Assembly: GCF_900177325.1 (NCBI RefSeq)
Contig: NZ_FXBL01000004.1
Coordinates: 4,464,001 to 4,528,000 of the forward strand
Reading direction: 5' to 3'
Source of the DNA: Mesorhizobium australicum
GTDB taxonomy: Bacteria; Pseudomonadota; Alphaproteobacteria; Rhizobiales; Rhizobiaceae
DNA length: 64,000 nucleotides
A model generated the notes under the pieces. That model ran no database searches and was not told the DNA's origin. It saw only the letters and a list, made by a program, of their open reading frames with translations. Of this stretch, positions 1 to 64,000 are shown in pieces. Positions within the stretch are counted from its first letter, which is position 1, and the number at the start of each line of letters is the position of its first letter. Position numbers and translations under genes: made by a program.

Positions 1-68
1 TTTCCAGCACCCACGGAGCGTTGCATCTTCTCGAACGGTAGCGCCGCGAATTGTCGCTTGTCATTCAT
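1..68 (-). CDS. possible 5' end of an unidentified gene, cut by the window edge
   Basis: An open frame runs leftward from an ATG at 68 to the window edge (about 22 codons, beginning MNDKRQFAALPF). It is divergent from the deaminase at 116. A GGAAT/GGAAA stretch lies just upstream of the ATG and could serve as a ribosome binding site. Too little protein is present to recognise a family, and the frame could be fortuitous. Confidence 0.28.
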   Translation of the reverse strand, partial: MNDKRQFAALPFEKMQRSVGAG

Positions 69-115
69 TTTCCGATTCCGCACCCTGCTGCGATGCACAT
101 AAGGGTAGGCATGCA

Positions 116-610
116 ATGAAGGACGACCGGACGCTCTCCGAGCACGAGTATTTCCTGCGCAAGACGTTTGAGGTGGCAGAGCGCGCGCAGATGGCGGGCA
201 ATCACCCGTTCGGCGCCATACTTGTGTCACCCGATGGCGAGGTGCTGATGGAACAGGAGAACGCCTTCCAGCCGCTGCAGGACATGACCGGCCACGCCGA
301 ACGCGTGTTGATGACGCGCGCATCACAGGCCTACCGCCCGCAGTTCCTCGCCGAATGCACGATGTACACGTCCGCCGAACCCTGCGCCATGTGCTCCGGG
401 GCCGTCTATTGGGCCGGCGTCGGCCGGGTCGTCTACGGCCTCGACGAAAGTCGGCTCAAGCAGATCACCGGCAATCACGATGAGAATCCGACACTCGACC
501 TGCCCTGCCGAACGGTATTCGAGGCGGGCCAGCGCGCCATCGAGGTGATCGGCCCGCTACTCGCCGACGAAGCCGCCAAGCAGCACGAGACGTTCTGGCA
601 GAAAAGCTAG
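116..610 (+). CDS. nucleoside deaminase (cytidine/deoxycytidylate deaminase superfamily)
   Basis: This 164-residue zinc hydrolase belongs to the CDA fold family that includes tRNA-adenosine, guanine and cytosine deaminases. The zinc site is plain: HAE at residues 60-62 supplies the His ligand and the proton-shuttling Glu, and PCAMC at 89-93 supplies the two Cys ligands. The N-terminal helix and the HPFGAILV strand (30-37) are typical of the guanine/nucleoside deaminase branch rather than TadA. It probably deaminates a free purine or pyrimidine base or nucleoside in the cytoplasm for salvage or nitrogen acquisition. It stands alone, convergent with the GST gene. The exact substrate cannot be read from the sequence. 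Confidence 0.92.
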   Translation: MKDDRTLSEHEYFLRKTFEVAERAQMAGNHPFGAILVSPDGEVLMEQENAFQPLQDMTGHAERVLMTRASQAYRPQFLAECTMYTSAEPCAMCSGAVYWAGVGRVVYGLDESRLKQITGNHDENPTLDLPCRTVFEAGQRAIEVIGPLLADEAAKQHETFWQKS

Positions 611-611
611 G

Positions 612-676
612 GCGAGCAACCACGCAGATGCTCCGGCATTCGCATAGAATGACCGGGATTTTCTAGAGTTGCTCGC
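612..676. terminator. 9-bp inverted repeat between convergent genes
   Basis: GCGAGCAAC at 612-620 is exactly complementary to GTTGCTCGC at 668-676. The repeat begins just after the deaminase stop codon and spans a 47-nt loop. It lies between two convergent genes (deaminase and GST), so a role in ending transcription is possible. The large loop and missing U tract make it weak as an intrinsic terminator. Confidence 0.3.
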
Positions 677-744
677 GTTTGGCTCTAGCCGATTGACGAG
701 AAATCGTTTGGCCGTGTCTCAGCGACCGTCCAACGGCTGTGACG

Positions 745-1347
745 TCAGGCCAGCGCCTCCAGGCAGTGCGTCCGATAAGCGGGCCGCGCGTTCAATTCCT
801 GGAAATAGCGCTCGAGGTTCGGATAGGGCAGATGTCCGGCGGCAAGCCGGAACAGGCGGCCGAGATGGATGGCGACGGGGATATCGCCGATGCTGAGCTC
901 ATCGCCGGCAAGAAAGCGGCTGTCGGCCAGCGCACCGTCGAGAATGGCGCAGGGAGCCGCTACGTCGGCGATCGCCTTGTCGAGCGCCTCCGGCGCCTTC
1001 GCTGTCATGAGCGCGATCACCTTCGGATAGAGATAGATCGTTCCCCAGTCCATCCATCGGTCCGACAACGACCGCGCAGCCGCATCGACGGGCCAGAACG
1101 TGCCGGCTCCGTAGGTCGCGCCGAGATAACGGACAATGGCATTGGACTCCCATATCCGCGCAGGTCCGTCGACCAACAAAGGGATGAGGCCGTTGGGGTT
1201 CATGCCGAGGTAGGCCGCATCCTTGTTGCCACCGAACGGACCGCCGACATCGAGGCGCCGATGCTCGACGCCGAGTTCGGCGAGGGTCCACATCACCTTG
1301 GCAACGTTGGAGGAGTTCGGACGGCCGTGAACGGTGATCATGGGCAT
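745..1347 (-). CDS. glutathione S-transferase family protein
   Basis: This 200-residue cytosolic GST has the N-terminal thioredoxin-fold domain (about 1-80) and the helical C-terminal domain (about 90-200). The glutathione site is recognisable: the Ser pair at 12-13 after the first strand, the NPNGLIP segment with its cis-proline at 56, and the Glu-Ser pair at 67-68 that contacts the gamma-glutamyl group. It would conjugate, thiolyse or isomerise a substrate using glutathione. It is the last gene of a minus-strand run that includes the MFS transporter (6-nt gap) and the upstream oligopeptide-type ABC transporter. This suggests a role in processing the imported compound. The substrate is unknown. 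Confidence 0.9.
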   Translation of the reverse strand: MPMITVHGRPNSSNVAKVMWTLAELGVEHRRLDVGGPFGGNKDAAYLGMNPNGLIPLLVDGPARIWESNAIVRYLGATYGAGTFWPVDAAARSLSDRWMDWGTIYLYPKVIALMTAKAPEALDKAIADVAAPCAILDGALADSRFLAGDELSIGDIPVAIHLGRLFRLAAGHLPYPNLERYFQELNARPAYRTHCLEALA

Positions 1348-1353
1348 GCTTTC

Positions 1354-2553
1354 TCAGGTGGATAATGAACTCTTGGCATCGAAGCGGCGGCCAATGAGGA
1401 TGACGAGCGTGGCCAGCGTGACCACGGGAAGGACGACGAGATTGACGGCGGGCCATCCGGCCGCCGACAGCAGGGCTCCCGACGACACCGATCCCACCGC
1501 CACCACACCGAACATGGAGAAGTCGTGGAGCGCCTGGACCTTCGGCCCCTCCTCGGGAGCGTGGCAGCTCGCCAGCATGGTGGTTGCGCCGAAGAAGGCA
1601 AAGTTCCATCCCACGCCGAGAAGGCACAGCGCGATCCAGAAGTTGTAGAGATCGATGCCGGAGAGCCCGCTACAGGCGCCTGCTGCCATGATCATCAGTC
1701 CCAGGATCATCACCGGTCGTTCTCCGAACGTTTTGATGAGCCTGCCCGTTACGAAGCTCGGCGCGAACATGCCGAGCACGTGCCACTGGATGCCGAGTGC
1801 TGCCTCTGACGGGGAGAAGCCGCAGATCACCATCGCCACCGGCCCGGCCGTCATCATGAAGTTCATCATCGAGTAGGAGGCGATCGAGGTAGCGAGCGCG
1901 ATACGGAATCGTGGCAGGCGGGCGATCTCGCCGAGCGGACGGCCGGTCGAGCCGTCAAGCCGCTGCACCGGCGGCAGCCGCAATGCCGACAGCACCGGAA
2001 AGGCGAACAGCGCCATCACGCCCTGCGCGATGAAGGCCCCGGCGTAAGGCACGCCGGGAAGGGCGTCGCGGAAGAGGATCGTCAATTGCGGGCCCAGCAC
2101 GGCGGCGCAGAGGCCGCCGATCAGCACCCATTGCAGCGCATTGGCGCGCTTCTCCGGCGGTGTGCCGTCCATGGCGGCGAAGCGATAGCTTTGCACCGAC
2201 GCGGCATAGAGGCCGGCGATGAACGTGCCGAGGCAGAAGACGAGAAACTGCCCGGCCCAGATACCGACCGCCGCGATCAGCCCGGCCGACATGCCGACGA
2301 GCGATCCGATCATGTAGGTCGGCCGTCGCCCGAGACGGTTCAGCAGCATGGCGAGCGGGATCGTTCCGGCGGCGACGCCGATCGTGTAGGCCGAGACCGG
2401 CACGGTGACGAGCGAGGGCGACGGCGCATAGGCCTGCCCGACGAGGCCGCCGAGCGACACGATGACGGGCGGGCTCGCCGCACCGAGCGTCTGGGCGGCA
2501 AAGAGCACGGCCATGTTGCGCGTTGCCGCGGGACTGGTGATGGTGCCTGACAT
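1354..2553 (-). CDS. MFS transporter
   Basis: This 399-residue integral inner-membrane protein has about twelve hydrophobic helices in the 6+6 arrangement of the major facilitator superfamily. The basic loop motif between helices 2 and 3 reads NRLGRRPTYMIG, which matches MFS motif A. The protein could export a toxic intermediate or take up a related compound. The gene lies in the same direction as the ABC transporter genes and 6 nt upstream of the GST gene, so all are probably co-transcribed. The direction of transport and the substrate are not determinable. Confidence 0.88.
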   Translation of the reverse strand: MSGTITSPAATRNMAVLFAAQTLGAASPPVIVSLGGLVGQAYAPSPSLVTVPVSAYTIGVAAGTIPLAMLLNRLGRRPTYMIGSLVGMSAGLIAAVGIWAGQFLVFCLGTFIAGLYAASVQSYRFAAMDGTPPEKRANALQWVLIGGLCAAVLGPQLTILFRDALPGVPYAGAFIAQGVMALFAFPVLSALRLPPVQRLDGSTGRPLGEIARLPRFRIALATSIASYSMMNFMMTAGPVAMVICGFSPSEAALGIQWHVLGMFAPSFVTGRLIKTFGERPVMILGLMIMAAGACSGLSGIDLYNFWIALCLLGVGWNFAFFGATTMLASCHAPEEGPKVQALHDFSMFGVVAVGSVSSGALLSAAGWPAVNLVVLPVVTLATLVILIGRRFDAKSSLST

Positions 2554-2561
2554 CTTCCGGT

Positions 2562-2699
2562 TCAGCTCATATGGCGCCGGTAGGCAGCGCCGACGGCCTC
2601 GCGCGCGCCAACGCGGTCCAACCCCAGCTCTTCGAACAGAATGGCGATCTTCATGCCGTTGGGCGTCGGCCGGAAGTAGAGTTCGACAGGTTCAGGCAC
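2562..2699 (-). pseudogene. truncated N-terminal fragment of a glutathione S-transferase
   Basis: A GTG at 2699 opens a 45-codon frame that starts VPEPVELYFRPTPNG and continues MKIAILFEELGL. This is a textbook opening of a GST of the YfcG/YghU type: first beta strand, glutathione-contacting loop and first helix. After the first helix the homology ends, and the frame closes at 2562 with unrelated residues. The rest of the thioredoxin fold and the whole helical domain are missing. It sits between the ABC ATPase gene and the MFS gene, where a full GST may once have been. It is read as a decayed gene, not a functional small protein. Confidence 0.7.
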
Positions 2700-2715
2700 T
2701 GAGTGAGTTTCCTTG

Positions 2716-3651
2716 TCAGGCGAAGTGGCAGGCAGCCTGATGATTGGCGGAAAGCGTCCGCAGGGCGGGGTCTTCGATCGCGCAGCGCGCCTGCGCCGCG
2801 GGGCAGCGGTTGTAGAACCGGCACCCCGTTGCGGCGGCACCGCTCGGCAGTTCGCCGGCGATGGACTCCGTCTGTCTGCGGCTGCCCGGTCGCGGCACGG
2901 GGACAGCCGCCAGGAGGGCGCGGGTATAGGGATGCGCGGGCCTGCGCCAGAGTGCCTCGCGATCGGCGACCTCGACGATCCTGCCGAGATACATGACGAT
3001 GACCCGATCGGCAAAATAGCGCACGACGGAGAGGTCGTGGCTGATGAAGAGGTAGGACAGCCCCAGTTCCATCTTCAGATCGACGAGGAGATTGAGGATC
3101 TGGCTCTGGATCGACACGTCCAGTGCCGACACGGGCTCGTCACAGATCAGCAGGTCCGGCTGAAGGATAAGGGCGCGGGCGATGCCGATGCGCTGGCGCT
3201 GGCCGCCGGAGAACTCGTGCGGAAACCGCGACAGCGCCGCCTGCGGCAGACCGACCTTGTCGATGATGGAGCTTATGCGCCTGCGGCGTTCCGCCTTGTC
3301 GGAAACGCCGTGGGTGCGCAACGGGATGTCGAGCAGCTTGCCGACGGTCTGTCGCGGATTGAGCGAGCCGAACGGATCCTGAAACACCATCTGCATGCGC
3401 CGGCGCTTGCTCATCATCGCGTTGTGGCCGAGCTTGGTGATGTCGTCGCCTTCGACGCGGATGGCGCCGGCCGATGTTTCGATCAGCCGCAGGATCGATT
3501 TGCCGAGTGTCGACTTTCCGCAACCCGACTCCCCGACAAGCCCGACCGTCTCGCCCTTTTCAAGCGAGAAGCTCACGCCGTCGAGCGCGCGGAAACTGCG
3601 CCCCTTCTGCGCGTAGGTGACTTCGAGGTTCTCGACGCTAAGCAAAGTCAT
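2716..3651 (-). CDS. oligopeptide-type ABC transporter ATP-binding protein (DppF/OppF/GsiA-like)
   Basis: This 311-residue nucleotide-binding subunit energises import. The Walker A motif GESGCGKS is at 40-47, the ABC signature FSGGQRQR at about 147-154, Walker B LLICDEP at about 167-173 and the switch His at 205. The C-terminal Cys-rich oligo/dipeptide tail (GCRFYNRCP) is present. The ATG at 3651 is chosen because homology starts there; a longer open frame upstream is out of family. The gene overlaps the end of the partner ATPase by 14 nt, showing translational coupling. It is the second ATPase of a peptide/nickel/glutathione-class importer. The substrate may be a small peptide, a glutathione conjugate or a cyclic amide. 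Confidence 0.93.
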   Translation of the reverse strand: MTLLSVENLEVTYAQKGRSFRALDGVSFSLEKGETVGLVGESGCGKSTLGKSILRLIETSAGAIRVEGDDITKLGHNAMMSKRRRMQMVFQDPFGSLNPRQTVGKLLDIPLRTHGVSDKAERRRRISSIIDKVGLPQAALSRFPHEFSGGQRQRIGIARALILQPDLLICDEPVSALDVSIQSQILNLLVDLKMELGLSYLFISHDLSVVRYFADRVIVMYLGRIVEVADREALWRRPAHPYTRALLAAVPVPRPGSRRQTESIAGELPSGAAATGCRFYNRCPAAQARCAIEDPALRTLSANHQAACHFA

Positions 3652-4636
3652 GCGCTTGCTCCTCCTGCCGCTGGGCGCGCCGGCAACTGGCCAGCCAGCC
3701 TTCCTCCAGCGCGGAGAGTTCGGGCTGCATGGTATGGCACGCCGGCAGAACGCGGCTGCAGCGCGGCGCAAAGGAGCAGCCCTTGGCGTAGGCGGCCGAG
3801 TTCACGGACCCCTTGATCTCCGTCAGGCGGTGGCTCGTGTAATGCCAGGCGCCCTCGCCATTGCTGACCGACGAATTGAGCAGGCCCATCGAGTACGGAT
3901 GCTGGGGCGCGTCGAAGAAGCGCTTGACGGGGGCAGTCTCCACCACCCGGCCGGCATACATGACGGCGACGCGATCGGCCCACTGGGCAACCACGCCAAG
4001 ATCGTGGGTGATCAGCAGAACCGCCATCGACAGCTCGCGGCGCAGCCGGTCAAGGAGGTCCATGACCTGAGCCTGGATCGTGACATCGAGCGCCGTGGTC
4101 GGCTCATCGGCGATCAAAAGGGTAGGATTGCACGCCACGGCCATCGCGATCATCACCCGCTGCCGCATGCCGCCGGAGAAATTGTGCGGATACTGGTCGT
4201 AGCGCTTGTGCGGATCGGGAATGCCGACCAGCTCGAAGAGCTCGACCACGCGGGCGCGCGTGGCCCGCGAAGACAGCTTCTGGTGGCGCCGGATGACCTC
4301 CGCCACCTGCGCTCCGACGGTCAGCACCGGGTTGAGGGAGGTCATGGGCTCCTGGAGAATGAGTGAAACGCCGTTTCCGCGGATACGGCGCAGATCGAAC
4401 GGCGACACCGTCGCAAGATCGACCCCTTCGAAGATGACCTGACCGTTCAGGATCCGGGCGGCGGGCGGCAGCAGGCGCATGATGGCGAAGGCGGTCATGG
4501 ACTTTCCGCAGCCGGATTCGCCGACCAGCGCCAGCATCTCGCCCTTGTGGATTTCAAAGGACACCCCGTGGACGGCTGGCCCGGACGGGAAGCCGATGGC
4601 GAGGTCGAGGACTTCGAGAACCGGAATGGGTTTCAT
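3638..4636 (-). CDS. oligopeptide-type ABC transporter ATP-binding protein (DppD/OppD-like)
   Basis: This 332-residue ABC ATPase has Walker A GESGCGKS at 39-46, signature FSGGMRQR, Walker B LLIADEP and the switch His in LITHDLG. The C-terminal extension contains the Cys motif GCSFAPRC typical of oligopeptide transporter ATPases. The start at 4636 overlaps the permease stop by four bases (ATGA). The longer open frame upstream is a shadow of the permease gene. The protein pairs with the ATPase encoded at 2716-3651 to form a heterodimeric motor on the inner face of the membrane. Confidence 0.93.
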
Positions 4637-5547
4637 CGATTGCTCACCGAGCGGGGGTTGAGGATATCGTTGAGGCCGTCGCCAACGAGGTTCAGCGAGA
4701 GAACGGTCAGGGTGATGGCGGCGCCGGGCAGCGCCGTCACGTACCACTCCACCCGCAGGAGGGAGCGGCCATCGGCGATCATCGAGCCCCAGGACACCAG
4801 ATCCGGGTCGCCCATGCCGAGGAAGGACAGGCCGGCCTCGGTCAGGATGGCGTTGGCGGCAAGGACCGAGGTAGTGACCACTACTGGGGGCAGCGCGTTC
4901 GGCAGGATTTCGCCGAAGATGATGCGTGTCGTACTGTAGCCGAGGCTGCGCGCAGCCATGACGAAATCCGAGTTGCGCAAGGCACGGAACTGCGCGCGCA
5001 CGAGACGGGCGACGGTCGGCCACGTCGCTATGCCGATGGCGAATGCGATCATCGGCAGCGACGGTCCGGCGATCGCCACCAGCACGATCACGAGGAGAAA
5101 TGTCGGGACGGTCTGGAACAGTTCGGTGATGCGGACCAGCACATCGTCGAGCACGCCGCCGAAATATCCGCCGATCGCCCCGACGAGCACCCCGATGATC
5201 AGGCCCACCAGCGCTGCGGAGGCGCCCACCAGCAGCGACGCCCCCGCCCCGTGCACCAGGCCGCTTGCGATGTCGGTGCCCAGCGAGCCGCTGCCGAGTG
5301 GATATTCGGCATCCTGGAATGGCCAGATCAGCGGCATCGTCACCATGTCGCGCGGGTCGGCGGGATAGAGGACGTCGGCGAGGAGCGCCAATGCGACGAT
5401 GGCGATCAGGATCGCAGCGCCCACCAGAAACGGGATGTTGTGGCGCACGGCGCGCCAGGCGCGCGATCCCTGTTTCTTCGGCGCAAGAACCTCGGCAGGT
5501 GTGAGGGACGTTGCCGCGGCAGTATCGATGAACGCCTGCGTGTTCAT
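4633..5547 (-). CDS. oligopeptide-type ABC transporter permease (DppC-like)
   Basis: This 304-residue inner-membrane permease has a cytoplasmic N-terminus, a first hydrophobic helix (about 33-58), a periplasmic loop and five further helices. The EAA-type coupling region reads RSLGYSTTRIIFGEILPNALPP, and the C-terminus LVGDGLNDILNPR is a DppC hallmark. It forms the channel with the DppB-like subunit encoded 15 nt upstream. Its stop codon overlaps the start of the first ATPase. Confidence 0.93.
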   Translation of the reverse strand: MNTQAFIDTAAATSLTPAEVLAPKKQGSRAWRAVRHNIPFLVGAAILIAIVALALLADVLYPADPRDMVTMPLIWPFQDAEYPLGSGSLGTDIASGLVHGAGASLLVGASAALVGLIIGVLVGAIGGYFGGVLDDVLVRITELFQTVPTFLLVIVLVAIAGPSLPMIAFAIGIATWPTVARLVRAQFRALRNSDFVMAARSLGYSTTRIIFGEILPNALPPVVVTTSVLAANAILTEAGLSFLGMGDPDLVSWGSMIADGRSLLRVEWYVTALPGAAITLTVLSLNLVGDGLNDILNPRSVSNR

Positions 5548-5562
5548 GACCGGATGCTCCGC

Positions 5563-6546
5563 CTAACGAAGCTCGATGCGGGGATCGAGCCAGGACTGCA
5601 GAATGTCCACCACCACATTGGCGATGATCACGAGGATAGACGACAGAAGCAGGATGCCGAGCAGCACCGAGAAGTCACGGTTCACGACGCTGTCGAGCGC
5701 GAGCCGTCCCATGCCTGGCCAGCCGAAGACGGTTTCCACCACCATCGCCCCGCCGAGCATGTTGCCGAGATGCATGCCGGCCACCGTCGTCACCGGGATG
5801 AGTGCATTGCGCAGTGCATGTCGGAACTGCAGCACCACGGGATGCAGCCCCTTGGCCGCCGCTGTCCGCATAAAATCCTGCTGTTGCACTTCGAGCATGG
5901 TGGCGCGGGTGAGCCGGGCATAGACAGCGGCGTAGAAGAGCGACAGCGACAGTGCCGGCATGATCAGGTGCCGCAGGCGATCGACGAATGCATCCAACCC
6001 CGTCAGTCCCGCCCCGATACTGGCATTGCCGTTGCTCGGCAGCCAGTTCATCGTCACGGAAAACAGGACGATCGCCATGAGACCGAGCCAGAAACCGGGT
6101 ATGGCGTAGATGAGCATCAGCACCACGGAAATGACCCGATCCGGCCATTTCCCGGCGAATGCCGACATGACCCAGCCCAGCACGATGCCGATCACCAGCG
6201 CGAAGCCGAGCGCGCTCAGCACGAGCAGCAGCGTGTCCGGCAGCCGGCCGACGATGAGATCCGTCACCGGCACGCCGAGACGGGCGGACTTGCCGAGGTC
6301 GAAATGGGCAAGGTTGTTCAGATAATTCACGACCTGCTCGAACAGGCCGAGGTTGAGGCCGAGGCGCTCGCGGATCGCCGCCATCGATTCCTCGGTGGCC
6401 GAGCCGGACTCCATTGCGATCGTGTCGGCAACGTCGCCCGGCAGCATCTTGAGCAGCAGGAAGTTCAGGACAACGATGCCGAAGATCGTCGGCAGCGCCT
6501 GCAACGCGGTCTTCCCAAAGATCTTGGCGATGCGGGCATTGGCCAT
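5563..6546 (-). CDS. oligopeptide-type ABC transporter permease (DppB-like)
   Basis: This 327-residue inner-membrane permease has the DppB N-terminal signature (a helix followed by LLKMLPGDVADTIA) and six predicted membrane helices. The coupling loop reads RTAAAKGLHPVVLQFRHALRNALIP, and the end has the DILQSWLDPRIELR signature. It is the first transporter gene of the minus-strand run, 60 nt after the kappa-GST-like gene. It lacks a linked solute-binding gene on its own strand; the binding protein at 12227 is the obvious partner. Confidence 0.93.
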   Translation of the reverse strand: MANARIAKIFGKTALQALPTIFGIVVLNFLLLKMLPGDVADTIAMESGSATEESMAAIRERLGLNLGLFEQVVNYLNNLAHFDLGKSARLGVPVTDLIVGRLPDTLLLVLSALGFALVIGIVLGWVMSAFAGKWPDRVISVVLMLIYAIPGFWLGLMAIVLFSVTMNWLPSNGNASIGAGLTGLDAFVDRLRHLIMPALSLSLFYAAVYARLTRATMLEVQQQDFMRTAAAKGLHPVVLQFRHALRNALIPVTTVAGMHLGNMLGGAMVVETVFGWPGMGRLALDSVVNRDFSVLLGILLLSSILVIIANVVVDILQSWLDPRIELR

Positions 6547-6606
6547 ATCGGCTGCCTCCGGCTCAAAGGATGAAGGCGGGCCGGCAGCGGCACGCCAGCA
6601 TGTCGT

Positions 6607-7239
6607 TCACTCTGCGGCCCCGAGCGGAAGAGGCGTCATCTCGCCGGTCAGGTGCATCTTCAGGAAGGGCAGGCTATCCTGTCCCCAGTAGGGCTCGCCC
6701 TCGTAGACATAGGTCGGGCTGCCGAAGATGCCGTTCGCCTTGGCGCGGGCGAGATTCCCCTGCCATTTGGCCTGGACGTCAGCGTCCTGCTCGCGCGCCA
6801 GCAGCGCGGCACCGTCGAAGCCTGCATCGTCGGCGATGCGCCCGCGCACTTCGGGAAGCCCGATGTCGTCGACATGCCCCCACCAGCGCTCCTGCATGGC
6901 TGAGACGAGCTCGATCCAGTCCAGCCCGTCGAGCTGCGCGGCAATGATCATGAAGGATGCGGGCACCCAATCCGTCGTCGGACGCCCCTCGCCACCTCGC
7001 CCGTCGATGAGGACGGTTTTGTCGAGATAGCGTGCCCAGCGCGCCAGATCCCTTTTCCAGTAAGCCCTGCGCGGCTCCGGGCGGCTCTTCGATGGGATGG
7101 CGCCGTTCGCCTCGATGATGGTGATCAGATACGGCTCGATCCTGAGGCCGTGCTCGGCGGCGAGGGCCCTGAAACGGTCGAGGCCGATATAGGCCCAGGG
7201 CGAACTGATCGAGAAATAATAGTCGACGGTCTTGGGCAT
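6607..7239 (-). CDS. 2-hydroxychromene-2-carboxylate isomerase / kappa-class GST-like DsbA-family protein
   Basis: This 210-residue thioredoxin-fold protein carries the DsbA helical insertion. The N-terminal active site reads FSISSPWAYIG (9-19): the Cys pair of DsbA is replaced by Ser-Ser-Pro, as in HCCA isomerase and kappa-class GST. Known members use glutathione as cofactor for isomerisation in aromatic degradation. The start at 7239 has GGAG 8 nt upstream; a longer frame from 7278 lacks family similarity. It is the first gene of the minus-strand operon, and with the GST at 745 it suggests glutathione-dependent chemistry. Confidence 0.87.
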   Translation of the reverse strand: MPKTVDYYFSISSPWAYIGLDRFRALAAEHGLRIEPYLITIIEANGAIPSKSRPEPRRAYWKRDLARWARYLDKTVLIDGRGGEGRPTTDWVPASFMIIAAQLDGLDWIELVSAMQERWWGHVDDIGLPEVRGRIADDAGFDGAALLAREQDADVQAKWQGNLARAKANGIFGSPTYVYEGEPYWGQDSLPFLKMHLTGEMTPLPLGAAE

Positions 7240-7529
7240 GCGAGCACTCCGCGTTGACTCATAATTGAATGAGTTCATCTATGTGTCAACGCATTTTGAC
7301 GACCATCCTCGCCATAAGGGAAATTTGACCCACCACTTCCTGCAAAATGGGAATCTGCACATCAAATAGGCCGCATCAAAGCGCATATTTTTGCATTGTG
7401 GGCAATCCTTGGGCAATCGACATATTTGGCTACAAAACGATCTCTTTTCTGTTGCAATAAATGAAGATATTCATAATTCTATCTACAAGGCCGGTTAGCC
7501 GGTCTCCAGGGTGATACCGAGGAGTCGAT
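7240..7529. promoter_or_regulatory. AT-rich divergent promoter region with repeats
   Basis: These 290 bases separate the divergent kappa-GST-like gene and hyuA and are clearly more AT-rich than the flanking genes. They hold an inverted repeat ACTCAT-N6-ATGAGT at 7257-7274, close to the minus-strand start. They also hold two copies of TGGGCAATC at 7399-7407 and 7410-7418, 11 bp apart (one helical turn). An ATGAA-N4-TTCAT repeat lies near 7462-7475. These are candidate operators, possibly for the TetR regulator encoded at 11374. No -35/-10 pair could be fixed with confidence. Confidence 0.55.
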
Positions 7530-9635
7530 ATGACTGGCCAACCGGAACTGAGATTGTCTGCCGATGTGGGTGGCACATTCACCGACATGGTGTTGGAACA
7601 GGCCGGCACGCGTTGGACATCGAAGGTCCTCACGACTCCCGTGCGCCCGGAAGAAGGCGTTCTGGCCGGAATCGCGGAAATCCTGGAGATTGCCGGGAAA
7701 TCCATCGGCGACGTCACAACGTTCGTCCACGGAACGACACTCGCAACAAACGCCATCATCGAACGCCGCGGCGCGAAAACCGCCCTGATCGCCACCGATG
7801 GCTTTCGCGACGTGGTCGAAATCGGCACCGAAAGCCGGTACGATCAATACGAACTCGCCTTGGTGCGGCCGAAGCCGCTGGTGGAGCGTCCACTGCGCTT
7901 CACCGTCCGCGAGCGGATGGATGCACGGGGCAACGTTCTGCTGGCGCTCGACGAGACTGACGTTCTCGCCGTCGTCCAACAGTTGAAGACTGCGGGCGTC
8001 CTCAGCGTCGCCGTGTGCTTTCTGCATGCCTACGCAAACCCGGCGCATGAACTGCGCGTGGCAGCCCTGCTCTCCGAGCACCTGCCCGGTGTGACCGTCT
8101 CGCTCAGCCACGAGGTTTCGCCGGAAATCCGCGAATATGAGCGCACCTCCACGACGATTGCCAACGCCTATGTCCAGCCGCTGATGAGCGGCTATCTAAA
8201 GAGGCTCGAAGTATCGCTCCGCGAGAGAGGTTTCACCGGCTTTCTCTGCCTCATGACCTCCGGCGGTGGTCTCTCCTCGGTGGAATCAGCACGCCGCTTT
8301 CCGGTCCGTCTGGTCGAGTCGGGCCCGGCGGGTGGCTCGATCTTCGCCGCACAGATCGCCGCGACATTGGGTGAGAAGAAGGTTCTTGCCTTCGACATGG
8401 GCGGCACGACCGCCAAGGTCAGCCTGATTCACGACTTCCAGTCCGAGACCGTGCGCAGCTTCGAGGTGGATCGCGCCGCCCGCTTCCTGAAGGGCAGTGG
8501 GTTGCCCCTGCGTATCCCCGTTATCGAAATGGTCGAGATCGGCGCCGGCGGCGGCTCGATCGCCGGCATCGACCAGCTCAAGCGTGTCACGGTGGGGCCG
8601 GAGAGCGCCTCGTCTGTTCCCGGACCAGCCTGTTACGGACGCGGCGGCAAGGAAGCCACCGTCACCGACGCCGATCTCATGCTTGGGCTGATCGATCCAA
8701 AGGCGTTCGCTGGCGGTTCGATCCTGCTGGATCCCGAGAAATCCCACGCGGCCTTCGCAAGCACTGTGGGCGAGGCGCTCTCGCTCGACGCGGAAATGTC
8801 CGCCTACGCGGTTTATGAAATGGTGTGCGAGAACATGGCCAGCGCAGCGCGCGTTCACGCGGTGGAGCGCGGCGCGGTCGCGAGCCAGCATACGGTCATC
8901 GCCTTCGGCGGCGCCGCTCCGCTGCACGTCGCCCGCGTTGCCGATAAGATCGGCGCGGATCGCGTGATCGTTCCGCAGAATGCGGGCGTCGGCTCAGCTG
9001 TCGGCTTTCTTGCCGCTCCCATTTCCTACGAGGTCGTGCGGTCCGGTTATCAGCGTCTCGATACGTTCGATGCTGCGGCGGCGAACAAGCTGCTGGAGGC
9101 CATGGCCGCGGAAATCCGCTCCTGGGTGGAAACGGCTGCACGCGGCGCCCCGTTGGTCGAGAGGCGGATCGCCTACATGCGCTATCTCGGCCAGGGTCAT
9201 GAAATTCCGGTGGTCATCCCAGGCGGGACGCTCGAGCCCGGTTATGCCGCGGCCTTCCGTGAACAATTCGAGGATGCGTATCGGATGATGTTCAAGCGCA
9301 TCATCCCCAAGGCTGCGATCGAGGTCATGGCGTGGTCTGTGTCCATATCCACAGAACCTACTCTGCCTGAGGCGATCGAGCCGATCGAACTCACCGATGC
9401 GCCTGAGACAGTCGAGAAGCGCCGCTTCTTCGACGGCCGCAACGGCGTCAGTGTCGACATTCCACTCTACAGGCGATCGGCCCTACGCCCAGGCCAGCGG
9501 TTTGCCGGTCCGGCCATCGTCAATGAAGCCGAAACCTCGACCTTCGTCAGCGATGCTTTCGACGCCTGGATCGACGCTTCCGGCGCGATCGTGATGCAGC
9601 GCAAGGCGCGTGCCGTTCTGCAGCAGGCGGCGTGA
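7530..9635 (+). CDS. hyuA: hydantoinase/oxoprolinase family protein, A subunit
   Basis: This 701-residue ATP-dependent amidohydrolase subunit is of the HyuA / 5-oxoprolinase N-half / acetone carboxylase beta class. The ASKHA-type phosphate loop VGGTFTDM is at 13-20 and a second phosphate motif FDMGGTTAK lies near residue 287. The family phosphorylates the amide oxygen of a cyclic amide (hydantoin, N-methylhydantoin, 5-oxoproline) so that the ring can be hydrolysed. It works as a complex with HyuB, encoded 35 nt downstream. GAGGAG lies 7-8 nt before the ATG. It is divergent from the ABC transporter operon, so uptake and hydrolysis are probably co-regulated. The substrate is not determined. Confidence 0.92.
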   Translation: MTGQPELRLSADVGGTFTDMVLEQAGTRWTSKVLTTPVRPEEGVLAGIAEILEIAGKSIGDVTTFVHGTTLATNAIIERRGAKTALIATDGFRDVVEIGTESRYDQYELALVRPKPLVERPLRFTVRERMDARGNVLLALDETDVLAVVQQLKTAGVLSVAVCFLHAYANPAHELRVAALLSEHLPGVTVSLSHEVSPEIREYERTSTTIANAYVQPLMSGYLKRLEVSLRERGFTGFLCLMTSGGGLSSVESARRFPVRLVESGPAGGSIFAAQIAATLGEKKVLAFDMGGTTAKVSLIHDFQSETVRSFEVDRAARFLKGSGLPLRIPVIEMVEIGAGGGSIAGIDQLKRVTVGPESASSVPGPACYGRGGKEATVTDADLMLGLIDPKAFAGGSILLDPEKSHAAFASTVGEALSLDAEMSAYAVYEMVCENMASAARVHAVERGAVASQHTVIAFGGAAPLHVARVADKIGADRVIVPQNAGVGSAVGFLAAPISYEVVRSGYQRLDTFDAAAANKLLEAMAAEIRSWVETAARGAPLVERRIAYMRYLGQGHEIPVVIPGGTLEPGYAAAFREQFEDAYRMMFKRIIPKAAIEVMAWSVSISTEPTLPEAIEPIELTDAPETVEKRRFFDGRNGVSVDIPLYRRSALRPGQRFAGPAIVNEAETSTFVSDAFDAWIDASGAIVMQRKARAVLQQAA

Positions 9636-9670
9636 GCCGAGCAATCCGTTTTCTTCCTGGAGCTTAACGC

Positions 9671-11350
9671 ATGAGCCGAACGCCACTCTCACTCATAGAC
9701 AAGCAGGTGATGTGGAACCGCCTGATCGCCGTCGTCGAGGAACAGGCCCAGACCCTGCAGCGCACCGCCTTCTCCACCATCGTGCGCGAGTCGGGGGATC
9801 TCGCGGCCGGCGTGTTCGACGTCAAGGGCCGGATGCTGGCCCAGGCCGTGACCGGCACGCCCGGCCACATCAACACGATGGCGCTCAATGTGGGTCATGT
9901 GCTCGAGGCGCATCCCGCCGAAACCATGCAGGACGGTGACGTCTACATCACCAACGATCCCTGGCTCGGCACCGGCCATACCAATGATTTCTGCATCACC
10001 ACGCCGGTCTTTCGCGATGGCGGTATCGTCGGGCTGTTTGCCTGCAACTGCCATCTCATGGATATCGGCGGCGTGCTGGGGCCGACCTCGTCCACCGATC
10101 TCTACATGGAAGGCCTGATCATTCCCATCCTGAAGCTCGTGGAGGCCGGCAAGGTCAACGAGACGCTGATGGCGATAATCCGCACCAACACGCGCATGCC
10201 GGTGGATACGGAAGGCGATGTCTACGCCATGATCGCCTGCAACGATGTCGGCTATGCCGGCCTCAACATGATGATGGACGAGTTCGGCATCAACGATCTT
10301 TCGGAACTCGCGGAGCATATAGTCGAGACCTCGCGTGAAGCGGTGCTCGCCAATATCCGGGCCCTTCCCTTCGGCACGTGGCATTCGGAAATGTGGCTCG
10401 ACGGCTATGACGAGCCGATCCGCCTCAAGGCCGCGCTCACCATCTCGCACGATGGCATCAATGTCGATTTCACCGGCTCGTCGCCCATGGTGAGGCAGAA
10501 CATCAACGTGCCGATCTGCTACACGCTGGCCTACACGTCCTTCGGCATCGGCTGCATCGTCTCCAAAGGCATTCCCAACAATGCCGGTTCGCTGGCGCCG
10601 ATCACCGTGTCCTCGCCCGAGGGCACAATCATGCACGCACTGAAGCCCGCGGCCGTGGTGTCGCGCCATATCGTGGGCATCAGCCTGCCGGATCTGGTGT
10701 TCGGCGCCCTGCGCCAGGCAGTGCCCGACAGGGTTCCGGCGGAAGGCGCAGGCTGCCTCTGGCACGTCAACGGGACGGGGCCGCGCAGAAGTCCGCCGGT
10801 CTACGGCGACACTTTCCGCGTCGGCGTGGTGACCACCGGGGGTATGGGCGCGCTGCCGTTCCGCGACGGCCTTTCGGCCACCGGCTATCCGAGCGGCGTG
10901 CGCGGCGGGCCGGTCGAGATATTCGAATCGATGTCCACGCTCGTCATGTGGCGCAAGCAATACCGGCAGGACAGCGGCGGCGCCGGCAAGTTTCGTGGCG
11001 GGCTCGGGCAGGAGATGATCCTCGCCAACTCTCTGCCCGAACCCTTCACCTATTTCGCCTCCTATGAACGCACCCGGTTTGCTCCGCGCGGCGTCGACGG
11101 CGGGGCGGATGGAGCCATCGGGACCATCCACCTTTCAAGCGGCGAAAAGCTTGCGGGAAAAGGCACTTACAGCATTCCTGCCGGCACGAGACTCTACATC
11201 AACTCGCCCGGCGCCGGCGGGCACGGCAATCCGCTCGACCGCGATCGGGCCGCAATCCTTCGCGACCTGGAGCTCGGACTCATCTCGCCCGAGGCGGCCG
11301 AGAAGCTTTACGGCTTCGATCCCGCCCCGGCGATGGAAGCCGCAGAATGA
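9671..11350 (+). CDS. hyuB: hydantoinase B/oxoprolinase family protein
   Basis: This 559-residue protein corresponds to the C-terminal half of 5-oxoprolinase and the HyuB subunit of ATP-dependent hydantoinases. Characteristic segments are visible: MWNRLIAVVEEQA at the N-terminus, DVYITNDPWLGTGHTNDF near residues 93-110, and the C-terminal SPGAGGHGNPLDRD. Together with HyuA it opens a cyclic amide ring at the expense of ATP in the cytoplasm. GGAG precedes the ATG. It is the last gene of the plus-strand hyuAB pair and converges with the TetR regulator gene. Confidence 0.92.
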   Translation: MSRTPLSLIDKQVMWNRLIAVVEEQAQTLQRTAFSTIVRESGDLAAGVFDVKGRMLAQAVTGTPGHINTMALNVGHVLEAHPAETMQDGDVYITNDPWLGTGHTNDFCITTPVFRDGGIVGLFACNCHLMDIGGVLGPTSSTDLYMEGLIIPILKLVEAGKVNETLMAIIRTNTRMPVDTEGDVYAMIACNDVGYAGLNMMMDEFGINDLSELAEHIVETSREAVLANIRALPFGTWHSEMWLDGYDEPIRLKAALTISHDGINVDFTGSSPMVRQNINVPICYTLAYTSFGIGCIVSKGIPNNAGSLAPITVSSPEGTIMHALKPAAVVSRHIVGISLPDLVFGALRQAVPDRVPAEGAGCLWHVNGTGPRRSPPVYGDTFRVGVVTTGGMGALPFRDGLSATGYPSGVRGGPVEIFESMSTLVMWRKQYRQDSGGAGKFRGGLGQEMILANSLPEPFTYFASYERTRFAPRGVDGGADGAIGTIHLSSGEKLAGKGTYSIPAGTRLYINSPGAGGHGNPLDRDRAAILRDLELGLISPEAAEKLYGFDPAPAMEAAE

Positions 11351-11355
11351 GCACG

Positions 11356-11389
11356 GCGGCCCGCCTGATGTCCCTAACGGGCGGGCTGC
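11356..11389. terminator. GC-rich hairpin at the hyuB/tetR convergence
   Basis: GCGGCCCGCC at 11356-11365 pairs with GGCGGGCTGC at 11380-11389 (ten base pairs including one G-U). It covers the 23-nt gap and the last codons of the TetR gene. The position between convergent genes suggests a bidirectional transcription stop. There is no clear U tract, so Rho-independent function is uncertain. Confidence 0.38.
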
Positions 11390-12084
11390 ACCTTCAGCCC
11401 GGAGAGGCCCAGCGAAAGCGCTCGGTGGAACATGGCCAGGCCTTCGTTGACGTCGATCGCTCCGGTCTGCACCCAGCGCCTGACGATGCCCTGGAACAGA
11501 TAATAGGACAGATCGGCGATCTCGGCGGCTGGCACGGTGCTCACGAGTTCGCCGCGCTGCTGGCACCAAAGCGCCCGGCGCAAGGCCTCGGCCTTCATTC
11601 CGGCAACGCCTTCGCCGTGACGCCGGGCCTGCTTTCCGGCGAAGAAGAGGAATTCGGACAGGATGATCTTCGCCATCTCGGGATTGGCATTGTGCATGAC
11701 GAAATACGGTCGCCAGCACCCTACGATCTGGTCGATGAAGGTCGCGTCCATAGGAACCGACCCGGCCTCCTCGAGGGCGCGCCCGAAATCGTCCGCCGAC
11801 GCAAGATAGGCCATGTCCCGCTTGTTGTCGGCGTAGAGAAACAGCGTTCCCGTGGCCACGCCGGCAAGTTTGGCGATCTCCTGCATCGTGGCAGCCTCGA
11901 AGCCCTTCTTGGAAAGGACCTGTTTCGCGGCCTTTGCGATCCTGGCCAGCTTGCGCTGCTTGTTCTCCTCGCGCTTCCCCGGCTTCGTCTCGTCTCCCGC
12001 GCCAGAAGCGCGGCGCTTCGTCGCCGGCTTTGCCCTGATCTCTGCAGTCACACTCAAGCGTTTCGAATCCCTGATATCGTTCAT
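11374..12084 (-). CDS. TetR/AcrR family transcriptional regulator
   Basis: This 236-residue repressor has its TetR helix-turn-helix at about residues 47-92 (segments KLARIAKAAKQVLSKKGFEA and MQEIAKLAGVATGTLFLY), followed by a ligand-binding helical domain. The first ~45 residues form an unusual Lys/Arg-rich tail ahead of the DNA-binding domain. They may be a real extension, or the true start may lie further in (no internal Met precedes the domain). It is divergent from the solute-binding protein gene and lies between hyuAB and that gene. It is therefore the likely local regulator of module 1, responding to the substrate or a CoA/amide intermediate. Confidence 0.9.
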   Translation of the reverse strand: MNDIRDSKRLSVTAEIRAKPATKRRASGAGDETKPGKREENKQRKLARIAKAAKQVLSKKGFEAATMQEIAKLAGVATGTLFLYADNKRDMAYLASADDFGRALEEAGSVPMDATFIDQIVGCWRPYFVMHNANPEMAKIILSEFLFFAGKQARRHGEGVAGMKAEALRRALWCQQRGELVSTVPAAEIADLSYYLFQGIVRRWVQTGAIDVNEGLAMFHRALSLGLSGLKVQPAR

Positions 12085-12092
12085 TTTCTAAT

Positions 12093-12102
12093 GATGATCA
12101 TC
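12093..12102. promoter_or_regulatory. palindrome upstream of the TetR gene (candidate operator)
   Basis: GATGATCATC is a perfect 10-bp palindrome 9 nt upstream of the TetR start codon, in the 142-nt region divergent from the solute-binding protein gene. The position is right for autoregulation. The short length means it could be chance. The region is otherwise moderately AT-rich without a clear sigma-70 promoter. Confidence 0.35.
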
Positions 12103-12226
12103 TCTCCTGCCGTCAAGCCAATAAAATCAATAGCCGCGGCCGTTTTTCCGAGTTCTTTCTGCTCGTCATTCATTTCTCTCAGCAGCCACGATCCTGCCTC
12201 CTCTCTCAAACGCTCAGGAACACGTC

Positions 12227-13843
12227 ATGTCTAAGATGAACACCCAAATAAGTCGCCGTCTCATCCTCAAGGGGCTCGCGGGCGCCGCAGCCTTGAGCCA
12301 GGTCGGCTTCTCCTTCACGCAGAATGCAGCCGCGGCTTCAGTTCCCGCGAAGGGAGGCGTAATGACCATCCTGCCGGGCTGGGAACCGCCGATGCTGGTG
12401 TCGCTGAGTAGCCCTTCGAGCCTGCCGCTGAGCGGCAAGGTCACCGAGGGACTGTTGCAGTTCGACCTGGAAATGAAGCCGCAAGCGCAGCTGGCCACGG
12501 AATGGACGGTCTCGGACGACACGCTGACCTACACGTTCAAGCTGCGTCAGGGAGTCAAATGGCATGACGGTGCCGACTTCACCGCCGCAGACGTGATCTT
12601 CTCGCTTGGCACCCTCAAGAAGTCGCATCCGCGCGGGCGGACGACCTTCGCTCATGTCGAAAGCATGGAAGCACCCGACGACCATACCGTCGTGCTGAAG
12701 CTCGCAAAGCCAACGCTGTTCCTGCTGACCGCGCTTTCAGCCGCGGAATCGCCGATCGTGCCGAAGCATATCTATGACGGGTCCGATCCGGCCACCAACC
12801 CCGCCAACATCGCACCGATCGGCACCGGGCCGTTCGTGTTCAAGGAGTGGGTCCGCGGCAGCCATGTCGTCTATGAGCGCAATCCGAACTACTGGGATGC
12901 GGGCAAGCCGTATCTCGACGGCATCGTCGCCCGCTTCATCCCCGATCAGGCCGCCCGTTCGGTCGGTTTCGAGACCGGAGAGCTGGACGCCGGGTTCCGC
13001 ACTCCCGTTGCGCTCAACGATGTCGAGCGTCTTGAAGACATCACGACGCTGGCCTTCGAGGCCAACGGCTATCAGTATTCGCCGCCGAACAATGTCTGCC
13101 TCGAATTCAACCTCGACGTCGAGAAGTTCAAAGACATCCGGGTCCGTCAGGCCATTGCACACACGATCAACCGGGACGCGATCTGCAAGATCGTGTTCTT
13201 TGGCAAAGCCGTTCCTTCGCATTCGCCGGTGGTTCCCGGCCTGAAGGCTTTCCACAATTCGAAGCCGAGCCCCTATCCGGTGGATATCGATAAGGCCAAT
13301 GCGCTCCTCGACGAAGCCGGCTTCCCCCGCGGCGCCGACGGCAAGCGTTTTGCCGTGACGCTGGATTATCCGTCGGAAGATACGACGAGGCGGCTCGCCG
13401 AATACATGCGCGCCACGCTGAGCCGCATCGGCATAGAGGTGACGGCGCGAGGGCAGGATCTCGGTTCGATCGCCAAGCGGGTCTACACCGACCGCGACTT
13501 CGAGATGCAGCTCGCTTCACTGAGCCCGCTCTTCGACCCGCAGGTCGGTGTCCAGCGGACGTACTGGTCGAAGAACTTCATCAAGGGCGTGCCCTATTCC
13601 AACGCGACGCACTACGCCAATCCGGAAGTGGACGCGCTGCTTGAAGGCGCCGCCGTCGAAGCCAGTCCCGAGAAGCGCATAGAGATGTGGATGAAGATCC
13701 AGGATCTGGTGATGCACGACATACCGACGATCAACCTCGTCATGCCCGTCTGGGAAACCATTCATACAACCCGGTCCCACGGCATGGCCGATACGGCATC
13801 CGGCTTTGAGGGCACGTTTGCTTCCGCCTATATTGCCGCGTGA
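12227..13843 (+). CDS. ABC transporter substrate-binding protein, family 5 (dipeptide/oligopeptide type)
   Basis: This 538-residue periplasmic binding protein has a twin-arginine signal, SRRLILKG at 9-16, then a hydrophobic stretch and an Ala-rich cleavage region (about 30-37), so it is exported folded by Tat. The mature part shows SBP_bac_5 features: WTVSDDTLTYTFKLRQGVKWHDG and NPNYWDAGKPYLDG. It is the only binding protein near the orphan DppBCDF-like transporter at 2716-6546 and probably delivers substrate to it. A GC-rich hairpin follows the stop codon, ahead of the C-S-lyase-like gene. Confidence 0.92.
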   Translation: MSKMNTQISRRLILKGLAGAAALSQVGFSFTQNAAAASVPAKGGVMTILPGWEPPMLVSLSSPSSLPLSGKVTEGLLQFDLEMKPQAQLATEWTVSDDTLTYTFKLRQGVKWHDGADFTAADVIFSLGTLKKSHPRGRTTFAHVESMEAPDDHTVVLKLAKPTLFLLTALSAAESPIVPKHIYDGSDPATNPANIAPIGTGPFVFKEWVRGSHVVYERNPNYWDAGKPYLDGIVARFIPDQAARSVGFETGELDAGFRTPVALNDVERLEDITTLAFEANGYQYSPPNNVCLEFNLDVEKFKDIRVRQAIAHTINRDAICKIVFFGKAVPSHSPVVPGLKAFHNSKPSPYPVDIDKANALLDEAGFPRGADGKRFAVTLDYPSEDTTRRLAEYMRATLSRIGIEVTARGQDLGSIAKRVYTDRDFEMQLASLSPLFDPQVGVQRTYWSKNFIKGVPYSNATHYANPEVDALLEGAAVEASPEKRIEMWMKIQDLVMHDIPTINLVMPVWETIHTTRSHGMADTASGFEGTFASAYIAA

Positions 13844-13851
13844 TATGAACA

Positions 13852-13874
13852 GGGGCCGTGCCCGTCACGGCCCC
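13852..13874 (+). terminator. hairpin between the binding-protein gene and the aminotransferase gene
   Basis: GGGGCCGTG (13852-13860) pairs perfectly with CACGGCCCC (13866-13874) around a CCCGT loop, just after the binding-protein stop codon. There is no T tract. It is most likely an attenuator or an mRNA 3'-end stabiliser that keeps the binding protein more abundant than the downstream product. It also argues that the downstream gene starts at 13894, beyond the hairpin. Confidence 0.6.
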
Positions 13875-13893
13875 GCCAATGCCGAGTGCATCC

Positions 13894-15075
13894 ATGAGCA
13901 TCATACAAGACCTCGACCCCGACTTCCTGCGCGCCCGGCAAAGTGCCAAATGGTCGAGCTTCGACGCTCCCGTCCTGCCCTCCAACCCCGCCGAGATGGA
14001 TTTTGCGGTGGCGCCGGCGATTCAGGCTGCGATGGAGCGGGTCGTCTCGCAGCAGAAATACGGCTATTCGACGCGCGGGCCGGGAAGCCCCGGAGCCCTG
14101 CTTGCCGAATCGTTCTGCCGTCGCATGCTGGACAAGTTCGGATGGGACGGGGCCGATCCTGCTCGTGTGGTCGTCGTCAACGACCTCATCCAGGCGGTGA
14201 TGTCTTCCGTCCTCGCCTTCTCCGAGCCGGGAGACGGTGTGGCCCTCCAGGTGCCGTCCTACCCGGCCTTTCTCGGGATCATCGCTCAATCGGGCCGCCA
14301 GACGGTCTGCAATCCGATGCGCGACACAGGCGAGCGCTACGAAATCGACGCCGAACAATTCCAGGACGCCGTGGACGAAAAGACCCGGGTGCTGCTGCTT
14401 TGCCTGCCGCAGAACCCGACCGGGCGCGTGTTCCCGCGCGACGAACTGGCTCCCGTCGTCGAACGCGCTGTGGCGATGGACATGGTCATCGTGGCCGACG
14501 AAATCCACGCCGACCTGCTGCTCGACGGCCGCAGGCACATCCCTTTCGCGCGCATGTTCCCTGAAGCCGCGGATCGTACGATCACGCTCTATTCCGCCAC
14601 CAAGAGCTTCAACATTCCCGGGTTGCGGACGGCGGTCATGCACTTCGGGTCAGACGAACTGCTACGCCGCTTCCACAGCCGTATCCCGCCGATGCTTCTT
14701 GGCACCCCGGCATCTCCGGGCACCTTCGCGACGCTTGCAGCGTGGGAGGAATCCGAAGCCTGGTGCCAGGCGCTGATTAAGGTGCTTGAAGCCAACCGGG
14801 ACCACATGCTGTCGCGGCTGGCGGAAGAACTCCCGACGGTGAGAATGTACACGCCGGAAGCGACCTATCTCGCCTGGGCGGATTTCACCGATGTCCGGAT
14901 GAACGCGGTTCCCTACGAACGGCTTCTTGCGGAAGCAAAGGTTGCCGGCGGTGATGGTCGCAACTTCGGCCCTCACTACGAACGTTTCGTCCGTCTGAAC
15001 TTCTCCACGTCACGCTCGGTCCTCGACGAAAAACTGGATCGGATCGCCAGGGCAGTGAAGATCGGCGCCGTGTGA
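13894..15075 (+). CDS. MalY/PatB-type PLP-dependent aminotransferase / C-S beta-lyase
   Basis: This 393-residue fold-type I PLP enzyme has the MalY/PatB opening (KWSSFDAPVLPSNPAEMDF), the segment LLLCLPQNPTGR, the VADEIHADLL motif and the Schiff-base lysine at about residue 237 (YSATKSFNIPG). The MalY/PatB subfamily cleaves C-S bonds of cystathionine and cysteine S-conjugates, giving a thiol, pyruvate and ammonia, although some members transaminate. The start at 13894 is chosen by similarity; in-frame ATGs at 13858 and 13879 fall in or near a hairpin. The gene follows the binding-protein gene in the same direction, so it probably processes the imported compound. Confidence 0.85.
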   Translation: MSIIQDLDPDFLRARQSAKWSSFDAPVLPSNPAEMDFAVAPAIQAAMERVVSQQKYGYSTRGPGSPGALLAESFCRRMLDKFGWDGADPARVVVVNDLIQAVMSSVLAFSEPGDGVALQVPSYPAFLGIIAQSGRQTVCNPMRDTGERYEIDAEQFQDAVDEKTRVLLLCLPQNPTGRVFPRDELAPVVERAVAMDMVIVADEIHADLLLDGRRHIPFARMFPEAADRTITLYSATKSFNIPGLRTAVMHFGSDELLRRFHSRIPPMLLGTPASPGTFATLAAWEESEAWCQALIKVLEANRDHMLSRLAEELPTVRMYTPEATYLAWADFTDVRMNAVPYERLLAEAKVAGGDGRNFGPHYERFVRLNFSTSRSVLDEKLDRIARAVKIGAV

Positions 15076-15098
15076 CGCCCGATCATTCCGAACAGGAA

Positions 15099-15129
15099 AA
15101 ACCCCGGCGTCCTGTTGGAGCCAGGGTTT
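15099..15129. terminator. AAACCC...GGGTTT hairpin after the C-S-lyase-like gene
   Basis: AAACCCCGGC (15099-15108) pairs with GCCAGGGTTT (15120-15129) with one mismatch around an 11-nt loop, 24 nt after the stop codon at 15075. An A-rich run before and T residues in the right arm make it a plausible intrinsic terminator separating module 1 from the stress genes. Confidence 0.5.
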
Positions 15130-15174
15130 CACTCCCGCTGGCTTTGCGCTGCCAATCTCCGAAATGATCAGACT

Positions 15175-15199
15175 GGAACCATCTCCGACGCCCCAGGTT
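15175..15199 (+). promoter_or_regulatory. predicted EcfG/RpoE2 general-stress promoter
   Basis: GGAAC at 15175-15179 is followed by exactly 18 bases and TT at 15198-15199. This fits the published alphaproteobacterial general-stress sigma consensus GGAAC-N18/19-TT. It ends 25 nt before the start of the small hydrophilic protein. The same arrangement recurs upstream of the Ku and DUF892 genes. Confidence 0.6.
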
Positions 15200-15223
15200 C
15201 TTCCTTTCCAAGGAGGATGAGCC

Positions 15224-15595
15224 ATGCCTGAGATCACCGCCTACGAACACGGCGCTCGCAAGCTCGAGGCGAGAACCGGTCCCGATCCGAGCGACGAATT
15301 CTCGCAAGATGCAGCGGAGAACCGCAAGCCGCCGCTTGGGATTGGTCTCACCGAAAAGGTGGACCGGCATCGCAGTGAGACCGACAAATCGGATTTCCGC
15401 GATATGACCCCCGAAAAGGACGCCGAGGGTCAGTTCGAGGATCGACATGCAGGCGGAAGCAACGACGGCGTTACCAGTGCAAACCCGCGCGTCCTGTCCG
15501 GAAACGAGGACGGCGACGCGACATTCCCGCTCGACCGGCCTTCGCACGACACCGATGAGCGTCCCGCGCCGGACCTGGACGAGCAGAGCAGCTAG
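15224..15595 (+). CDS. small hydrophilic protein of unknown function, putative stress protein
   Basis: This 123-residue protein is rich in Asp, Glu, Ser, Pro and Gly, with no hydrophobic core or membrane segment, and is probably largely disordered. I do not recognise a domain. A strong ribosome binding site AAGGAGG lies 7 nt before the ATG, so it is very likely a real gene. It sits behind a predicted general-stress promoter and 20 nt ahead of a lipoprotein gene in the same direction. Hydrophilic disordered proteins are common in rhizobial stress regulons, but no specific role can be given. Confidence 0.75.
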   Translation: MPEITAYEHGARKLEARTGPDPSDEFSQDAAENRKPPLGIGLTEKVDRHRSETDKSDFRDMTPEKDAEGQFEDRHAGGSNDGVTSANPRVLSGNEDGDATFPLDRPSHDTDERPAPDLDEQSS

Positions 15596-15615
15596 AGCTG
15601 CAAAGGAAGGTTACG

Positions 15616-15831
15616 ATGCGCATTTCCATCGCCCTTGTCGTCATTGCCGCCGCCATTGCGGGATGCAGCAACGACGACACCTCGACGTCGTCCGTAAAGC
15701 AAAATGATCCGGCACCGCGGGTTGAGACCGATCCGACGCCGGACACCGGAACCGGCGGGGATATGCAGTCGGCCACGCCGGGCGGGACGGTGAACCGAGC
15801 GCCCGACCAGCCCCCTCAGCCGGCGCAGTAA
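15616..15831 (+). CDS. small lipoprotein
   Basis: This 71-residue protein has an N-terminal lipoprotein signal: MRIS, a hydrophobic stretch, and the lipobox IAGC with the modified Cys at 17. The mature part is short, Asp/Thr/Pro-rich and presumably disordered. It would be lipid-anchored in the inner or outer membrane. AAGGAAGG precedes the ATG. It follows the hydrophilic protein gene by 20 nt and probably shares its stress promoter. No known family was recognised. Confidence 0.75.
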   Translation: MRISIALVVIAAAIAGCSNDDTSTSSVKQNDPAPRVETDPTPDTGTGGDMQSATPGGTVNRAPDQPPQPAQ

Positions 15832-15871
15832 CGGTCCGGCACGAAACGGAGCTTTCGTCGCTAACCTGCCC

Positions 15872-16693
15872 CTAAGACTTACGGGAAGAACCCTTCCTCG
15901 CCGAGGAAGGGTTCTTTTCGAGGCTCTTCTTCAAGGCATCCATCAGACTGACCACGTTGGACGCGCCTTCCGGCTCAGCGTCGGCCTTGGCTTTCGCCGT
16001 GCTCTTTCCCTTACGGTTCTTCGCCGCAATGATGTCCCGCAATTTCTCCTGGACGGGGTCCTCGACCATTTTTGGAGTCCAAGGCTTCGAGCGTTCCTCG
16101 ATCAGCTCGCCTACCATGTTCACCAGCTTCGAATCCGCGCGGGCTGGGTCGATGTCCTTGAAGAATTCGCCGGGATCCCGCACCTCGTCGCCATAGCGCA
16201 GCGTCCACAGGATGATGCCGTTGCCGCGCGGTTCGAGCAGGACAGCCCTTTCGCGCCGGTTCAGAACCAGGCGGGAGATGCCAACGACATCCTTTTCTCT
16301 CATCGCCTCGCGGATCACTGCAAAGGCCTCCTCTCCGACCTTGTCCGACGGCACGACGTAGTAGGGGCTGTCGTACCAGATCCAGGGGATGGAATCGGCC
16401 GGCACGAAGCTGTCGATATCGACGGTGCGCACGCTATCGAGCGCCACTGCCTCAAGCTCCTCGTCCTCGAAGGTAACGAACTTCCCCTCTTCCGTCTCGT
16501 ATCCCTTCACCTCGTGGCGGACGACCTCTCCGGTGTCGGAGTCGACATACTGGCTGCGCACGCGCCGACCGCTCTTGCGGTTGATCGTATGGAAGCGGAT
16601 CTTCTCGCTCTCCGACGTTGCAGGCATCATCGTGACGGGACAGTTCACCAGCGACAGCTTGAGATAGCCCCTCCAGAATGCATTGCGCGCCAT
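15872..16693 (-). CDS. ku: Ku protein (non-homologous end joining)
   Basis: This 273-residue bacterial Ku binds DNA double-strand ends as a ring-shaped dimer and recruits LigD. The typical opening FWRGYLKLSLVNCPV is present, followed by the Ku core beta-barrel (about 10-190), including the VKGYE and YYVVPSDKVGEEAFAVIREAM segments. The basic Lys/Ser-rich tail is typical of bacterial Ku DNA-binding extensions. It lies 9 nt behind a second Ku gene, so the two are co-transcribed. Paired Ku genes that form heterodimers are known in Sinorhizobium (Ku3/Ku4). No ligD is visible in the window. The last codons contain a perfect 31-bp palindrome. Confidence 0.95.
   Translation of the reverse strand: MARNAFWRGYLKLSLVNCPVTMMPATSESEKIRFHTINRKSGRRVRSQYVDSDTGEVVRHEVKGYETEEGKFVTFEDEELEAVALDSVRTVDIDSFVPADSIPWIWYDSPYYVVPSDKVGEEAFAVIREAMREKDVVGISRLVLNRRERAVLLEPRGNGIILWTLRYGDEVRDPGEFFKDIDPARADSKLVNMVGELIEERSKPWTPKMVEDPVQEKLRDIIAAKNRKGKSTAKAKADAEPEGASNVVSLMDALKKSLEKNPSSARKGSSRKS
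15886..15916. repeat. perfect 31-bp palindrome inside the 3' end of ku
   Basis: AAGAACCCTTCCTCG (15886-15900) and CGAGGAAGGGTTCTT (15902-15916) are exact reverse complements around one base. On the plus strand the hairpin is followed by TTCG after a CTT run and lies 55 nt past the lipoprotein stop codon. It can therefore serve as the terminator of that convergent transcript while also encoding Ku residues. Confidence 0.75.
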
Positions 16694-16702
16694 GGCTCGC
16701 CC

Positions 16703-17539
16703 TCACGCTGCCTTCTTGCCCGTGCCCGAACGCTTGGCAGGCGGCTTCCGCGGTTGCTTGGCCACGACCTTCGCGCTTTCTCGAAGCGCCTCCATAAGGT
16801 CCACGACCTTACCGGCCTTCGGCTTCTTCGGCGCCTTGATGGGCCGACCTTCGATCTTGGCGCGGACAAGTTCCGCGAGTGCGGCGTCGTAGCGGTCATC
16901 GAAGCCGGACGGATCGAACTCACCTGCCATCGTACCAATGATGTGACCGGCGAGATCGAGCATGTCCTTCCTGATCTTGATCGCGGGGATGTCGCCGAAC
17001 GCCTCTGTGGCGGAGCGCACCTCGTAATCGAAGTTCAGCGTGTTGGCGACGATGCCATCGCCGAAAGGGCGGATCATCAGCTTGCGGACACGCCGAAACA
17101 GGACAGCTTCCCCGAGGGCTGCGACCTTCTTTTTCTTCATTCCCTCCCGTATCAGGTCGAACGCCTCCTCCGCGACCTTGTCGACGGGGGCCAGGTAATA
17201 CGGCTTGTCGAAGTAGACGGTATCGACTTCGCGACATGGGATGAAGGCTTCGATGCGGATGGTCTTGTCACCCTCGGGGATCGCGGCGTTGATCTCCTCC
17301 TGCTCGAGAATGATGAAGTCGCCGCGGTCGGTTTCATAGCCCTTGACCTGGTCTTCTCGCTCCACCGCCCTGCCTGTCTTCTCGTCGACGAATTCGCGCC
17401 TTACCCGATTGCCGGTGTCCTTGTTGACAGTGTGAAAGCGCGTGCGTTCGCCGGTCGAGGCTCCCGAAAACAGCGCGACCTGGCAGGTGATCTCGTCGAG
17501 CTTGAGATAGCCTTTCCACTGCGCTCTGGGTCGTGCCAC
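16703..17539 (-). CDS. ku: Ku protein (second paralogue)
   Basis: This 278-residue Ku paralogue opens VARPRAQWKGYLKLDEI and keeps the Ku core (segments VKGYETDRGDFIILEQEEI and YYLAPVDKVAEEAFDLIREGM), ending in a basic tail. The GTG at 17539 is chosen because homology begins there and GGGGAG lies nine bases upstream; the ATG at 17596 would add an unrelated leader. The protein differs clearly from the neighbouring Ku, which suits a heterodimer rather than a recent duplication. It is the first gene of the two-gene ku operon and is preceded by a GGAAC-N18-TT promoter candidate. It is divergent from the DUF892 gene. Confidence 0.94.
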   Translation of the reverse strand: MARPRAQWKGYLKLDEITCQVALFSGASTGERTRFHTVNKDTGNRVRREFVDEKTGRAVEREDQVKGYETDRGDFIILEQEEINAAIPEGDKTIRIEAFIPCREVDTVYFDKPYYLAPVDKVAEEAFDLIREGMKKKKVAALGEAVLFRRVRKLMIRPFGDGIVANTLNFDYEVRSATEAFGDIPAIKIRKDMLDLAGHIIGTMAGEFDPSGFDDRYDAALAELVRAKIEGRPIKAPKKPKAGKVVDLMEALRESAKVVAKQPRKPPAKRSGTGKKAA

Positions 17540-17567
17540 GCGAAACTCTCCCCTGTCGACGCAGGAT

Positions 17568-17592
17568 AATGCCGGCGGTGTGTGCCGGTTCC
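17568..17592 (-). promoter_or_regulatory. predicted EcfG/RpoE2 promoter for the ku operon
   Basis: Read on the minus strand, GGAAC (17592-17588) is followed by 18 bases and TT (17569-17568). The -10 end is 29 nt before the GTG start of ku. The -10 box reads CATT rather than the preferred CGTT, so the match is weaker than the other two promoters nearby. Confidence 0.45.
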
Positions 17593-17643
17593 GCATGCTT
17601 CGCCCGTAATGCTCCTCTTTGCAGAAGAAATGTCCGGGGCGAT

Positions 17644-17668
17644 GGAACTTTCATTCAAGCCCGCTGTT
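17644..17668 (+). promoter_or_regulatory. predicted EcfG/RpoE2 promoter for the DUF892 gene
   Basis: GGAAC at 17644-17648, 18 bases, then TT at 17667-17668 (-10 TGTT). It lies 47 nt before the start codon of the ferritin-like DUF892 gene and back-to-back with the ku promoter candidate. Confidence 0.6.
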
Positions 17669-17714
17669 CGAATCCGGTCGATCACAAGGGTGTGATCTGA
17701 GAGGAGGCTTTCAA

Positions 17715-18218
17715 ATGGCAAAGGAAAAGACGCTTGAGGATCTGTTCCTCGATACGTTGAAGGACATCTACTACGCCGAACGCAAGATCCTGAAGGCGCT
17801 GCCGAAGATGGCCCGCGGGGCGCAGTCCGACAAGCTGAAGGCGGCATTCGAGAAACATCGCGACGAGACGGAAGGACAGGTCGAGCGCCTCCAGCAGGTG
17901 TTCGAGATATTCGGCAAGCGCGCCCAGGGCAAGACATGTCCTGCGATCGACGGCATCATCGAGGAAGGGGAGGAGATCCTTGAAGAGTTCAAGGGTACAC
18001 CTGCCCTGGACGCGGGTCTGGTCTCCGCTGCGCAGGCCGTCGAGCACTACGAGATCACCCGCTATGGAACGCTGCGCAGGTGGGCGGAGATGCTCGGCAA
18101 GCCCGAGGCAGCCAAGCTTTTCGAGGACACGCTGAAGGAGGAGAAGGCAACAGACGGCAACCTCACCGACTTCGCGGAGAATGCCGCCAACAAGAAAGCT
18201 CTGATGGCTGCCGAATAG
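17715..18218 (+). CDS. ferritin-like DUF892 (YciE/YciF) stress protein
   Basis: This 167-residue all-alpha protein of the YciE/YciF (DUF892) family has a ferritin-like four-helix bundle. The N-terminal EDLFLDTLKDIYYAERKI and later EHYEITRYGTLRRWAEML segments carry the Glu/His residues expected for a di-metal site. Family members are induced by osmotic and general stress in rhizobia and enterobacteria; the biochemical role is unsettled. The ATG at 17715 is preceded by GAGGAGG. The longer open frame from 17619 crosses the promoter and is not used. The gene is probably followed in the same transcript by the small basic protein 9 nt downstream. Confidence 0.93.
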   Translation: MAKEKTLEDLFLDTLKDIYYAERKILKALPKMARGAQSDKLKAAFEKHRDETEGQVERLQQVFEIFGKRAQGKTCPAIDGIIEEGEEILEEFKGTPALDAGLVSAAQAVEHYEITRYGTLRRWAEMLGKPEAAKLFEDTLKEEKATDGNLTDFAENAANKKALMAAE

Positions 18219-18227
18219 GAGGGTGTC

Positions 18228-18497
18228 ATGATTGCGACAGGAGATCGATCGCACAGGCCGCCAACCAGGCAGGACGCGGATGCCCACGACGAGTTCTCAA
18301 GGGAGGCTGTCGCCGGTCGGCCTCCCGCGGACGGGAGGGGGCAACCGCAGAAGAGCGACAGAAAGGCCGCAAAACCCGCGACGCCCAGCCCCGCGCCTCA
18401 GAAGACATCTGGCCTCGGTCCTGCCATAGCCGAGCGCTCGAAGGACGCCAAAGCTCCGAAGAGCGGGCGTCAACCTGGCGCCTATGTCAAGGAGTGA
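18228..18497 (+). CDS. small basic proline-rich protein of unknown function
   Basis: This 89-residue protein is rich in Lys, Arg, Pro, Ala and Gln, without hydrophobic segments, and is likely disordered. TAGGAGGG lies just upstream of the ATG and the gene is only 9 nt after the DUF892 stop codon, so it is probably translated from the same stress-induced mRNA. No family was recognised. Two GC-rich hairpins follow the stop codon. Confidence 0.6.
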   Translation: MIATGDRSHRPPTRQDADAHDEFSREAVAGRPPADGRGQPQKSDRKAAKPATPSPAPQKTSGLGPAIAERSKDAKAPKSGRQPGAYVKE

Positions 18498-18718
18498 ACC
18501 GGACGTGTCCGGCGGCGGCCCCACTGCCGCCGGCGCACGATCAAGGTGGACCGCACCCTCTTCCGGATGCGGATTGCCTGTCTCTCCCGCCAGACTTTTA
18601 CCTAGAGCTGCCCGTCATGCTCGTCTGCACGGCACAGGTGCCGTTCGAACGGATTGAAGCCGTCACTTCGCATGGTCGGTTGCGGCGATCATTCTCGACG
18701 GCGTGGGCGTCTGACATC
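18498..18718. other. gap with two hairpins, no recognisable gene
   Basis: Immediately after the small basic protein gene lie CCGGAC-GT-GTCCGG (18499-18512) and CCGGCGGC (18509-18516) pairing with GCCGCCGG (18526-18533). Together they form overlapping stem-loops that could end the plus-strand stress transcript. The remainder is open in one frame but shows no domain or ribosome binding site that I recognise. Confidence 0.5.
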
Positions 18719-19552
18719 CTATCCAAGTTCAAGGCACGTCACGCCGAAAACGAGATTGTCCTGGTAGGCCGGAGGGTCCCCACGGTACATCCGCGCGGTT
18801 TCGAAGCCGGAGGTGAAACCGAGGGCGATCAGGCCATCTATGAATTCCGACCGCGCCTCGGGAACGTCGATGTGGACCTCGCTCCCACACGTCGTGGCGA
18901 GTGAGGCGAGCAATGCCGCGGCGGTCTTCTCGTCGCGCGCGAACAGGGGACCGATCTTGTGTCCTTCGCCGCAGGCGCGGGCGACGCCGAAGCCCCGGAC
19001 GATCCCGTTGGCGACGGATGCCAGCGAAATCCGTGGCGGACCCAACCAGGCGACCAAAAAATCGTTCCGTACGGCCGGGAAACACATACGGTCGAACTCA
19101 TGTATCGCGGCGGACAGATCGGGCGTCACCGGGCGAATGCAGGGTGCGTCGGACGCAGCTACCCGACCGCTGAAGCGCAGCGTGCGGTAGGCTGGCTCGA
19201 AGCCCATGCTCCGATAGTTCGCCTGCTGAGCCGGCACGCCGTCGAGACCGATCGTGCGGCCCGAAAGTCGCGTCATGCCCGCGTCCCACACGGCCTTGCC
19301 GTAGCCTTTTCCGCGCTGGTCGGACCGGCAGATGTAGAGGCCGATGAAACCGAAATCGTCGCCATAGGCGATCGCCGCGATGCCGGCGACCATCTCGCCG
19401 CCGACGAAGGCGCCGAGGAAGCCGTCGGGGTCGGCGACGCGGAACGCGGCGGCATCGCCAAGACCCGGGTTCCAGCCTTCGGCCGCCGCCCAGCCGACGA
19501 GCGTCTCCACCTCGGCCGGCGACAGGGGTCTGATTTCGGGAGCGCCTGTCAT
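18719..19552 (-). CDS. GNAT family N-acetyltransferase
   Basis: This 277-residue protein carries a GNAT domain in its N-terminal half. The acetyl-CoA pyrophosphate loop reads SDQRGKGYGKAVWDAGM, after the beta strand FGFIGLYI. The C-terminal part resembles the second, degenerate GNAT-like domain of YitH/HolE-type proteins. It transfers an acyl group from CoA to an amine, perhaps the amino acid released by the neighbouring system. The start at 19552 overlaps the racemase stop by one base, so translation is coupled. It is the last gene of the racemase/ABC transporter operon. Confidence 0.85.
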   Translation of the reverse strand: MTGAPEIRPLSPAEVETLVGWAAAEGWNPGLGDAAAFRVADPDGFLGAFVGGEMVAGIAAIAYGDDFGFIGLYICRSDQRGKGYGKAVWDAGMTRLSGRTIGLDGVPAQQANYRSMGFEPAYRTLRFSGRVAASDAPCIRPVTPDLSAAIHEFDRMCFPAVRNDFLVAWLGPPRISLASVANGIVRGFGVARACGEGHKIGPLFARDEKTAAALLASLATTCGSEVHIDVPEARSEFIDGLIALGFTSGFETARMYRGDPPAYQDNLVFGVTCLELG

Positions 19553-20289
19553 CAGGCGGCCGGCGGAGCGAAATCGGCGAGCATGCCGATGAAGGGCTTT
19601 GGCAGCGGCGAAGCATAGGCGCCGCGCTTGCCGGTCGTCAGCCCGAGCGCGATCAGTGCCTCGGCCTGCTTCACCGCGGCGCCAACTCCATCGATGACCG
19701 GCAAGCCGAACTCGCGCTGCAGGGCTGCCGCGAGGTCGGCCATGCCGGCGCAACCGAGCACGATCGCCTCGGCGCGATCGTCGTCCAGCGCGCGGGCAAT
19801 CTCCATCTTGAGCTTCGCGACCGCGTCGGAATTCGGATCCTCCAGCGCCAGCACCGGCACGCCCGCGACGCGCACCTTCGCGCGGGAGGCGAAGCCGTAG
19901 CGGCGGACCAGCTCCTCCACCGGCACGCGCGAGCGCTCGCTGGTGGTCACCACGGTGAAGCGGGCCGCGACGAAGGAGGCGAGCGTAAGCGCAGCCTCGC
20001 AGATACCGATCACCGGGATCGAGGCCATCGAGCGCGCGGCGTCCAGCCCTGTGTCGTCGAAGCAGGCGATGACCGCCGCCTGCGCGCCACCCGCCTCGCC
20101 ACGCCGGATCTCGGCGAGCAGGCCCGGCATCGCGAACACCTCGTCGTAATAGCCCTCGATCGATACCGGTCCCATGCCTGATGTCGTCGCCTCGATCATG
20201 GTTCCCTCGGCCGCGGCCGATGTCGCTGCCGCCTCTATCGTCTCGGTCATCGAGGCGGTCGTGTTCGGATTGACGACGAGAATGCGCAT
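19552..20289 (-). CDS. aspartate/glutamate/hydantoin racemase family protein
   Basis: This 245-residue cofactor-independent racemase is of the Asp/Glu/hydantoin family. The two catalytic cysteines are at 76 (AVIACFDDTG) and 180 (VLGCAGMAD), the same positions as in hydantoin and allantoin racemases. The N-terminus RILVVNPNT is typical. It would interconvert enantiomers of a 5-substituted hydantoin, allantoin or an acidic amino acid. The start at 20289 is set by this motif. It is embedded in a transporter operon (7 nt after a permease gene), so the substrate is probably the imported solute. Hydantoin use would fit the hydantoinase and carbamoylase genes 23 kb away. Confidence 0.88.
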   Translation of the reverse strand: MRILVVNPNTTASMTETIEAAATSAAAEGTMIEATTSGMGPVSIEGYYDEVFAMPGLLAEIRRGEAGGAQAAVIACFDDTGLDAARSMASIPVIGICEAALTLASFVAARFTVVTTSERSRVPVEELVRRYGFASRAKVRVAGVPVLALEDPNSDAVAKLKMEIARALDDDRAEAIVLGCAGMADLAAALQREFGLPVIDGVGAAVKQAEALIALGLTTGKRGAYASPLPKPFIGMLADFAPPAA

Positions 20290-20296
20290 GAAGGGA

Positions 20297-21115
20297 TCAG
20301 CCGCGAGTCCGCCGTCGCCCGAGCCAGACGATGATGCCGAGCGTAGCCGCAATCACCAGGAAGGAGAAGAGCGTCGTCACGGTGCCAAGCGCGTAGAGCA
20401 CCGGCGTCGTGACGTTGGTGGTCATGCCATAAATCTCGAGCGGCAGCGTGTTGAACGTGCCGGCCGTCATCAGCGTGCGGGCGAACTCGTCGTAAGAGAG
20501 CGTGAAGCCGAACAGGCCGACGCCGATCAGGCTCGGCGCGATCATCGGCAGCAGCACGTGGGCGAAGGTCTGCCACGAGGTCGCGCCGAGATCGCGGGCA
20601 GCCTCCTCGTAGGATGGCGAGAAGCGGTTGAACACGGCGAACATGATCAAGACGCCGAAGGGCAAGGTCCAGGTGAGATGTGCGCCGAAGGCCGAGCCGT
20701 ACCAGGAGGGGCGCAGCCCGACCTGCTGGAACAGGACGCCGATGCCGAGCGAGATGATGATCGAGGGAACCACCAGACTCGCGACCGACAGGTAGAACAG
20801 CGCGGTGGCGCCGACGAACTTGCGGCGGAAGGCGAGGCCGGCGAGCAGCGAAACGACTACGGTGACGATCATCACCATCAGCCCGAGCATGAACGAGCGG
20901 CGGAAGCTGCCGCCGAAATCGCCCACCGCCTGGCGCTCGAACAGGTTGGCGAACCAGTGCAGCGACACGCCGTTGAGCGGGAAGGTCAGGCCGCCGTTCG
21001 GCCCTTGAAAGGACAGGATCAGGATCGCCGACAGCGGGCCGTAGAGGAACAGCACGAACAACACGAAGAAGGCTGACAGGACGTAGAATTCGAGGGTGCG
21101 CTTCTCGTGCGACAT
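20297..21115 (-). CDS. ABC transporter permease (PotC-type)
   Basis: This 272-residue inner-membrane permease has about six helices and a BPD_transp_1 domain. The coupling segment reads EEAARDLGATSWQTFAHVLLPMIAPSL. Similarity is to the PotC/YdcV side of spermidine/putrescine-class transporters. It pairs with the PotB-type permease encoded 3 nt upstream. Position and order (ATPase, binding protein, PotB-type, PotC-type) form a complete importer. Confidence 0.92.
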   Translation of the reverse strand: MSHEKRTLEFYVLSAFFVLFVLFLYGPLSAILILSFQGPNGGLTFPLNGVSLHWFANLFERQAVGDFGGSFRRSFMLGLMVMIVTVVVSLLAGLAFRRKFVGATALFYLSVASLVVPSIIISLGIGVLFQQVGLRPSWYGSAFGAHLTWTLPFGVLIMFAVFNRFSPSYEEAARDLGATSWQTFAHVLLPMIAPSLIGVGLFGFTLSYDEFARTLMTAGTFNTLPLEIYGMTTNVTTPVLYALGTVTTLFSFLVIAATLGIIVWLGRRRTRG

Positions 21116-21118
21116 CGC

Positions 21119-22036
21119 TCAGAGCTCCTTGCGAATGTCGACGATGCGCAGGATGCCCGCGACCATCAGGAGGACGAGAACGAGCAGCACCACCGCATTG
21201 GCGGCCGCGGCCGGATACTGCAAGAGCGACATCTGGTTCTTCATCATCAGTGCGACCGAGGCGCTCTGGCCCCCGGACATGACCTGCACGGTCGAGAAGT
21301 CGGCCATGACCAGCGTGACGACGAAGATCGTGCCGATCGCCATGCCGGGCTTGGCGAGCGGGATGATGACGTTGGTGAGGATCTGCCAGCTGGTGGCGCC
21401 GGCGTCGCGCGCGGCCTCGACCAGCGACCGGTCGATGCGCATCAGCGTGTTGAAGATCGGCGTCACCATGAACAGCGTGTAGAGGTGGACCATGGCGAGC
21501 ACGACGGCGAAGTCCGAATAGAGCAACCACTCGATGGGCGCCGGTATGATGCCGGAGCCGACGAGGGCAGAATTGACCAGGCCGTTGCGGCCGAGCACCG
21601 GAATCCACGAGATCATCCGGATGATGTTGGAGGTGAGGAAGGGCACGGTGCAGACGAGGAACAGCACCATCTGCATGGTCGTCGTGCGAATGTGGAAGGC
21701 GAGATAGTAGGCGACCCAGAAGCCGATGAAGATGGTCAGCGCCCAGACGATGGCCGCGTATTTCAGCGTGTTGAGATAGGTCTTCCATGTCACCCACGAG
21801 CCGAGCGTCTCGGCATAGTTGAGGGTGATGAAATCGGGATACATCGCGGCGAAGTCGTAATCCCAGAAGGAAACGACCGCGATCATCAGGATCGGCAAAA
21901 GCAGAAACGCGCCGAGGATGAGCGCCAGCGGCGCGGCCTGCAGGTAGGCGGAAAAGCGGGCGAACACCGAGGCACGCGAGCGGGTCGTCGCGACGGCGGC
22001 TGGCGCGGCGATTGTGTCGTCAATGGCTGCGGTCAT
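21119..22036 (-). CDS. ABC transporter permease (PotB-type)
   Basis: This 305-residue inner-membrane permease has an N-terminal cytoplasmic region and six hydrophobic helices. The coupling loop EAARDAGATSWQILTNVIIPLAKPG is typical of PotB/YdcU. The ATG at 22036 is preferred over 22105, because the longer frame runs back through the intergenic hairpin. It works with the PotC-type subunit that follows. Confidence 0.92.
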   Translation of the reverse strand: MTAAIDDTIAAPAAVATTRSRASVFARFSAYLQAAPLALILGAFLLLPILMIAVVSFWDYDFAAMYPDFITLNYAETLGSWVTWKTYLNTLKYAAIVWALTIFIGFWVAYYLAFHIRTTTMQMVLFLVCTVPFLTSNIIRMISWIPVLGRNGLVNSALVGSGIIPAPIEWLLYSDFAVVLAMVHLYTLFMVTPIFNTLMRIDRSLVEAARDAGATSWQILTNVIIPLAKPGMAIGTIFVVTLVMADFSTVQVMSGGQSASVALMMKNQMSLLQYPAAAANAVVLLVLVLLMVAGILRIVDIRKEL

Positions 22037-22073
22037 CGTCGGGCCTCGGTTGATCTGGAGCGTCGAGAAAGAC

Positions 22074-22102
22074 GCCTTCCCTCGGTTAGGCCGGGGGAAG
22101 GC
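22074..22102 (-). terminator. hairpin between the binding-protein and permease genes
   Basis: GCCTTCCCTCGG (22074-22085) pairs with CCGGGGGAAGGC (22091-22102), twelve pairs including one G-U, around a TTAGG loop. On the minus strand it follows the binding-protein stop codon by 10 nt and is succeeded by GTCTTTCTC. It probably attenuates transcription into the permease genes or protects the binding-protein mRNA. Confidence 0.6.
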
Positions 22103-22112
22103 CAATCATTCG

Positions 22113-23402
22113 TCAGGCCGCGATGAACTCGTTCCAGCGGCGGACCATGTAACGGTCCTCGTCCATCACCGAGTTCCAACAGGCGACGCGGCCCATGCGC
22201 TCCTCGAAGGAGCCGCCGTCACGCACCGCGCCCGGCTTTTCCATGACCTTGCCGGTCGGATCCTTGATCTCGCCCTGCGCCGGCTTGCCCTCGATCCAGT
22301 AGCCCCACTCGTCGTCGGACATGAACTTCTTGGCCGTCTCCATGGCCGCGGAGTAGTAGCCCTGGCGGTTGAGGTAGCCGCCGACCCAGCCGGACGTGTA
22401 CCAGTTGATGTATTCGTAGGCAGCGTCGAGCTTGGCGCCTTCGAGATGCGAGGCAAGTCCGAGGCCGCCGCCCCATGAGCGGTAGCCTTCCTTCAGCGGC
22501 TGGTATTTGCAGGCGATGCCTTTCGAGCGGACGGCGGCGACGGCCGGCGACCACATCGACTGGATGACGACCTCGCCAGAGGCCATCAGGTTGACGCTCT
22601 CGTCGAACGACTTCCAGAAGGCGCGGAACTGGCCGCCCTGCTTGGCCTTGATCAGGAAGTCGATCGTCTTGTCGATCTCCTCCTTGGTCATGTTGCCCTT
22701 GTCGGCATATTTGATGTTGCCCACCGCCTCCATGATCATGGCCGCGTCCATGATGCCGATCGAGGGGATATTCAGGATCGAGGTCTTGCCCTTGAAGGCC
22801 GGGTCCATGATGTCGGCCCAGGTGGTGATCTCGCGGCCTACGAGGTCGGGGCGGATACCCAGCGTGTCGGCGTTGTAGATGGTGGGCACCATCGTGAAAT
22901 ACTGCGTCTCAGCGGCGGCGAAGGTCTTGTCGCCGGGCTTCTCGACGAAGCCGACCGTGTGCGGCGCGGTGCCCTGCGCGATGACGCTGTCGGGTGTCAG
23001 CTTGCCGGTCTTGAACAGCGGCACGATCTGGTCGTAGTAGGTCAGCTTCTTCGTATCCATCGGCTGGATCACGCCGGCTGGGAACACCTTCTTCAGGATC
23101 CAGTATTCGATGTCGGCGATGTCGTAGCTGTCGGGCTGCGTCACGGCGCGCTGTGCGGCGGCGTCGGAATCGGTCGCCGTCATCTCCAGCGTGATGCCGA
23201 GGTCTTCCTTGCACTTGTCGGCGATGGCGTTGAGGTTCGACACGCCGGTGCCGAACTGGCGCAGCGTGATCGGGTTCTGCGCCCAGATGGTCGGGAATCC
23301 GGTGATCGCACCCGAGCCGGCCGCGAGGCCAAGGGCAGCGCCGCCGGTCTTGAGCAGCGATCGGCGGGAAATGCCGGCTGGCTTTTTCGTCGTCTGTGTC
23401 AT
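22113..23402 (-). CDS. ABC transporter substrate-binding protein, spermidine/putrescine type
   Basis: This 429-residue periplasmic binding protein (PotD/SBP_bac_8 class) has a twin-arginine signal SRRSLLKTGG at about 12-21, then a Gly/Ala-rich hydrophobic stretch and cleavage near 41. The mature N-terminus ITLRQFGTGVSNLNAIADKC and the later AYEYINWYTSGWVGGYLNRQGYY segment fit the family. The acidic ligand clamp of polyamine binders is not obvious, so the solute may be a different amine, opine or ureide. A strong hairpin separates it from the permease genes. Confidence 0.9.
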   Translation of the reverse strand: MTQTTKKPAGISRRSLLKTGGAALGLAAGSGAITGFPTIWAQNPITLRQFGTGVSNLNAIADKCKEDLGITLEMTATDSDAAAQRAVTQPDSYDIADIEYWILKKVFPAGVIQPMDTKKLTYYDQIVPLFKTGKLTPDSVIAQGTAPHTVGFVEKPGDKTFAAAETQYFTMVPTIYNADTLGIRPDLVGREITTWADIMDPAFKGKTSILNIPSIGIMDAAMIMEAVGNIKYADKGNMTKEEIDKTIDFLIKAKQGGQFRAFWKSFDESVNLMASGEVVIQSMWSPAVAAVRSKGIACKYQPLKEGYRSWGGGLGLASHLEGAKLDAAYEYINWYTSGWVGGYLNRQGYYSAAMETAKKFMSDDEWGYWIEGKPAQGEIKDPTGKVMEKPGAVRDGGSFEERMGRVACWNSVMDEDRYMVRRWNEFIAA

Positions 23403-23434
23403 GTCCAGTTCCCCTGTGTTGTCGGTTTCTGTCG

Positions 23435-24523
23435 TCAGGAATCGAGGCGGCCAAGCACGATCGAGTCCTCGGGGCCCCAGGCGAGGGACGCCGCGTCGCC
23501 GACCTTGACGGGCGCTGCGAAGAAGGCCGCGTCGCTGACGATCGCGGTGAAGTCCTGCACACCGGCGCCGCTGACGGTGAGCTTCACCGAGGCGCCGCGA
23601 TATTCGATGTTGTCCACGATGCCGGTGAAGCCGAGGCCCGGTGCGTCCGACGCGCCGATGCGCACCTTGTCGGTGCGCACCGCGATGTCGATGCTCTCGC
23701 CGACTTCGCGCACGCCGCCAGTCGCGGTGAACTCGCCGCCGCTTGGCACCGCGACTGTCACGCCGCTCTCGGTCGCCGCGGTCACCCGGCCGGAGATCAC
23801 GTTGTGGTCGCCCATGAAGCGCGCGACGAAGGCGGTGGCGGGACGCTCGAACACCTCGCGTGGATGGGCGGCCTGCTCGATGCGGCCGTCGTTCATCACC
23901 ACAATCAGATCAGCCAGCGCCATAGCCTCCTCCTGGCTGTGGGTGACGTGAACGAAGGTGATCCCTAGCGTCGTCTGCAGCCGCTTCAGCTCCGCGCGCA
24001 TCCGGATCTTCAGGAAGGGATCGAGCGCCGACAGCGGCTCGTCGAGGAGCAGCGCTTCCGGGTCAGTGATAAGCGCGCGGGCGAGCGCCACGCGCTGCTG
24101 CTGGCCGCCGGAGAGCTGCGCCGGGCGCCGCGTCGCATAGGGGTCCATCTGGACAAGCTTCAGCATCTCCAGCGCCTTGGCGCGGCGCTCGTCCTTGGCG
24201 ACGCCCTTCATCTTCAGGCTGAAGGCGACGTTGTCGGTGACGTCGATATGCGGAAACAGCGCATAGGACTGGAACATCATGGCCGTGCCGCGCCTGGCGG
24301 GTGGCAGGTCGGTGACGACCGTGTTGCCGAGGCGGATATCGCCGGACGAGATGCTCTCATGGCCGGCGATCATCCTCAGCGTCGTCGACTTGCCGCATCC
24401 TGAGGGGCCGAGAAGGCAGCAGTAGCTGCCGGCCGGAACCTTGAGGCTGATCGCGTGGACGGCGGTCGTGGCGCCGTAGACCTTGGACACGGATGCAATG
24501 TCGATCGCGGCGGCCTTGCTCAT
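23435..24523 (-). CDS. ABC transporter ATP-binding protein (PotA-type)
   Basis: This 362-residue ATPase has an N-terminal ABC domain with Walker A GPSGCGKST, signature LSGGQQQRVALARAL and Walker B LLLDEPLSALDP. A C-terminal TOBE regulatory domain follows (about 270-362). The ATG at 24523 has GGGAG 7 nt upstream; the ATG at 24529 is too close to that site. It energises the PotBC-type permease and is the first gene of the operon PotA-PotD-PotB-PotC-racemase-GNAT. The operon is divergent from the GntR regulator. Confidence 0.93.
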   Translation of the reverse strand: MSKAAAIDIASVSKVYGATTAVHAISLKVPAGSYCCLLGPSGCGKSTTLRMIAGHESISSGDIRLGNTVVTDLPPARRGTAMMFQSYALFPHIDVTDNVAFSLKMKGVAKDERRAKALEMLKLVQMDPYATRRPAQLSGGQQQRVALARALITDPEALLLDEPLSALDPFLKIRMRAELKRLQTTLGITFVHVTHSQEEAMALADLIVVMNDGRIEQAAHPREVFERPATAFVARFMGDHNVISGRVTAATESGVTVAVPSGGEFTATGGVREVGESIDIAVRTDKVRIGASDAPGLGFTGIVDNIEYRGASVKLTVSGAGVQDFTAIVSDAAFFAAPVKVGDAASLAWGPEDSIVLGRLDS

Positions 24524-24665
24524 GAGCATCTCCCGTTCGGGAAGTGCGATGCAGAAGACGTGCCAATTGGCTTCGCGGCGCTAAGCGGTTGATTCCATGT
24601 CGTTGATGCCCTGCCGGCCGTATCTCACGCCTGACGCAAACTTTTGCAGTGCACAAATCATAGGC

Positions 24666-24679
24666 GATTGTAAGCAATC
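24666..24679. promoter_or_regulatory. inverted repeat in the divergent transporter/GntR promoter region
   Basis: GATTG-TAAG-CAATC lies midway in the 250-bp AT-rich region between the PotA-type gene and the GntR gene. Nearby are TTTTG-N7-CAAA (from 24642) and ATGCAA-N2-ATTGTAT-like half sites. It is a candidate operator for the GntR protein encoded at 24774. Confidence 0.4.
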
Positions 24680-24773
24680 AGATGCAAATATTGTATGCGA
24701 TCTCATCATCAGATTGTTGCGGCGCACATCTTCCCTTGGACGCGGATTCCGCTAGAAGGGGACAGATATCTTG

Positions 24774-25508
24774 ATGACCTCCATGTCCCTCGTCGCAACC
24801 CAGGAACCCGACAGCCCACAAGTGGCCGAAGACCGCACGCAGGCGATCCGTGATCACCTGCGCGACGCGATCGTCGACCGGCGGCTGGCGCCCGGTACCA
24901 AATTGACCGAGGTCGAGGTCGGCTCGCTGTTCAAGGTCAGCCGCACGATGGCGCGCTCGGCGCTGCAGATGCTCTCGTTCGAGGGGCTGGTGCGGATCGA
25001 GCGCAACCGTGGTGCCTTCGTCGCCAATCCGGACCCGGAAGAGGCACGGCAGGTCTTCGCCGCCCGGCGGCTGGTCGAGCCCGGCATCGCGTCGGAGGCC
25101 TGCGCCCGGGCAACGCCGCGCGACCTTGCCCGGTTGCGCGCACACCTCACCGACGAGCGCCGGCATATGGATCTGCGCGGTCCGAACGCTCGGCGCGCCG
25201 AGATCAAGGCATCGGGCGAGTTCCACTTGCTTCTCGCCGCCGCGGCGGGCAACCAGATCATGCACCGCTTCATGGAGGAGCTGATCGCACGCTCCTCCCT
25301 GGTGATCGCGCTCTATGGGCGATCGGGCGCTTCGAGCTGCGGCCATGACGAGCATGGCGGAATCGTCGCTGCGCTGGAGCGCCGGGACGCCGCTTCAGTG
25401 CAGGCGCTCGTCCTGCGCCACATCGATCACATCGAGGCTGACCTGGACCTCCGCCAGGGCACCACGACGTCCCTCAAGGCAGCACTGTCAGCCCTGTCCC
25501 CGTCCTGA
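24774..25508 (+). CDS. GntR family transcriptional regulator, FadR/FCD subfamily
   Basis: This 244-residue regulator has an N-terminal winged helix (about 20-85; TKLTEVEVGSLFKVSRTMARSALQML) and a C-terminal FCD all-helical effector domain with metal-binding His/Asp residues (EFHLLL and later GHDEHGGIV). FCD regulators usually sense carboxylic acids. The ATG at 24774 is chosen; a TTG at 24771 and an ATG at 24786 are alternatives, with AAGGGG upstream. It is divergent from the PotABCD-type operon and most likely represses it. The downstream 144 nt to the next convergent gene hold nothing that I recognise. Confidence 0.9.
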   Translation: MTSMSLVATQEPDSPQVAEDRTQAIRDHLRDAIVDRRLAPGTKLTEVEVGSLFKVSRTMARSALQMLSFEGLVRIERNRGAFVANPDPEEARQVFAARRLVEPGIASEACARATPRDLARLRAHLTDERRHMDLRGPNARRAEIKASGEFHLLLAAAAGNQIMHRFMEELIARSSLVIALYGRSGASSCGHDEHGGIVAALERRDAASVQALVLRHIDHIEADLDLRQGTTTSLKAALSALSPS

Positions 25509-25652
25509 ACAGCACTTCAGGGTTCATCGGCAAGGAGGCTGTCGGCTTCTCACGACCTGTCTGTCGCCAAGGCGATCATCCGGCCGGACGGCCGCGTCGA
25601 AACGGTCTGATCCGCAGCGGTTGCGCTCGGCGCGATACTGAAGGCGGCCCCG

Positions 25653-26486
25653 TTAAGCTGTCGGCTTGCCTGCAACTCGTCTTCTGCCGAGAACGGGAAT
25701 GGCCGAGATCAGCTGCCTCGTATAGTCCGCGCTTGGATTCTCGAAGACTTCCTGAGCCTGGCCCTGCTCGACCACCTTGCCGCGATGCATGACCAGTAGC
25801 CGGTCGCTGATCAGCCTGACGAGATTGAGGTCGTGGCTGACGAAGATAAACGCCACCCCGAGTTCCGAGCGGAGCCTGAGGATGGTCTGGATGACATGTG
25901 CCTGAAGCGAGGCATCGAGCGCGGACGTGGGTTCGTCAAGGAGCACGAGCTTCGGCTTCAGGACGATCGCCCGCGCGATGTCCACGCGCGCACGCTGGCC
26001 TCCCGAAAGCTGATGCGGATAGCTGTGCAGCAGGCGCTCGGGCAGGCCCGCATGCGACGCGGCTTCGATGACCAGATCGCGCACGTCGCGTCTTTCCTCC
26101 GGTGTGCCGAGCCGCTGGACCGGATTGGCGATCGCGTCAAAGGCGCGGAAGCGTGGATTGAGGCTTGCCAGCGGGTCCTGGAAGACCATCTGGAGCAGCC
26201 GCCTTTTCGGCGATGTCCCGAACTTGGCACCACTCATTCCGGTGATGTCGGCTCCGTCGAAAATGACCCGCCCATCGTCCTGGTCTATCAGCCTGGCGAC
26301 GATGCGCGACAGCGTCGTCTTGCCGCTGCCGGATTCGCCGACAAGGCCGAGGATCTCAGAGGGACGCACGTCGAAGGAGACGTCATCGACCGCATACATC
26401 CGGTTGCCGCCCACCATGTAGTATTTCGTCGCGGCCAGAACGCGCAGGATCGGGTTTCCCGGCTGCTCGGAAGCTCCGCTCGTCAT
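25653..26486 (-). CDS. oligopeptide-type ABC transporter ATP-binding protein (DppF-like, second system)
   Basis: This 277-residue ABC ATPase has Walker A GESGSGKTT, signature LSGGQRARVDIARAI, Walker B LVLLDEPTSALD and switch His in VSHDLN. The C-terminal Cys-containing oligopeptide tail seen in the first system is missing, so it is a short form. The start at 26486 overlaps the preceding ATPase stop by four bases; the longer frame is a shadow of that gene. It is the last gene of the module 2 operon. Confidence 0.92.
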   Translation of the reverse strand: MTSGASEQPGNPILRVLAATKYYMVGGNRMYAVDDVSFDVRPSEILGLVGESGSGKTTLSRIVARLIDQDDGRVIFDGADITGMSGAKFGTSPKRRLLQMVFQDPLASLNPRFRAFDAIANPVQRLGTPEERRDVRDLVIEAASHAGLPERLLHSYPHQLSGGQRARVDIARAIVLKPKLVLLDEPTSALDASLQAHVIQTILRLRSELGVAFIFVSHDLNLVRLISDRLLVMHRGKVVEQGQAQEVFENPSADYTRQLISAIPVLGRRRVAGKPTA

Positions 26487-27343
26487 GTCTTCATGCCTTC
26501 CGGCTGGTCGGAATGGTTGCCCGTCATCGGCCTGAGCTCGTCGGCGCTCGTCTTGCCATAGGGCAAGGCGTCGAGCAGCGCCCGTGTGTAGGGGTGGGTG
26601 GGGGCGGTGAAGATCTGGACCGCATTGCCCTCCTCCAGGATGCGGCCGCCGTTCATCACGATGCCGCGGTCGCAATATTCGCTGGCGAGCGCCAGATCGT
26701 GCGTGATGAAGATCACCGCGACGCCGCGCTCCCGGCAGGCACTGATCAGCATGTCCATGACGAGCTGCTGCGTCGTCACGTCGAGCGCGGACGTGGGCTC
26801 GTCCGCGATGATGAGTTCCGGCTCGCAGGCCAGCGCCGCCGCGATGCCGATGCGCTGGCACATGCCCCCCGACAGTTCGGACGGGTAATTGCGCACGCGA
26901 TGCTCCGGCATCGGAATGCCGATCTGGGCCATGATACCGATGACCTTGCGCAGGGCATCCTGCCGGCTGATGCCGGTGCGATCATGCGCGCGCACGATGT
27001 CGACCAGCGTGTCGCCGACGCGGCGGATCGGGTTGAGACTGGCCTTGGCGTTCTGGAACACCATCGCCATCCGCCGGCCCCGTATGGTGCGCATCTCGGC
27101 TTCGGAAAGGTCCAGAAGGTTCACGCCGTCGAGCCTGATGCTGCCGGAGGAAATCCGCGCATTGGAGCCGAGCAGGCGCATGATCGTCATGCCCGTCACC
27201 GATTTGCCGGAGCCGGATTCCCCCACCAGCGCCAGGCACTCGCCGCGTTCGAGGCCGAAGGAAATGCCGCGCAATGCCGGCACGAGACCGCCGCTTCCTT
27301 CGAAGCCAAGGGCAAGGTTGTCGATTTCGAGCAGTCTCGCCAT
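26483..27343 (-). CDS. oligopeptide-type ABC transporter ATP-binding protein (DppD-like, second system)
   Basis: This 286-residue ABC ATPase has Walker A GESGSGKS, signature LSGGMCQRIGIAAAL, Walker B LIIADEPTSALD and switch His in ITHDLALA. Like its partner it lacks the Cys-rich C-terminal tail found in the first system. The start codon at 27343 overlaps the permease stop by one base and its own stop overlaps the next ATPase start by four. Confidence 0.92.
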   Translation of the reverse strand: MARLLEIDNLALGFEGSGGLVPALRGISFGLERGECLALVGESGSGKSVTGMTIMRLLGSNARISSGSIRLDGVNLLDLSEAEMRTIRGRRMAMVFQNAKASLNPIRRVGDTLVDIVRAHDRTGISRQDALRKVIGIMAQIGIPMPEHRVRNYPSELSGGMCQRIGIAAALACEPELIIADEPTSALDVTTQQLVMDMLISACRERGVAVIFITHDLALASEYCDRGIVMNGGRILEEGNAVQIFTAPTHPYTRALLDALPYGKTSADELRPMTGNHSDQPEGMKT

Positions 27344-28185
27344 CAGCTTCGCCGCCTCGGGTCCATGACGTCGCGGATGGCGTCTCCCAGCAGAGAGAAG
27401 CAGAACACCGACATCGCAAGCGCGAGCCCCGGGAAGACGACCACCCACCATTGGCCGGAAACCATCATCGAGGCGCCCTCCTGGATCATGATGCCCCATT
27501 CCGGCGTGGGCGGCGCGACGCCTAGGCCGATGAAGGCCAGCCCTGCCGTATTCAGGATCGCCCAGCCGAGGTTGAGCGAGATCTGCACGATCACAGGGGG
27601 CAGCGAGTTCGGCACCAGGAAGCCGAAGATCACCTGGGTCGTGCTGTTGCCGTTGATGATCGCAGCTTCCACATAGCCCGTTTCCCGCCTGGCGCTGATC
27701 TCGGCGCGCATCAGGCGGAAGTAGAACGGCAGGTTGATGATCGCCGTCGCCAGCACGATGCTCTCCACCGAATTGCCGAGCACGGCGACCAGCGCCATGG
27801 CGGCGACGAAGAGCGGAAACGCCATCATCACGTCGACGACCCGTCCGAGGATGCGGTCGAGCCAGCCCCCCACGTAGCCCGACAGAGCGCCGACCGCGGA
27901 GCCGACGACCGCCGAGAGGCTGACGGCGACGATCGCGATGGCGAAATCGAGCCGCGCGGCCACGATGACCCGGCTGAAGATGTCGCGGCCAAGGTGGTCG
28001 GTGCCGAACCAAAACGTCGCGGAAGGCGGCTGCAGGACCTCTCGGAGATTGGTCGAAAGCGGATCGTACGGCGCGATATAGGGACCGATGATCGCCACGA
28101 TCATCAGGACGACGATGAGGACGGCCGCCACCGCGCCGGCAAGGTTGCGCCGCAGGATGAAACGGATGTCGGCGATGGAAAGCAT
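27343..28185 (-). CDS. oligopeptide-type ABC transporter permease (DppC-like, second system)
   Basis: This 280-residue inner-membrane permease has an N-terminal helix at about 15-40 followed by APYDPLSTNL, as in DppC. Five more helices follow, then the coupling loop EAAIINGNSTTQVIFGFLVPN and the C-terminal LLGDAIRDVMDPRRRS signature. Three bases separate it from the DppB-like gene. Confidence 0.93.
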   Translation of the reverse strand: MLSIADIRFILRRNLAGAVAAVLIVVLMIVAIIGPYIAPYDPLSTNLREVLQPPSATFWFGTDHLGRDIFSRVIVAARLDFAIAIVAVSLSAVVGSAVGALSGYVGGWLDRILGRVVDVMMAFPLFVAAMALVAVLGNSVESIVLATAIINLPFYFRLMRAEISARRETGYVEAAIINGNSTTQVIFGFLVPNSLPPVIVQISLNLGWAILNTAGLAFIGLGVAPPTPEWGIMIQEGASMMVSGQWWVVVFPGLALAMSVFCFSLLGDAIRDVMDPRRRS

Positions 28186-28188
28186 CGG

Positions 28189-29217
28189 TCAGCCCCGCAG
28201 CTTGTAGCGCGGATCGATGATCGCCGAGACGATGTCGATCGTCAGCGTCATTACGACGAAGAGCGAGGCCACGATCAGGACGAAGGCCTGCACGGGGGCG
28301 TAGTCAAGCGCGATCAGCGAGTTGACGGCATAGGCACCGATGCCGGGCCAGGCGAACAGCTTTTCGATCATCACATTGGCGCCGAGCATCGTCGACAGCA
28401 CCATGCCGGTGGTGGCGAGCACGGGCAGCATGGCGTTCGGAAGCGCGTAGCTGAGAACGACACGCGTCCGCGAGATGCCGAACGCCTTGGCGGCGAGCAC
28501 ATAATCGCTTTCCAGCGAATCGATCATCGAGCCGCGCATCATCCGCAGCAACGGCGCCACGGCGAAGATTGCCATCGAAGCGGCCGGCATCAGCAGCTTG
28601 CCGAAGGCCATGCGGAACAACTCCCAGTCCCCGAGGAGCAGGGCGTCGACCGTGGCGAAGCCGGTGATCGGGTCGGGCGGAATGATCGAACTGGGCCACC
28701 GTCCGATCGGCTCCGCGGCGAAACCCCAGCGGAAATAGAAGAAATAGATGAGCAGGAGGCCGAAGAAGAACACCGGCATGGCGGCGGCGAAGGACGACAT
28801 GACGCGGCAAAGCTGGTCGAACCAGGTGTTCCGCCACAATGCGGCGGCGATGCCCAGCGGCAGGGACACCACGATGGAGATGACGAACGCCACCACGGCA
28901 AGCTCCAGCGTCGCAGGTAGCCGCACCGCGAAATCGGCGATCACGGAGCGCCCGGTCTGCATCGAATTGCCGAAATTGCCGGTCGCGATCTCGCGCAGAT
29001 AGATGGCGAACTGTTCGAACACGGAGCGGTCGAGGCCCATCTCGCGGCGGATCGCCTCGATCTCGGCTGGTCCCGCGGTCGGGCTCGTCGCATAGTGGAT
29101 AGCGGGATCGCCGGGCAGCGCGCGGATCAGGACGAACGTCACGATCAGTACGCCGAACAACACCGGCAGCGCCGTCCAAATCCGCGCCAGGATGGCATGG
29201 GCCAGGGAGCCGTTCAT
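28189..29217 (-). CDS. oligopeptide-type ABC transporter permease (DppB-like, second system)
   Basis: This 342-residue inner-membrane permease opens with a helix and the FVLIRALPGDPAIHYA signature. It has six predicted helices, the coupling loop AKAFGISRTRVVLSYALPNAML, and ends IVSAIIDPRYKLRG. It is 100 nt behind the binding-protein gene, with a GC-rich hairpin between them. Confidence 0.93.
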   Translation of the reverse strand: MNGSLAHAILARIWTALPVLFGVLIVTFVLIRALPGDPAIHYATSPTAGPAEIEAIRREMGLDRSVFEQFAIYLREIATGNFGNSMQTGRSVIADFAVRLPATLELAVVAFVISIVVSLPLGIAAALWRNTWFDQLCRVMSSFAAAMPVFFFGLLLIYFFYFRWGFAAEPIGRWPSSIIPPDPITGFATVDALLLGDWELFRMAFGKLLMPAASMAIFAVAPLLRMMRGSMIDSLESDYVLAAKAFGISRTRVVLSYALPNAMLPVLATTGMVLSTMLGANVMIEKLFAWPGIGAYAVNSLIALDYAPVQAFVLIVASLFVVMTLTIDIVSAIIDPRYKLRG

Positions 29218-29259
29218 AGTCGATGTGGCCTTCTCGTGCTTTCAGACACCGTCCCGCGA

Positions 29260-29290
29260 CCCGCCCGCGAGCACCAAGTTCGCGGGCGGG
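29260..29290 (-). terminator. hairpin between the binding-protein and permease genes of module 2
   Basis: CCCGCCCGCGA (29260-29270) and TCGCGGGCGGG (29280-29290) are perfect complements around a 9-nt loop, 27 nt after the binding-protein stop codon on the minus strand. No T tract follows. It is a likely attenuator or RNA-stabilising element. Confidence 0.58.
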
Positions 29291-29317
29291 AAATGGCGGA
29301 AGGGCACAAGGTGACTA

Positions 29318-30937
29318 TCAGGCTTTCGTCAGATGGCGAAGCTCGAGCGAACGGTGGAACATGTAAGTATATCCGCCGATCGCCTCGCTCATCACCGTAT
29401 CCTGGAATGCCGACCACAGCGGGATGACCGGAACTTCCGTCCGCGCCAGTTCGATCATCCGCATCACGAGTTCGTCGTATTTCTTCGGATCGGTCTCCCA
29501 CCGCGCCTTGGCGACGATGTCGATCATCTCCGGATTGGCGTAGCTGCCGAAGTTCCAGCGGGTCTCGCCCTGGTAGAAGATGCGGAAGAAGTAGTCGGGA
29601 CTGCGCAGCCAGGCGCCGGCATTGGCGATGAACAGCGGCAGCTTCTTCTCGGTCAGCAGCGTGCCCATCTGACCGGCCGGAATCTTGTCGATGCGCACTT
29701 TCACGCCGATCTTGCCGAGGGCTTCCTGCATCAGGGTCGCCACAGGCTCGGCCACGGTCGTGTCGTCCGCGTCGATGGAGAACGTGGATTCGAACCCGTC
29801 CGGGAAGCCGGCCTCGGCCAGCAGGCTCTTTGCCTTGTCGAGATCCTGCGTGTAGGGCAGCGGCGAAGGCCATTGGGTCGACGTCACCTCGGCCGGGCCT
29901 CCGAACATCGGCGTGCCCCGCTTGTAGAGAACCACGTCCAGCATGTCCTGATAGGGCACGCTCCACGCCACCGCCTGACGCACCTTCATATTGTTGAAAG
30001 GCGCGATGTTGTTGTTCATGGCGATGTAGGTGACGGTCGCGGGATTAGAGATGCCGAGAACCTTGACCTTGCCCGCGCTGAGCAGATCGGCAATGTCGCG
30101 GCCCGGAAGGTCGCGCACGAGGTCAGCTTCGCCGCGCTCCGCAGCGATGCGCCGGCTCGCCGCCTGCGGGACGATCTGGTACAGGATGCGCGCGGTCGGG
30201 GTGGTGTCGCCGTTCTTCCAGTCGGCGAACGGCTCGAGCACGAACTGCTGGCCGGCTTGGTAGTTGCCGAGCTTGTAGGGGCCGCCGCCGGCGACGTTGG
30301 TCTTCAGCCACTCCGTCGCCCACGGGTCCTCCGCGGTCGCATGCTCCTTGGCGACCTTCGCATTGAAGATCGCCGGGAACAGCAGCGCCAGATTGGGCAG
30401 TGTGAAGCGATCGGCGCGCTCGACGTGCACTTCGATCGTGCTGTCATCGACGACGACGAACTGTGCCGGGTCGGTCATCGAGCCCGTGCCCATCTGGTTC
30501 TTGGCGGTGGTCACGTTGACGGCGCGGTCGAGCGACCATTTCACGTCATCCGCCGTTACCGGGCTGCCGTCGTGGAACGTCGCTCCCGCGCGCAGCTTGA
30601 AGCGGATCACCTTGCCGTCTTCGACGATTTCGTAGCTTTCGGCCGCCTGCGGCACGATGTTGTCGTAGTCGTAGATGAAGGCGCCTTCCTGGCCAGGCCC
30701 GGTGAGCGGCGCCTGACCGAAAGTGACGAGGCGGTCGTAGACGTTCCAGGTGATGTTGACGGACGGAATGTTGTAGCCGGTGCCTGCCGGATCGAGCGTG
30801 TTAGGCGACCCTTCGGCGATCACGCGGATAACGCCGGCCTGCCCCTGTGCCCTGAGCAGGCGCGGATGGAATGTAAGCCCGACGGCCGCGGCGCCGCCGA
30901 ATGCAAGTCCACTTCTCAGAAAATCGCGCCTATGCAT
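29318..30937 (-). CDS. ABC transporter substrate-binding protein, family 5 (second system)
   Basis: This 539-residue periplasmic binding protein opens with the twin-arginine signal MHRRDFLRSG, a hydrophobic Ala/Gly stretch and cleavage near 30. SBP_bac_5 features follow: GSPNTLDPAGTGYN, VEDGKVIRFKLRAGATFHDG and WSLDRAVNVTT. The ATG at 30937 is chosen because the signal begins there; the longer frame from 31096 overlaps the hyuB gene. It lies 43 nt after hyuB and before the permease genes, in one operon with both. Confidence 0.92.
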   Translation of the reverse strand: MHRRDFLRSGLAFGGAAAVGLTFHPRLLRAQGQAGVIRVIAEGSPNTLDPAGTGYNIPSVNITWNVYDRLVTFGQAPLTGPGQEGAFIYDYDNIVPQAAESYEIVEDGKVIRFKLRAGATFHDGSPVTADDVKWSLDRAVNVTTAKNQMGTGSMTDPAQFVVVDDSTIEVHVERADRFTLPNLALLFPAIFNAKVAKEHATAEDPWATEWLKTNVAGGGPYKLGNYQAGQQFVLEPFADWKNGDTTPTARILYQIVPQAASRRIAAERGEADLVRDLPGRDIADLLSAGKVKVLGISNPATVTYIAMNNNIAPFNNMKVRQAVAWSVPYQDMLDVVLYKRGTPMFGGPAEVTSTQWPSPLPYTQDLDKAKSLLAEAGFPDGFESTFSIDADDTTVAEPVATLMQEALGKIGVKVRIDKIPAGQMGTLLTEKKLPLFIANAGAWLRSPDYFFRIFYQGETRWNFGSYANPEMIDIVAKARWETDPKKYDELVMRMIELARTEVPVIPLWSAFQDTVMSEAIGGYTYMFHRSLELRHLTKA

Positions 30938-30980
30938 GATATTCGCCTTCCCATTGCGGTTACGTTTATCGTGGTTTCTC

Positions 30981-32567
30981 TCATCGACCCTCTCCGGAAG
31001 GGTGGCCATGCCCACCCCCTCCGGAAGATTCGACGACAACCAGATCGCCCCTCGCGATCTGAATGTTCTGCTTGCCGCGCAACTGAATCTTCTCACCGTG
31101 TTCGCGGTGCAGCGTCGCGCGGAATGTCGCCCCAGGTTCGCCGCCGTCGATACCGTATGGCGGCACGACTGCGCGTTCGAACATGGTGGTCAATGCCGTT
31201 TCGTCACCGCGCATGCGATAGCCGCGCGCGATGCCCTCGCCGCCCTTGTGCCGGCCATTGCCGCCCGATCCGGCGCGCAGGCGCTGAAACTCGACGGTGA
31301 TCGGATACTCACTTTCGATCACCTCGGCCGGCGTGTTCATCACATTGGCCAGATGGACGCGTGTCGAGGCCATTCCGTCACGGTCGAAGCGGGCACCCTC
31401 GCCGCCCGGATGCACCTCGTAGAAAGTCGACCAGCCGGCGTCGGTCCGCGTTCCGAAGATCAGCAGCCCAGCCGTCGTCGGCCCGCCGCCGCTCAGTTCC
31501 CGGGCAGCGATCGGCTCGAAGGCGCGGAAGATCGCGTCGGCCAGGCGCTGGCAGGTCTCGTGATTGCCTCCAACGACCGGGCGATCATAGGCCGCGTCAA
31601 CGATCGAGCCTGGACGCGTCACCACCGTAAGCGGGCGGTAGCAGCCGCCCGAGGGCTGGATATCGGGACCGTAGAGAGCCTTCATCACGTAGAAGACGGC
31701 CGCGCCCGCGATGAACTTGGTCGTGTTGATCGGGCCTGGCACGGCGTCGGCGGACTCGCTGAAGTCGAACGTGGCCGTGTCGTCCTGGATCGTCACGGTG
31801 ACCCGGATCGGAACCGGCGCGCCGCCATGGCCGTCGTCGTCCATCCAGTCCTCGCCGCTATAGACGCCGTTCGGAATGGCCCTGATCGCTTCCGCCATCT
31901 GGCGTTCGGCGCGCGCGTGAATGGCCTGCATCGCCTCCTTCATCCAGGCGACGCCGTGCTTTGCCGCGAGTTCGTCCAGTCGCCGTCCGGCAACGGTGGT
32001 CGCCGCGACCTGGGCGAGGATGTCGCCCTTGCGCTCTTCCGGACCGCGCACATTGGCCAGGATCAGGTCGAGCTTTTCGGCATCGAACCGTTCCGCGACG
32101 ACCAGACGGGTCGGCGGCAGCCGCAACCCTTCCTGCCAGGCGTCGCGCGCCGCCGCGAAGTAGCTGCCTGGCATCGCGCCGCCGACATCCGCCCAATGGG
32201 CAAGCGACACCGCGAAGGCATAGATCTCTCCGTCCCTGAAGATCGGGCGGATCAGTTTCACATCCGGCAGATGGTTGCCACCGATCTCGGGCAGGTTGAC
32301 GATCCAGACATCTCCCGGCTCCAGTCGGTCCGCCGGCACACGCCTGAGGAACTCGCGCACGGTGAAGGAGAGCACGCCGAGATGGACCGGCACGTCTGCG
32401 CCCTGAGCGACGAGAAAGCCCTCCGCGTCCGTCAGGGCGGAGGAATGATCGCCGGCCTCGCGCAGCAACGGCGACCGCGCCGCGCGCATGACCACCATCG
32501 ACATCTCCTCGGCAATCGCCGTGAGCGCGTTGCGGATGACTTCGAGGGAAACGGGTTCGATGCTCAC
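30981..32567 (-). CDS. hyuB: hydantoinase B/oxoprolinase family protein (second copy)
   Basis: This 528-residue HyuB-type subunit opens IEPVSLEVIRNALTAIAEEM and has RSPLLREAGDHSSALTDAEG, GDVWIVNLPEIGGNHLPDV and the C-terminal GGGGHGHPSGEGR glycine segment. With HyuA it forms an ATP-dependent cyclic-amide hydrolase. It overlaps the hyuA stop by four bases (ATGA). It is quite different from the copy at 9671: the N-terminal region and the DP/LP motif differ, so a different substrate or enantiomer is likely. Confidence 0.91.
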   Translation of the reverse strand: MSIEPVSLEVIRNALTAIAEEMSMVVMRAARSPLLREAGDHSSALTDAEGFLVAQGADVPVHLGVLSFTVREFLRRVPADRLEPGDVWIVNLPEIGGNHLPDVKLIRPIFRDGEIYAFAVSLAHWADVGGAMPGSYFAAARDAWQEGLRLPPTRLVVAERFDAEKLDLILANVRGPEERKGDILAQVAATTVAGRRLDELAAKHGVAWMKEAMQAIHARAERQMAEAIRAIPNGVYSGEDWMDDDGHGGAPVPIRVTVTIQDDTATFDFSESADAVPGPINTTKFIAGAAVFYVMKALYGPDIQPSGGCYRPLTVVTRPGSIVDAAYDRPVVGGNHETCQRLADAIFRAFEPIAARELSGGGPTTAGLLIFGTRTDAGWSTFYEVHPGGEGARFDRDGMASTRVHLANVMNTPAEVIESEYPITVEFQRLRAGSGGNGRHKGGEGIARGYRMRGDETALTTMFERAVVPPYGIDGGEPGATFRATLHREHGEKIQLRGKQNIQIARGDLVVVESSGGGGHGHPSGEGR

Positions 32568-34576
32568 AGGACCACCTCCATGGTGAGGTTACCTGTTTTG
32601 TCGGCAGTCACCCGGTCGCCCGGCGGCACGACGACGGTGGACCATTCGTCCTCGATGACGAGCGGCCCCTCGATCGTGACGCCGATCGGAAGACGCCGGC
32701 GATGGCGTACGGGGACGTCGAAGGTTGCCCCGCTCTCGAACGTCACCTGGCGGGAGCCGAGTTCCGGTGCCGCTTCGACCTCGTCGTTCTCGATGACAGG
32801 CGCTTCGCGGGCGTCCTTCCGGGGGGCCGAGACTTCAATTCGCAGCGAGGCAAGCTCCCACGGCTCGCCGGTGGAATAACCGTAGAGCGCCTCGTGTGCC
32901 TGCTCGAACTGCCGGTTCAACCGGTCGCGGTCGTCGAGGGCCGGATCGCGGATCGGCGTCTCGTAGCTCTGGCCGCTGTAGCGGATTCCGGCCGTGATGG
33001 AGACGTCGAGACTTTCCTTCTCGTGGCCGGCTTCGATCACCGCCGTCGACAAGGCGTCGGTTTCCGCGGCGACCGCCTTGTGCAGTGTGCAAGCGTCCCA
33101 CGCCGTCGACTTCATGCCAATCGTGGTCTGTCGCGAATAGCTCATCGTCGCCTCGACGCATCCAAGCGCGGAGAAGCCGGACGAAAAGGCCGGAATCGTG
33201 ACATGCGAGATGCCGCACAGGCGGGCGACTTCGGCCACGTGCATCGGGCCGGCGCCGCCGAAGGCGACGAGGCCGAACTCGCGGATGTCGCGGCCACGCT
33301 CCACGGTGGCGCGGCGCAGCGCCCGCGCCATGTTGGAATGCACGACCTTGGCAATTCCGGTTGCCGCCTCGCGCATGGACACGCCCATCGCCTCGGCCAG
33401 CGGCCTGACCGCGCCTTCGGCTGCGGCCCGGTCGAGCACGACCGATCCGCCAAGCGTGCGCGACGGATTGAGATAGCCGAGGATGAGATCCGCGTCGGAC
33501 ACCGTGGGCAGGTCGCCGCCTTTGCCGTAGCAGGCCGGTCCCGGCTCCGCTCCCGCGCTCTCGGGTCCGACAACGAGCGCTCCGCTGACGAGCCTGGCGA
33601 TGGAACCGCCGCCCGCGCCGATAGAATCGACCGACACCATCGGCATGCGGATGCGCTGCTCGCCCAGTTCCCGGTTCGCGGCGATCTCAGCGCGCCCGTT
33701 GACGATCAGGCAGACATCGGTGGTGGTTCCGCCCATGTCGAAGGTGATAGCATGGTCGATGCCCAGCCTCTGCGCCGCCTGCGAACTCGCCGCCACGCCG
33801 GCCGCCGGGCCCGACATGGCAAGCATCAGCGGACGCTCCGCAATGAGCGCGGGCGACGCCATGCCGCTTGCCGAGTGCATCAGGTGCAGCCGGCTGTGCC
33901 GGGGCTTGCGCTCATCGATCAGCGAGAGATGATGCTTGATCTTGGAGATCATCATCGCGTTCAGGATGGTCGTGTTCATCCGCTCGAACTCACGGAATTC
34001 CGGACTCACCTCATGCGACAGGCTGACATGCGGCAGCGCGGCCCGAAGTGCCGCGCCGAGACGCATCTCGTGGACGGGATTACGGAACGAATGGAGGAGG
34101 CAGACCGCTACCGTGTCGACCCCGGATGCGGCAACCTCGCCGACGACGCGCTCGATCTCGGCATCGGTGAGAGCCGTCGTGACTTCACCTTGCGCGTTCA
34201 GCCGCTCCTCGACCTCGAAGCGGAGTCCTGCCGGCACCAGCGGATGGGGGCGCGGCAGCAGGTCCATGCGATAGAGATGACGCCGCGCGCCGCGGGCGAT
34301 CTCGATCGTGTCGGAAAAGCCGGCGGTCGCGATGAGCGCGCAGGGACGGAAGCGGTGCTCGACGATGTCGTTCGTGACGATCGTCGTGCCGTGCACGATC
34401 TCGGCGATCTCGTCCCACTTGAGTTCGACAGCGGAGATCGCGTCGACAATGGCGCGGACGGGTTCCTGCGGCCGGCTCGGGACCTTGGCCGATCGCGGAG
34501 CCGCACCGTCGGGAGAGACCGCGATGACATCGGTGAAGGTGCCGCCGATGTCGATCCCAAGTCTCCAGCCGTACAT
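32564..34576 (-). CDS. hyuA: hydantoinase/oxoprolinase family protein, A subunit (second copy)
   Basis: This 670-residue HyuA-type ATPase subunit has the N-terminal phosphate loop DIGGTFTDVIAV and a second phosphate motif TFDMGGTTTDVCL. The start at 34576 (MYGWRLGIDIGG) is preferred, because GGAG lies at a suitable distance; in-frame ATGs at 34582 and 34600 remain possible. It is the first gene of the module 2 operon, followed by hyuB, the binding protein, two permeases and two ATPases, so hydrolase and importer are made together. Confidence 0.92.
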   Translation of the reverse strand: MYGWRLGIDIGGTFTDVIAVSPDGAAPRSAKVPSRPQEPVRAIVDAISAVELKWDEIAEIVHGTTIVTNDIVEHRFRPCALIATAGFSDTIEIARGARRHLYRMDLLPRPHPLVPAGLRFEVEERLNAQGEVTTALTDAEIERVVGEVAASGVDTVAVCLLHSFRNPVHEMRLGAALRAALPHVSLSHEVSPEFREFERMNTTILNAMMISKIKHHLSLIDERKPRHSRLHLMHSASGMASPALIAERPLMLAMSGPAAGVAASSQAAQRLGIDHAITFDMGGTTTDVCLIVNGRAEIAANRELGEQRIRMPMVSVDSIGAGGGSIARLVSGALVVGPESAGAEPGPACYGKGGDLPTVSDADLILGYLNPSRTLGGSVVLDRAAAEGAVRPLAEAMGVSMREAATGIAKVVHSNMARALRRATVERGRDIREFGLVAFGGAGPMHVAEVARLCGISHVTIPAFSSGFSALGCVEATMSYSRQTTIGMKSTAWDACTLHKAVAAETDALSTAVIEAGHEKESLDVSITAGIRYSGQSYETPIRDPALDDRDRLNRQFEQAHEALYGYSTGEPWELASLRIEVSAPRKDAREAPVIENDEVEAAPELGSRQVTFESGATFDVPVRHRRRLPIGVTIEGPLVIEDEWSTVVVPPGDRVTADKTGNLTMEVVL

Positions 34577-35023
34577 ACGCATCTCCGAACCGACTTCCAT
34601 TTTTCGAAACTTTTTTCCTTTTTTTCGAATATCCAGTTTTCCGGTGATTGTGTCAACCGGATGATTTGAACGCCGGACGGCACTGCTTGCAGCGGACCGG
34701 CGGAAGACGTTGTGACGGGGAAGCCGAGCGCGATTCATCGCCCCGGCTCCGCTGGACGGAGACGGCGTTCGAACGGCGCCTAGGCAATGTGCTTGCCGCA
34801 ATGTCCTGTTCCCCGACCTGCCGCATCCCGACGCGGGAACGCCGACAGAGATCGTTTCATTATTTGACCTCAGATTTCACTCGACCCCTTCGAGAGTCAA
34901 GGCGGCCGAGCACTTTAGGAGTTCATTTTGTGAATTTTCGTTTCAAATAATGAAGCGAGATTGCAATATGTGCATTCCCGAGGCATGCTGCCGTGGTAGT
35001 TGCATCGCTTGGAAACAGTGAAA
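34577..35023. promoter_or_regulatory. divergent intergenic region between hyuA and the MaoC gene
   Basis: This 447-bp region has no recognisable gene. The part next to hyuA (about 34600-34640) is AT-rich with two TTTTTCGAA-type runs, and the part next to the MaoC gene (34850-34960) is also AT-rich. CTCGA-N5-TCGAG lies at 34880-34894. Promoters for both divergent operons must be here, but I could not fix -35/-10 boxes. Confidence 0.45.
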
Positions 35024-35854
35024 ATGCCCCTCGATCCCCACCGACTGCTCAATCTGGAACTGCCGGTTCGCCGCTATTCCTACGAGGATCGCGAGCCGAT
35101 GCTCTATGCGCTGGCGGTAGGAGCGGGCGCCACCGACCTCGGCTTCGTCTATGAGCGCGATCTCAAGGTCATACCGAGCTTTGTGCAGGTCGCGGGCTAT
35201 GATGATTCCTGGCTCGGTGCCGGAGGCATTGACCTGCAGCATGTCGTCCACGGCAGTCTCGACATCGAATTCTTCGACTGCTTCGACGCGGCGGGCGTGG
35301 CCGAGATACGGACCCGGATCGCGGGCCTGAGCGACAAGGGCGAGGGCCGCGGCGGCATCGTGCATCAGCTGATGGAGATTTCGCAGCGCGGCCGCCCGGT
35401 GGCCAACAGCCTCTCCAGCCTCTTCGTGCGCGGCGCCGGCGGCTTCGGCGGCGACCGCGGCCGCCAGCCCGATGCCGTCGCCATGCCTGAAGGCGAGCCG
35501 CATGCTGTCGTCGAGGTCGGCACCGCCGCCAACCAGGCTGCCCTGTTCCGGCTGCTCGGCGACAGGAATCCACTCCATATCGATCCGGCATTCGCCAAGG
35601 CGGCCGGCTTCGAGACGCCGATTCTTCATGGCGCCGCGACCTTCGGCGTTGCCTGCCTGACCGTTCTCAAGACCTTCTGCGACGGGGAGCCGAGCCGGAT
35701 GAAACGCTTCGCCGCCCGCTTCTCGGGGCCCGTCTTCCCCGGCGAGACGCTTGTTTTCTCGTTTTGGCAGACAGGCACCGAGATCCGCTTTCGCGCGTCG
35801 GCCAAGGAGCGCAATTCGCCGGTGCTCGACGGCGGTCGCACGACGATCGGCTGA
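35024..35854 (+). CDS. MaoC family dehydratase ((R)-specific enoyl-CoA hydratase type)
   Basis: This 276-residue double-hotdog protein resembles the hydratase-2 domain of peroxisomal multifunctional enzyme. The N-terminal half contains YALAVGAGATDLGFVYE, typical of this group, and the C-terminal half has the catalytic hydratase motif GDRNPLHIDPAFAKAAGF with ILHG after it. It would add water to an enoyl-CoA to give an (R)-3-hydroxyacyl-CoA. The ATG at 35024 is preferred over 35000. It leads the cluster, followed by an SDR that could oxidise the hydroxyacyl product. A large open frame on the opposite strand is a shadow. Confidence 0.9.
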   Translation: MPLDPHRLLNLELPVRRYSYEDREPMLYALAVGAGATDLGFVYERDLKVIPSFVQVAGYDDSWLGAGGIDLQHVVHGSLDIEFFDCFDAAGVAEIRTRIAGLSDKGEGRGGIVHQLMEISQRGRPVANSLSSLFVRGAGGFGGDRGRQPDAVAMPEGEPHAVVEVGTAANQAALFRLLGDRNPLHIDPAFAKAAGFETPILHGAATFGVACLTVLKTFCDGEPSRMKRFAARFSGPVFPGETLVFSFWQTGTEIRFRASAKERNSPVLDGGRTTIG

Positions 35855-35892
35855 TCGCAACAACTTCCCAACACCAACAGGACATTCGCAGG

Positions 35893-36678
35893 ATGAGCTC
35901 ATCTGACTATTGGAGTTCGCGGCGCGCCATCGTCACGGCAGGCGCCTCGGGCATCGGACTGGCGATCGCGACGGCGCTGCGCGATGCGGGAACCAATGTC
36001 TGGGTCTGCGACATCGCCGAGGAGCAGCTCGCGCGGCCCGAGATCACCGACCGGGGAATCAAGGCGCGTCTCTGCGATGTGTCCGACGCGGCGTCGGTCA
36101 ACGCCTTTGTCGCTGAGGCGGCTGCCGACATGGGCGGCATCGACATCGTCATCAACAATGCCGGGATCGCCGGCCCTGCCGCACCGTTGCACGAACTCGA
36201 CTTCGAAGCGTGGAAGAAGACGTTCGACGTCAACGTGCACGGCCAGTTCCATGTCGCGCACGCGACGATTCCGCATCTCAAGGCGACCGGGCGGGGCGGC
36301 AGCATGGTCTGCATGGCCTCCGTCGCCGGCAAATACGCCTTTCCGCTGCGTTCGCCCTATGCAAGCTCGAAGGCCGCGGTGATCTCGATGGCCCGCTGCC
36401 TTTCGGTCGAGCTCGGCCCCGACCAGATCAGGGTCAATTCGATCGCGCCCGGCGTCGTCGCCGGCGACCGAATCCGCCGCGTCTTCACCGATCGCGCGGC
36501 CACCAAGGGCATCACGTACGAGGAAATGGAAGCACTGGCGCTCAGGGCCGTGTCGATGAAGACGATGGTCGAGCCGGACGAAATCGCCGCGCTGGTTCTT
36601 TATCTCTGCGGGCCGACGGGACGGCCGATCACCGGACAGTGCATGAGCATCTGCGGCGGACTGGAATATACGGAGTAA
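35893..36678 (+). CDS. short-chain dehydrogenase/reductase
   Basis: This 261-residue Rossmann-fold oxidoreductase has the cofactor motif TAGASGIG near the N-terminus, the NNAG motif, and a catalytic Ser with YASSK. An acidic residue after strand 2 (VCDIAEE) favours NAD(H). It likely oxidises the 3-hydroxyacyl-CoA or free hydroxy acid to the 3-keto compound, which the BKACE encoded 6 nt downstream would cleave. The start at 35893 lies 38 nt after the MaoC gene. Confidence 0.9.
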   Translation: MSSSDYWSSRRAIVTAGASGIGLAIATALRDAGTNVWVCDIAEEQLARPEITDRGIKARLCDVSDAASVNAFVAEAAADMGGIDIVINNAGIAGPAAPLHELDFEAWKKTFDVNVHGQFHVAHATIPHLKATGRGGSMVCMASVAGKYAFPLRSPYASSKAAVISMARCLSVELGPDQIRVNSIAPGVVAGDRIRRVFTDRAATKGITYEEMEALALRAVSMKTMVEPDEIAALVLYLCGPTGRPITGQCMSICGGLEYTE

Positions 36679-36684
36679 TCGATC

Positions 36685-37614
36685 ATGGCCGACAAGAAGA
36701 TCATCAGCTGCGCCATCACCGGCGCGACCCACACGCCCACCATGTCGCCCTACCTGCCGGTGACGCCCGACGCGATCATCGAGCAGGCCGTCGGGGCCGC
36801 GCAGGCCGGCGCGGCCATCCTCCATCTGCATGCCCGCGATCCGCAGACCCAGCGGCCCACGGCCGAGCTCGACATCTGGATGCACATCCTGAAGTCGATC
36901 AGCGCGCAGACCGACGCGGTCCTGAACATGACGACCGGCGGCTCGACCTTCATGTCGATCGAAGACCGCCTGCGCGCGCCGTTGGCCGCAGCCCCCGAAC
37001 TGTGCTCCTGCAACATGGGGTCGATGAACTTCGGCACCTACATGATGAAAGAGAAGTTCAAGGGCAAATGGAAGAACGACTGGGAGGAGGACTACCTCGA
37101 GGCCAGCCGCGGCGCGATCTTCCGCAACACCTTCGCCGACATCGAATACATCATGTCCAGTCTCGGCGAGAAGGGAACCCGCTTCGAGTTCGAGTGCTAC
37201 GATGTCGGCCACCTCTACAACCTCGCCCACATGCTCGACCGCGGCTTCGTCAAGCTGCCGATGTTCGTGCAGATCATCGTGGGCACGCTCGGCGGCATCG
37301 GACCGGGGCCGGAAAACCTCAACTTCATGAAGGAGACGGCCGATCGGCTGTTCGGCAAGGACTACCGCTGGTCGGTGCTGGCCGGCGGCAGGCACCAGAT
37401 GAACATGGCGACCATGGCCGCGACGATGGGCGGCAACGTCCGCGTCGGCCTGGAAGACAGCCTCTATGCCGGCAAGGGCAAGCTCGCGACCTCGAACGCC
37501 GAGCAGGTGCGGATGATCCGCACCGTCATGGAGAACCTGTCGATGGAGATCGCCTCGCCTGCCGAGGCGAGGCAGATGCTGGGTCTCAAGGGCGCGGACC
37601 AGGTGGCTTTCTGA
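36685..37614 (+). CDS. beta-keto acid cleavage enzyme (BKACE, DUF849)
   Basis: This 309-residue TIM-barrel zinc enzyme is of the Kce/BKACE family. It condenses a beta-keto acid with acetyl-CoA, giving acetoacetate and a CoA ester. The Zn ligands are seen in AILHLHARDP (about residues 45-54) with an N-terminal AITGATHTP segment; the C-terminal part has GGNVRVGLEDSLY, characteristic of the family. Members differ in the group on the keto acid (3-keto-5-aminohexanoate, dehydrocarnitine and others). It can stand in for a thiolase after the SDR step. A GC hairpin follows the gene. Confidence 0.92.
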   Translation: MADKKIISCAITGATHTPTMSPYLPVTPDAIIEQAVGAAQAGAAILHLHARDPQTQRPTAELDIWMHILKSISAQTDAVLNMTTGGSTFMSIEDRLRAPLAAAPELCSCNMGSMNFGTYMMKEKFKGKWKNDWEEDYLEASRGAIFRNTFADIEYIMSSLGEKGTRFEFECYDVGHLYNLAHMLDRGFVKLPMFVQIIVGTLGGIGPGPENLNFMKETADRLFGKDYRWSVLAGGRHQMNMATMAATMGGNVRVGLEDSLYAGKGKLATSNAEQVRMIRTVMENLSMEIASPAEARQMLGLKGADQVAF

Positions 37615-37629
37615 AATCGACGCGGGACC

Positions 37630-37658
37630 TCCGGCAGCGCCCGATGCGCGCTGCCGGA
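37630..37658. terminator. hairpin between convergent BKACE and IclR genes
   Basis: TCCGGCAGCGC (37630-37640) pairs perfectly with GCGCTGCCGGA (37648-37658) around a 7-nt loop in the 51-nt gap between convergent genes. It has no T tract, but the position is right for a bidirectional stop. Confidence 0.55.
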
Positions 37659-37665
37659 CGCAGCG

Positions 37666-38409
37666 TCAGTCGATACCGCCGAGCGCCTTGCTCAGCCGGT
37701 CGGCGTGATCGCGGACCGCTTTGCGGATCTTGTCGAGATGCGGCGGCTTGGCCCGGCTCGTCGGCAGCGAGATGCCGATGACCCCAAGCAGCGCGCCATC
37801 GACGCCGTGGATCGGTGCGGACACGCCGCTGACGCCGATCGCATACTCGTCATAGGCTTCCGCGACGCCCGTCTCCCTCGCCGCTTCGATCTCCTTGCGC
37901 AGGGCCGGCAGGGTCGTGATCGTCTTGTCGGTGAATTTGCGCAGGCGCGGCAGCTTGGGAAGCAGGTTTTCCATATCGCCCATCAGGAGCGCCTTGCCGA
38001 GGGACGAGCAATGGATCGGCGTGCGGCTTCCGAGCACAGACATGGTCTGCACCGCCTGGGCCGATTCGCGCTTGTCGATGATGACGACGTCCACGCCCTC
38101 CAGAACGGCCAGCACCGCCGTCTCCTCGATCTCGCGCTCCAGTTCCTCGAGATGCCGCCGGGTCCAGGCGCGCAGGTCGAAATTGCGGAAGGCGCGAACG
38201 CCGATCGCCCACATGCGCGTCGTCAGCATGTAGCGGCTGCTGTCACTTTCCTGGCGCACATAGCCCAGCTGAGACATCTTCTCGAGCAGACGATAGGTCG
38301 TGCTCTTGTTCATGTTCAGCGCACGCGACAGGTCGACCAGCTTCACCGGCTCTCCATAGGTCGACAGCAGCTCCAGTACCTTCAGCGCCTTCTCAACTGT
38401 AGTCGACAA
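37666..38409 (-). CDS. IclR family transcriptional regulator
   Basis: This 247-residue regulator has a winged helix at about 1-65 (LVDLSRALNMNKSTTYRLLEKM) and the IclR effector domain with RTPIHCSSLGKALL, typical of ligand binding at the Cys/Ser pocket. It probably controls the surrounding CoA-dependent cluster. It is convergent with the BKACE gene and in the same direction as the rhodanese gene upstream, with a 153-nt gap between them that holds nothing I recognise. Confidence 0.92.
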   Translation of the reverse strand: MSTTVEKALKVLELLSTYGEPVKLVDLSRALNMNKSTTYRLLEKMSQLGYVRQESDSSRYMLTTRMWAIGVRAFRNFDLRAWTRRHLEELEREIEETAVLAVLEGVDVVIIDKRESAQAVQTMSVLGSRTPIHCSSLGKALLMGDMENLLPKLPRLRKFTDKTITTLPALRKEIEAARETGVAEAYDEYAIGVSGVSAPIHGVDGALLGVIGISLPTSRAKPPHLDKIRKAVRDHADRLSKALGGID

Positions 38410-38562
38410 TCCCCGTCCTCCTCCCGATGGCGATGCGCCGCGCCCGGCGTCGATGAAGAACCGCCACGATCACTCGCCCCGAACCATTCTTTTCCCGATC
38501 CGCGAACCGATTGCAATGCGAGGGGCGGGCCGCGATCGGCCGCTGTCCCCTCGGGCGGAACC

Positions 38563-38961
38563 TCATTCCGGCATGTCCACACGGCCGCCGGCCGCCTTCC
38601 AGGCGCTGATGCCGCCGGCGATGTGGCGGACCGGCGAAAGGCCCATGTCCTGCGCCGTCTTTGCAGACAGCGCCGAGCGCCAGCCGGAGGCGCAGTAGAA
38701 GACGAAGGTCTTGTCCTGCTGGAAGACCTCCTTGGCGTAGGGGCTGTCCGGATCGATCCAGAATTCGAGCATGCCGCGCGGGCAATGGAACGCGCCGGGA
38801 ATCTTGCCGTCGCGCTTGAGTTCCCGCGGGTCGCGCAGGTCCACCAGCACATAGTCCTCATTGCCCAGAAGCGTGATCGCCGTAGCCGCGTCGATCGCTT
38901 CGACCTCTGCGTTCGCACGCTCCAACAGCGCCTTGTATCCGGTCGTGATCGTGGACGGCAT
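38563..38961 (-). CDS. rhodanese-like domain protein
   Basis: This 132-residue single-domain sulfurtransferase has a rhodanese fold with DYVLVDLRDPRE and the active-site loop FYCASGWRSA with the catalytic Cys. It moves sulfane sulfur from a donor to an acceptor thiol or cyanide. The ATG at 38961 has GAAGAG upstream. Its position beside a PLP C-S-lyase-type gene cluster suggests handling of sulfide or persulfide released from a substrate. It is divergent from the first acyl-CoA dehydrogenase gene. Confidence 0.9.
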   Translation of the reverse strand: MPSTITTGYKALLERANAEVEAIDAATAITLLGNEDYVLVDLRDPRELKRDGKIPGAFHCPRGMLEFWIDPDSPYAKEVFQQDKTFVFYCASGWRSALSAKTAQDMGLSPVRHIAGGISAWKAAGGRVDMPE

Positions 38962-39132
38962 CTTCTCTTCCTTTCCCGTTCCTCGTCGTTTTTCGCGCTC
39001 GTGAGCCACGGTAACAGACCCGTGGCCGCTTGACAGGCGCATCAAAATACAAAATCATAGTTCATATAATAAAACAACTTCCGGATCGGCCTCTCCCTGC
39101 ACGCCTCCGCATTCGACAAGGATTTCAGTGCC
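38962..39132. promoter_or_regulatory. AT-rich divergent promoter region, rhodanese / acyl-CoA dehydrogenase
   Basis: These 171 bases are AT-rich between 39036 and 39080 and contain TATAAT at 39065-39070, 63 nt before the acyl-CoA dehydrogenase start. TTGACA is at 39030-39035 but is 29 nt away, too far to be its -35. It presumably holds the main promoter of the coupled operon 39133-48187. Confidence 0.5.
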
Positions 39133-40290
39133 ATGCCCCCACTCCTGAGCGACGAGCAGACGATGATCGCGGAAGGCGTCCGCGCGTTCGTCCAGGCCGA
39201 ACTCCAGCCGCATGAGGCACTGGTGGAGAAGCTCGATTCGGTGCCGGACGACCTGTTTCGCGAGATCCAGAAGAAGGCGATCACCGCCGGCTACTACGCG
39301 CTCAACATGCCGGAGGAGCACGGCGGCGGCGGTCTCAACGCCAGCCAGCGCTGCGTGGCGGAGATCGAGTTCGGCCGCACCAGCCGGGCGCTCGCTGTCA
39401 TCTGCAACCGCCCCGCGCCGATCCTGAAATCATGCGTCGGCGACCAGATCGAGACCTATCTGAAGCCGGTAATCACCGGCGAGCGCTGGGAGTGCTTCGC
39501 GCTCACCGAGCCGGGCGCCGGGTCGGATGCGCGCGCCATCACCACGCGTGCCGTGCGCGACGGAGACGACTTCGTCATCAATGGCACCAAGCAGTTCATC
39601 ACCATGGCGATGCGGGCGGACTTCATCATTCTGTTCGCCGTGACCGGTATCGACAGCACCCCGAAGGGTGAAAGCAAGCGCATTACCGCCTTCCTCGTCG
39701 ACAAGGACACGCCCGGCATCGAGGTCACCCCGCTCGACGTCGTGTCGAATCGCGGCATGAAGTCCTGCATCATCTCCTTCACCGACGTGCGCGTGCCGGC
39801 GCGCAACATCCTCGGCGGCGAAGGCAATGGCTTCGGCATCGCCAAGAGCTGGATCTTCTCGGGCCGCGTCATGCTGGCGGCCAACTGCATCGGGCTTGCC
39901 GAGCGCGCCATGAAGATCGCGGCGGAATGGGCAAATACGCGCACCGCATTCGGACAGCCGATCGGCCGTTTCCAGGGCACCGCCTTCAAGCTCGCCGACA
40001 TGGCGATGGAGATCCACGCCACGCGGCTGATGGTGCTCGACGGCGCGGCCAAGATGGACGCCGGCACGATCACCCAGCGCGAGGCCTCGCAGGTCAACCT
40101 GTTTGGCTCGGAGATGGCCGGCCGCGTCACCGACAATGCGCTTCAGATCATGGGCGGCATGGGCATCACCAAGGACATGCCGCTGGAGCGCTTCTGGCGC
40201 GACGCACGCGTCGAGCGCATCTGGGAAGGCACCTCGGAGATCCATCGCGACATCATCTCCAAGGACGTACTGCGGGAGTTCGCCGCATGA
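39133..40290 (+). CDS. acyl-CoA dehydrogenase
   Basis: This 385-residue FAD enzyme introduces an alpha,beta double bond into an acyl-CoA and passes electrons to ETF. It has the N-terminal helical domain, the FAD motifs FALTEPGAGSD and TKQFITMA, the RTAFGQPIGRFQ segment, and the C-terminal catalytic region ERIWEGTSEIHR with the Glu base. It is the first gene of a coupled series. Its stop overlaps the next start (ATGA). The chain or ring oxidised is unknown. Confidence 0.94.
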   Translation: MPPLLSDEQTMIAEGVRAFVQAELQPHEALVEKLDSVPDDLFREIQKKAITAGYYALNMPEEHGGGGLNASQRCVAEIEFGRTSRALAVICNRPAPILKSCVGDQIETYLKPVITGERWECFALTEPGAGSDARAITTRAVRDGDDFVINGTKQFITMAMRADFIILFAVTGIDSTPKGESKRITAFLVDKDTPGIEVTPLDVVSNRGMKSCIISFTDVRVPARNILGGEGNGFGIAKSWIFSGRVMLAANCIGLAERAMKIAAEWANTRTAFGQPIGRFQGTAFKLADMAMEIHATRLMVLDGAAKMDAGTITQREASQVNLFGSEMAGRVTDNALQIMGGMGITKDMPLERFWRDARVERIWEGTSEIHRDIISKDVLREFAA

Positions 40291-41069
40291 GTGCCGACCA
40301 GCGCATCAAGGTCACGCGCAACGGGGCGATCCTCGAGATCCTGTTCGACCATCCGCCCGCTCATGCGGTGAACCAGAAGTTCAGCCACGACCTGACGGCC
40401 GCCATCCAGCTTCTGGAGGACGATCCTGATCTGAGGGTGGCGATCGTCTCGGCCACCGGCGACAGGATGTTCTCGGCCGGATGGGACCTGAAGGCCGTCG
40501 CCGCCGGCGAGACCGGCGAGGATTTCGGACCTTACGGGTTCATGGGCCTGCAACGCACGAAGATGTCGAAGCCGGTGATCGCCGCGGTGAACGGCCTTGC
40601 CGTCGGCGGCGGCTTCGAGTTCTCGCTTTTCGCGACCCTCGTCGTCTGTGCGCCGCACGTCGAATTCGGCCTGCCCGAGCTGCAGCGCGGCTTCATTCCG
40701 GAAGCCGGCGGCCTCTGGCGGGCGCATCGCCGCCTGCCGCACAACGTGGCCTCCGAACTGCTCCTCACCGGGCGCCGGCTCACCGCCGAAGAGGGCCTGC
40801 GCCTCGGCTTCGTCAACCGGATCGTACCGCGCGAGAGCCTGATGGACACCGCCCGCGAGATGGCGGCCGGCATCGTCGCGTCGGCGCCGCTCGCCATCGC
40901 CGCCTATCTCGAAGTGCTGCGCGAGGTCGAGACGCTCTCCGACGCCGAGGCTTTCCAAAAACTCTATTCGGGCCTGCCCGCCCGCGATCGCATGCGGGCC
41001 TCCGACGACTTCGGCGAAGGGCCGCGGGCCTTTGCCGAGAAACGCGCCCCGCAGTGGAAAGGACGTTGA
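40287..41069 (+). CDS. enoyl-CoA hydratase/isomerase family protein
   Basis: This 260-residue crotonase has the oxyanion-hole segment FSAGWDLKAVAAGE and the second half-site VNGLAVGGGFEFSLFATL, followed by EFGLPELQRGFIPEAGG, where the two Glu positions of hydratases are retained. This resembles CaiD-type and general hydratases. It hydrates the enoyl-CoA made by the acyl-CoA dehydrogenase. The start overlaps the upstream stop by four bases. The longer frame from 39927 is not used. Confidence 0.92.
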   Translation: MSADQRIKVTRNGAILEILFDHPPAHAVNQKFSHDLTAAIQLLEDDPDLRVAIVSATGDRMFSAGWDLKAVAAGETGEDFGPYGFMGLQRTKMSKPVIAAVNGLAVGGGFEFSLFATLVVCAPHVEFGLPELQRGFIPEAGGLWRAHRRLPHNVASELLLTGRRLTAEEGLRLGFVNRIVPRESLMDTAREMAAGIVASAPLAIAAYLEVLREVETLSDAEAFQKLYSGLPARDRMRASDDFGEGPRAFAEKRAPQWKGR

Positions 41070-41073
41070 ACAG

Positions 41074-42216
41074 ATGGATTTTGAACTCTCCGAACAGCAG
41101 AGGCTGATGCGGGACAGCCTGCGGTCGTTCCTGACGCGCGAATGCCCGATCGAATATGTCAGGGCATGCGACGAGGAGGAACGGTTTCCGTTCGAGCTCT
41201 ACGACAAGCTCGCCGCCGAAGGCTGGCTCGGCCTGCCAATCCCGGAAGCCTATGGCGGTATGGGCGGAAGCTGCACCGACCTCGCGGTCTTCCTCGAAGA
41301 GTTCGCCCGCCACTTCGAGGCCGGGGCCAACATCTTCTACACGACGATCGTCATCGCGACCGACGCCATCACCCATTTCGGCACCGAGGCGCAGCAGCGC
41401 GAGCTGCTGCCCAAGCTTGCCAAGGGCGAGATCCGCTTCGCCTTCTCGCTGTCGGAGCCGAACTCGGGTTCGGACGCGGCCAGCCTGCGCACACGGGCAG
41501 TGCTGGAGGGCGACGAGTGGGTGATCAACGGACAGAAGATGTTCTGCTCCTGCGCCCAGGAGGCCGACTACATCCTGCTGATGGCGCGCTCCGACGCGGA
41601 AGCGCCCAAGCACAAGGGCATCACCATGTTCCTGCTCGACCCGAAAACACCCGGAGTCGAGATCCGCAAGCTCAAGAAGCTTGGCCTCAAGCCGATGGAC
41701 CTGAACGAGATCTTCCTGTCGGACGTGCGCCTGCCGAAGGACGCCATCATCGGCACGGCGAACAATGGCTGGATGAACGCGCTGAAGACGCTCGACTACG
41801 AGCGCTGCTGCCTTTCGGCTGTCAATGTCGGCGCCGCGCAGACCGTGCTCGACAAGTCGGTCGCCTACACCAACGAGCGCGAGCAGTTCGGGCAGAAGAT
41901 CTCGAGCTTCCAGCTCACCCGCGCCAAGCTCGCCGACATGGACATGGAGATCGAGGCCGCCCGTCTCCTGCTCTACCGCAGCGCCAACCTCGTCGATCGG
42001 GGCATCCCGAACAACAAGGAGAGCGCGATGGCCAATCTCTATTCCTCCGAGACCTATGTCCGCGCCGCGCTCAACGGCATGCGCATGATGGGCGGCTGGG
42101 GCTATCTGATGGAATACGACATGCAACGCCACTTCCGCGATTCCAAGCTCGCCGAAATCGGCGGCGGCACGTCGGAGATCCTGCGCATCATCATCTCGCG
42201 AGAGATCACGAAGTGA
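41074..42216 (+). CDS. acyl-CoA dehydrogenase (second)
   Basis: This 380-residue FAD enzyme has FSLSEPNSGSDAASLRT and INGQKMFCSCA flavin motifs, the EQFGQKISSFQ segment and C-terminal GGGTSEILR. The usual C-terminal catalytic Glu (as in the first dehydrogenase, EGTSEI) is Gly here. A Glu at the isovaleryl-CoA-dehydrogenase position (LDYERCCL) may act instead. It is the second oxidation step or handles a branched or cyclic acyl chain. The ATG at 41074 has AAGGA upstream. Its stop overlaps the next GTG start. Confidence 0.93.
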   Translation: MDFELSEQQRLMRDSLRSFLTRECPIEYVRACDEEERFPFELYDKLAAEGWLGLPIPEAYGGMGGSCTDLAVFLEEFARHFEAGANIFYTTIVIATDAITHFGTEAQQRELLPKLAKGEIRFAFSLSEPNSGSDAASLRTRAVLEGDEWVINGQKMFCSCAQEADYILLMARSDAEAPKHKGITMFLLDPKTPGVEIRKLKKLGLKPMDLNEIFLSDVRLPKDAIIGTANNGWMNALKTLDYERCCLSAVNVGAAQTVLDKSVAYTNEREQFGQKISSFQLTRAKLADMDMEIEAARLLLYRSANLVDRGIPNNKESAMANLYSSETYVRAALNGMRMMGGWGYLMEYDMQRHFRDSKLAEIGGGTSEILRIIISREITK

Positions 42217-43397
42217 CGCCGGCGGCGGGCGATCATATCGGCACGCTCGCGGTGCATGCCGGCCATGCGCCGGAGGAGCATATGGGGGCCGCGGTGCCGC
42301 CGCTCTACCAGAGCGTGACCTTCGTCGCCGCCGACAGCGATACGCTGGAAGAGATCAACGAGGGGCGCCGGCGCGGCTACGTCTACAGCCGCATCCGGAA
42401 CCCGACCGTTCTGGCCGCCGAACAGCGGCTGGCGGCGCTGGAAGGCGCGCAGTCGGCCGTGCTCTTCGCCTCCGGCATGGCCGCAGTCGCCGGCGCGCTC
42501 GATCCGTTTCTGACATCCGGGGACGAACTGGTCGCCCTGCCCGACATCTACGGCGGGACGCTGCGCTATTTCACCGAGATCCTGCCACAGCGCGGGATCG
42601 TCGTGCGTTGGGCGAAGTCGATCTATGCCGCGGATGTCGCCGCCTGCATCGGCCCGAAAACGAAGATCATCTACGCCGAGACGCCGACGAACCCGCTCGT
42701 GCGCATTGTCGACCTCCCGGCCCTCGCAGAATTGGCCGCGCAATCGTCTGCGATGCTCGTCGTCGACGGCACGCTGGGCGGGCCGCTGAACCAGAAGCCG
42801 CTGGACCTGGGAGTGAATCTCCTCGTCCATTCCGGCTCCAAATATCTGAACGGCCACAGCGACGTTCTGGCCGGCGCAGTCGTTGGATCGCGTGACCTGA
42901 CACGCAAGGTCCGCTCCGCCCAGCAGGCGAGCGGTGCGATCATGGATCCCCACGCTGCCTGGCTTCTGATGCGCGGCATGGCGACCTACGAGCTGCGGAT
43001 GCAGCGTCACAACGCCAGCGGAATGGAAATCGCCGGCTTCCTGGAAGGGCACAAGGCGGTCCGCAAAGTCCATTTTCCCGGCCTCGCCTCGCATCCAGAT
43101 CACCAGCTGGCGCGGCGCCAGATGTCCGGCTTCGGCGGGCTGATCTCCTTCGAGGTCGAAGACGAGCGGCTGGCGCGGCAGGTCGTCGACCGCACGCGCC
43201 TGTTTGGCATCGGACCCAGCATCGGCGGCATAGAGAGCCTGATCAGCCAGCCGGGAAACACCTCGCATCATTCGGTACCGCCGCAGCGGCGGCTTGAAAT
43301 GGGGATCACGCCCGGCCTCGTTCGCATCTCTGTCGGAATAGAGGACGCACGAGACCTGATCGCGGATCTCGCCCAGGCGCTGGAGGCTTCACGATGA
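42213..43397 (+). CDS. Cys/Met-metabolism PLP-dependent enzyme (cystathionine gamma-synthase/lyase family)
   Basis: This 394-residue fold-type I PLP enzyme has YSRIRNPTVLAAEQRLAALEG, SGMAAVAGAL and the Schiff-base lysine at about 210 (VHSGSKYLNGHSDV). The family makes or breaks C-S bonds (gamma-synthase, beta- and gamma-lyases). The GTG start at 42213 overlaps the upstream stop (GTGA); homology begins right after. Coupling to a hydantoinase and an acyl-CoA dehydrogenase is unusual and suggests that the pathway substrate contains a thioether or yields a sulfur amino acid. Confidence 0.9.
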   Translation: MTPAAGDHIGTLAVHAGHAPEEHMGAAVPPLYQSVTFVAADSDTLEEINEGRRRGYVYSRIRNPTVLAAEQRLAALEGAQSAVLFASGMAAVAGALDPFLTSGDELVALPDIYGGTLRYFTEILPQRGIVVRWAKSIYAADVAACIGPKTKIIYAETPTNPLVRIVDLPALAELAAQSSAMLVVDGTLGGPLNQKPLDLGVNLLVHSGSKYLNGHSDVLAGAVVGSRDLTRKVRSAQQASGAIMDPHAAWLLMRGMATYELRMQRHNASGMEIAGFLEGHKAVRKVHFPGLASHPDHQLARRQMSGFGGLISFEVEDERLARQVVDRTRLFGIGPSIGGIESLISQPGNTSHHSVPPQRRLEMGITPGLVRISVGIEDARDLIADLAQALEASR

Positions 43398-44803
43398 ACG
43401 ATCTGGTCATTGCGAACGGTCTGGTGGTCCTGCCCGAAGGACCGCGGAAAGCCGATGTGATCATCTCCGGCGAGATGATCGCGGGCATCGCGGAGCCAGG
43501 CACCGGCCGCGGAGAGCGTGTCGTCGATGCGGGCGGCAGGATCGTGTTGCCGGCCGGCGTCGATCCCCACGTCCATCTGCTTGTCGGCTTCATGGGCCAG
43601 CGCAGCGTCTACGACTTCGAATCGGGCGGCATCGCCGCGCTGCGCGGCGGCACTACGGCGATCGTCGACTTCGCGTTGCAGCGGCGCGGCGGCTCGATCC
43701 TGAAAGGCTTCCACTACCGCCGCAAGCAGGCCGACGAGTTCGTGACGCTCGACTACGGACTGCACCAGATCATCACCGACGTGAACAAGGACAGCCTTGC
43801 CGAACTGGCGCAGTTGCGCGCGGACGGTGTCGCGTCGCTCAAGGTCTACATGATCTACGAGGACGACGGGCTGAAGCTGGAGGATGGCCAGCTTCACGCG
43901 CTGATGCAGCAGGCGGCGAAGGACGACCTGATGCTCGTCCTCCATGCCGAGAACGCGGGCATCATCGAGCGCCTGCGCGCCGAAGCGGTCGCCGCCGGCC
44001 ACACGCATCCGCGCTGGCACGCCCTCACGCGCCCGCCGATCACCGAGGTGGAGGCGATCCAGCGCGCCATCCTGTTCTCCGAGGATACCGGCTGCGGCGT
44101 CCATATCCTGCACCTGGTGGCAAAGGGCGGCCTGCCGCTGATCGAGGCGGCGCGGCGGCGCGGCCTGCCGGTGACGGCCGAGACATGCACACACTATCTG
44201 GCGCTCGATGAAAGCGCGCTGGAGCGCGACAATCCGCACGAATACGTCATGAGCCCGCCGCTGCGCTCGCCCGACAATCAAGCCGCACTCTGGGAGGCGC
44301 TCAAGTCGGGCGTGCTGTCCGCCGTGACCTCGGACGAGGTGTCCTATTCGGCCGCGGCCAAGGCGATGGGGGCCGGGTCCTTCGCCACGATCGCCAACGG
44401 CTGCACGGGCATAGAGGCGCGGCTGCCGGTGCTCTACACGCTGGGCGTCGCGCAAGGGCGGCTTTCGCTGCAGCGCTTCGCCGAACTCTTCTCCACCTGG
44501 CCCGCCGACATTTTCGGCTTCGGCGACCGCAAGGGCCGCATTGCGCCCGGCTATGACGCCGACCTGGTCGTCATCGACCCCGAGACCCGCCGCACGATGG
44601 GCAGGCACAGCGACTACGGCGACATCGGCTACAATCCTTACGAGGGCATGGAACTCACCGGCTGGGCGCGCCAGACCATCTATCGCGGCAAGGTCGTGGT
44701 CGAGGACGGCAAGTTCCTCGGCACGCGGGGCCAGGGACGTTTCCTGAAACGCGGCGCGCCGCGCCGGCCGCACATCGCTCCCGACGGCGGAGCAGCGGCC
44801 TGA
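43394..44803 (+). CDS. dihydropyrimidinase / D-hydantoinase family amidohydrolase
   Basis: This 469-residue TIM-barrel amidohydrolase opens cyclic ureides (dihydropyrimidines, hydantoins) to N-carbamoyl amino acids. The metal site is clear: His 59 and His 61 in DPHVH, the carbamylated Lys at 150 (ASLKVYMIY), His in VLHAENAG, His in HILHLVAKGG, and the catalytic Asp in TSDEVSYS. The usual TDH motif reads SDE here, a variation that may alter specificity. The start overlaps the preceding gene by four bases and the stop overlaps the next by one. The carbamoylase that follows completes the conversion. Confidence 0.93.
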   Translation: MNDLVIANGLVVLPEGPRKADVIISGEMIAGIAEPGTGRGERVVDAGGRIVLPAGVDPHVHLLVGFMGQRSVYDFESGGIAALRGGTTAIVDFALQRRGGSILKGFHYRRKQADEFVTLDYGLHQIITDVNKDSLAELAQLRADGVASLKVYMIYEDDGLKLEDGQLHALMQQAAKDDLMLVLHAENAGIIERLRAEAVAAGHTHPRWHALTRPPITEVEAIQRAILFSEDTGCGVHILHLVAKGGLPLIEAARRRGLPVTAETCTHYLALDESALERDNPHEYVMSPPLRSPDNQAALWEALKSGVLSAVTSDEVSYSAAAKAMGAGSFATIANGCTGIEARLPVLYTLGVAQGRLSLQRFAELFSTWPADIFGFGDRKGRIAPGYDADLVVIDPETRRTMGRHSDYGDIGYNPYEGMELTGWARQTIYRGKVVVEDGKFLGTRGQGRFLKRGAPRRPHIAPDGGAAA

Positions 44804-46047
44804 TGAGCACCCTGCCTGCCGACGTCAGCGCTGCCCTGCGCGCCGACTTCGACGCTGTCGCTGCGATCGGCCGGGATCCGGCGGGCGGCTGGACGAGGTC
44901 GGCCTACGGCGATCACGAATGCGAAGCGCATCGCTGGTTTGCTGCGACCGCGGAAGCCGCAGGCCTTGCGGTGCGGCAGGACGCCTTCGGCAACTCCATC
45001 GCGCGCCGCGAAGGTCGCCCCGGCGCACCGGCCATCGCCATCGGCTCGCATCTCGACACGGTGACGCACGGCGGTCTTTTCGACGGCGCGCTGGGCGTGC
45101 TCGCCGGCCTGGAGATCGCGCGCCGGGTCGCGCCGGGGCCGGAAGATCTCGCACTCGAGATCATCGCCTTCCGCGACGAGGAAGGCCGCTTCGGCGCCCT
45201 GACCGGCAGTCGGGCGATGGCCGGCGATCTGCCGCACGACGCCCTTTCGATGCGCGATGCCGATGGGACCGGTCTGCGGAGCGCGATGCGGGAGGCGGGC
45301 TTTCCGGTTGAATCCGCCTTGGTCGCCAAACGTAACCTGTCGGAGATCGCGGCCTATCTCGAACTGCACATCGAGCAGGGACCGGTTCTGGAGGCGGGCG
45401 GTGAGAGCGTCGGCATCGTCACCGCGATCGCCGGGCAGAAGCGCCTGGCGATCCGCTTCACTGGCACGGCCGGTCACGCCGGCACGACGCCGATGGAGCT
45501 TCGCCACGATGCGTTCGCTGCTGCGGCGGAATTCGCCGTCGGCTTCCGCGACATGATCGTAGAGGAAGGCCAAGGCACCGCGCGCGGCACGATCGGCATC
45601 GTCAAGACGAGCCCCAATCAGGGCAACGTGATTCCGGGCGAGGTGCGGATCGGTCTCGAAATCCGCGATGCGTCAGCCGCGCTTCTTGCCCATCTGGCCG
45701 AGCGCACCGCCGCGCTCGCGACCGAGGCGGGAGCGCGGCACGGCGTCGAAGCCGGCCACCGCGTCGTCTACGAGGCGGCCCCGGTGCCGATGGCCCCCCA
45801 GCTGATGGACCTGCTGGAGGGACAGGCCCGCGCGCTCGCCATACCGTGCCGCCGCCTGCTTTCGGGCGCGAACCACGATGCCGGCATCCTCGGCGCGCAC
45901 ATTCCGGCCGCCATGCTCTTCGTCCCTTCGCGCGGCGGCGTCAGCCACACGCCGGACGAGCATACCGATTGGCACCACATCGAGGCGGCCGTCGCCGTGC
46001 TCGAGCACGGCGTGCGCCTGCTGGTTTCGCCGCACAGGTCCAGATGA
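44803..46047 (+). CDS. N-carbamoyl-L-amino acid hydrolase / allantoate amidohydrolase family (M20)
   Basis: This 414-residue binuclear zinc amidase is of the HyuC/AllC/beta-ureidopropionase family. Metal ligands are recognisable: His 83 in GSHLDTV, Asp 94 in GGLFDG, the acidic pair in RDEEGRF (125-127) and His in LELHIEQGP. The dimerisation domain (about 210-320) contains TGTAGHAGTTP. It removes the carbamoyl group of the product made by the preceding amidohydrolase, giving a free amino acid, CO2 and ammonia. Start and previous stop share one base (TGATG). Confidence 0.92.
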   Translation: MSTLPADVSAALRADFDAVAAIGRDPAGGWTRSAYGDHECEAHRWFAATAEAAGLAVRQDAFGNSIARREGRPGAPAIAIGSHLDTVTHGGLFDGALGVLAGLEIARRVAPGPEDLALEIIAFRDEEGRFGALTGSRAMAGDLPHDALSMRDADGTGLRSAMREAGFPVESALVAKRNLSEIAAYLELHIEQGPVLEAGGESVGIVTAIAGQKRLAIRFTGTAGHAGTTPMELRHDAFAAAAEFAVGFRDMIVEEGQGTARGTIGIVKTSPNQGNVIPGEVRIGLEIRDASAALLAHLAERTAALATEAGARHGVEAGHRVVYEAAPVPMAPQLMDLLEGQARALAIPCRRLLSGANHDAGILGAHIPAAMLFVPSRGGVSHTPDEHTDWHHIEAAVAVLEHGVRLLVSPHRSR

Positions 46048-47723
46048 GCCTCCCCCGCATGACCGACGCAAGCCCCTCATCTCCGTTCTGGCCGCCCGGC
46101 CTGGACTTCCATCTCCCGGTTGCACCCGGGAACGCGTTTCATAACCTGCTCAATGCCGCCCGGCGCGATCCATCGCACCCTGCCCTGCTGTACTACGGCG
46201 CCGTCACCAGCTACGGGAAGCTGCTCGCCGATGCGGAAGCGCTTGCCGGCTACCTCCAGAACCGCTGCGGCGTGCGCAAGGGCGACCGCGTGCTGATCGA
46301 CATGCAGAACTGCCCGCAGTTCGTCACCGCCTTCCAGGCCGTGCTGCGCGCGGATGCAGTCGTCGTGCCGGTCAATCCGATGAACATGGCGGCCGAACTC
46401 GAGCACTACATCGCCGACAGCGGCGCTTCCGTCGCCATCATCGGCGACGAGCTCGTCGAGCGCTTCGCCTCGCTGGCCAACCTGCCCGAGCATGTGATCG
46501 TCGCGCGTTATGCGGACGCCGCACCCGTGGAGTGCAAGTACCAGCTACCCGAGGTGATGCTGCGAGCACCGGAGGAGTTACCGGCGAACCGCTTCATCAG
46601 ATTCGACGATGCAATCGCCGCCGGAGAACAGCCCTCTGCGATGACGGCCGGCGACGACGACCTCGCCGTGATGCCCTACACCTCGGGCACGACGGGACAT
46701 CCCAAGGGTTGCATGCAGCCGCACCGCTCGCTGAAGTTCACCGCCGTTGCGCAGGCGATATGGTACGGCTTCGACCATAACAGCGTCCTCACCGCCTTCA
46801 TGCCGCTCTTCCACGTCGCCGGCATGCAGGCGTCGATGGGCGGCGGCCTCTATGCCGGTGCGACGCTGCTGTTGCTCACCCGATGGAACCGCGACCTCGT
46901 CGCGCCGCTGTTCATCGAACACGGCGTCACGTTCTGGTCGGCCGCGCCGACCATGATCGTCGACGTGATGGCCGGAGACCAGTTCGACGAACGCGCCTTC
47001 GAGAAGCTCACAGTGCTCACCGGCGGCGGCTCCTCGATGCCGACCGCGCTCGCCGAGCAACTGGAGAGGCGCTATGGGCTACGCTTCTGCGAGGGTTATG
47101 GCCTGTCCGAGACGATGTCGGCGACCCATATCAACCCGACCGCGCGCCCCAAGCCGCAATGCCTCGGCATTCCGATCTTCGACACCTATTCGCTGATCGT
47201 GAAGCCGGAGACGACCGAAGAACTGCCGAATGGCGAGGTCGGCGAGTTGCTGATCGCCGGTCCGCAGCTGATGCGCGGCTACTGGAATCATCCTGAAGCC
47301 GACCGCGACGCCTTCGTCACCATCGGTGGACGCCGCTACCTGCGCACCGGCGACATGGCCTACCGCGACGACGAGGGCTACTATTTCATCGTCGACCGGC
47401 TGAAACGCATGATCAACGTGTCGGGCTACAAGGTCTGGCCGGCGGAATGCGAGGCGCTGCTCTATCGCCATCCCGACGTGCAGGAATGCTGCGTCATCGC
47501 CGTCTCCGATCCCTATCGCGGTGAATCGGTGAAGGCGTTCGTCACCCTGCGGCCGCAGGCGCGCGGTCGGATCAGCGAGGACGACATCATCAGCTTCGCC
47601 CGCGGCGTCATGGCCGCCTACAAGGTGCCGCGCGCCGTCGCCTTCGTCGACCAGCTTCCGCGTTCCGGCAGCAACAAGATCGACTGGCGCAAGCTTCAGG
47701 AACAGGAGCAGGCAAGAGCGTGA
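46044..47723 (+). CDS. acyl-CoA synthetase (AMP-forming, fatty-acid-CoA ligase family)
   Basis: This 559-residue adenylate-forming ligase has the P-loop YTSGTTGHPKG, the aromatic motif EGYGLSETM, the RTGDMAY Asp motif, the hinge DRLKRMINVSGYKV and a C-terminal catalytic Lys in GSNKIDWRKL. It activates a carboxylate as acyl-CoA for the dehydrogenases and hydratases of the same operon. The ATG at 46044 overlaps the carbamoylase stop (ATGA); an internal ATG at 46059 is possible. The acid activated is unknown. Confidence 0.94.
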   Translation: MSLPRMTDASPSSPFWPPGLDFHLPVAPGNAFHNLLNAARRDPSHPALLYYGAVTSYGKLLADAEALAGYLQNRCGVRKGDRVLIDMQNCPQFVTAFQAVLRADAVVVPVNPMNMAAELEHYIADSGASVAIIGDELVERFASLANLPEHVIVARYADAAPVECKYQLPEVMLRAPEELPANRFIRFDDAIAAGEQPSAMTAGDDDLAVMPYTSGTTGHPKGCMQPHRSLKFTAVAQAIWYGFDHNSVLTAFMPLFHVAGMQASMGGGLYAGATLLLLTRWNRDLVAPLFIEHGVTFWSAAPTMIVDVMAGDQFDERAFEKLTVLTGGGSSMPTALAEQLERRYGLRFCEGYGLSETMSATHINPTARPKPQCLGIPIFDTYSLIVKPETTEELPNGEVGELLIAGPQLMRGYWNHPEADRDAFVTIGGRRYLRTGDMAYRDDEGYYFIVDRLKRMINVSGYKVWPAECEALLYRHPDVQECCVIAVSDPYRGESVKAFVTLRPQARGRISEDDIISFARGVMAAYKVPRAVAFVDQLPRSGSNKIDWRKLQEQEQARA

Positions 47724-48187
47724 GCGACATCGACAGCACGAGCCAGATCTGGCTGGAGGACTTCGTCCCCGGAACCGTCCTCACCTCGCCTTCCAGGCTC
47801 GTGACGATCGAAGACATCGACACCTGGGCGGCGCTCACCGGCGAACGGCATCCCGTCCACATGGACGACGCCTTCGCGCAGGCGGCCGGCTTTCGCGGAC
47901 GCGTTGCGCACGGGCTTTTCAGCCTTGCCCTGGTCGAGGGGCTGAAGGCCGAAATCGGTGTGTTCGAGCGCAGCGTCATCGCCTCGCTCGGCTGGAACAA
48001 TGTCAAGTTCTCCGCGCCGCTCTATCCCGGCGACAACGTGCATCTGCGGCTCACCCTTGTCTCGAAACGGTCGAGTTCGAAGCCCGGAAAAGGTATCGCC
48101 GAGGAGCGCGGAGTGCTCGTCAAGGAGGACGGAACCGAGGTCGTCAGCGGCGACCACATCGTCATTCTTCTGTCCCGGCCGGAATGA
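47720..48187 (+). CDS. MaoC family dehydratase
   Basis: This 155-residue single hotdog protein has the hydratase-like segment GERHPVHMDDAFAQAAGF followed by RVAHGLFSL. The consensus Asn of the hydratase motif is His here, but the catalytic His and helix are kept. It probably hydrates an enoyl-CoA with (R) stereochemistry. The GTG start at 47720 overlaps the ligase stop (GTGA). It is the last gene of the coupled run. Confidence 0.9.
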   Translation: MSDIDSTSQIWLEDFVPGTVLTSPSRLVTIEDIDTWAALTGERHPVHMDDAFAQAAGFRGRVAHGLFSLALVEGLKAEIGVFERSVIASLGWNNVKFSAPLYPGDNVHLRLTLVSKRSSSKPGKGIAEERGVLVKEDGTEVVSGDHIVILLSRPE

Positions 48188-48255
48188 TCGTTCCATTTGC
48201 GCGAAAGTCGGCGGACATTGACTTCTCTTTTCTCCACTCCTAATCAGACAGCGAG

Positions 48256-48298
48256 ATTTCCGATTTCCGGAAGTTTATTTCCGTTCGAAATTCGGAAA
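48256..48298. promoter_or_regulatory. cluster of ATTTCCG/CGGAAA repeats upstream of the IclR gene
   Basis: ATTTCCG occurs at 48256-48262, 48263-48269 and 48277-48283, and its inverse CGGAAA at 48293-48298. TTCCGGAA (48265-48272) is a perfect palindrome. TTTCCG-N9-CGGAAA spans 48278-48298. The array lies 52-94 nt before the IclR start and is a likely autoregulatory operator. Confidence 0.5.
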
Positions 48299-48349
48299 AT
48301 GCGCCGGATGCCCGGCGATCTCGCTGTCCTGAAAAGGAGTCGGCTGTTC

Positions 48350-49105
48350 ATGTCGGATCAGGAAGATTCACCGCTCGGCCGCGCCCTGCGGATCATCGAG
48401 CTTCTGGCCGGGGCGCCCGAAGGCATGACACTCAGCGAGATCGCCGCCGCGACCGACCTCGTCATGACCACGGCGCATCGCCAGCTCGCCACCCTCACCG
48501 GCCTCGGTGTCGTGCGCAAGACCCGCGCCAAGACCTTCGTCGTCGGCGAGAGGATGGTCCGTGTCGCGGCCCGGTTGTCCGGCGGGGCGGATGTCGCCAC
48601 GCTTGCCGAACCGGTGCTGCGCGAGCTCGCCGACAAGTTTGGCGAGACGGCATTCCTTGCTCGTCTGGACGGGACGCATGTGCAACTGCTCGCCACCGCG
48701 CTGCCCGATTCCAAGGGTCAGGCCTATGCCCAGCCCGGCCGCGACATGCCGCTTTACGCAGCTGCGTCCGGCAAGATCCTGCTGGCGCTACAGGACGAGG
48801 CGTTCATCAGCCAGTATCTGAAGCTGAAGCGCCACGCCTACACACCGAACACGAAGACGTCGGAGGAAGATATTCGCGCCGACATCGCGTTGGCGCGGGC
48901 GCGCCATATCGCCGTCTGCGACAACGAATTCGATCCCGGCATCCTCTCCTACGCCTGCGCCGTTCTCGATCCGCGCACCAACGAGCCCTATGCGATGGCC
49001 ATCTTCGGCCTGGCCGAGCGCTTTGGAACCGTCAGTTCCGCCAATGTCGAGACGCAGCTCATCAATGCAGCGGAACGGTTGCGCCGCGGTTTGCAGGCGC
49101 ATTGA
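48350..49105 (+). CDS. IclR family transcriptional regulator (second)
   Basis: This 251-residue regulator has a winged helix at about 10-75 (LSEIAAATDLVMTTAHRQLATL) and an IclR effector domain with PGRDMPLYAAASGKILLAL. The ATG at 48350 has AAGGAG upstream and begins the family homology; a longer frame from 48197 crosses the operator-like repeats. It sits between the coupled operon and the crotonase/aminotransferase genes and could control both. Confidence 0.91.
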   Translation: MSDQEDSPLGRALRIIELLAGAPEGMTLSEIAAATDLVMTTAHRQLATLTGLGVVRKTRAKTFVVGERMVRVAARLSGGADVATLAEPVLRELADKFGETAFLARLDGTHVQLLATALPDSKGQAYAQPGRDMPLYAAASGKILLALQDEAFISQYLKLKRHAYTPNTKTSEEDIRADIALARARHIAVCDNEFDPGILSYACAVLDPRTNEPYAMAIFGLAERFGTVSSANVETQLINAAERLRRGLQAH

Positions 49106-49148
49106 CCGCCGTCTCCAGTATTCTGTATTACGGAAAAAACTTGCAAAA

Positions 49149-49164
49149 AACAGAATATTCTGTT
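49149..49164. promoter_or_regulatory. 16-bp perfect palindrome, candidate IclR operator
   Basis: AACAGAATATTCTGTT is its own reverse complement. It lies 50 nt upstream of the GTG start at 49214, and a related half site (TATTCTGTATTA) lies at about 49120. The palindrome is in the only AT-rich stretch between the IclR gene and the crotonase gene. It fits a dimeric regulator. Confidence 0.55.
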
Positions 49165-49213
49165 CTCTGCAATTGTCGTCCCCTGACGGCTTTTCCGATG
49201 CTGGAGATGCGGC

Positions 49214-50551
49214 GTGGCTGGTGCCGAATGGCCCCGAATTGGCAGGTTGGACGACCCGGAGCCGGTCGTTTCTCCCCTGTGGGGCCGCTATCTCTCGGCG
49301 CACTGGCTGGATGACTGTCTCCTCGTGACGCTCGACGACCCTTCGGGTCGCGCCAACAAGACCTCCGACCTGTTCAAGACCGAGTTCGACGCGCTGATGC
49401 ATGCGCTCGAGACCGGCCTGGCGCCCGCCGGATTGCTGTTCCGGTCGGCCAAGCCGTCCTTCGGCGTCGGCGGCGACATCGGCCAGGTTCTTGGCTATGC
49501 GCAGCGCGGCATCGAAGCCAGCCTGGCCGATTCCGAGGCGATCAAATCGCTCTTCCGCCGCCTGGAAAGACTTCCCTGTCCTTCCGTCGCACTGCTGGAG
49601 GGCACGGCCGCCGGCGGCGGCTGGGAACTTGCGCTCGCCTGCAATGCGCGGTTCTGCATCGCGGGCGGCTCCATCAGGCTCGGGCTGCCGGAAGTCGAGT
49701 TCGGCCTCGTTCCCGGCGCCGGCGGCATGCTCAGGCTGCCGCATCTGGTCGGGCTGGAAAGCGCGGGCCGGCTGATCGCGGGCGCGGCCATGCTCTCACC
49801 AGAGGAGGCATTCGCCCACGGTCTCCTGACCGGACTGGCCGCCGACGGCGCGGCCCTGCTGAAGGCCGGGCTTGACTGGCTCGGACAGCGGCCTGATCAG
49901 CGCCGCCCATGGGACCGCGCCGGCTACGCCATCGTCCCCTCCCTGTCCTACGACGGCCCCGTCGCGGGCGCGCCCGGCGGGCAGGCCGCACCCCGCGCAC
50001 TGTCGGCGCTGGCCACCATTGCAGAGGTGCCCTTCGACGAAGCTGGACGCATCGAGAGCCGCTGCTTCGCCGAATGCGCCACGTCGAACGAGGCCCGCGC
50101 GCTCGTCGGCCTCGGCTTCTACGACCGCAACCGGCTTCGCCATGCGACGGACGACGAGCGCGCCGCGCTGGCACGGGTCGGCCGGCGCCTGGGCTGCGTG
50201 AAAGAGCGGCTGACCCTGCCGTCGGCAACCGGCCCGGACGACGAAACACCTGACGAGGCGGAATACCTGGCCATCGCCCAAGCCGCCGAGGCGCTCCGTA
50301 TCCTCGGCGAGGAGAGCGCCTTGCCGGCGGCGATCGTCAACGTCGCCTCCGTCGAGCAGGCGGGTTTTCCGCGCCGGACCGGCGGTGCGCTGCGCTTCAT
50401 CGCCGGGATGGGCACGCAGGCTTTCCTGGCCCGCGCCGAAACGCTCGCGCGCCGCTTCGGCGCTCCGTTCCATATCGACATCGCCGCGGACGACGCCGCA
50501 CGCCTGCTCTCGGACGCCGAGAGCCGAAATCATCAAGGGGAAACAGGATGA
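49214..50551 (+). CDS. FadB/FadJ-like crotonase lacking the NAD-binding dehydrogenase domain
   Basis: This 445-residue protein has an N-terminal crotonase domain (about 20-210). It shows an oxyanion-hole segment FGVGGDIGQV, Glu 138 in GGGWELAL and Glu 160 in LGLPEVEFGLVPGAGG, the two catalytic Glu of FadB hydratases. Residues around 285-310 resemble the FadB linker, and the C-terminal ~100 residues resemble the last 3-hydroxyacyl-CoA dehydrogenase helical domain (GFPRRTGGALRFI). The Rossmann NAD domain that normally lies between is absent. It can hydrate but should not oxidise hydroxyacyl-CoA. The GTG start has GGAG upstream. Confidence 0.88.
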   Translation: MAGAEWPRIGRLDDPEPVVSPLWGRYLSAHWLDDCLLVTLDDPSGRANKTSDLFKTEFDALMHALETGLAPAGLLFRSAKPSFGVGGDIGQVLGYAQRGIEASLADSEAIKSLFRRLERLPCPSVALLEGTAAGGGWELALACNARFCIAGGSIRLGLPEVEFGLVPGAGGMLRLPHLVGLESAGRLIAGAAMLSPEEAFAHGLLTGLAADGAALLKAGLDWLGQRPDQRRPWDRAGYAIVPSLSYDGPVAGAPGGQAAPRALSALATIAEVPFDEAGRIESRCFAECATSNEARALVGLGFYDRNRLRHATDDERAALARVGRRLGCVKERLTLPSATGPDDETPDEAEYLAIAQAAEALRILGEESALPAAIVNVASVEQAGFPRRTGGALRFIAGMGTQAFLARAETLARRFGAPFHIDIAADDAARLLSDAESRNHQGETG

Positions 50552-51840
50552 AACGACTTCTCAGCACCGGTCTCAACGCGGGCTCCGACACGGTTGTCGA
50601 GGTTGTCGGCGGCAAGGGCGCCTGGTTCGAACTGGCCGACGGGCGCAAGGTGCTGGACGGCTCGAACTCCGCCGGCGTGCTCGGCCACGCGCATCCCGAG
50701 ATGGTCGAAACGATCCGGCGCGCCGCCGAGTATCCGGCGGTGAGCGAGGGCTGGTTCTTCCGCGAGCGCGAGAAGGCCGCCGAGGACCTGATCGACATCG
50801 CCTTCGCGGAGGAAAAGGATTGGGTCGGCGCGGTCCGTTTCGGCCTGTCCGGCAGCGAGATCAACGATCTGGCCCTGTCGCTCGCGCAGGCTGTCACCGG
50901 CCGCTCGGCGATCGCGACCCGCGAGCGCGCCTATCACGGCCTGACGGGGCTCGCGCGCGAGGTGACCGTGCAGCCGCAATGGCATGGCGGGCTGTCGAAG
51001 ATGTCGGGCGGCGTCAGCCTGCCTGCCCGCTCCGCCGACACGCGCATCATCGCGGCTCCGACCGGCTCGCTGTGGGGCGAACGCGTTCGTGCCCTTGAGC
51101 CGGAAGGCCAGGCCGAGGTCGAGGCGAAGCTGGCGGGGACCGCGGCGGTCATCATCGACTACAGCCAGGGCGGCATCTATCACGACGCCGGCTGGCAGGA
51201 CATGGTCGCCTCCGCCACACGCAACACGCAGACCCTGTGGATCGCCGACGAGGTCATCACCGGCGGCGGCCGCAGCGGCCGCTGGTTCGCGTTCCAGGGC
51301 GGCGAGAGCCGCCCTGACATCGTCACGATGGGCAAGTCGCTCGCCGGCGGCATCGCCCCGATCGGCGCCGTGATCCTGTCGAAGGAGATGGTCGAAAAAC
51401 TCGACGGCGCCGCGTGGCAGGCCTACAGCACCTTCCGCGGCCATCCGATCGCGATGGCCGGCGTGCGCGCCTATCTTCGCGTCATCAAGCACGACGGGCT
51501 GATCGAGCGCGCCGCGGAACTCGCGGCGATAATCGCGCCGCGCCTCGTCGCGATCGCCGAGAGGCATCCGAGCGTCGCCAGGGTCGATGGCCGCGGCATG
51601 CACTGGACGATCGAGCTGCACGGCCCCCACTGGAAGGACTGGCGCGCCGATACGACGGCCGTTCCGGTCGCCTCGCGCGTCTCCGGCCGGGCCTTCGACA
51701 ATGGCGTGGTGATTGGCACCAGCGGCGAGGAGACATCGCTGTTCCTGGCGCCGCCGCTGATCGTCTCGGATGCCGAGATGAACCAGATCCTCGACGTGCT
51801 CGACGATGCGCTGTCGGTCGCCGACGAAGCGCTCGCCTAA
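50548..51840 (+). CDS. class III aminotransferase
   Basis: This 430-residue PLP enzyme is of the omega-amino acid / glutamate-1-semialdehyde aminomutase-like group. The Asp that binds the pyridine nitrogen lies in TLWIADEVITGGGRSG, and the Schiff-base lysine is at about 263 (VTMGKSLAGGIAPIGA). The family moves amino groups of beta- or omega-amino acids, or shifts them within a substrate. It overlaps the crotonase stop by four bases. It may accept the amino acid liberated by the carbamoylase. Confidence 0.92.
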   Translation: MKRLLSTGLNAGSDTVVEVVGGKGAWFELADGRKVLDGSNSAGVLGHAHPEMVETIRRAAEYPAVSEGWFFREREKAAEDLIDIAFAEEKDWVGAVRFGLSGSEINDLALSLAQAVTGRSAIATRERAYHGLTGLAREVTVQPQWHGGLSKMSGGVSLPARSADTRIIAAPTGSLWGERVRALEPEGQAEVEAKLAGTAAVIIDYSQGGIYHDAGWQDMVASATRNTQTLWIADEVITGGGRSGRWFAFQGGESRPDIVTMGKSLAGGIAPIGAVILSKEMVEKLDGAAWQAYSTFRGHPIAMAGVRAYLRVIKHDGLIERAAELAAIIAPRLVAIAERHPSVARVDGRGMHWTIELHGPHWKDWRADTTAVPVASRVSGRAFDNGVVIGTSGEETSLFLAPPLIVSDAEMNQILDVLDDALSVADEALA

Positions 51841-51872
51841 ACCGAAATCACAATCTTCAAGGGAGAGATTCG

Positions 51873-52238
51873 ATGAGCGAAGAAGACCAGATCCGCACCG
51901 TCCTCAAGGACTATTTCGACGGCCTCTATTTCGGCGACATGACGCGCTTCTCAAGCGCCTTCCATCCCGCCTGCCGCCTGTTCACCGTGGCTGACGGCAC
52001 GGTGCAGACCATCGACTACGCGCCCTATATGGAGCGCTGCGCCGGACGCAAGCCGCCGGTCGAAAGCGGCGAACCGCAAGTGGCCGAGATCATCGAACTG
52101 ACCGTCTCGACCTCCGACACCGCCCACGCACGCGTCCGCGACGCCTTTCCGCCGCGCACCTTCGTCAACGAACTCAGCCTGGCAAAATCCGAAGGCTCCT
52201 GGAAAATCGTCTCCAAGCTCTACCACGCCTTCGGTTGA
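51873..52238 (+). CDS. NTF2-like protein (SnoaL/lumazine-binding type)
   Basis: This 121-residue cone-fold protein opens EEDQIRTVLKDYFDGLYFGD, followed by FHPACRLF and a closing WKIVSKLYHAF, as in DUF4440/putative lumazine-binding NTF2-like proteins. The family is catalytically diverse and the role here is unknown. AAGGGAGAG precedes the ATG; it lies 32 nt after the aminotransferase gene in the same transcript. Confidence 0.85.
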   Translation: MSEEDQIRTVLKDYFDGLYFGDMTRFSSAFHPACRLFTVADGTVQTIDYAPYMERCAGRKPPVESGEPQVAEIIELTVSTSDTAHARVRDAFPPRTFVNELSLAKSEGSWKIVSKLYHAFG

Positions 52239-52290
52239 TCCCCTGGCCTGATCCGGCCCGTAAGATCTCGGCATGCTCAGGAGGAAGCTA

Positions 52291-52330
52291 GACGTTCTGG
52301 TTCTGGCCGCTCGGCCCGAACCAAAACGTC
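52291..52330. terminator. long imperfect hairpin between convergent genes
   Basis: GACGTT-CT-GGTTC-T-GGCC pairs with GGCC-C-GAACC-AA-AACGTC around a four-base loop, a symmetrical 40-nt structure. A second repeat CGATCA-N6-TGATCG is at 52353-52370, just before the next stop codon. Together they separate the convergent NTF2-like and carboxymuconolactone-decarboxylase-family genes and probably end both transcripts. Confidence 0.55.
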
Positions 52331-52372
52331 AGGCAGTCCGGATCATATCAATCGATCAGCACAGTGATCGGT

Positions 52373-52774
52373 TCAATCGTAAGCCTTCATTTCCGTCAGA
52401 ACCTCGTTCGCAGCCTTGAAGGCATCGAGGCCGGCAGGGATGCCGCAATAGACGGTGGCGTGCAGGAGAACTTCCTTGATCTCCTCCACGCTCACGCCGT
52501 TGTTGATGGCGCCACGCACATGGAGTTTGACCTCGGCGGCGCGATTGAGCGCCGTGAGCATGGCGAGGTTCAGCATGCTGCGCGTTTTCAGATCGAGCGT
52601 GTCGCGACCCCAGGCATAGCCCCAGCACCACTCGGTCGTAATGTGCTGGAAGGCCATCATGAAATCGTTCGACGCATTGATCGACCGATCGACATATTCG
52701 GAGCCGAGAACCTGCCGGCGCAGGGCAAGCCCCTCGGTAAACAGGTCTCCGACCGTCTTGTCCTGCGTTGTCAT
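52373..52774 (-). CDS. carboxymuconolactone decarboxylase family protein
   Basis: This 133-residue all-alpha CMD-family protein has the LHVRGAINNGVSVEEIKEVLLHATVYCGIPAG segments typical of PcaC-like proteins, where the His and Glu of the active site are present. Members include 4-carboxymuconolactone decarboxylase, but many are of unknown activity. The ATG at 52774 has GAGGA five nt upstream; an ATG at 52798 is an alternative. It is divergent from the GntR regulator, with a predicted operator between them. Confidence 0.88.
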   Translation of the reverse strand: MTTQDKTVGDLFTEGLALRRQVLGSEYVDRSINASNDFMMAFQHITTEWCWGYAWGRDTLDLKTRSMLNLAMLTALNRAAEVKLHVRGAINNGVSVEEIKEVLLHATVYCGIPAGLDAFKAANEVLTEMKAYD

Positions 52775-52795
52775 TGGGATCCTCTTGTTCTTTGA

Positions 52796-52814
52796 CATAC
52801 AAAATTACAGTATG
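52796..52814. promoter_or_regulatory. CATAC-N9-GTATG inverted repeat, predicted GntR operator
   Basis: CATAC (52796-52800) and GTATG (52810-52814) flank nine AT-rich bases between the divergent CMD-family and GntR genes. The left arm is part of TGACATACAA, the inverse of the TTGTATGACAG sequence found near 56427 and 57311. The same spacing recurs at 57299-57317. Confidence 0.6.
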
Positions 52815-52903
52815 GCGAAATACGGATTCGCAGTGGATTTCCGGCGAAGATTCGCCGCCGGTTCGAGAGAGCGGTTTCGAGGCCGCCCCCAGGGAGCGCG
52901 TGA

Positions 52904-53599
52904 ATGGCACTGACGACAATCGCGACCGACGGCATGTCGATGAAGGTCCAGACCCTGCCCGGCCTGCGGGAGCAGGTGGCCGAGCGGCTTCGCCTGGCGA
53001 TCGCGACAGGAAAGTTCCCCGCCGGTGCGCGCCTCATCGAGCGTGAACTGTGCGAGATGATGGGCGTGTCGCGCACCTCGCTGCGCGAGGCGCTGCGCGA
53101 ACTCCAGGCCGACGGCCTGATCACGCTGCAGCCGAACAAGGGGCTGAGCGTGAGCGTCGTCAGTGCGGAGACAGCGCGCTCGATCTACGAGGTCCGTGCG
53201 ATGCTCGAAGGACTCGCGGCCCGCCTGTTTGCGCGCAATGCCAGCAAGGAACAGCTTGCGGACCTCAGGAACAGCGTCGACCTTCTCGCCGAGGTCTACG
53301 ACAATTTCTCGTCCGAGGCCTTTATCGCCGCCAAGACCCGCTTTTACGACATCCTGCTCGAGGGCGCCGGCAATCCCGTTGCCGCCGACATGCTGCGTCG
53401 TATCCATACGAGGGTCTCGCAGTTGCGTGTCGTGTCGCTTTCGAGTTCGGAACGCGCCCAGCAATCCATTCGCGAACTGCGGGAATTCCTCGACGCCCTG
53501 GAGAAGAGGGACGAGGAGCGGGCATGGCAGGTGTGCGTGGCCCATGTCGAGGCGGCGGCGAAGGCCGCGCTGAAGACAATCGGCGCGGCGGCGTCCTGA
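52904..53599 (+). CDS. GntR family transcriptional regulator, FCD subfamily
   Basis: This 231-residue regulator has a winged helix at about 20-85 (RLIERELCEMMGVSRTSLREALREL) and an FCD effector domain behind it. Shared inverted repeats upstream of this gene and of the TRAP transporter suggest that it controls the 52.4-62 kb cluster, probably relieved by a carboxylic acid or sugar acid. It is convergent with the SDR genes. Confidence 0.92.
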   Translation: MALTTIATDGMSMKVQTLPGLREQVAERLRLAIATGKFPAGARLIERELCEMMGVSRTSLREALRELQADGLITLQPNKGLSVSVVSAETARSIYEVRAMLEGLAARLFARNASKEQLADLRNSVDLLAEVYDNFSSEAFIAAKTRFYDILLEGAGNPVAADMLRRIHTRVSQLRVVSLSSSERAQQSIRELREFLDALEKRDEERAWQVCVAHVEAAAKAALKTIGAAAS

Positions 53600-53638
53600 C
53601 ACATCCGATCGCGCGGGGATCGCGGAACGCATCTCGGC

Positions 53639-54394
53639 CTACATCGACTTGACGGTGATGCCGCCGTCGGCGTGCAGCACTTCGCCGGTGATGAAACTGG
53701 CGTCAGGTCCGAGCAGGAAGGCGATCGCCTTGGCGATCTCGTCCTCCTCGCCGAGGCGGCCGAGCGGCGTTTGCGCCCGACGCTTGGCGTAGCCCGCCTC
53801 GTCGACGATCGCGCGCGCGCCCGGTGTAGGCACCGCACCGGGGGCGACGGCGTTGACGCGCACGCCCTTCGGGCCGAGCTCGACCGCGAGCTGACGGGTA
53901 AGCGCCACGATCGCGCCCTTCACCGACGTGTAGGACGATGTATTCGCCGTGCCGAGATCGGCCACCGGCGAAGCGAGGTTGACGACCGAAACCGGCTTGT
54001 CGCCGCGATGGGCGAGCAGCGCTTGCACGCCCCAGAACGCGCCCTTGATGCCGACTGCGAACATCCGGTCGAGCACGTCCTCCGTCACGTCCTCGACCGG
54101 TCCGTAGCGGATGAAGATCGCATCGTTGACGATGCCCGTCAGCGGGCCGAACGTCGCGGCCAGCGAGGCGGCCGCTTCGAACACTGCCTTGCGGTCGGAT
54201 GCGTCGGCGACGATGGCCAGGGCCTTGCCACCGGCCGCCTTGATCGCCTCCGCGGTCTCATTGGCGAGATCGGCGGCGATGTCGAACACGCCGACCGCGG
54301 CCCCACGAGACGCCAGAAGCCGCGCCGTGGCGCCGCCGATACCGCGCCCTGCGCCTGTGACCAGAATGACCTGACCGCTCAGATTCTCGGACAT
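53639..54394 (-). CDS. short-chain dehydrogenase/reductase
   Basis: This 251-residue SDR has the cofactor motif TGAGRGIGGA near the N-terminus, VFDIAAD after strand 2 (NAD preference), and the catalytic SSYTSVKGA (Tyr and Lys present). The FITGEVLHADGG end is typical. The start at 54394 has GGAGGAAC upstream. It is the distal gene of the MBL-esterase-SDR-SDR series on the minus strand and would oxidise a secondary alcohol. Confidence 0.9.
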   Translation of the reverse strand: MSENLSGQVILVTGAGRGIGGATARLLASRGAAVGVFDIAADLANETAEAIKAAGGKALAIVADASDRKAVFEAAASLAATFGPLTGIVNDAIFIRYGPVEDVTEDVLDRMFAVGIKGAFWGVQALLAHRGDKPVSVVNLASPVADLGTANTSSYTSVKGAIVALTRQLAVELGPKGVRVNAVAPGAVPTPGARAIVDEAGYAKRRAQTPLGRLGEEDEIAKAIAFLLGPDASFITGEVLHADGGITVKSM

Positions 54395-54413
54395 CTTGTT
54401 CCTCCCCTTCCGA

Positions 54414-55202
54414 TCAGGATTGTGCCGGGCCCGGCACGCCGCCGTAGAGACCCCAGAGCTGGGTTGCGAGCGTGCCGGCGTCGACCGGAAGCTCGATGCC
54501 GGTAATCGCGCCGGCATCGTCGGACAAAAGGAAGCCGATCGCGTTCGCCACCTGCTCGGGCTTCACGAGCCGCCCGAGCGCCGTCTGGCGGATCATGGTG
54601 TCGGGGTTGCGCTCGCCGCGCGCGTAGCTCGCCTCGACCGCCGGCGTGCGGGTGGGACCCGGGCAGACGCAGTTGACGCGCACGCCCTGGCGACCCCATG
54701 CGACTGCAAAGTTGCGCGTCATGTTGATGATGGCAGCCTTGGTAGGACCGTAGGCCTGCAGCGGGCTTGAATTGAAGGCGGTGATCGAGCCGACGGTGAC
54801 GATAGAGCCGTTGCCGCGTTCCAGCATGCCGGCGCCGAAGGCGGTGAGCGTGCGGAACGTGCCGGTCAGATTGACGCGCAGGATCGCCTCCCACTCGGTG
54901 AAGTCCTGCGCCTGCGGCATATGCGGATTCTCGAGGTGGGCGGCGACGGCCGCAAGCGCCGAGCAGGGGCCGATCTCCTTCTCCACCCAGCGCGCGGCAT
55001 CGGCGATCGAGCCGGCATCGGCGAGGTCGATCTCATGGGCGACCGCGCCATGACCGGCGGCGACCTCGCGGGCGAGATCCATGTTGCGGTCGAGCACGAC
55101 GACACGCCAGCCGTCGCGCCGCATCCGGGCGACGCAAGCCTCGCCAATGCCGCCTGCGCCGCCCGTAATGGCCGCCACGCGTTCCTGGGAGGATGCGGCC
55201 AT
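54414..55202 (-). CDS. short-chain dehydrogenase/reductase
   Basis: This 262-residue SDR has ITGGAGGIGEA, VVLDRNMD after strand 2, and the catalytic YGPTKAAI. Only two bases separate its ATG from the stop codon of the esterase gene, and 19 separate it from the next SDR. Two SDRs side by side suggest successive or stereospecific oxidations of the same substrate. Confidence 0.9.
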   Translation of the reverse strand: MAASSQERVAAITGGAGGIGEACVARMRRDGWRVVVLDRNMDLAREVAAGHGAVAHEIDLADAGSIADAARWVEKEIGPCSALAAVAAHLENPHMPQAQDFTEWEAILRVNLTGTFRTLTAFGAGMLERGNGSIVTVGSITAFNSSPLQAYGPTKAAIINMTRNFAVAWGRQGVRVNCVCPGPTRTPAVEASYARGERNPDTMIRQTALGRLVKPEQVANAIGFLLSDDAGAITGIELPVDAGTLATQLWGLYGGVPGPAQS

Positions 55203-55204
55203 GG

Positions 55205-56389
55205 TCAAATCGCCTCGTAGAGAGCTTCGATGATGCGGCGCGCGCGTGGACCGTTGTCGCCGCGCGCATGCATCTTGTTGCATGCATAAGAGAAACCGAT
55301 CTTCGCGTCGGGATCGCCCATGCCGATCGAGCCGCCGAAGCCATGATGGCCGAACGACCGCATGTTCGGACCCATCCAGACCGACACCGGAGTGTTGAGG
55401 AGAACGCCTCGAGCCTGATGGTAAGGGCGCTGCTGCATCTTCTCCGTCTGATTATGTTGCTCGACCAGCATGTCGTCGCGCGTCGCCGTCGACATCAACT
55501 TGACGCCGTCCAGTTCGCCACCGCGGGCGAAGGCTGCGTAAATGCGCGAGACGGCACGCGGGTTGCCGTGGCCGGACGCGCTGGTGATCTCGGCGCGCCG
55601 CCAGGCAGTGGAGTTGAGCGTCACGGGAAGAGGCTCATCAGGAAACTGGGTGAAGCCCTTCGCGACCAGCACGTCCGGATCGGTATCGCGCTTGGCGAGC
55701 AGTGTGCCCTCGACCGTCGGCATCAGCGTCGCGCAGCGCGCGAGGTCCGCGTCGGAGAGGTTGCCGTACTGATAGTCCGCACCGAGCGGGCCGGTCACCT
55801 CATCCTTGATGAACTGCGGAAACCGCTTGCCGGTCACACGCCGGACGATCTCGCCCAGCAGGTTGCCCTGGGTATGGATGTGGTAAGCGGCAACCGTTCC
55901 TGGCTCCCAGAGCGGCGCCTGCTTCTCCAAGGCACCGACGATGGCGTCGCAGTCGAACACTGCGCCCTTCCACATCGGATCGAGCACCACCGGCAAGCCG
56001 GCGGTGTGGTCGAGAACATGACGGACAAGGACACCTTCCTTGCCGTTCTGGGCGAATTCCGGCCAATAGTGGGCAACGGGCCTGTCGGGATCGACCAGGC
56101 CGCGGTCGATCAGGATGTTGAACGCCATCCCGGCGATACCCTTGGCGACCGACATCATGCAGACGATCGTGTCTTCTTCCCAGGGCTTGGAATAGTCGGC
56201 GTCGCGATAGCCCCCCCACAGATCGACGACCTTGCGGCCGTCGACATACACGGCCGTGGCGGCGCCAATCTCTTCCTCGACCGCAAAGTTCTCCGCGAAC
56301 GCCTCCGCAACCTTGGCAAAAGCCTCGTCATAGGCGCCATGCAGCCGAAATTCATGGCCGCGCGCCGATACCGACTTCTCGAACTGCAT
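55205..56389 (-). CDS. serine beta-lactamase-like hydrolase (class C/esterase family)
   Basis: This 394-residue member of the beta-lactamase/EstB superfamily has the nucleophile motif SVAK (Ser 80, Lys 83) and a C-terminal HHGFGGSIGMGD segment in place of KTG. Such proteins act mostly as esterases or lactonases rather than on antibiotics. No signal peptide is visible, so it is cytoplasmic. GGGAGGAAAC precedes the ATG at 56389. It lies between the MBL-fold gene and the SDRs and could open an ester or lactone. Confidence 0.9.
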   Translation of the reverse strand: MQFEKSVSARGHEFRLHGAYDEAFAKVAEAFAENFAVEEEIGAATAVYVDGRKVVDLWGGYRDADYSKPWEEDTIVCMMSVAKGIAGMAFNILIDRGLVDPDRPVAHYWPEFAQNGKEGVLVRHVLDHTAGLPVVLDPMWKGAVFDCDAIVGALEKQAPLWEPGTVAAYHIHTQGNLLGEIVRRVTGKRFPQFIKDEVTGPLGADYQYGNLSDADLARCATLMPTVEGTLLAKRDTDPDVLVAKGFTQFPDEPLPVTLNSTAWRRAEITSASGHGNPRAVSRIYAAFARGGELDGVKLMSTATRDDMLVEQHNQTEKMQQRPYHQARGVLLNTPVSVWMGPNMRSFGHHGFGGSIGMGDPDAKIGFSYACNKMHARGDNGPRARRIIEALYEAI

Positions 56390-56426
56390 GTTTCCTCCCG
56401 GAGCTTTCAGTCGAGCGGATATCAGT

Positions 56427-56444
56427 TTGTATGACAGTATGTCA
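56427..56444. promoter_or_regulatory. TTGTATGACAG / TGACA-N3-TGTCA site upstream of the esterase gene
   Basis: TTGTATGACAG (56427-56437) is identical to the sequence at 57311-57321. It contains half of TGACA-GTA-TGTCA (56432-56444). It lies 38-55 nt before the esterase start on the minus strand and is a candidate GntR site of lower quality, because CATAC-N9-GTATG is not complete. Confidence 0.42.
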
Positions 56445-56453
56445 ACACTACAG

Positions 56454-57275
56454 TCAGTTTGACTTGGGATCGAGGTCGAGCCGTACGATGTCAGGAAAAC
56501 CCGGGATGAGTTCCGGCCAGCGCTCCCTGACCTCGGGATCATGCCCGGCCACGAGCAGGCTTTCATCCCCGCCCGCCAGTTCCTCGCAGCGGATGAAACC
56601 GTCGAGCATCTGGTCAACATGGTGGACCAGCGGAAACGGCGCTCGACGCCTTCTGTTTTCGGTGAAATGGAAGGCATCGGACGCGAGCACCAGCGGACCG
56701 CGCGCCGTCGCCACCCGCACAACCTGAAGCCCGCCGGTGTGCCCGCCAACTCGATGCAGCGAGATGCCGGGGAACAGTTCGACGTCGCCGTCGTGGAAGC
56801 GGACACGCCCTGTGTGGACAAGCCCCACAGCCTCCAGAACATCCCTCAGATTGAATGGCGCGCGCAGACAGGCGTGGCACATGGGCCGCCCCGTTGCGTA
56901 GCGCATCTCCTCGTCCTGTAGATGGAAGGTCGCGGCCGGAAAGGCATCCAGCGATCCGGCGTGATCGTAATGAAGGTGGGTCAGTACGACGTGTTCCACG
57001 GCTGCGCTGTCCACCCCTGCCCGCGCCAGCAGCGCCGCGGGCTCGTGGATGAGTTCGCGTCTACGCTCGTTCGCGGCCGCCTGGCCGAAGCCGGTATCGA
57101 CGACGACGAGTCGGCCGTGCCCACGAATCACCCAGACGTAGTAATCGAGCGGCATCGGTCCTTCGTGAAGATCCATGCCGGGCATGAAGTTCTCGGCGCG
57201 TGGGCGGTTTGGTGCGGTCCGCGCAAACCTCAGCGCCAACACCTCGTAAGTCGGTTTCACGCTCTCCTCCGTCAT
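56454..57275 (-). CDS. metallo-beta-lactamase fold hydrolase (lactonase-like)
   Basis: This 273-residue MBL-fold enzyme has the zinc motif THLHYDHAG (His 100, His 102, Asp 104, His 105), further ligands in VGGHTGG and ASDAFH, and His in AGHDPEV. The arrangement and length match AHL-lactonase/AiiA-like and sugar lactonase proteins. It probably hydrolyses a lactone in the cytoplasm. It is divergent from the TRAP transporter genes and upstream of the esterase gene (64 nt). Confidence 0.91.
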   Translation of the reverse strand: MTEESVKPTYEVLALRFARTAPNRPRAENFMPGMDLHEGPMPLDYYVWVIRGHGRLVVVDTGFGQAAANERRRELIHEPAALLARAGVDSAAVEHVVLTHLHYDHAGSLDAFPAATFHLQDEEMRYATGRPMCHACLRAPFNLRDVLEAVGLVHTGRVRFHDGDVELFPGISLHRVGGHTGGLQVVRVATARGPLVLASDAFHFTENRRRRAPFPLVHHVDQMLDGFIRCEELAGGDESLLVAGHDPEVRERWPELIPGFPDIVRLDLDPKSN

Positions 57276-57297
57276 CTCAGCATCCTCGCTTGAATTA

Positions 57298-57318
57298 TCA
57301 TACCGTCATGTTGTATGA
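57298..57318. promoter_or_regulatory. TCATAC-N9-GTATGA inverted repeat, predicted GntR operator
   Basis: TCATAC (57298-57303) and GTATGA (57313-57318) form a six-base inverted repeat with a nine-base spacer, containing the core CATAC-N9-GTATG found at 52796. An inner repeat GTCAT-N5-ATGAC (57305-57319) overlaps it. It is in the divergent promoter region of the MBL-fold gene and the DctP gene. Confidence 0.62.
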
Positions 57319-57398
57319 CAGACTGCCATTGTGGCAAGCCGCCGCAACGGTAGTATCATTGCTGCGCATCGCGCGGCTCGATCCGTGGGAGGACTCCG

Positions 57399-58415
57399 AT
57401 GAAATTTTCACGCCTGATGGCGCCCGCCGTCGCATTCTGCGCAATCGGCGCAAGTGCCGTCTTCGCGCAAGACTATCCTGAAATGACGCTTCGCTACTCA
57501 TCCAACATTCCGGAGGTAGTGAACACGTCGAAGATCGACACCTACTTCTCGTCGGAGATCGAGAAGCGCAGCGGCGGCAAGATCAAGATCCAGCATTTCT
57601 GGGCCAACACGCTCGGCGGCGAATCGGAAATCGTCGACCTGGTCGGCTCCGGCGCGGTCGATCTCGGCCTGATCGTCACCGGCAACCAGTTCTCGCGCAT
57701 GCCCTTTACGGCGGTGACCAACGCACTACCGTTGACCTATACGGATGGGCCGAAGTTGAACAAGCTCACCCATGACATCTTCACCACCAATGCGACGATC
57801 AAGGCGGAGCTGGACGCCGCCAACCTGCATCCGGTGCTCTACCGCTACCTGCCCGACTACCGCTTCTATTGCACGAAGCCGATCAAGTCGCTTGCCGAGA
57901 TGCAGAACAAGAAAATCCGCTCCTATGGCTCGTTCGTTCCAATCATGTTCCAAGCCGTTGGCGCGATCCCGGTCAACGTCCAGCCGGTCGACATGATTCA
58001 GTCGATGCAGTCCGGCGCCATGGACTGCACCTACATGTTCAACTCGTCGGCCACCGCCTTCAAGGTCGATCAGGTCGCGAAATTCGGTACCGACCTGTCC
58101 TTCGGCGTCATCAGCGCCCACACGCTCTTCATCTCCAAAACCAAGTGGGAGGGCTGGCCGGAGAACGTGCGCAAGCTGTTCGAGGACGTCGCCGCGGATG
58201 CGGAGAAGTTCGGTAACGAGCTGATCGCGAGCGACGAGGCGAAGGCGGCCGAGAAACTTGCCGCGGCCGGTATGGAGATCGTCCACTTCGAAGATCCGGA
58301 CGCACTCAAGGCAAAGGTTCCGGATATGCTCGACACCTGGACGAAAAAGATGGACGAGATGGGCAAGGGTGCCGAGGCGAAGGAACTCGCCGACTACATC
58401 CGCGCCAACCGCTAG
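57399..58415 (+). CDS. dctP: TRAP transporter solute-binding protein (DctP family)
   Basis: This 338-residue periplasmic binding protein has a Sec signal (KFSRLMAPAVAFCAIGAS, Ala-rich cleavage before QDYPEM at 24). The mature protein shows the DctP pattern of a conserved Arg (YRFYC region) and AIPVNVQPVDMIQSMQSGAMDCTY. DctP proteins bind carboxylates, usually through that Arg. GTGGGAGGA precedes the ATG. It feeds the membrane pair encoded next, and a strong terminator-like hairpin follows. Confidence 0.94.
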   Translation: MKFSRLMAPAVAFCAIGASAVFAQDYPEMTLRYSSNIPEVVNTSKIDTYFSSEIEKRSGGKIKIQHFWANTLGGESEIVDLVGSGAVDLGLIVTGNQFSRMPFTAVTNALPLTYTDGPKLNKLTHDIFTTNATIKAELDAANLHPVLYRYLPDYRFYCTKPIKSLAEMQNKKIRSYGSFVPIMFQAVGAIPVNVQPVDMIQSMQSGAMDCTYMFNSSATAFKVDQVAKFGTDLSFGVISAHTLFISKTKWEGWPENVRKLFEDVAADAEKFGNELIASDEAKAAEKLAAAGMEIVHFEDPDALKAKVPDMLDTWTKKMDEMGKGAEAKELADYIRANR

Positions 58416-58428
58416 TCGTTCTCAACGG

Positions 58429-58460
58429 GCCGTGGCGATTCCGGTCGCCGCGGCCTTTTC
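58429..58460 (+). terminator. intrinsic terminator/attenuator between dctP and dctQ
   Basis: GGCCGTGGCGA (58429-58439) pairs with TCGCCGCGGCC (58446-58456), eleven base pairs including one G-U around a six-base loop, followed at once by TTTTCCTT. It lies 14 nt after the dctP stop and would reduce read-through into the permease genes. Confidence 0.75.
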
Positions 58461-58469
58461 CTTAACCGG

Positions 58470-59003
58470 ATGTCTCGGATGAAATCCCTTTTCGTTTGGA
58501 TCGACGCGATGCTGCGTCGACTGTCGCTCATCGGCTTTATCGTCGCCTCGGCGCTGCTGCTGATCGTCGGTATCATGGGAGCGGCCGATGTCGTGTCGAC
58601 CAACATTCTCATGAAACCGATACCCGGCATGGTCGAACTATCCGGCGCAATTCTCGGTGTGATTGTTTTTCTGGGTCTTGCTGAGGCTCAGGCGCGCGGC
58701 GCCAACATCATGATCGACGTGTCGACCCAGAAGATGGGCCCGCGCATGCTGCGGATCTCGACGATCTTCTCGCTCGGTCTCGGCGTGATCTTCATGGTGA
58801 TGATGGCCTGGCTCACCACGCGCCTGGCGATCTCCGCCTGGACCTATCGCGAGGTGGCGCTCGGGGCACTCGCTTTCCCGATGACCCCGTTCAAGGCCGT
58901 CGCGGCCTTCGGAGCGTGGCTCGCAGCCGCAGAATTCCTCCGTCAGTTCGTGCGCACCATCTTCGTGGGCGTCCAGATCCGGGAAGTGAAACCCGATGTT
59001 TGA
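58470..59003 (+). CDS. dctQ: TRAP transporter small permease (DctQ family)
   Basis: This 177-residue inner-membrane protein has four hydrophobic helices, as DctQ proteins have. The LFVWIDAMLRRLSLIGF opening and GLAEAQARGANIMIDV after helix 2 are typical. An internal ATG at 58479 is an alternative start. It pairs with DctM, whose start overlaps its end by eight bases. Confidence 0.92.
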   Translation: MSRMKSLFVWIDAMLRRLSLIGFIVASALLLIVGIMGAADVVSTNILMKPIPGMVELSGAILGVIVFLGLAEAQARGANIMIDVSTQKMGPRMLRISTIFSLGLGVIFMVMMAWLTTRLAISAWTYREVALGALAFPMTPFKAVAAFGAWLAAAEFLRQFVRTIFVGVQIREVKPDV

Positions 59004-60309
59004 TCCGCTCACACTCGGCATCCTCGCCATCGTTCTCATGCTCGTGTTGGCGCTGCTCGGTGCCCCGGTGGGCATCGCCATGGGTATCGTCGGCCTGGCT
59101 GGTCTCTGGATGACCGGCGGCTCGGCATTTGCGCTGAACACCATGATGAACCTGCCGTTCTCCATGGCCTCTGACTACGCGTTCATCGTCATCCCGATGT
59201 TCGTGCTGATGGGCGCGATCGCTTCGTCCTCAGGCATTACCCAGGAACTGTTCGGCTTCTCCAATCTGCTGCTGCGCTCGCGCAAGGGCGCGCTCTATCA
59301 GGCGACGATCCTGGCCTCCGCGGGCTTCGCGGCGATCTCGGGCTCGACGCTGGTCAACGCCGCGCTGTTCACCCGCATCGCGCTCGGTGAGATGATCAAG
59401 CTCGGCTACGACAAAGCCTTCGCCGCCGGCGCCATCGCCGCCGCCGGAACCATCGCCGCGCTCATCCCGCCGTCGATCGCCTTCATCATCTACGGACTGC
59501 TGACTGGCGAATCCGTCGCCGAGCTTTTGATTGCGGGCATCGTTCCCGGCATCCTGACGACAGTCGCCTACATGGTCGGCGTCTCTGTCATGGTTCGCGC
59601 GAAGCCGCATATCGCTCCGGACCCGCAGCCCAGAGCCTCGGCTGCGGAAATCGGCAAGAGCTTCCTGAACCTGTGGGCGACCTTCCTTCTGGCGGGCGTC
59701 GTCATCGGCGGCATCTATCTCGGCTTCACCACGCCATCGGGCGCGGCGGCGCTGGGCGCGATCGGCGCACTGGCGATCTCCCTGGCGCGTCGTCGCGTGA
59801 CGGGCGAAAGCCTTGCAGACAACCTGCGCGCGGCCGCGGCGATCACGGCGGCCCTGTTCATGGTCATCATTGGCGGCCTCATCTACTCTCGCTTCTTCCT
59901 GGTGGCCGGCACGGTGACCGCGTCGACCGACCTCCTCAAGTCGTTCGAACTGTCGCCAATGATGTTCATGCTGCTTCTGGTCGTCATCTTCATCATCCTC
60001 GGCACGTTCATGGACGCCCTCGCGATGCAGGTGATGACCCTGCCCTTCGTCTATCCGCTGGTGCTTGCCCACGGCTTCGACGGCGTCTGGTTCGGCGTCA
60101 TCATGGTCAAGCTGGTCGAGCTCGCGGTTCTGAGCCCGCCCGTAGGAATGAACCTATTCGCTGTCATCGGTGCCTCCGAAGGCAAGGTGAATCTGCACGA
60201 CATCCATCGAGGCATCGTGCCGTTCCTCCTCATCGAGTTCACCGTGCTGGCCATCCTGATCGCATTCCCCGACCTGTCGCTCTGGCTGCCTCGCCAGATG
60301 TTCAACTGA
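58996..60309 (+). CDS. dctM: TRAP transporter large permease (DctM family)
   Basis: This 437-residue inner-membrane transport subunit has about twelve hydrophobic segments. Motifs of DctM are seen: DYAFIVIPMFVLMGAIASSSGI, AAGTIAALIPPSIAFIIYG and GTFMDALAMQVMTLP. It uses the sodium or proton gradient to import the solute presented by DctP. It is followed in the same transcript by the dehydrogenase and SDR genes. Confidence 0.94.
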   Translation: MFDPLTLGILAIVLMLVLALLGAPVGIAMGIVGLAGLWMTGGSAFALNTMMNLPFSMASDYAFIVIPMFVLMGAIASSSGITQELFGFSNLLLRSRKGALYQATILASAGFAAISGSTLVNAALFTRIALGEMIKLGYDKAFAAGAIAAAGTIAALIPPSIAFIIYGLLTGESVAELLIAGIVPGILTTVAYMVGVSVMVRAKPHIAPDPQPRASAAEIGKSFLNLWATFLLAGVVIGGIYLGFTTPSGAAALGAIGALAISLARRRVTGESLADNLRAAAAITAALFMVIIGGLIYSRFFLVAGTVTASTDLLKSFELSPMMFMLLLVVIFIILGTFMDALAMQVMTLPFVYPLVLAHGFDGVWFGVIMVKLVELAVLSPPVGMNLFAVIGASEGKVNLHDIHRGIVPFLLIEFTVLAILIAFPDLSLWLPRQMFN

Positions 60310-60329
60310 CCGTTTCGAAGGCTCACGCA

Positions 60330-61241
60330 ATGACTGGCAACACCCGCATCGGTTTCATCGGCCTCGGCGCCATGGGCGAACCCATGGCTGCGCGGCTCAC
60401 GGCCGCAGGCTTCGCGCTCTCCGTCAACGATGCCGATGCGGCGCGAACCTCTCGCGTGGCCGCGGCGAACGGCGCGACGGCGGCGGCCTCGCCGGCGGAA
60501 CTGGCGGCGAACTCAGACATCCTCGTCACCATGCTTCCGTCGAGCGCGATCGTCTCGGCGGTGCTCGAAGGACCATCCGGAGCGCTTGCCGGGCTGGCGA
60601 AGGGTAGCCTGATCGTCGACATGTCGAGCGGTGTCCCGGAGATGACCCGCACTCTCGCGGAGGCGGCCGCGGCGAAGGGCGTCGCCATGATCGATGCGCC
60701 CGTCTCGGGCGGCGTGTCGCGTGCCAAGACCGGGGATCTGGCGATCATGGCCGGCGGCGACGCTGCTGCGATCGACCGCGCCGAGCCGGCGCTCAAGGCA
60801 ATGGGAAGCTCGATCATCCGCACCGGCCCGATCGGCAGCGCGCATGCGATGAAGGCGCTGAACAACCTTGTCAGCGCGGGCGGCTTCCTGATCGGCATCG
60901 AAGCCCTGCTCATCGGCCAGCGCTTCGGACTAGACCCGGCACTGATGGTCGACGTGCTCAACGTCTCGACCGGCATGAACAATTCGACCCAGAAGAAGTT
61001 CAAGCAGTTCGTGCTGTCGCGCAAGTTCGACGCCGGCTTCGGCCTCGACTTGATGGTCAAGGATCTTGGCATTGCGCTCGGCGTGGCCAATGCGACCGCC
61101 ACCCCTGCCCCTTTCTCCGGCCTTTGCCGTGACGTCTGGGCCGGCGCGCAGAAGTATCTCGGACCGGGGCAGGATCACACGGCGGTCGCGAAGTTCAGCG
61201 AGCTGATCGCCGGTTCGACGCTCGGCGAAGATGATCGATGA
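60330..61241 (+). CDS. NAD(P)-dependent oxidoreductase, 3-hydroxyisobutyrate dehydrogenase family
   Basis: This 303-residue beta-hydroxyacid dehydrogenase has the Rossmann motif GFIGLGAMGEPMA, the substrate motif DAPVSGGVSRAKTG and the catalytic Lys in AHAMKALNNLV. Family members act on 3-hydroxyisobutyrate, tartronate semialdehyde and related 3-hydroxy acids. The start at 60330 lies 20 nt after dctM. It would oxidise the acid taken up by the TRAP transporter. Confidence 0.92.
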   Translation: MTGNTRIGFIGLGAMGEPMAARLTAAGFALSVNDADAARTSRVAAANGATAAASPAELAANSDILVTMLPSSAIVSAVLEGPSGALAGLAKGSLIVDMSSGVPEMTRTLAEAAAAKGVAMIDAPVSGGVSRAKTGDLAIMAGGDAAAIDRAEPALKAMGSSIIRTGPIGSAHAMKALNNLVSAGGFLIGIEALLIGQRFGLDPALMVDVLNVSTGMNNSTQKKFKQFVLSRKFDAGFGLDLMVKDLGIALGVANATATPAPFSGLCRDVWAGAQKYLGPGQDHTAVAKFSELIAGSTLGEDDR

Positions 61242-61951
61242 CCGCGGCTCCGCTCGCGGGACAGACGGTCGCGGTGTTCGGCGGCTCGTCGGGCATCGGT
61301 CTCGCGACCGCCGAGGCCGCTCAAGCGCTCGGCGCCAAGGTGACGATCGCTTCGAGGACTGAAGCGCGACTGCGCGAGGCCGCATTGCGGATCGGCGGTG
61401 CGGAGATCGCCGCGCTGGACATCCGCGAAGCCGACGCGGTCCGCCGCTTCTTCGATGAGCGCGAACCTTTCCATCATGTCGTGGTATCGGCGGCGGAACT
61501 CGCGGTCGGCCCGCTGCGCAAGCGCAGCCTTGATGAAGAGCGCGCGGCATTCGACAGCAAGTTCTGGGGCGCGGCGAACGTGGCGCATGCGGCGCGCATC
61601 CGCGAAGATGGCAGCCTGACACTCGTTTCCGGCATGATCGGGGTGCGGCCGACGGGCGGCGCCACCATTCTCAGCGCCATCAACGCCGCGATCGACGCCC
61701 TGGCGAAGGCGCTGGCCACCGAGATGGCGCCCGTGAGAGTCAACTGCGTTTCTCCGGGCCGGATCGAGACGCCGTGGTGGGATTTCATGCCGGCGGACGA
61801 GCGCCAGGCGCTGTTCGACCGCACCGCTTCGAACCTTCCCCTCAAGCGGATCGGCCGCCCGCAGGAGATCGCGGCGCAAATCGTCCACCTGATGCAGAAC
61901 GGTTTCATGACCGGCAGCGTCGTGCTGGTCGACGGCGGCGGCGCCCTGTAA
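61238..61951 (+). CDS. SDR-fold protein without the Tyr-Lys catalytic pair
   Basis: This 237-residue Rossmann-fold protein has the cofactor motif FGGSSGIGLA near the N-terminus and a C-terminal GSVVLVDGGG. The active-site helix reads GATILSAINAAIDAL, where YxxxK is replaced by LxxxN, although the preceding Ser in LVSGMIG is kept. Either it uses other residues or it is a non-catalytic subunit. It overlaps the preceding dehydrogenase stop by four bases. Confidence 0.88.
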   Translation: MTAAPLAGQTVAVFGGSSGIGLATAEAAQALGAKVTIASRTEARLREAALRIGGAEIAALDIREADAVRRFFDEREPFHHVVVSAAELAVGPLRKRSLDEERAAFDSKFWGAANVAHAARIREDGSLTLVSGMIGVRPTGGATILSAINAAIDALAKALATEMAPVRVNCVSPGRIETPWWDFMPADERQALFDRTASNLPLKRIGRPQEIAAQIVHLMQNGFMTGSVVLVDGGGAL

Positions 61952-62007
61952 CGTTGGACGGGCGGGAGCAAGGCTCCGGAAGCCGATCGGCCTGTTAGAG
62001 CCGTCGA

Positions 62008-62808
62008 CTATCTGTCGGGGAAGCGGGCCGCGCGCTTTTCCTTGAAGGCGAGCATCGCCTCCTGCACATGCTCCGTGGCCGCGAGGCTGGCCTGCGCATC
62101 GCGTTCGAGATCGAGTTGCTGATCGAAATCGTTGTCGAACGCCGCGTCGACAAGCCGGCGCGCCGCAAGCTGTGCCGTGTTCGGTCCGGCGGCCAGTTGT
62201 TCGGCAATACGGCGGGCTTCGGCGGCAAGCTCCTCGTCAGGGACGCATTTCCAGATCAGACCGAGCGCAGCGGCCCGTTCGCCATCCAGCACCTCGCCGG
62301 ACAGCACCAGGCCGAGGGCCCGCGCACGGCCGAGATGGCGCGCGAGGTGCCAGGTCGAGCCGAGATCGGGCACCAGGGCGAGCTTCGGCGTGAAGGTCTG
62401 GACGAAACGCCCCGACTTCCCCGCCACGACGATGTCCGCCGCGAGCGCCAGGCCCGCGCCGCCGCCAGCCGCGACGCCATTGACCGCCGCGACCGTCGGG
62501 AACGGCGCGTTGCGGATCGCGCGAATCGTGCGGTTCATCAGCGTATCGAGCACCGCGGCGCAGGCGGCGGACCGTTCCTCCACCGGCAGGTGGGAACCCA
62601 TCATCGGATCGGAAAGATCCGCGCCCGAGCAGAAGGCCCGACCCGAACCGGTGAGCACCATGGCGCGCACGCTCCGGTCCGCTGCCAGCGTGGCGATCGC
62701 ATCGGTCAGTTCCTCGAATGTCTGGCGGCGAAGCGCGTTCAGCGTCTCCGGACGGTTGAGCGTGATGTGGGCAACCGGTCCGGCAATGCTGAGGTCGATG
62801 TCGGACAT
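62008..62808 (-). CDS. enoyl-CoA hydratase/isomerase family protein (PaaG-like)
   Basis: This 266-residue crotonase has the oxyanion-hole segment FCSGADLSDPM and VNGVAAGGGAGLALAADIV. The first Glu position of hydratases is not present (Gly-Ala instead), and LALVPDLGSTWHLAR matches the PaaG isomerase group, where an Asp acts. An isomerase for a CoA-bound ring epoxide or enoyl double bond is likely. It follows the MarR gene by one base. Confidence 0.9.
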   Translation of the reverse strand: MSDIDLSIAGPVAHITLNRPETLNALRRQTFEELTDAIATLAADRSVRAMVLTGSGRAFCSGADLSDPMMGSHLPVEERSAACAAVLDTLMNRTIRAIRNAPFPTVAAVNGVAAGGGAGLALAADIVVAGKSGRFVQTFTPKLALVPDLGSTWHLARHLGRARALGLVLSGEVLDGERAAALGLIWKCVPDEELAAEARRIAEQLAAGPNTAQLAARRLVDAAFDNDFDQQLDLERDAQASLAATEHVQEAMLAFKEKRAARFPDR

Positions 62809-62809
62809 T

Positions 62810-63376
62810 CTACTCCTCGATTTCCTGCACCGGCTGGCGCCGGCGCGACTTCCCGAATGCGATGGCGGCGAGTTCCGGGCTGAGTTCCGCGCCGGTGTAG
62901 GTGATGGGAGGCAGCGCGTTCAACGTCTCCGTCAGTTCCTTGAGGAGCTGCTGCAGCAAATCCATGCGCTCCTTGCCGAAGGCGTTGTAGATCTCCCCGT
63001 AGATCCCTTCGGAATACGGTGCGACCGCATCGATCAGGGTGAGCCCCTGGGGACTGATCGAGATCAGCGCGCGGCGCATGTCGTCCGGGGCGGGACGCCG
63101 GATGATGTAGCCGCGCGATTCTATGTCCTTGAGGATACGCGACAGCGAAGGCGTCAGAAGGTAGGTGACCTTGGCCAGCGCCGTGACCTCGATCTCGTTG
63201 ATGGAACTCAGGGCGCGCAGCACACGCCACTGCTGCTCGGTGATGTTGAAGAGATGAAGCGAAGTACGGAACCGCTGCATCACCGCTTCGCGTGCCAGAA
63301 GCAGCGACATCGGCAGCGATTTGGAGAAGCTTCTCAGCTTGACGTTGGCCGGTCGATCCCAGGTTTTCTTGTTCAT
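62810..63376 (-). CDS. MarR family transcriptional regulator
   Basis: This 188-residue winged-helix protein contains the MarR core: ITEQQWRVLRALSSINEIEV, LTPSLSRILKDIESRGYIIRR and DMRRALISISPQG. It resembles HpaR-type regulators of aromatic catabolism. It is co-transcribed with the PaaG-like gene and probably autoregulates; the 128 nt upstream contain GCCTGC-N9-GCAGGC at 63431-63451. Confidence 0.92.
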   Translation of the reverse strand: MNKKTWDRPANVKLRSFSKSLPMSLLLAREAVMQRFRTSLHLFNITEQQWRVLRALSSINEIEVTALAKVTYLLTPSLSRILKDIESRGYIIRRPAPDDMRRALISISPQGLTLIDAVAPYSEGIYGEIYNAFGKERMDLLQQLLKELTETLNALPPITYTGAELSPELAAIAFGKSRRRQPVQEIEE

Positions 63377-63504
63377 TTACGTTCCCGTAGCTCCCGGCTC
63401 TTAGTACCAGGCGATCTGCACTGCACCGATGCCTGCGTGGATGCGGCAGGCTAGCATACTCGCTCCCTTAGGAAAGCGGCCGCCTGTATTGTTCGATGGC
63501 GACC

Positions 63505-64000
63505 TCAAAGCTTCGTCGGCTTCATTCGGTTCTCCAGCATGCCGAGGGGAACCATGATGACAGAACTCAGGACGAGGAGAACGACGACGGCCGCAAACAC
63601 GCCGGCAGCGTTGAACTGGACTGCGGCATGTTCGATCAGGAAGCCAAGTCCCCGATTGGAGGAAAGCGCCTCGGACACCACCGTGGTGGTGAGCGCATAG
63701 CCTATGGAGGTTCTGAATCCGGTATAGATCCAGGGAAGGATGGCAGGCAGCCGCACCTTGCGCACGATCTCGCCTTCCGTGGCCCCCATCAGCCTCAGCC
63801 CGTCCATCGTGTCGCGGTCCACGTCGGCCATGCCGCCGAGCGTGGCGTAGAGGAGGAGGAAAAACACGACCGAGGCCACCAGCACGACCTTCGACAGGAG
63901 GCCGATGCCGAAGAGGATGACAAGCAGCGGCAGCAGCGCCACCTTGGGAAGGCCGTAGAGCGCCGCGATGAACGGTGACAACACCCGTTCGGCGCGCGGC
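63505..64000 (-). CDS. ABC transporter permease (SsuC/TauC-type), partial
   Basis: This is the C-terminal 165 or so residues of an inner-membrane permease; the frame stays open through the right window edge. The segment SPFIAALYGLPKVALLPLL, the coupling loop DGLRLMGATEGEIVRKVRLPAILPWIYTGFR and the final helices match nitrate/sulfonate/taurine-class permeases. Partner ATPase and binding protein must lie beyond the window. Confidence 0.9.
   Translation of the reverse strand, partial: PRAERVLSPFIAALYGLPKVALLPLLVILFGIGLLSKVVLVASVVFFLLLYATLGGMADVDRDTMDGLRLMGATEGEIVRKVRLPAILPWIYTGFRTSIGYALTTTVVSEALSSNRGLGFLIEHAAVQFNAAGVFAAVVVLLVLSSVIMVPLGMLENRMKPTKL

Follow-up and report, generated by a model that had tools for sequence, protein, structure and literature searches.

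Bacterial catabolism of biotin was described in Pseudomonas in the 1960s-70s: the vitamin is activated with CoA and beta-oxidised to bisnor- and tetranorbiotin, and the route passes through sulfoxides. We know of no gene cluster for it, and none was found in open-licence PMC papers. The Hyu clusters for hydantoin utilisation consist of HyuA, HyuB and HyuC, and in carnitine-type degradation with a beta-keto acid cleavage enzyme (BKACE), an acyl-CoA dehydrogenase, a crotonase and BKACE occur together. Here we describe a block of 24 genes whose gene families, conserved order, oxide-reductase linkage, catalytic-base residues and conserved operator-like sites suggest that it may act as one regulon in importing and degrading a carboxylic acid that contains both a cyclic urea and a thioether. 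Biotin, with its sulfoxide and its chain-shortened forms, is the likeliest such acid, a reading to which we give slightly less than an even chance.

Extent and conservation of the gene block

The window is the whole stretch analysed, 64,000 nt of the Mesorhizobium australicum genome (GCF_900177325.1, NZ_FXBL01000004.1, positions 4,464,001 to 4,528,000; G000). The block spans positions 25653-52238 and contains the following features, with strand in brackets:

25653..26486 (-): OppF-type ABC ATPase (PF00005 and oligo_HPY), left end of the block
26483..27343 (-): OppD-type ABC ATPase (PF00005 and oligo_HPY)
27343..28185 (-): OppC-type permease (PF00528 and OppC_N)
28189..29217 (-): OppB-type permease (PF00528)
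29318..31096 (-): family 5 solute-binding protein (PF00496, 275 bits), true start probably nearer 31000
30981..32567 (-): HyuB, ATP-dependent hydantoinase/oxoprolinase family (PF02538, 565 bits)
32564..34801 (-): HyuA, ATP-dependent hydantoinase/oxoprolinase family (PF01968, PF05378), domain beginning ~80 residues in
34855..34955 (no strand): facing copies of the operator-like repeat TTTCATTATTTGA in the divergent promoter of hyuA and maoC1
35024..35854 (+): MaoC1, two-domain hydratase-2 type enoyl-CoA hydratase (PF01575, PF22622)
35893..36678 (+): SDR, FabG-like 3-hydroxyacyl dehydrogenase (PF13561; PRK12826, 232 against a cut-off of 222)
36685..37614 (+): BKACE (PF05853; NF053538, 512.5 bits, cut-off 430)
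37666..38409 (-): IclR1 regulator (PF01614, PF09339)
38563..38961 (-): single-domain rhodanese (PF00581)
39062..39074 (-): operator-like repeat in the rhodanese/ACAD1 divergent promoter
39133..40290 (+): ACAD1, acyl-CoA dehydrogenase (PF00441 and others), MCAD/SCAD-type base (WEGTSE)
40287..41069 (+): ECH1, crotonase with both glutamates, as read from the sequence (PF00378, 180 bits)
41074..42216 (+): ACAD2, acyl-CoA dehydrogenase, Gly in place of the MCAD base, Glu in LDYER
42213..43397 (+): Cys/Met-family PLP enzyme, candidate C-S lyase (PF01053, 432 bits)
43394..44803 (+): DHPase, dihydropyrimidinase/D-hydantoinase (TIGR02033, 437.2 bits, cut-off 393.25)
44803..46047 (+): M20, N-carbamoyl-L-amino-acid hydrolase-like (TIGR01879, 333.3 bits, cut-off 204)
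46044..47723 (+): acyl-CoA ligase, AMP-binding (PF00501; PRK08314, 765 bits, cut-off 705)
47720..48187 (+): MaoC2 enoyl-CoA hydratase (PF01575)
48197..49105 (+): IclR2 regulator (PF01614), start uncertain
49214..50551 (+): ECH2, FadB-like hydratase (ECH Pfam domain only, without the NAD-binding domain)
50548..51840 (+): AT3, class III aminotransferase-fold PLP enzyme (PF00202, 194 bits)
51873..52238 (+): SnoaL/NTF2-like protein (PF12893, Lumazine_bd_2), right end of the block

The preliminary description had placed the cluster at 35024..52774, wrongly at both ends. The left end, common to the block in relatives, takes in OppFDCB, the binding protein and HyuBA, an importer and hydantoinase that its inventory had missed. 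The right end follows the PF12893 gene, also omitted from its list, and gene 52373-52798 lies outside, because DNA similarity to two genus relatives stops at 52232-52241.

A synteny search proposed in the preliminary description found the gene combination in conserved order in other genomes, indicating that the block is more than a chance neighbourhood. Two congeneric species (G300 and G303; three of seven genus genomes, including the source) carry it in collinear form, as do, over contiguous stretches, Pseudolabrys (G306) and Gemmobacter (G305) MAGs, so that gene order is identical across different genera. Partial or reduced versions were found in three further genomes. There are thus eight carriers, several of them distantly related, and the block was otherwise rare in the searched samples. 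The 29 kb contig of G725 has no ECH1, M20, BKACE, SDR or MaoC, and HyuAB, ECH2, AT3 and SnoaL are all absent from the 40 kb read in G474; in the stretches read of both genomes, AT3 is missing and DHPase is present. The gene bioB was not found over the cut-off in any of the eight carriers, which is uninformative, as it exceeds the cut-off in just 37 of the family's 199 genomes.

Predicted functions of the block genes

All the activities named in the preliminary description (ligase, acyl-CoA dehydrogenases, hydratases, SDR, BKACE, hydrolases, PLP enzymes and rhodanese) were recovered with Pfam and NCBIfam models. The left arm adds a complete Opp/Dpp-type ABC importer and the ATP-dependent hydantoinase HyuAB. 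The binding protein is similar to peptide- and opine-type binders, its closest solved chains being a peptide-type binding protein (8upi) and AgaA (6hlx). HyuAB was rejected as caprolactamase CapAB (alpha model 468/1000 bits for HyuA, beta model 246/1000 bits for HyuB, both below cut-off).

In the acyl-CoA branch, BKACE passes the NF053538 model, but neither the lysine-fermentation nor the 3-oxoadipate models. The two glutamates of ECH1 are presumably the crotonase catalytic positions. ACAD1 and ACAD2 have opposite catalytic-base positions, invariant in all seven genomes aligned; each of the five solved relatives with a displayed alignment carries Glu where ACAD2 carries Gly, and IVD chains were also among the matches listed. 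We take the Glu of LDYER in ACAD2 to be the base position of the IVD/LCAD type (helix G). According to a preprint (PMC10925408), within the known family only IVD and LCAD have their base there, and LCAD accepts branched or bulky acyl-CoAs. ECH2 was rejected as a full FadB family member, as the 3-hydroxyacyl-CoA dehydrogenase NAD-binding domain is missing (Pfam). This short type accounts for 26 of 120 database clusters among those listed, the window's own included, and no PF02737 is given for the short homologues P0006-P0031.

For the ureide, the nearest PDB entry to DHPase is D-hydantoinase 1yny (329 bits), and M20 is nearer to L-carbamoylase (3n5f, 239 bits) than to beta-ureidopropionase (beta-alanine synthase 1r3n, 160 bits). 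Ergothioneine utilisation was discarded, with ErtD (247.5/650 and 210.9/600) and ErtE (349.8/520) models all below their curated scores. The Cys/Met PLP enzyme is closest to cystathionine and methionine gamma-lyases in the PDB; it could not be assigned to either, as no cut-off was reached among the best 25 of 46 NCBIfam models (met_gam_lyase best, 379.5/549.7). It is absent at the G304 locus, with no match at E<=1e-60 in that incomplete MAG, and off the contig of G725, which has only a 36% homologue elsewhere; G305 has only a 33% homologue, and its block contig ends before the place of the gene. AT3 is nearest to transaminases 5g09/5g2p, then to isoleucine 2-epimerases and others, and a SnoaL gene also lies 3' of AT3 at L036, L037 and L038.

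A linked oxide reductase

In five of the eight carriers (G300, G303, G306, G474 and G725) the block contains or adjoins a DMSO-reductase/BisC-type S/N-oxide reductase, at four different positions and in more than one clade of the tree; in G000 the sole match is ~3.2 Mb away. Under a rough uniform-placement model, the chance of linkage in at least five of six assessable genomes is ~3e-10. A cytoplasmic, BisC-like enzyme would have no export signal; judged by eye from predicted starts, the five on-cluster copies begin either with the domain itself or no more than a few dozen residues ahead of it. TIGR00509 (bisC_fam) was the top model for the two copies scanned, by at least 260 bits, with scores of 900.4 (G474) and 987.6 (G725) below the cut-off of 1017.55. 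Biotin sulfoxide and methionine sulfoxide are both substrates of E. coli and Salmonella BisC, a reductase of this superfamily (PMC7759655). These sub-threshold scores, the similarity of the G474 copy to DMSO reductase 1eu1, its closest solved relative, and the clustering of E. coli BisC, TorZ and TorA apart from all eight copies in the tree mean that the reductase does not point specifically to biotin sulfoxide. The preliminary proposal that a CoA-dependent route acts on an acid with ureide and sulfur fits the gene content, and the linkage independently supports a thioether substrate.

Substrate candidates

From gene content, the substrate is probably a thioether-ureide acid in general. The combination of carboxylate chain, thioether and ureide points to biotin or biotin sulfoxide; to our knowledge, biotin is the best-known natural compound uniting a carboxylate chain, a sulfoxide-forming thioether and a cyclic urea.

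The same chemistry could serve another sulfur-containing ureide or hydantoin acid, such as an S-carboxyalkyl-cysteine or methionine-type hydantoin or a thiohydantoin, which we consider possible, if on the unlikely side. A sulfur amino-acid hydantoin would need a hydantoinase, an L-carbamoylase and a Cys/Met PLP enzyme, one block holds two hydantoinase types (HyuAB and DHPase), and the reductase belongs to a family of S/N-oxide reductases for which several substrates are described. However, the CoA ligase, two dehydrogenases and four hydratases would be superfluous for simple amino-acid hydantoins, and besides biotin we know of no common natural acid of this kind with a sufficiently long acyl chain.

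A sulfur-free ureide or dihydropyrimidine acid is improbable. DHPase, M20, the class III aminotransferase and BKACE would form a sensible chain through a beta-keto acid, the PLP enzyme would catalyse a non-sulfur elimination, as the carriers lacking it at the locus or on the contig would allow, and the reductase, whose family includes N-oxide reductases, would act on an N-oxide; but the carbamoylase is nearer to the L-type than to beta-ureidopropionase, G474 and G725 keep DHPase without AT3 in the stretches read, and no dihydropyrimidine dehydrogenase was found by Pfam among the 24 genes.

Both divergent promoters share one operator-like motif. Exact copies of the hyuA/maoC1 repeat also occur in G300, G303 and G306, and the rhodanese/ACAD1 repeat is kept with 1-2 mismatches in G300, G303, G306 and G474. 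Several transcription units, two IclR regulators and the joint absence of HyuAB, ECH2, AT3 and SnoaL from G474 would suit a composite of independent co-travelling operons, but this motif, the order shared across genera and the coding overlaps at six of seven gene boundaries from 39133 to 48187 make it very improbable, as is a biosynthetic pathway, since the importer and hydrolases indicate catabolism.

A putative route for biotin

A route chemically and stereochemically consistent with biotin can be written from the block; we infer its step order, all its intermediates and the assignment of each hydratase. The Opp-type importer would bring the substrate in, the S/N-oxide reductase, where present, would regenerate the thioether, and the ligase would form the CoA ester. 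Two rounds by ACAD1, a MaoC or crotonase hydratase, the SDR and BKACE, standing in for a thiolase, would shorten the valerate chain to tetranorbiotinyl-CoA. ACAD2 may then desaturate the ring at C4-C3a, and hydration at C3a would give a hemiaminal, which would collapse to 4-ureido-3-oxothiolane-2-carboxyl-CoA, so that the urea ring would open without a hydrolase. The direct opening of the cyclic urea by dihydropyrimidinase, as first suggested, is chemically awkward; a better fit would be for dehydrogenation and hydration to open it and for a hydantoin to be hydrolysed afterwards. Crotonase-type ring cleavage would yield N-carbamoyl-S-carboxymethyl-L-cysteine or the matching 5-substituted hydantoin. 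Biotin is 3aS,4S,6aR and, by stereochemistry derived by hand, the R configuration at C6a would become that of L-cysteine. DHPase (and HyuAB) would open the hydantoin, M20 would strip off the carbamoyl group, and C-S cleavage by the Cys/Met PLP enzyme would release pyruvate, ammonia and thioglycolate.

HyuAB, ECH2, AT3 and SnoaL are superfluous to this route, and this, like the absence of the C-S lyase from two carriers, counts against biotin. So do the gene-poor G725 contig, the likeness of the binding protein to peptide- and opine-type binders and the distance of the G000 reductase match from the block. It is doubtful that the block holds the genes by which bacteria mineralise biotin as such, with the urea ring opened by an IVD-type acyl-CoA dehydrogenase and a hydratase on tetranorbiotinyl-CoA instead of a hydrolase, and the remainder dismantled as N-carbamoyl-S-carboxymethyl-L-cysteine by hydantoinase, L-carbamoylase and C-S lyase.

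Comparison with described systems

Many microbes and algae require outside biotin. If the biotin reading is true, the block would reveal who removes the vitamin, make its turnover readable from metagenomes and include new ring-opening chemistry; for an old biochemical observation to which we know of no genes, it offers a small set of enzymes to assay.

Compared with the FadB/FadJ trifunctional alpha subunit, ECH2 lacks the NAD-binding dehydrogenase domain. The acyl-CoA dehydrogenase, crotonase and BKACE trio resembles carnitine-type degradation, but the block also has ureide and sulfur enzymes. With reductive pyrimidine catabolism it shares a dihydropyrimidinase, a carbamoylase and a class III aminotransferase, but it has CoA enzymes, a carbamoylase nearer to the L-alpha-amino-acid type and no dihydropyrimidine dehydrogenase. 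Like Hyu clusters, it encodes HyuA- and HyuB-family proteins and an M20 enzyme of the L-carbamoylase type, but it lacks a hydantoin racemase and adds the acyl-CoA branch, a second hydantoinase that does not depend on ATP, and the Cys/Met PLP enzyme. Its likeness to classical biotin catabolism, which is defined by metabolites only, would lie in CoA activation, beta-oxidation and sulfoxide intermediates.

Content and extent of the block

The stretch analysed (G000:C4:4464001-4528000) belongs to a genome of 5.86 Mb in four contigs, and Pfam and NCBIfam scans identified all the enzyme families named in the preliminary description. That description had placed the cluster at 35024..52774; its core stands, while the unit is redrawn to 25653-52238, because DNA similarity to two other species of the genus spans 25684-52241 (G300) and 25687-52232 (G303). 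The gene at 52373-52798 was dropped as a block member, since similarity to the relatives stops before it. A synteny search for the gene combination, proposed earlier, showed the same order from the importer gene OppF to SnoaL in both species (tblastn, blastn). From 39133 to 48187, six of seven gene boundaries overlap in coding sequence (ECH1, for example, starts at 40287, before the acyl-CoA dehydrogenase gene ACAD1 ends at 40290), as expected of a single operon. Neither the Rfam scan (gathering thresholds) nor the tRNA scan gave a hit.

Outside the shared block, window positions 19552-24529 hold an Asp/Glu/hydantoin racemase adjoining a spermidine/putrescine-type ABC transporter; a GntR regulator lies at 24771. 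To the right, 52373-60309 holds a PcaC-like carboxymuconolactone decarboxylase, a GntR regulator, two SDRs, a beta-lactamase-fold protein and TRAP transporter genes, all beyond the point where DNA similarity to the two other species of the genus ends.

The motif TTTCATTATTTGA was found in both divergent promoters, at 34855 (exact), 34943 (one mismatch) and 39062 (two mismatches). In a scan of six relatives, an exact copy was conserved in G300, G303 and a Pseudolabrys MAG (G306), and copies with one or two mismatches were found in a Gemmobacter MAG (G305) and the partial or reduced carriers G474 and G304. The operator pattern occurs six times in the window against 2.8 expected (4/100 shuffles reached six), a count that is not independent since the pattern had itself been chosen by inspection of the window. 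IclR1 likely reads the TTTCATTATTTGA sites. No BioR-type sites were among the matches listed for the window.

Conservation and rarity

The block is a real, conserved catabolic unit that is rare in the samples searched. ECH2 (49214-50551), a short form of FadB-like hydratase without the dehydrogenase domain, was chosen as a distinctive marker gene. The short form accounted for 26/120 of the database clusters listed, its own included, and for 4/80 of the kept genome loci, the other 76 being partial FadB-like matches at 31-35%. With five candidates scored per genome, only its own genome gave a full-length match among 297 genomes of the order, and 126 others gave partial-length matches, all of at most 119 bits. 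Within the genus, ECH2 was present in three of seven genomes; among named relatives, the closest one carrying the block is a MAG that bears the name Mesorhizobium sp. (L035, the same genome as G301/G303), whose ECH2 is 84% identical. The dihydropyrimidinase (DHPase) was found at E<=1e-130 in 5/394 family genomes and 2/385 class genomes, its own counted in both, and the second acyl-CoA dehydrogenase (ACAD2) at E<=1e-160 in its own genome only, among 398 genomes of the phylum. The rarity holds for these samples, since the searches of order, family, class and phylum used strict limits and scored no more than the top four or five candidates of each genome. The plasmid collection gave no match for ECH2, ACAD2 or DHPase at strict limits (1e-30, 1e-100 and 1e-130).

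In G306 the order OppC-OppB-SBP-HyuB-HyuA, MaoC1-SDR-BKACE, IclR1-rhodanese and ACAD1-ECH1-ACAD2-CysMet-DHPase-M20 is intact on one contig, at 61-92% identity, with OppD-OppF on a separate contig, and in G305 the stretch from OppD to BKACE is intact as far as the contig end. ECH2, the class III aminotransferase AT3 and SnoaL are grouped together in three loci (L036, L037 and L038). In L036 and L038 the ligase adjoining ECH2 is inverted and 47-49% identical to that of the window, against 79-80% for the neighbouring AT3, suggesting that the activating enzyme may have been replaced. Two pairs of handles, G304 and G556 (identical hit contigs) and G301 and G303, are one genome each and were counted once.

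Reduced versions delimit what the carriers share. G474 retains the importer, BKACE, SDR, MaoC1, IclR1, rhodanese, ACAD1, ECH1, ACAD2, CysMet, DHPase, M20, ligase and MaoC2, with no HyuAB, ECH2, AT3 or SnoaL within the 40 kb read. The 29 kb contig of G725 retains the importer, the ligase, an IclR gene (35%), DHPase, ACAD1 and ACAD2, and G304 is without CysMet between ACAD2 and DHPase. Two different dehydrogenations and a hydantoinase thus recur in every carrier for which that part of the block was available, and form the predicted shared core. The ligase was also present in every carrier whose ligase position was readable. After the G474 block lie genes resembling, by eye, nucleoside uptake and salvage genes (cytidine deaminase- and phosphorylase-like; L140, joined coordinates 26787-35952).

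Predicted activities of the core enzymes

The two dehydrogenases differ at the catalytic base. In ACAD1 the WEGTSE motif supplies a Glu and FSGR a Gly; in ACAD2 the arrangement is reversed, with Gly in GGGTSE and Glu in LDYER, and these residues are invariant in seven genomes for each enzyme. In all five printed alignments of ACAD2 with solved relatives, its Gly stands opposite Glu and its Glu opposite Gly or Thr; isovaleryl-CoA dehydrogenase chains were among the matches listed, and the five alignments are with other chains. The first position (Glu of WEGTSE) is that of the MCAD base. The second (Glu of LDYER) we take to be the base that IVD and LCAD carry on helix G. According to a preprint, a base at the helix-G position is found in LCAD and IVD only, and LCAD accepts branched and bulky acyl-CoAs (PMC10925408). 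This pattern would fit the oxidation first of a straight chain and then of a ring-borne acyl-CoA substituted at the beta position.

DHPase is closest to D-hydantoinases (1yny, 329 bits). For M20 the best match is an L-carbamoylase (3n5f, 239 bits), ahead of beta-alanine synthase at 160 bits; together the two enzymes would convert 5-substituted hydantoins to L-alpha-amino acids. The gene preceding them has a sulfur amino-acid lyase fold. In G725 a CobW-like GTPase (motif, by eye; L142, about 10860-11860) adjoins the hydantoinase and is perhaps its metal chaperone.

An associated S/N-oxide reductase

A molybdopterin protein lies inside the block in G474 (760 residues) and G725 (807 residues). 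The best model for both is TIGR00509 (bisC_fam), at 900 and 988 bits, below its cut-off of 1017.55 and at least 260 bits ahead of the next model; among solved structures, the G474 protein is closest to a DMSO reductase. This protein was used as query against nine handles (eight distinct genomes), and the neighbourhoods of the matches were read. A homologue lies on the same strand about 110 bases past SnoaL in G300, adjoining OppF in G303, and about 90 bases past OppF in G306, so that the gene is in or beside the block in five of eight distinct carriers, at four different places. The sole match in G000, at C4:1253370, is not at the block. The linkage estimate excludes G304 and G305 because their reductase pieces sit on short contigs where no block gene was found, and it scores G000 as unlinked. 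Linkage in five or more of the six assessable genomes then has a probability of about 3e-10 under a rough model, in which placement within 5 kb of a 27 kb block is uniform and independent and the clustering of catabolic genes is ignored.

The block-linked copies are not one clade, the label requiring at least two changes on the tree, and those of G303 and G306, both adjoining OppF, fall in different groups. All five start at or shortly before the domain (by eye), as expected of a cytoplasmic enzyme. According to PMC7759655, biotin sulfoxide and methionine sulfoxide are both reduced by the BisC enzyme in E. coli and Salmonella. Since E. coli BisC, TorZ and TorA group away from all eight copies on the tree, the name BisC is not earned, and the protein is assigned by homology to the S/N-oxide reductase class. 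A second mini-cluster common to G000 and G474 (L152 6345-9632; L156 6737-10042) holds an S/N-oxide reductase, a short gene and a rhodanese 57-58% identical to that of the window.

Candidate substrate and proposed ring-opening mechanism

The substrate is quite probably some thioether-ureide acid; as a single compound, biotin is the most favoured, at slightly short of an even chance. No bioB was found over the cut-off in the eight carriers, an absence that was dropped as evidence because, with bioB in 37/199 family genomes, it has a probability of about 0.19 by chance. A plain reductive pyrimidine pathway was considered and rejected, a beta-lactam route was rejected by reasoning only, and the ergothioneine and caprolactam pathways were rejected on scores far under cut-off. 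Classical metabolite work exists on bacterial biotin catabolism; no gene cluster for it was found in the open-licence literature, which covers neither bioRxiv preprints nor the majority of subscription papers. PMC9106636 deals with biotin sulfoxide and bisnorbiotin in humans.

For biotin, we infer a ring-opening mechanism that is putative at every step. In tetranorbiotinyl-CoA the carboxyl is on thiolane C4, and C3a, bearing a urea nitrogen, is the beta carbon. Dehydrogenation at C4-C3a and hydration at C3a would give a hemiaminal expected to collapse, which would release one of the urea nitrogens and produce a ureido-ketone. Cleavage of C3a-C4 would then yield N-carbamoyl-S-carboxymethylcysteine, and the activities for the subsequent steps would be encoded in the block. 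The product would be R, of the L-cysteine series, because C6a, which is R in biotin, would retain the priority order N > CH2S > C > H (worked by hand from the name of biotin). The proposed C3a-C4 cleavage would proceed in the manner of BadI-type crotonases, which cleave cyclic beta-keto acyl-CoAs.
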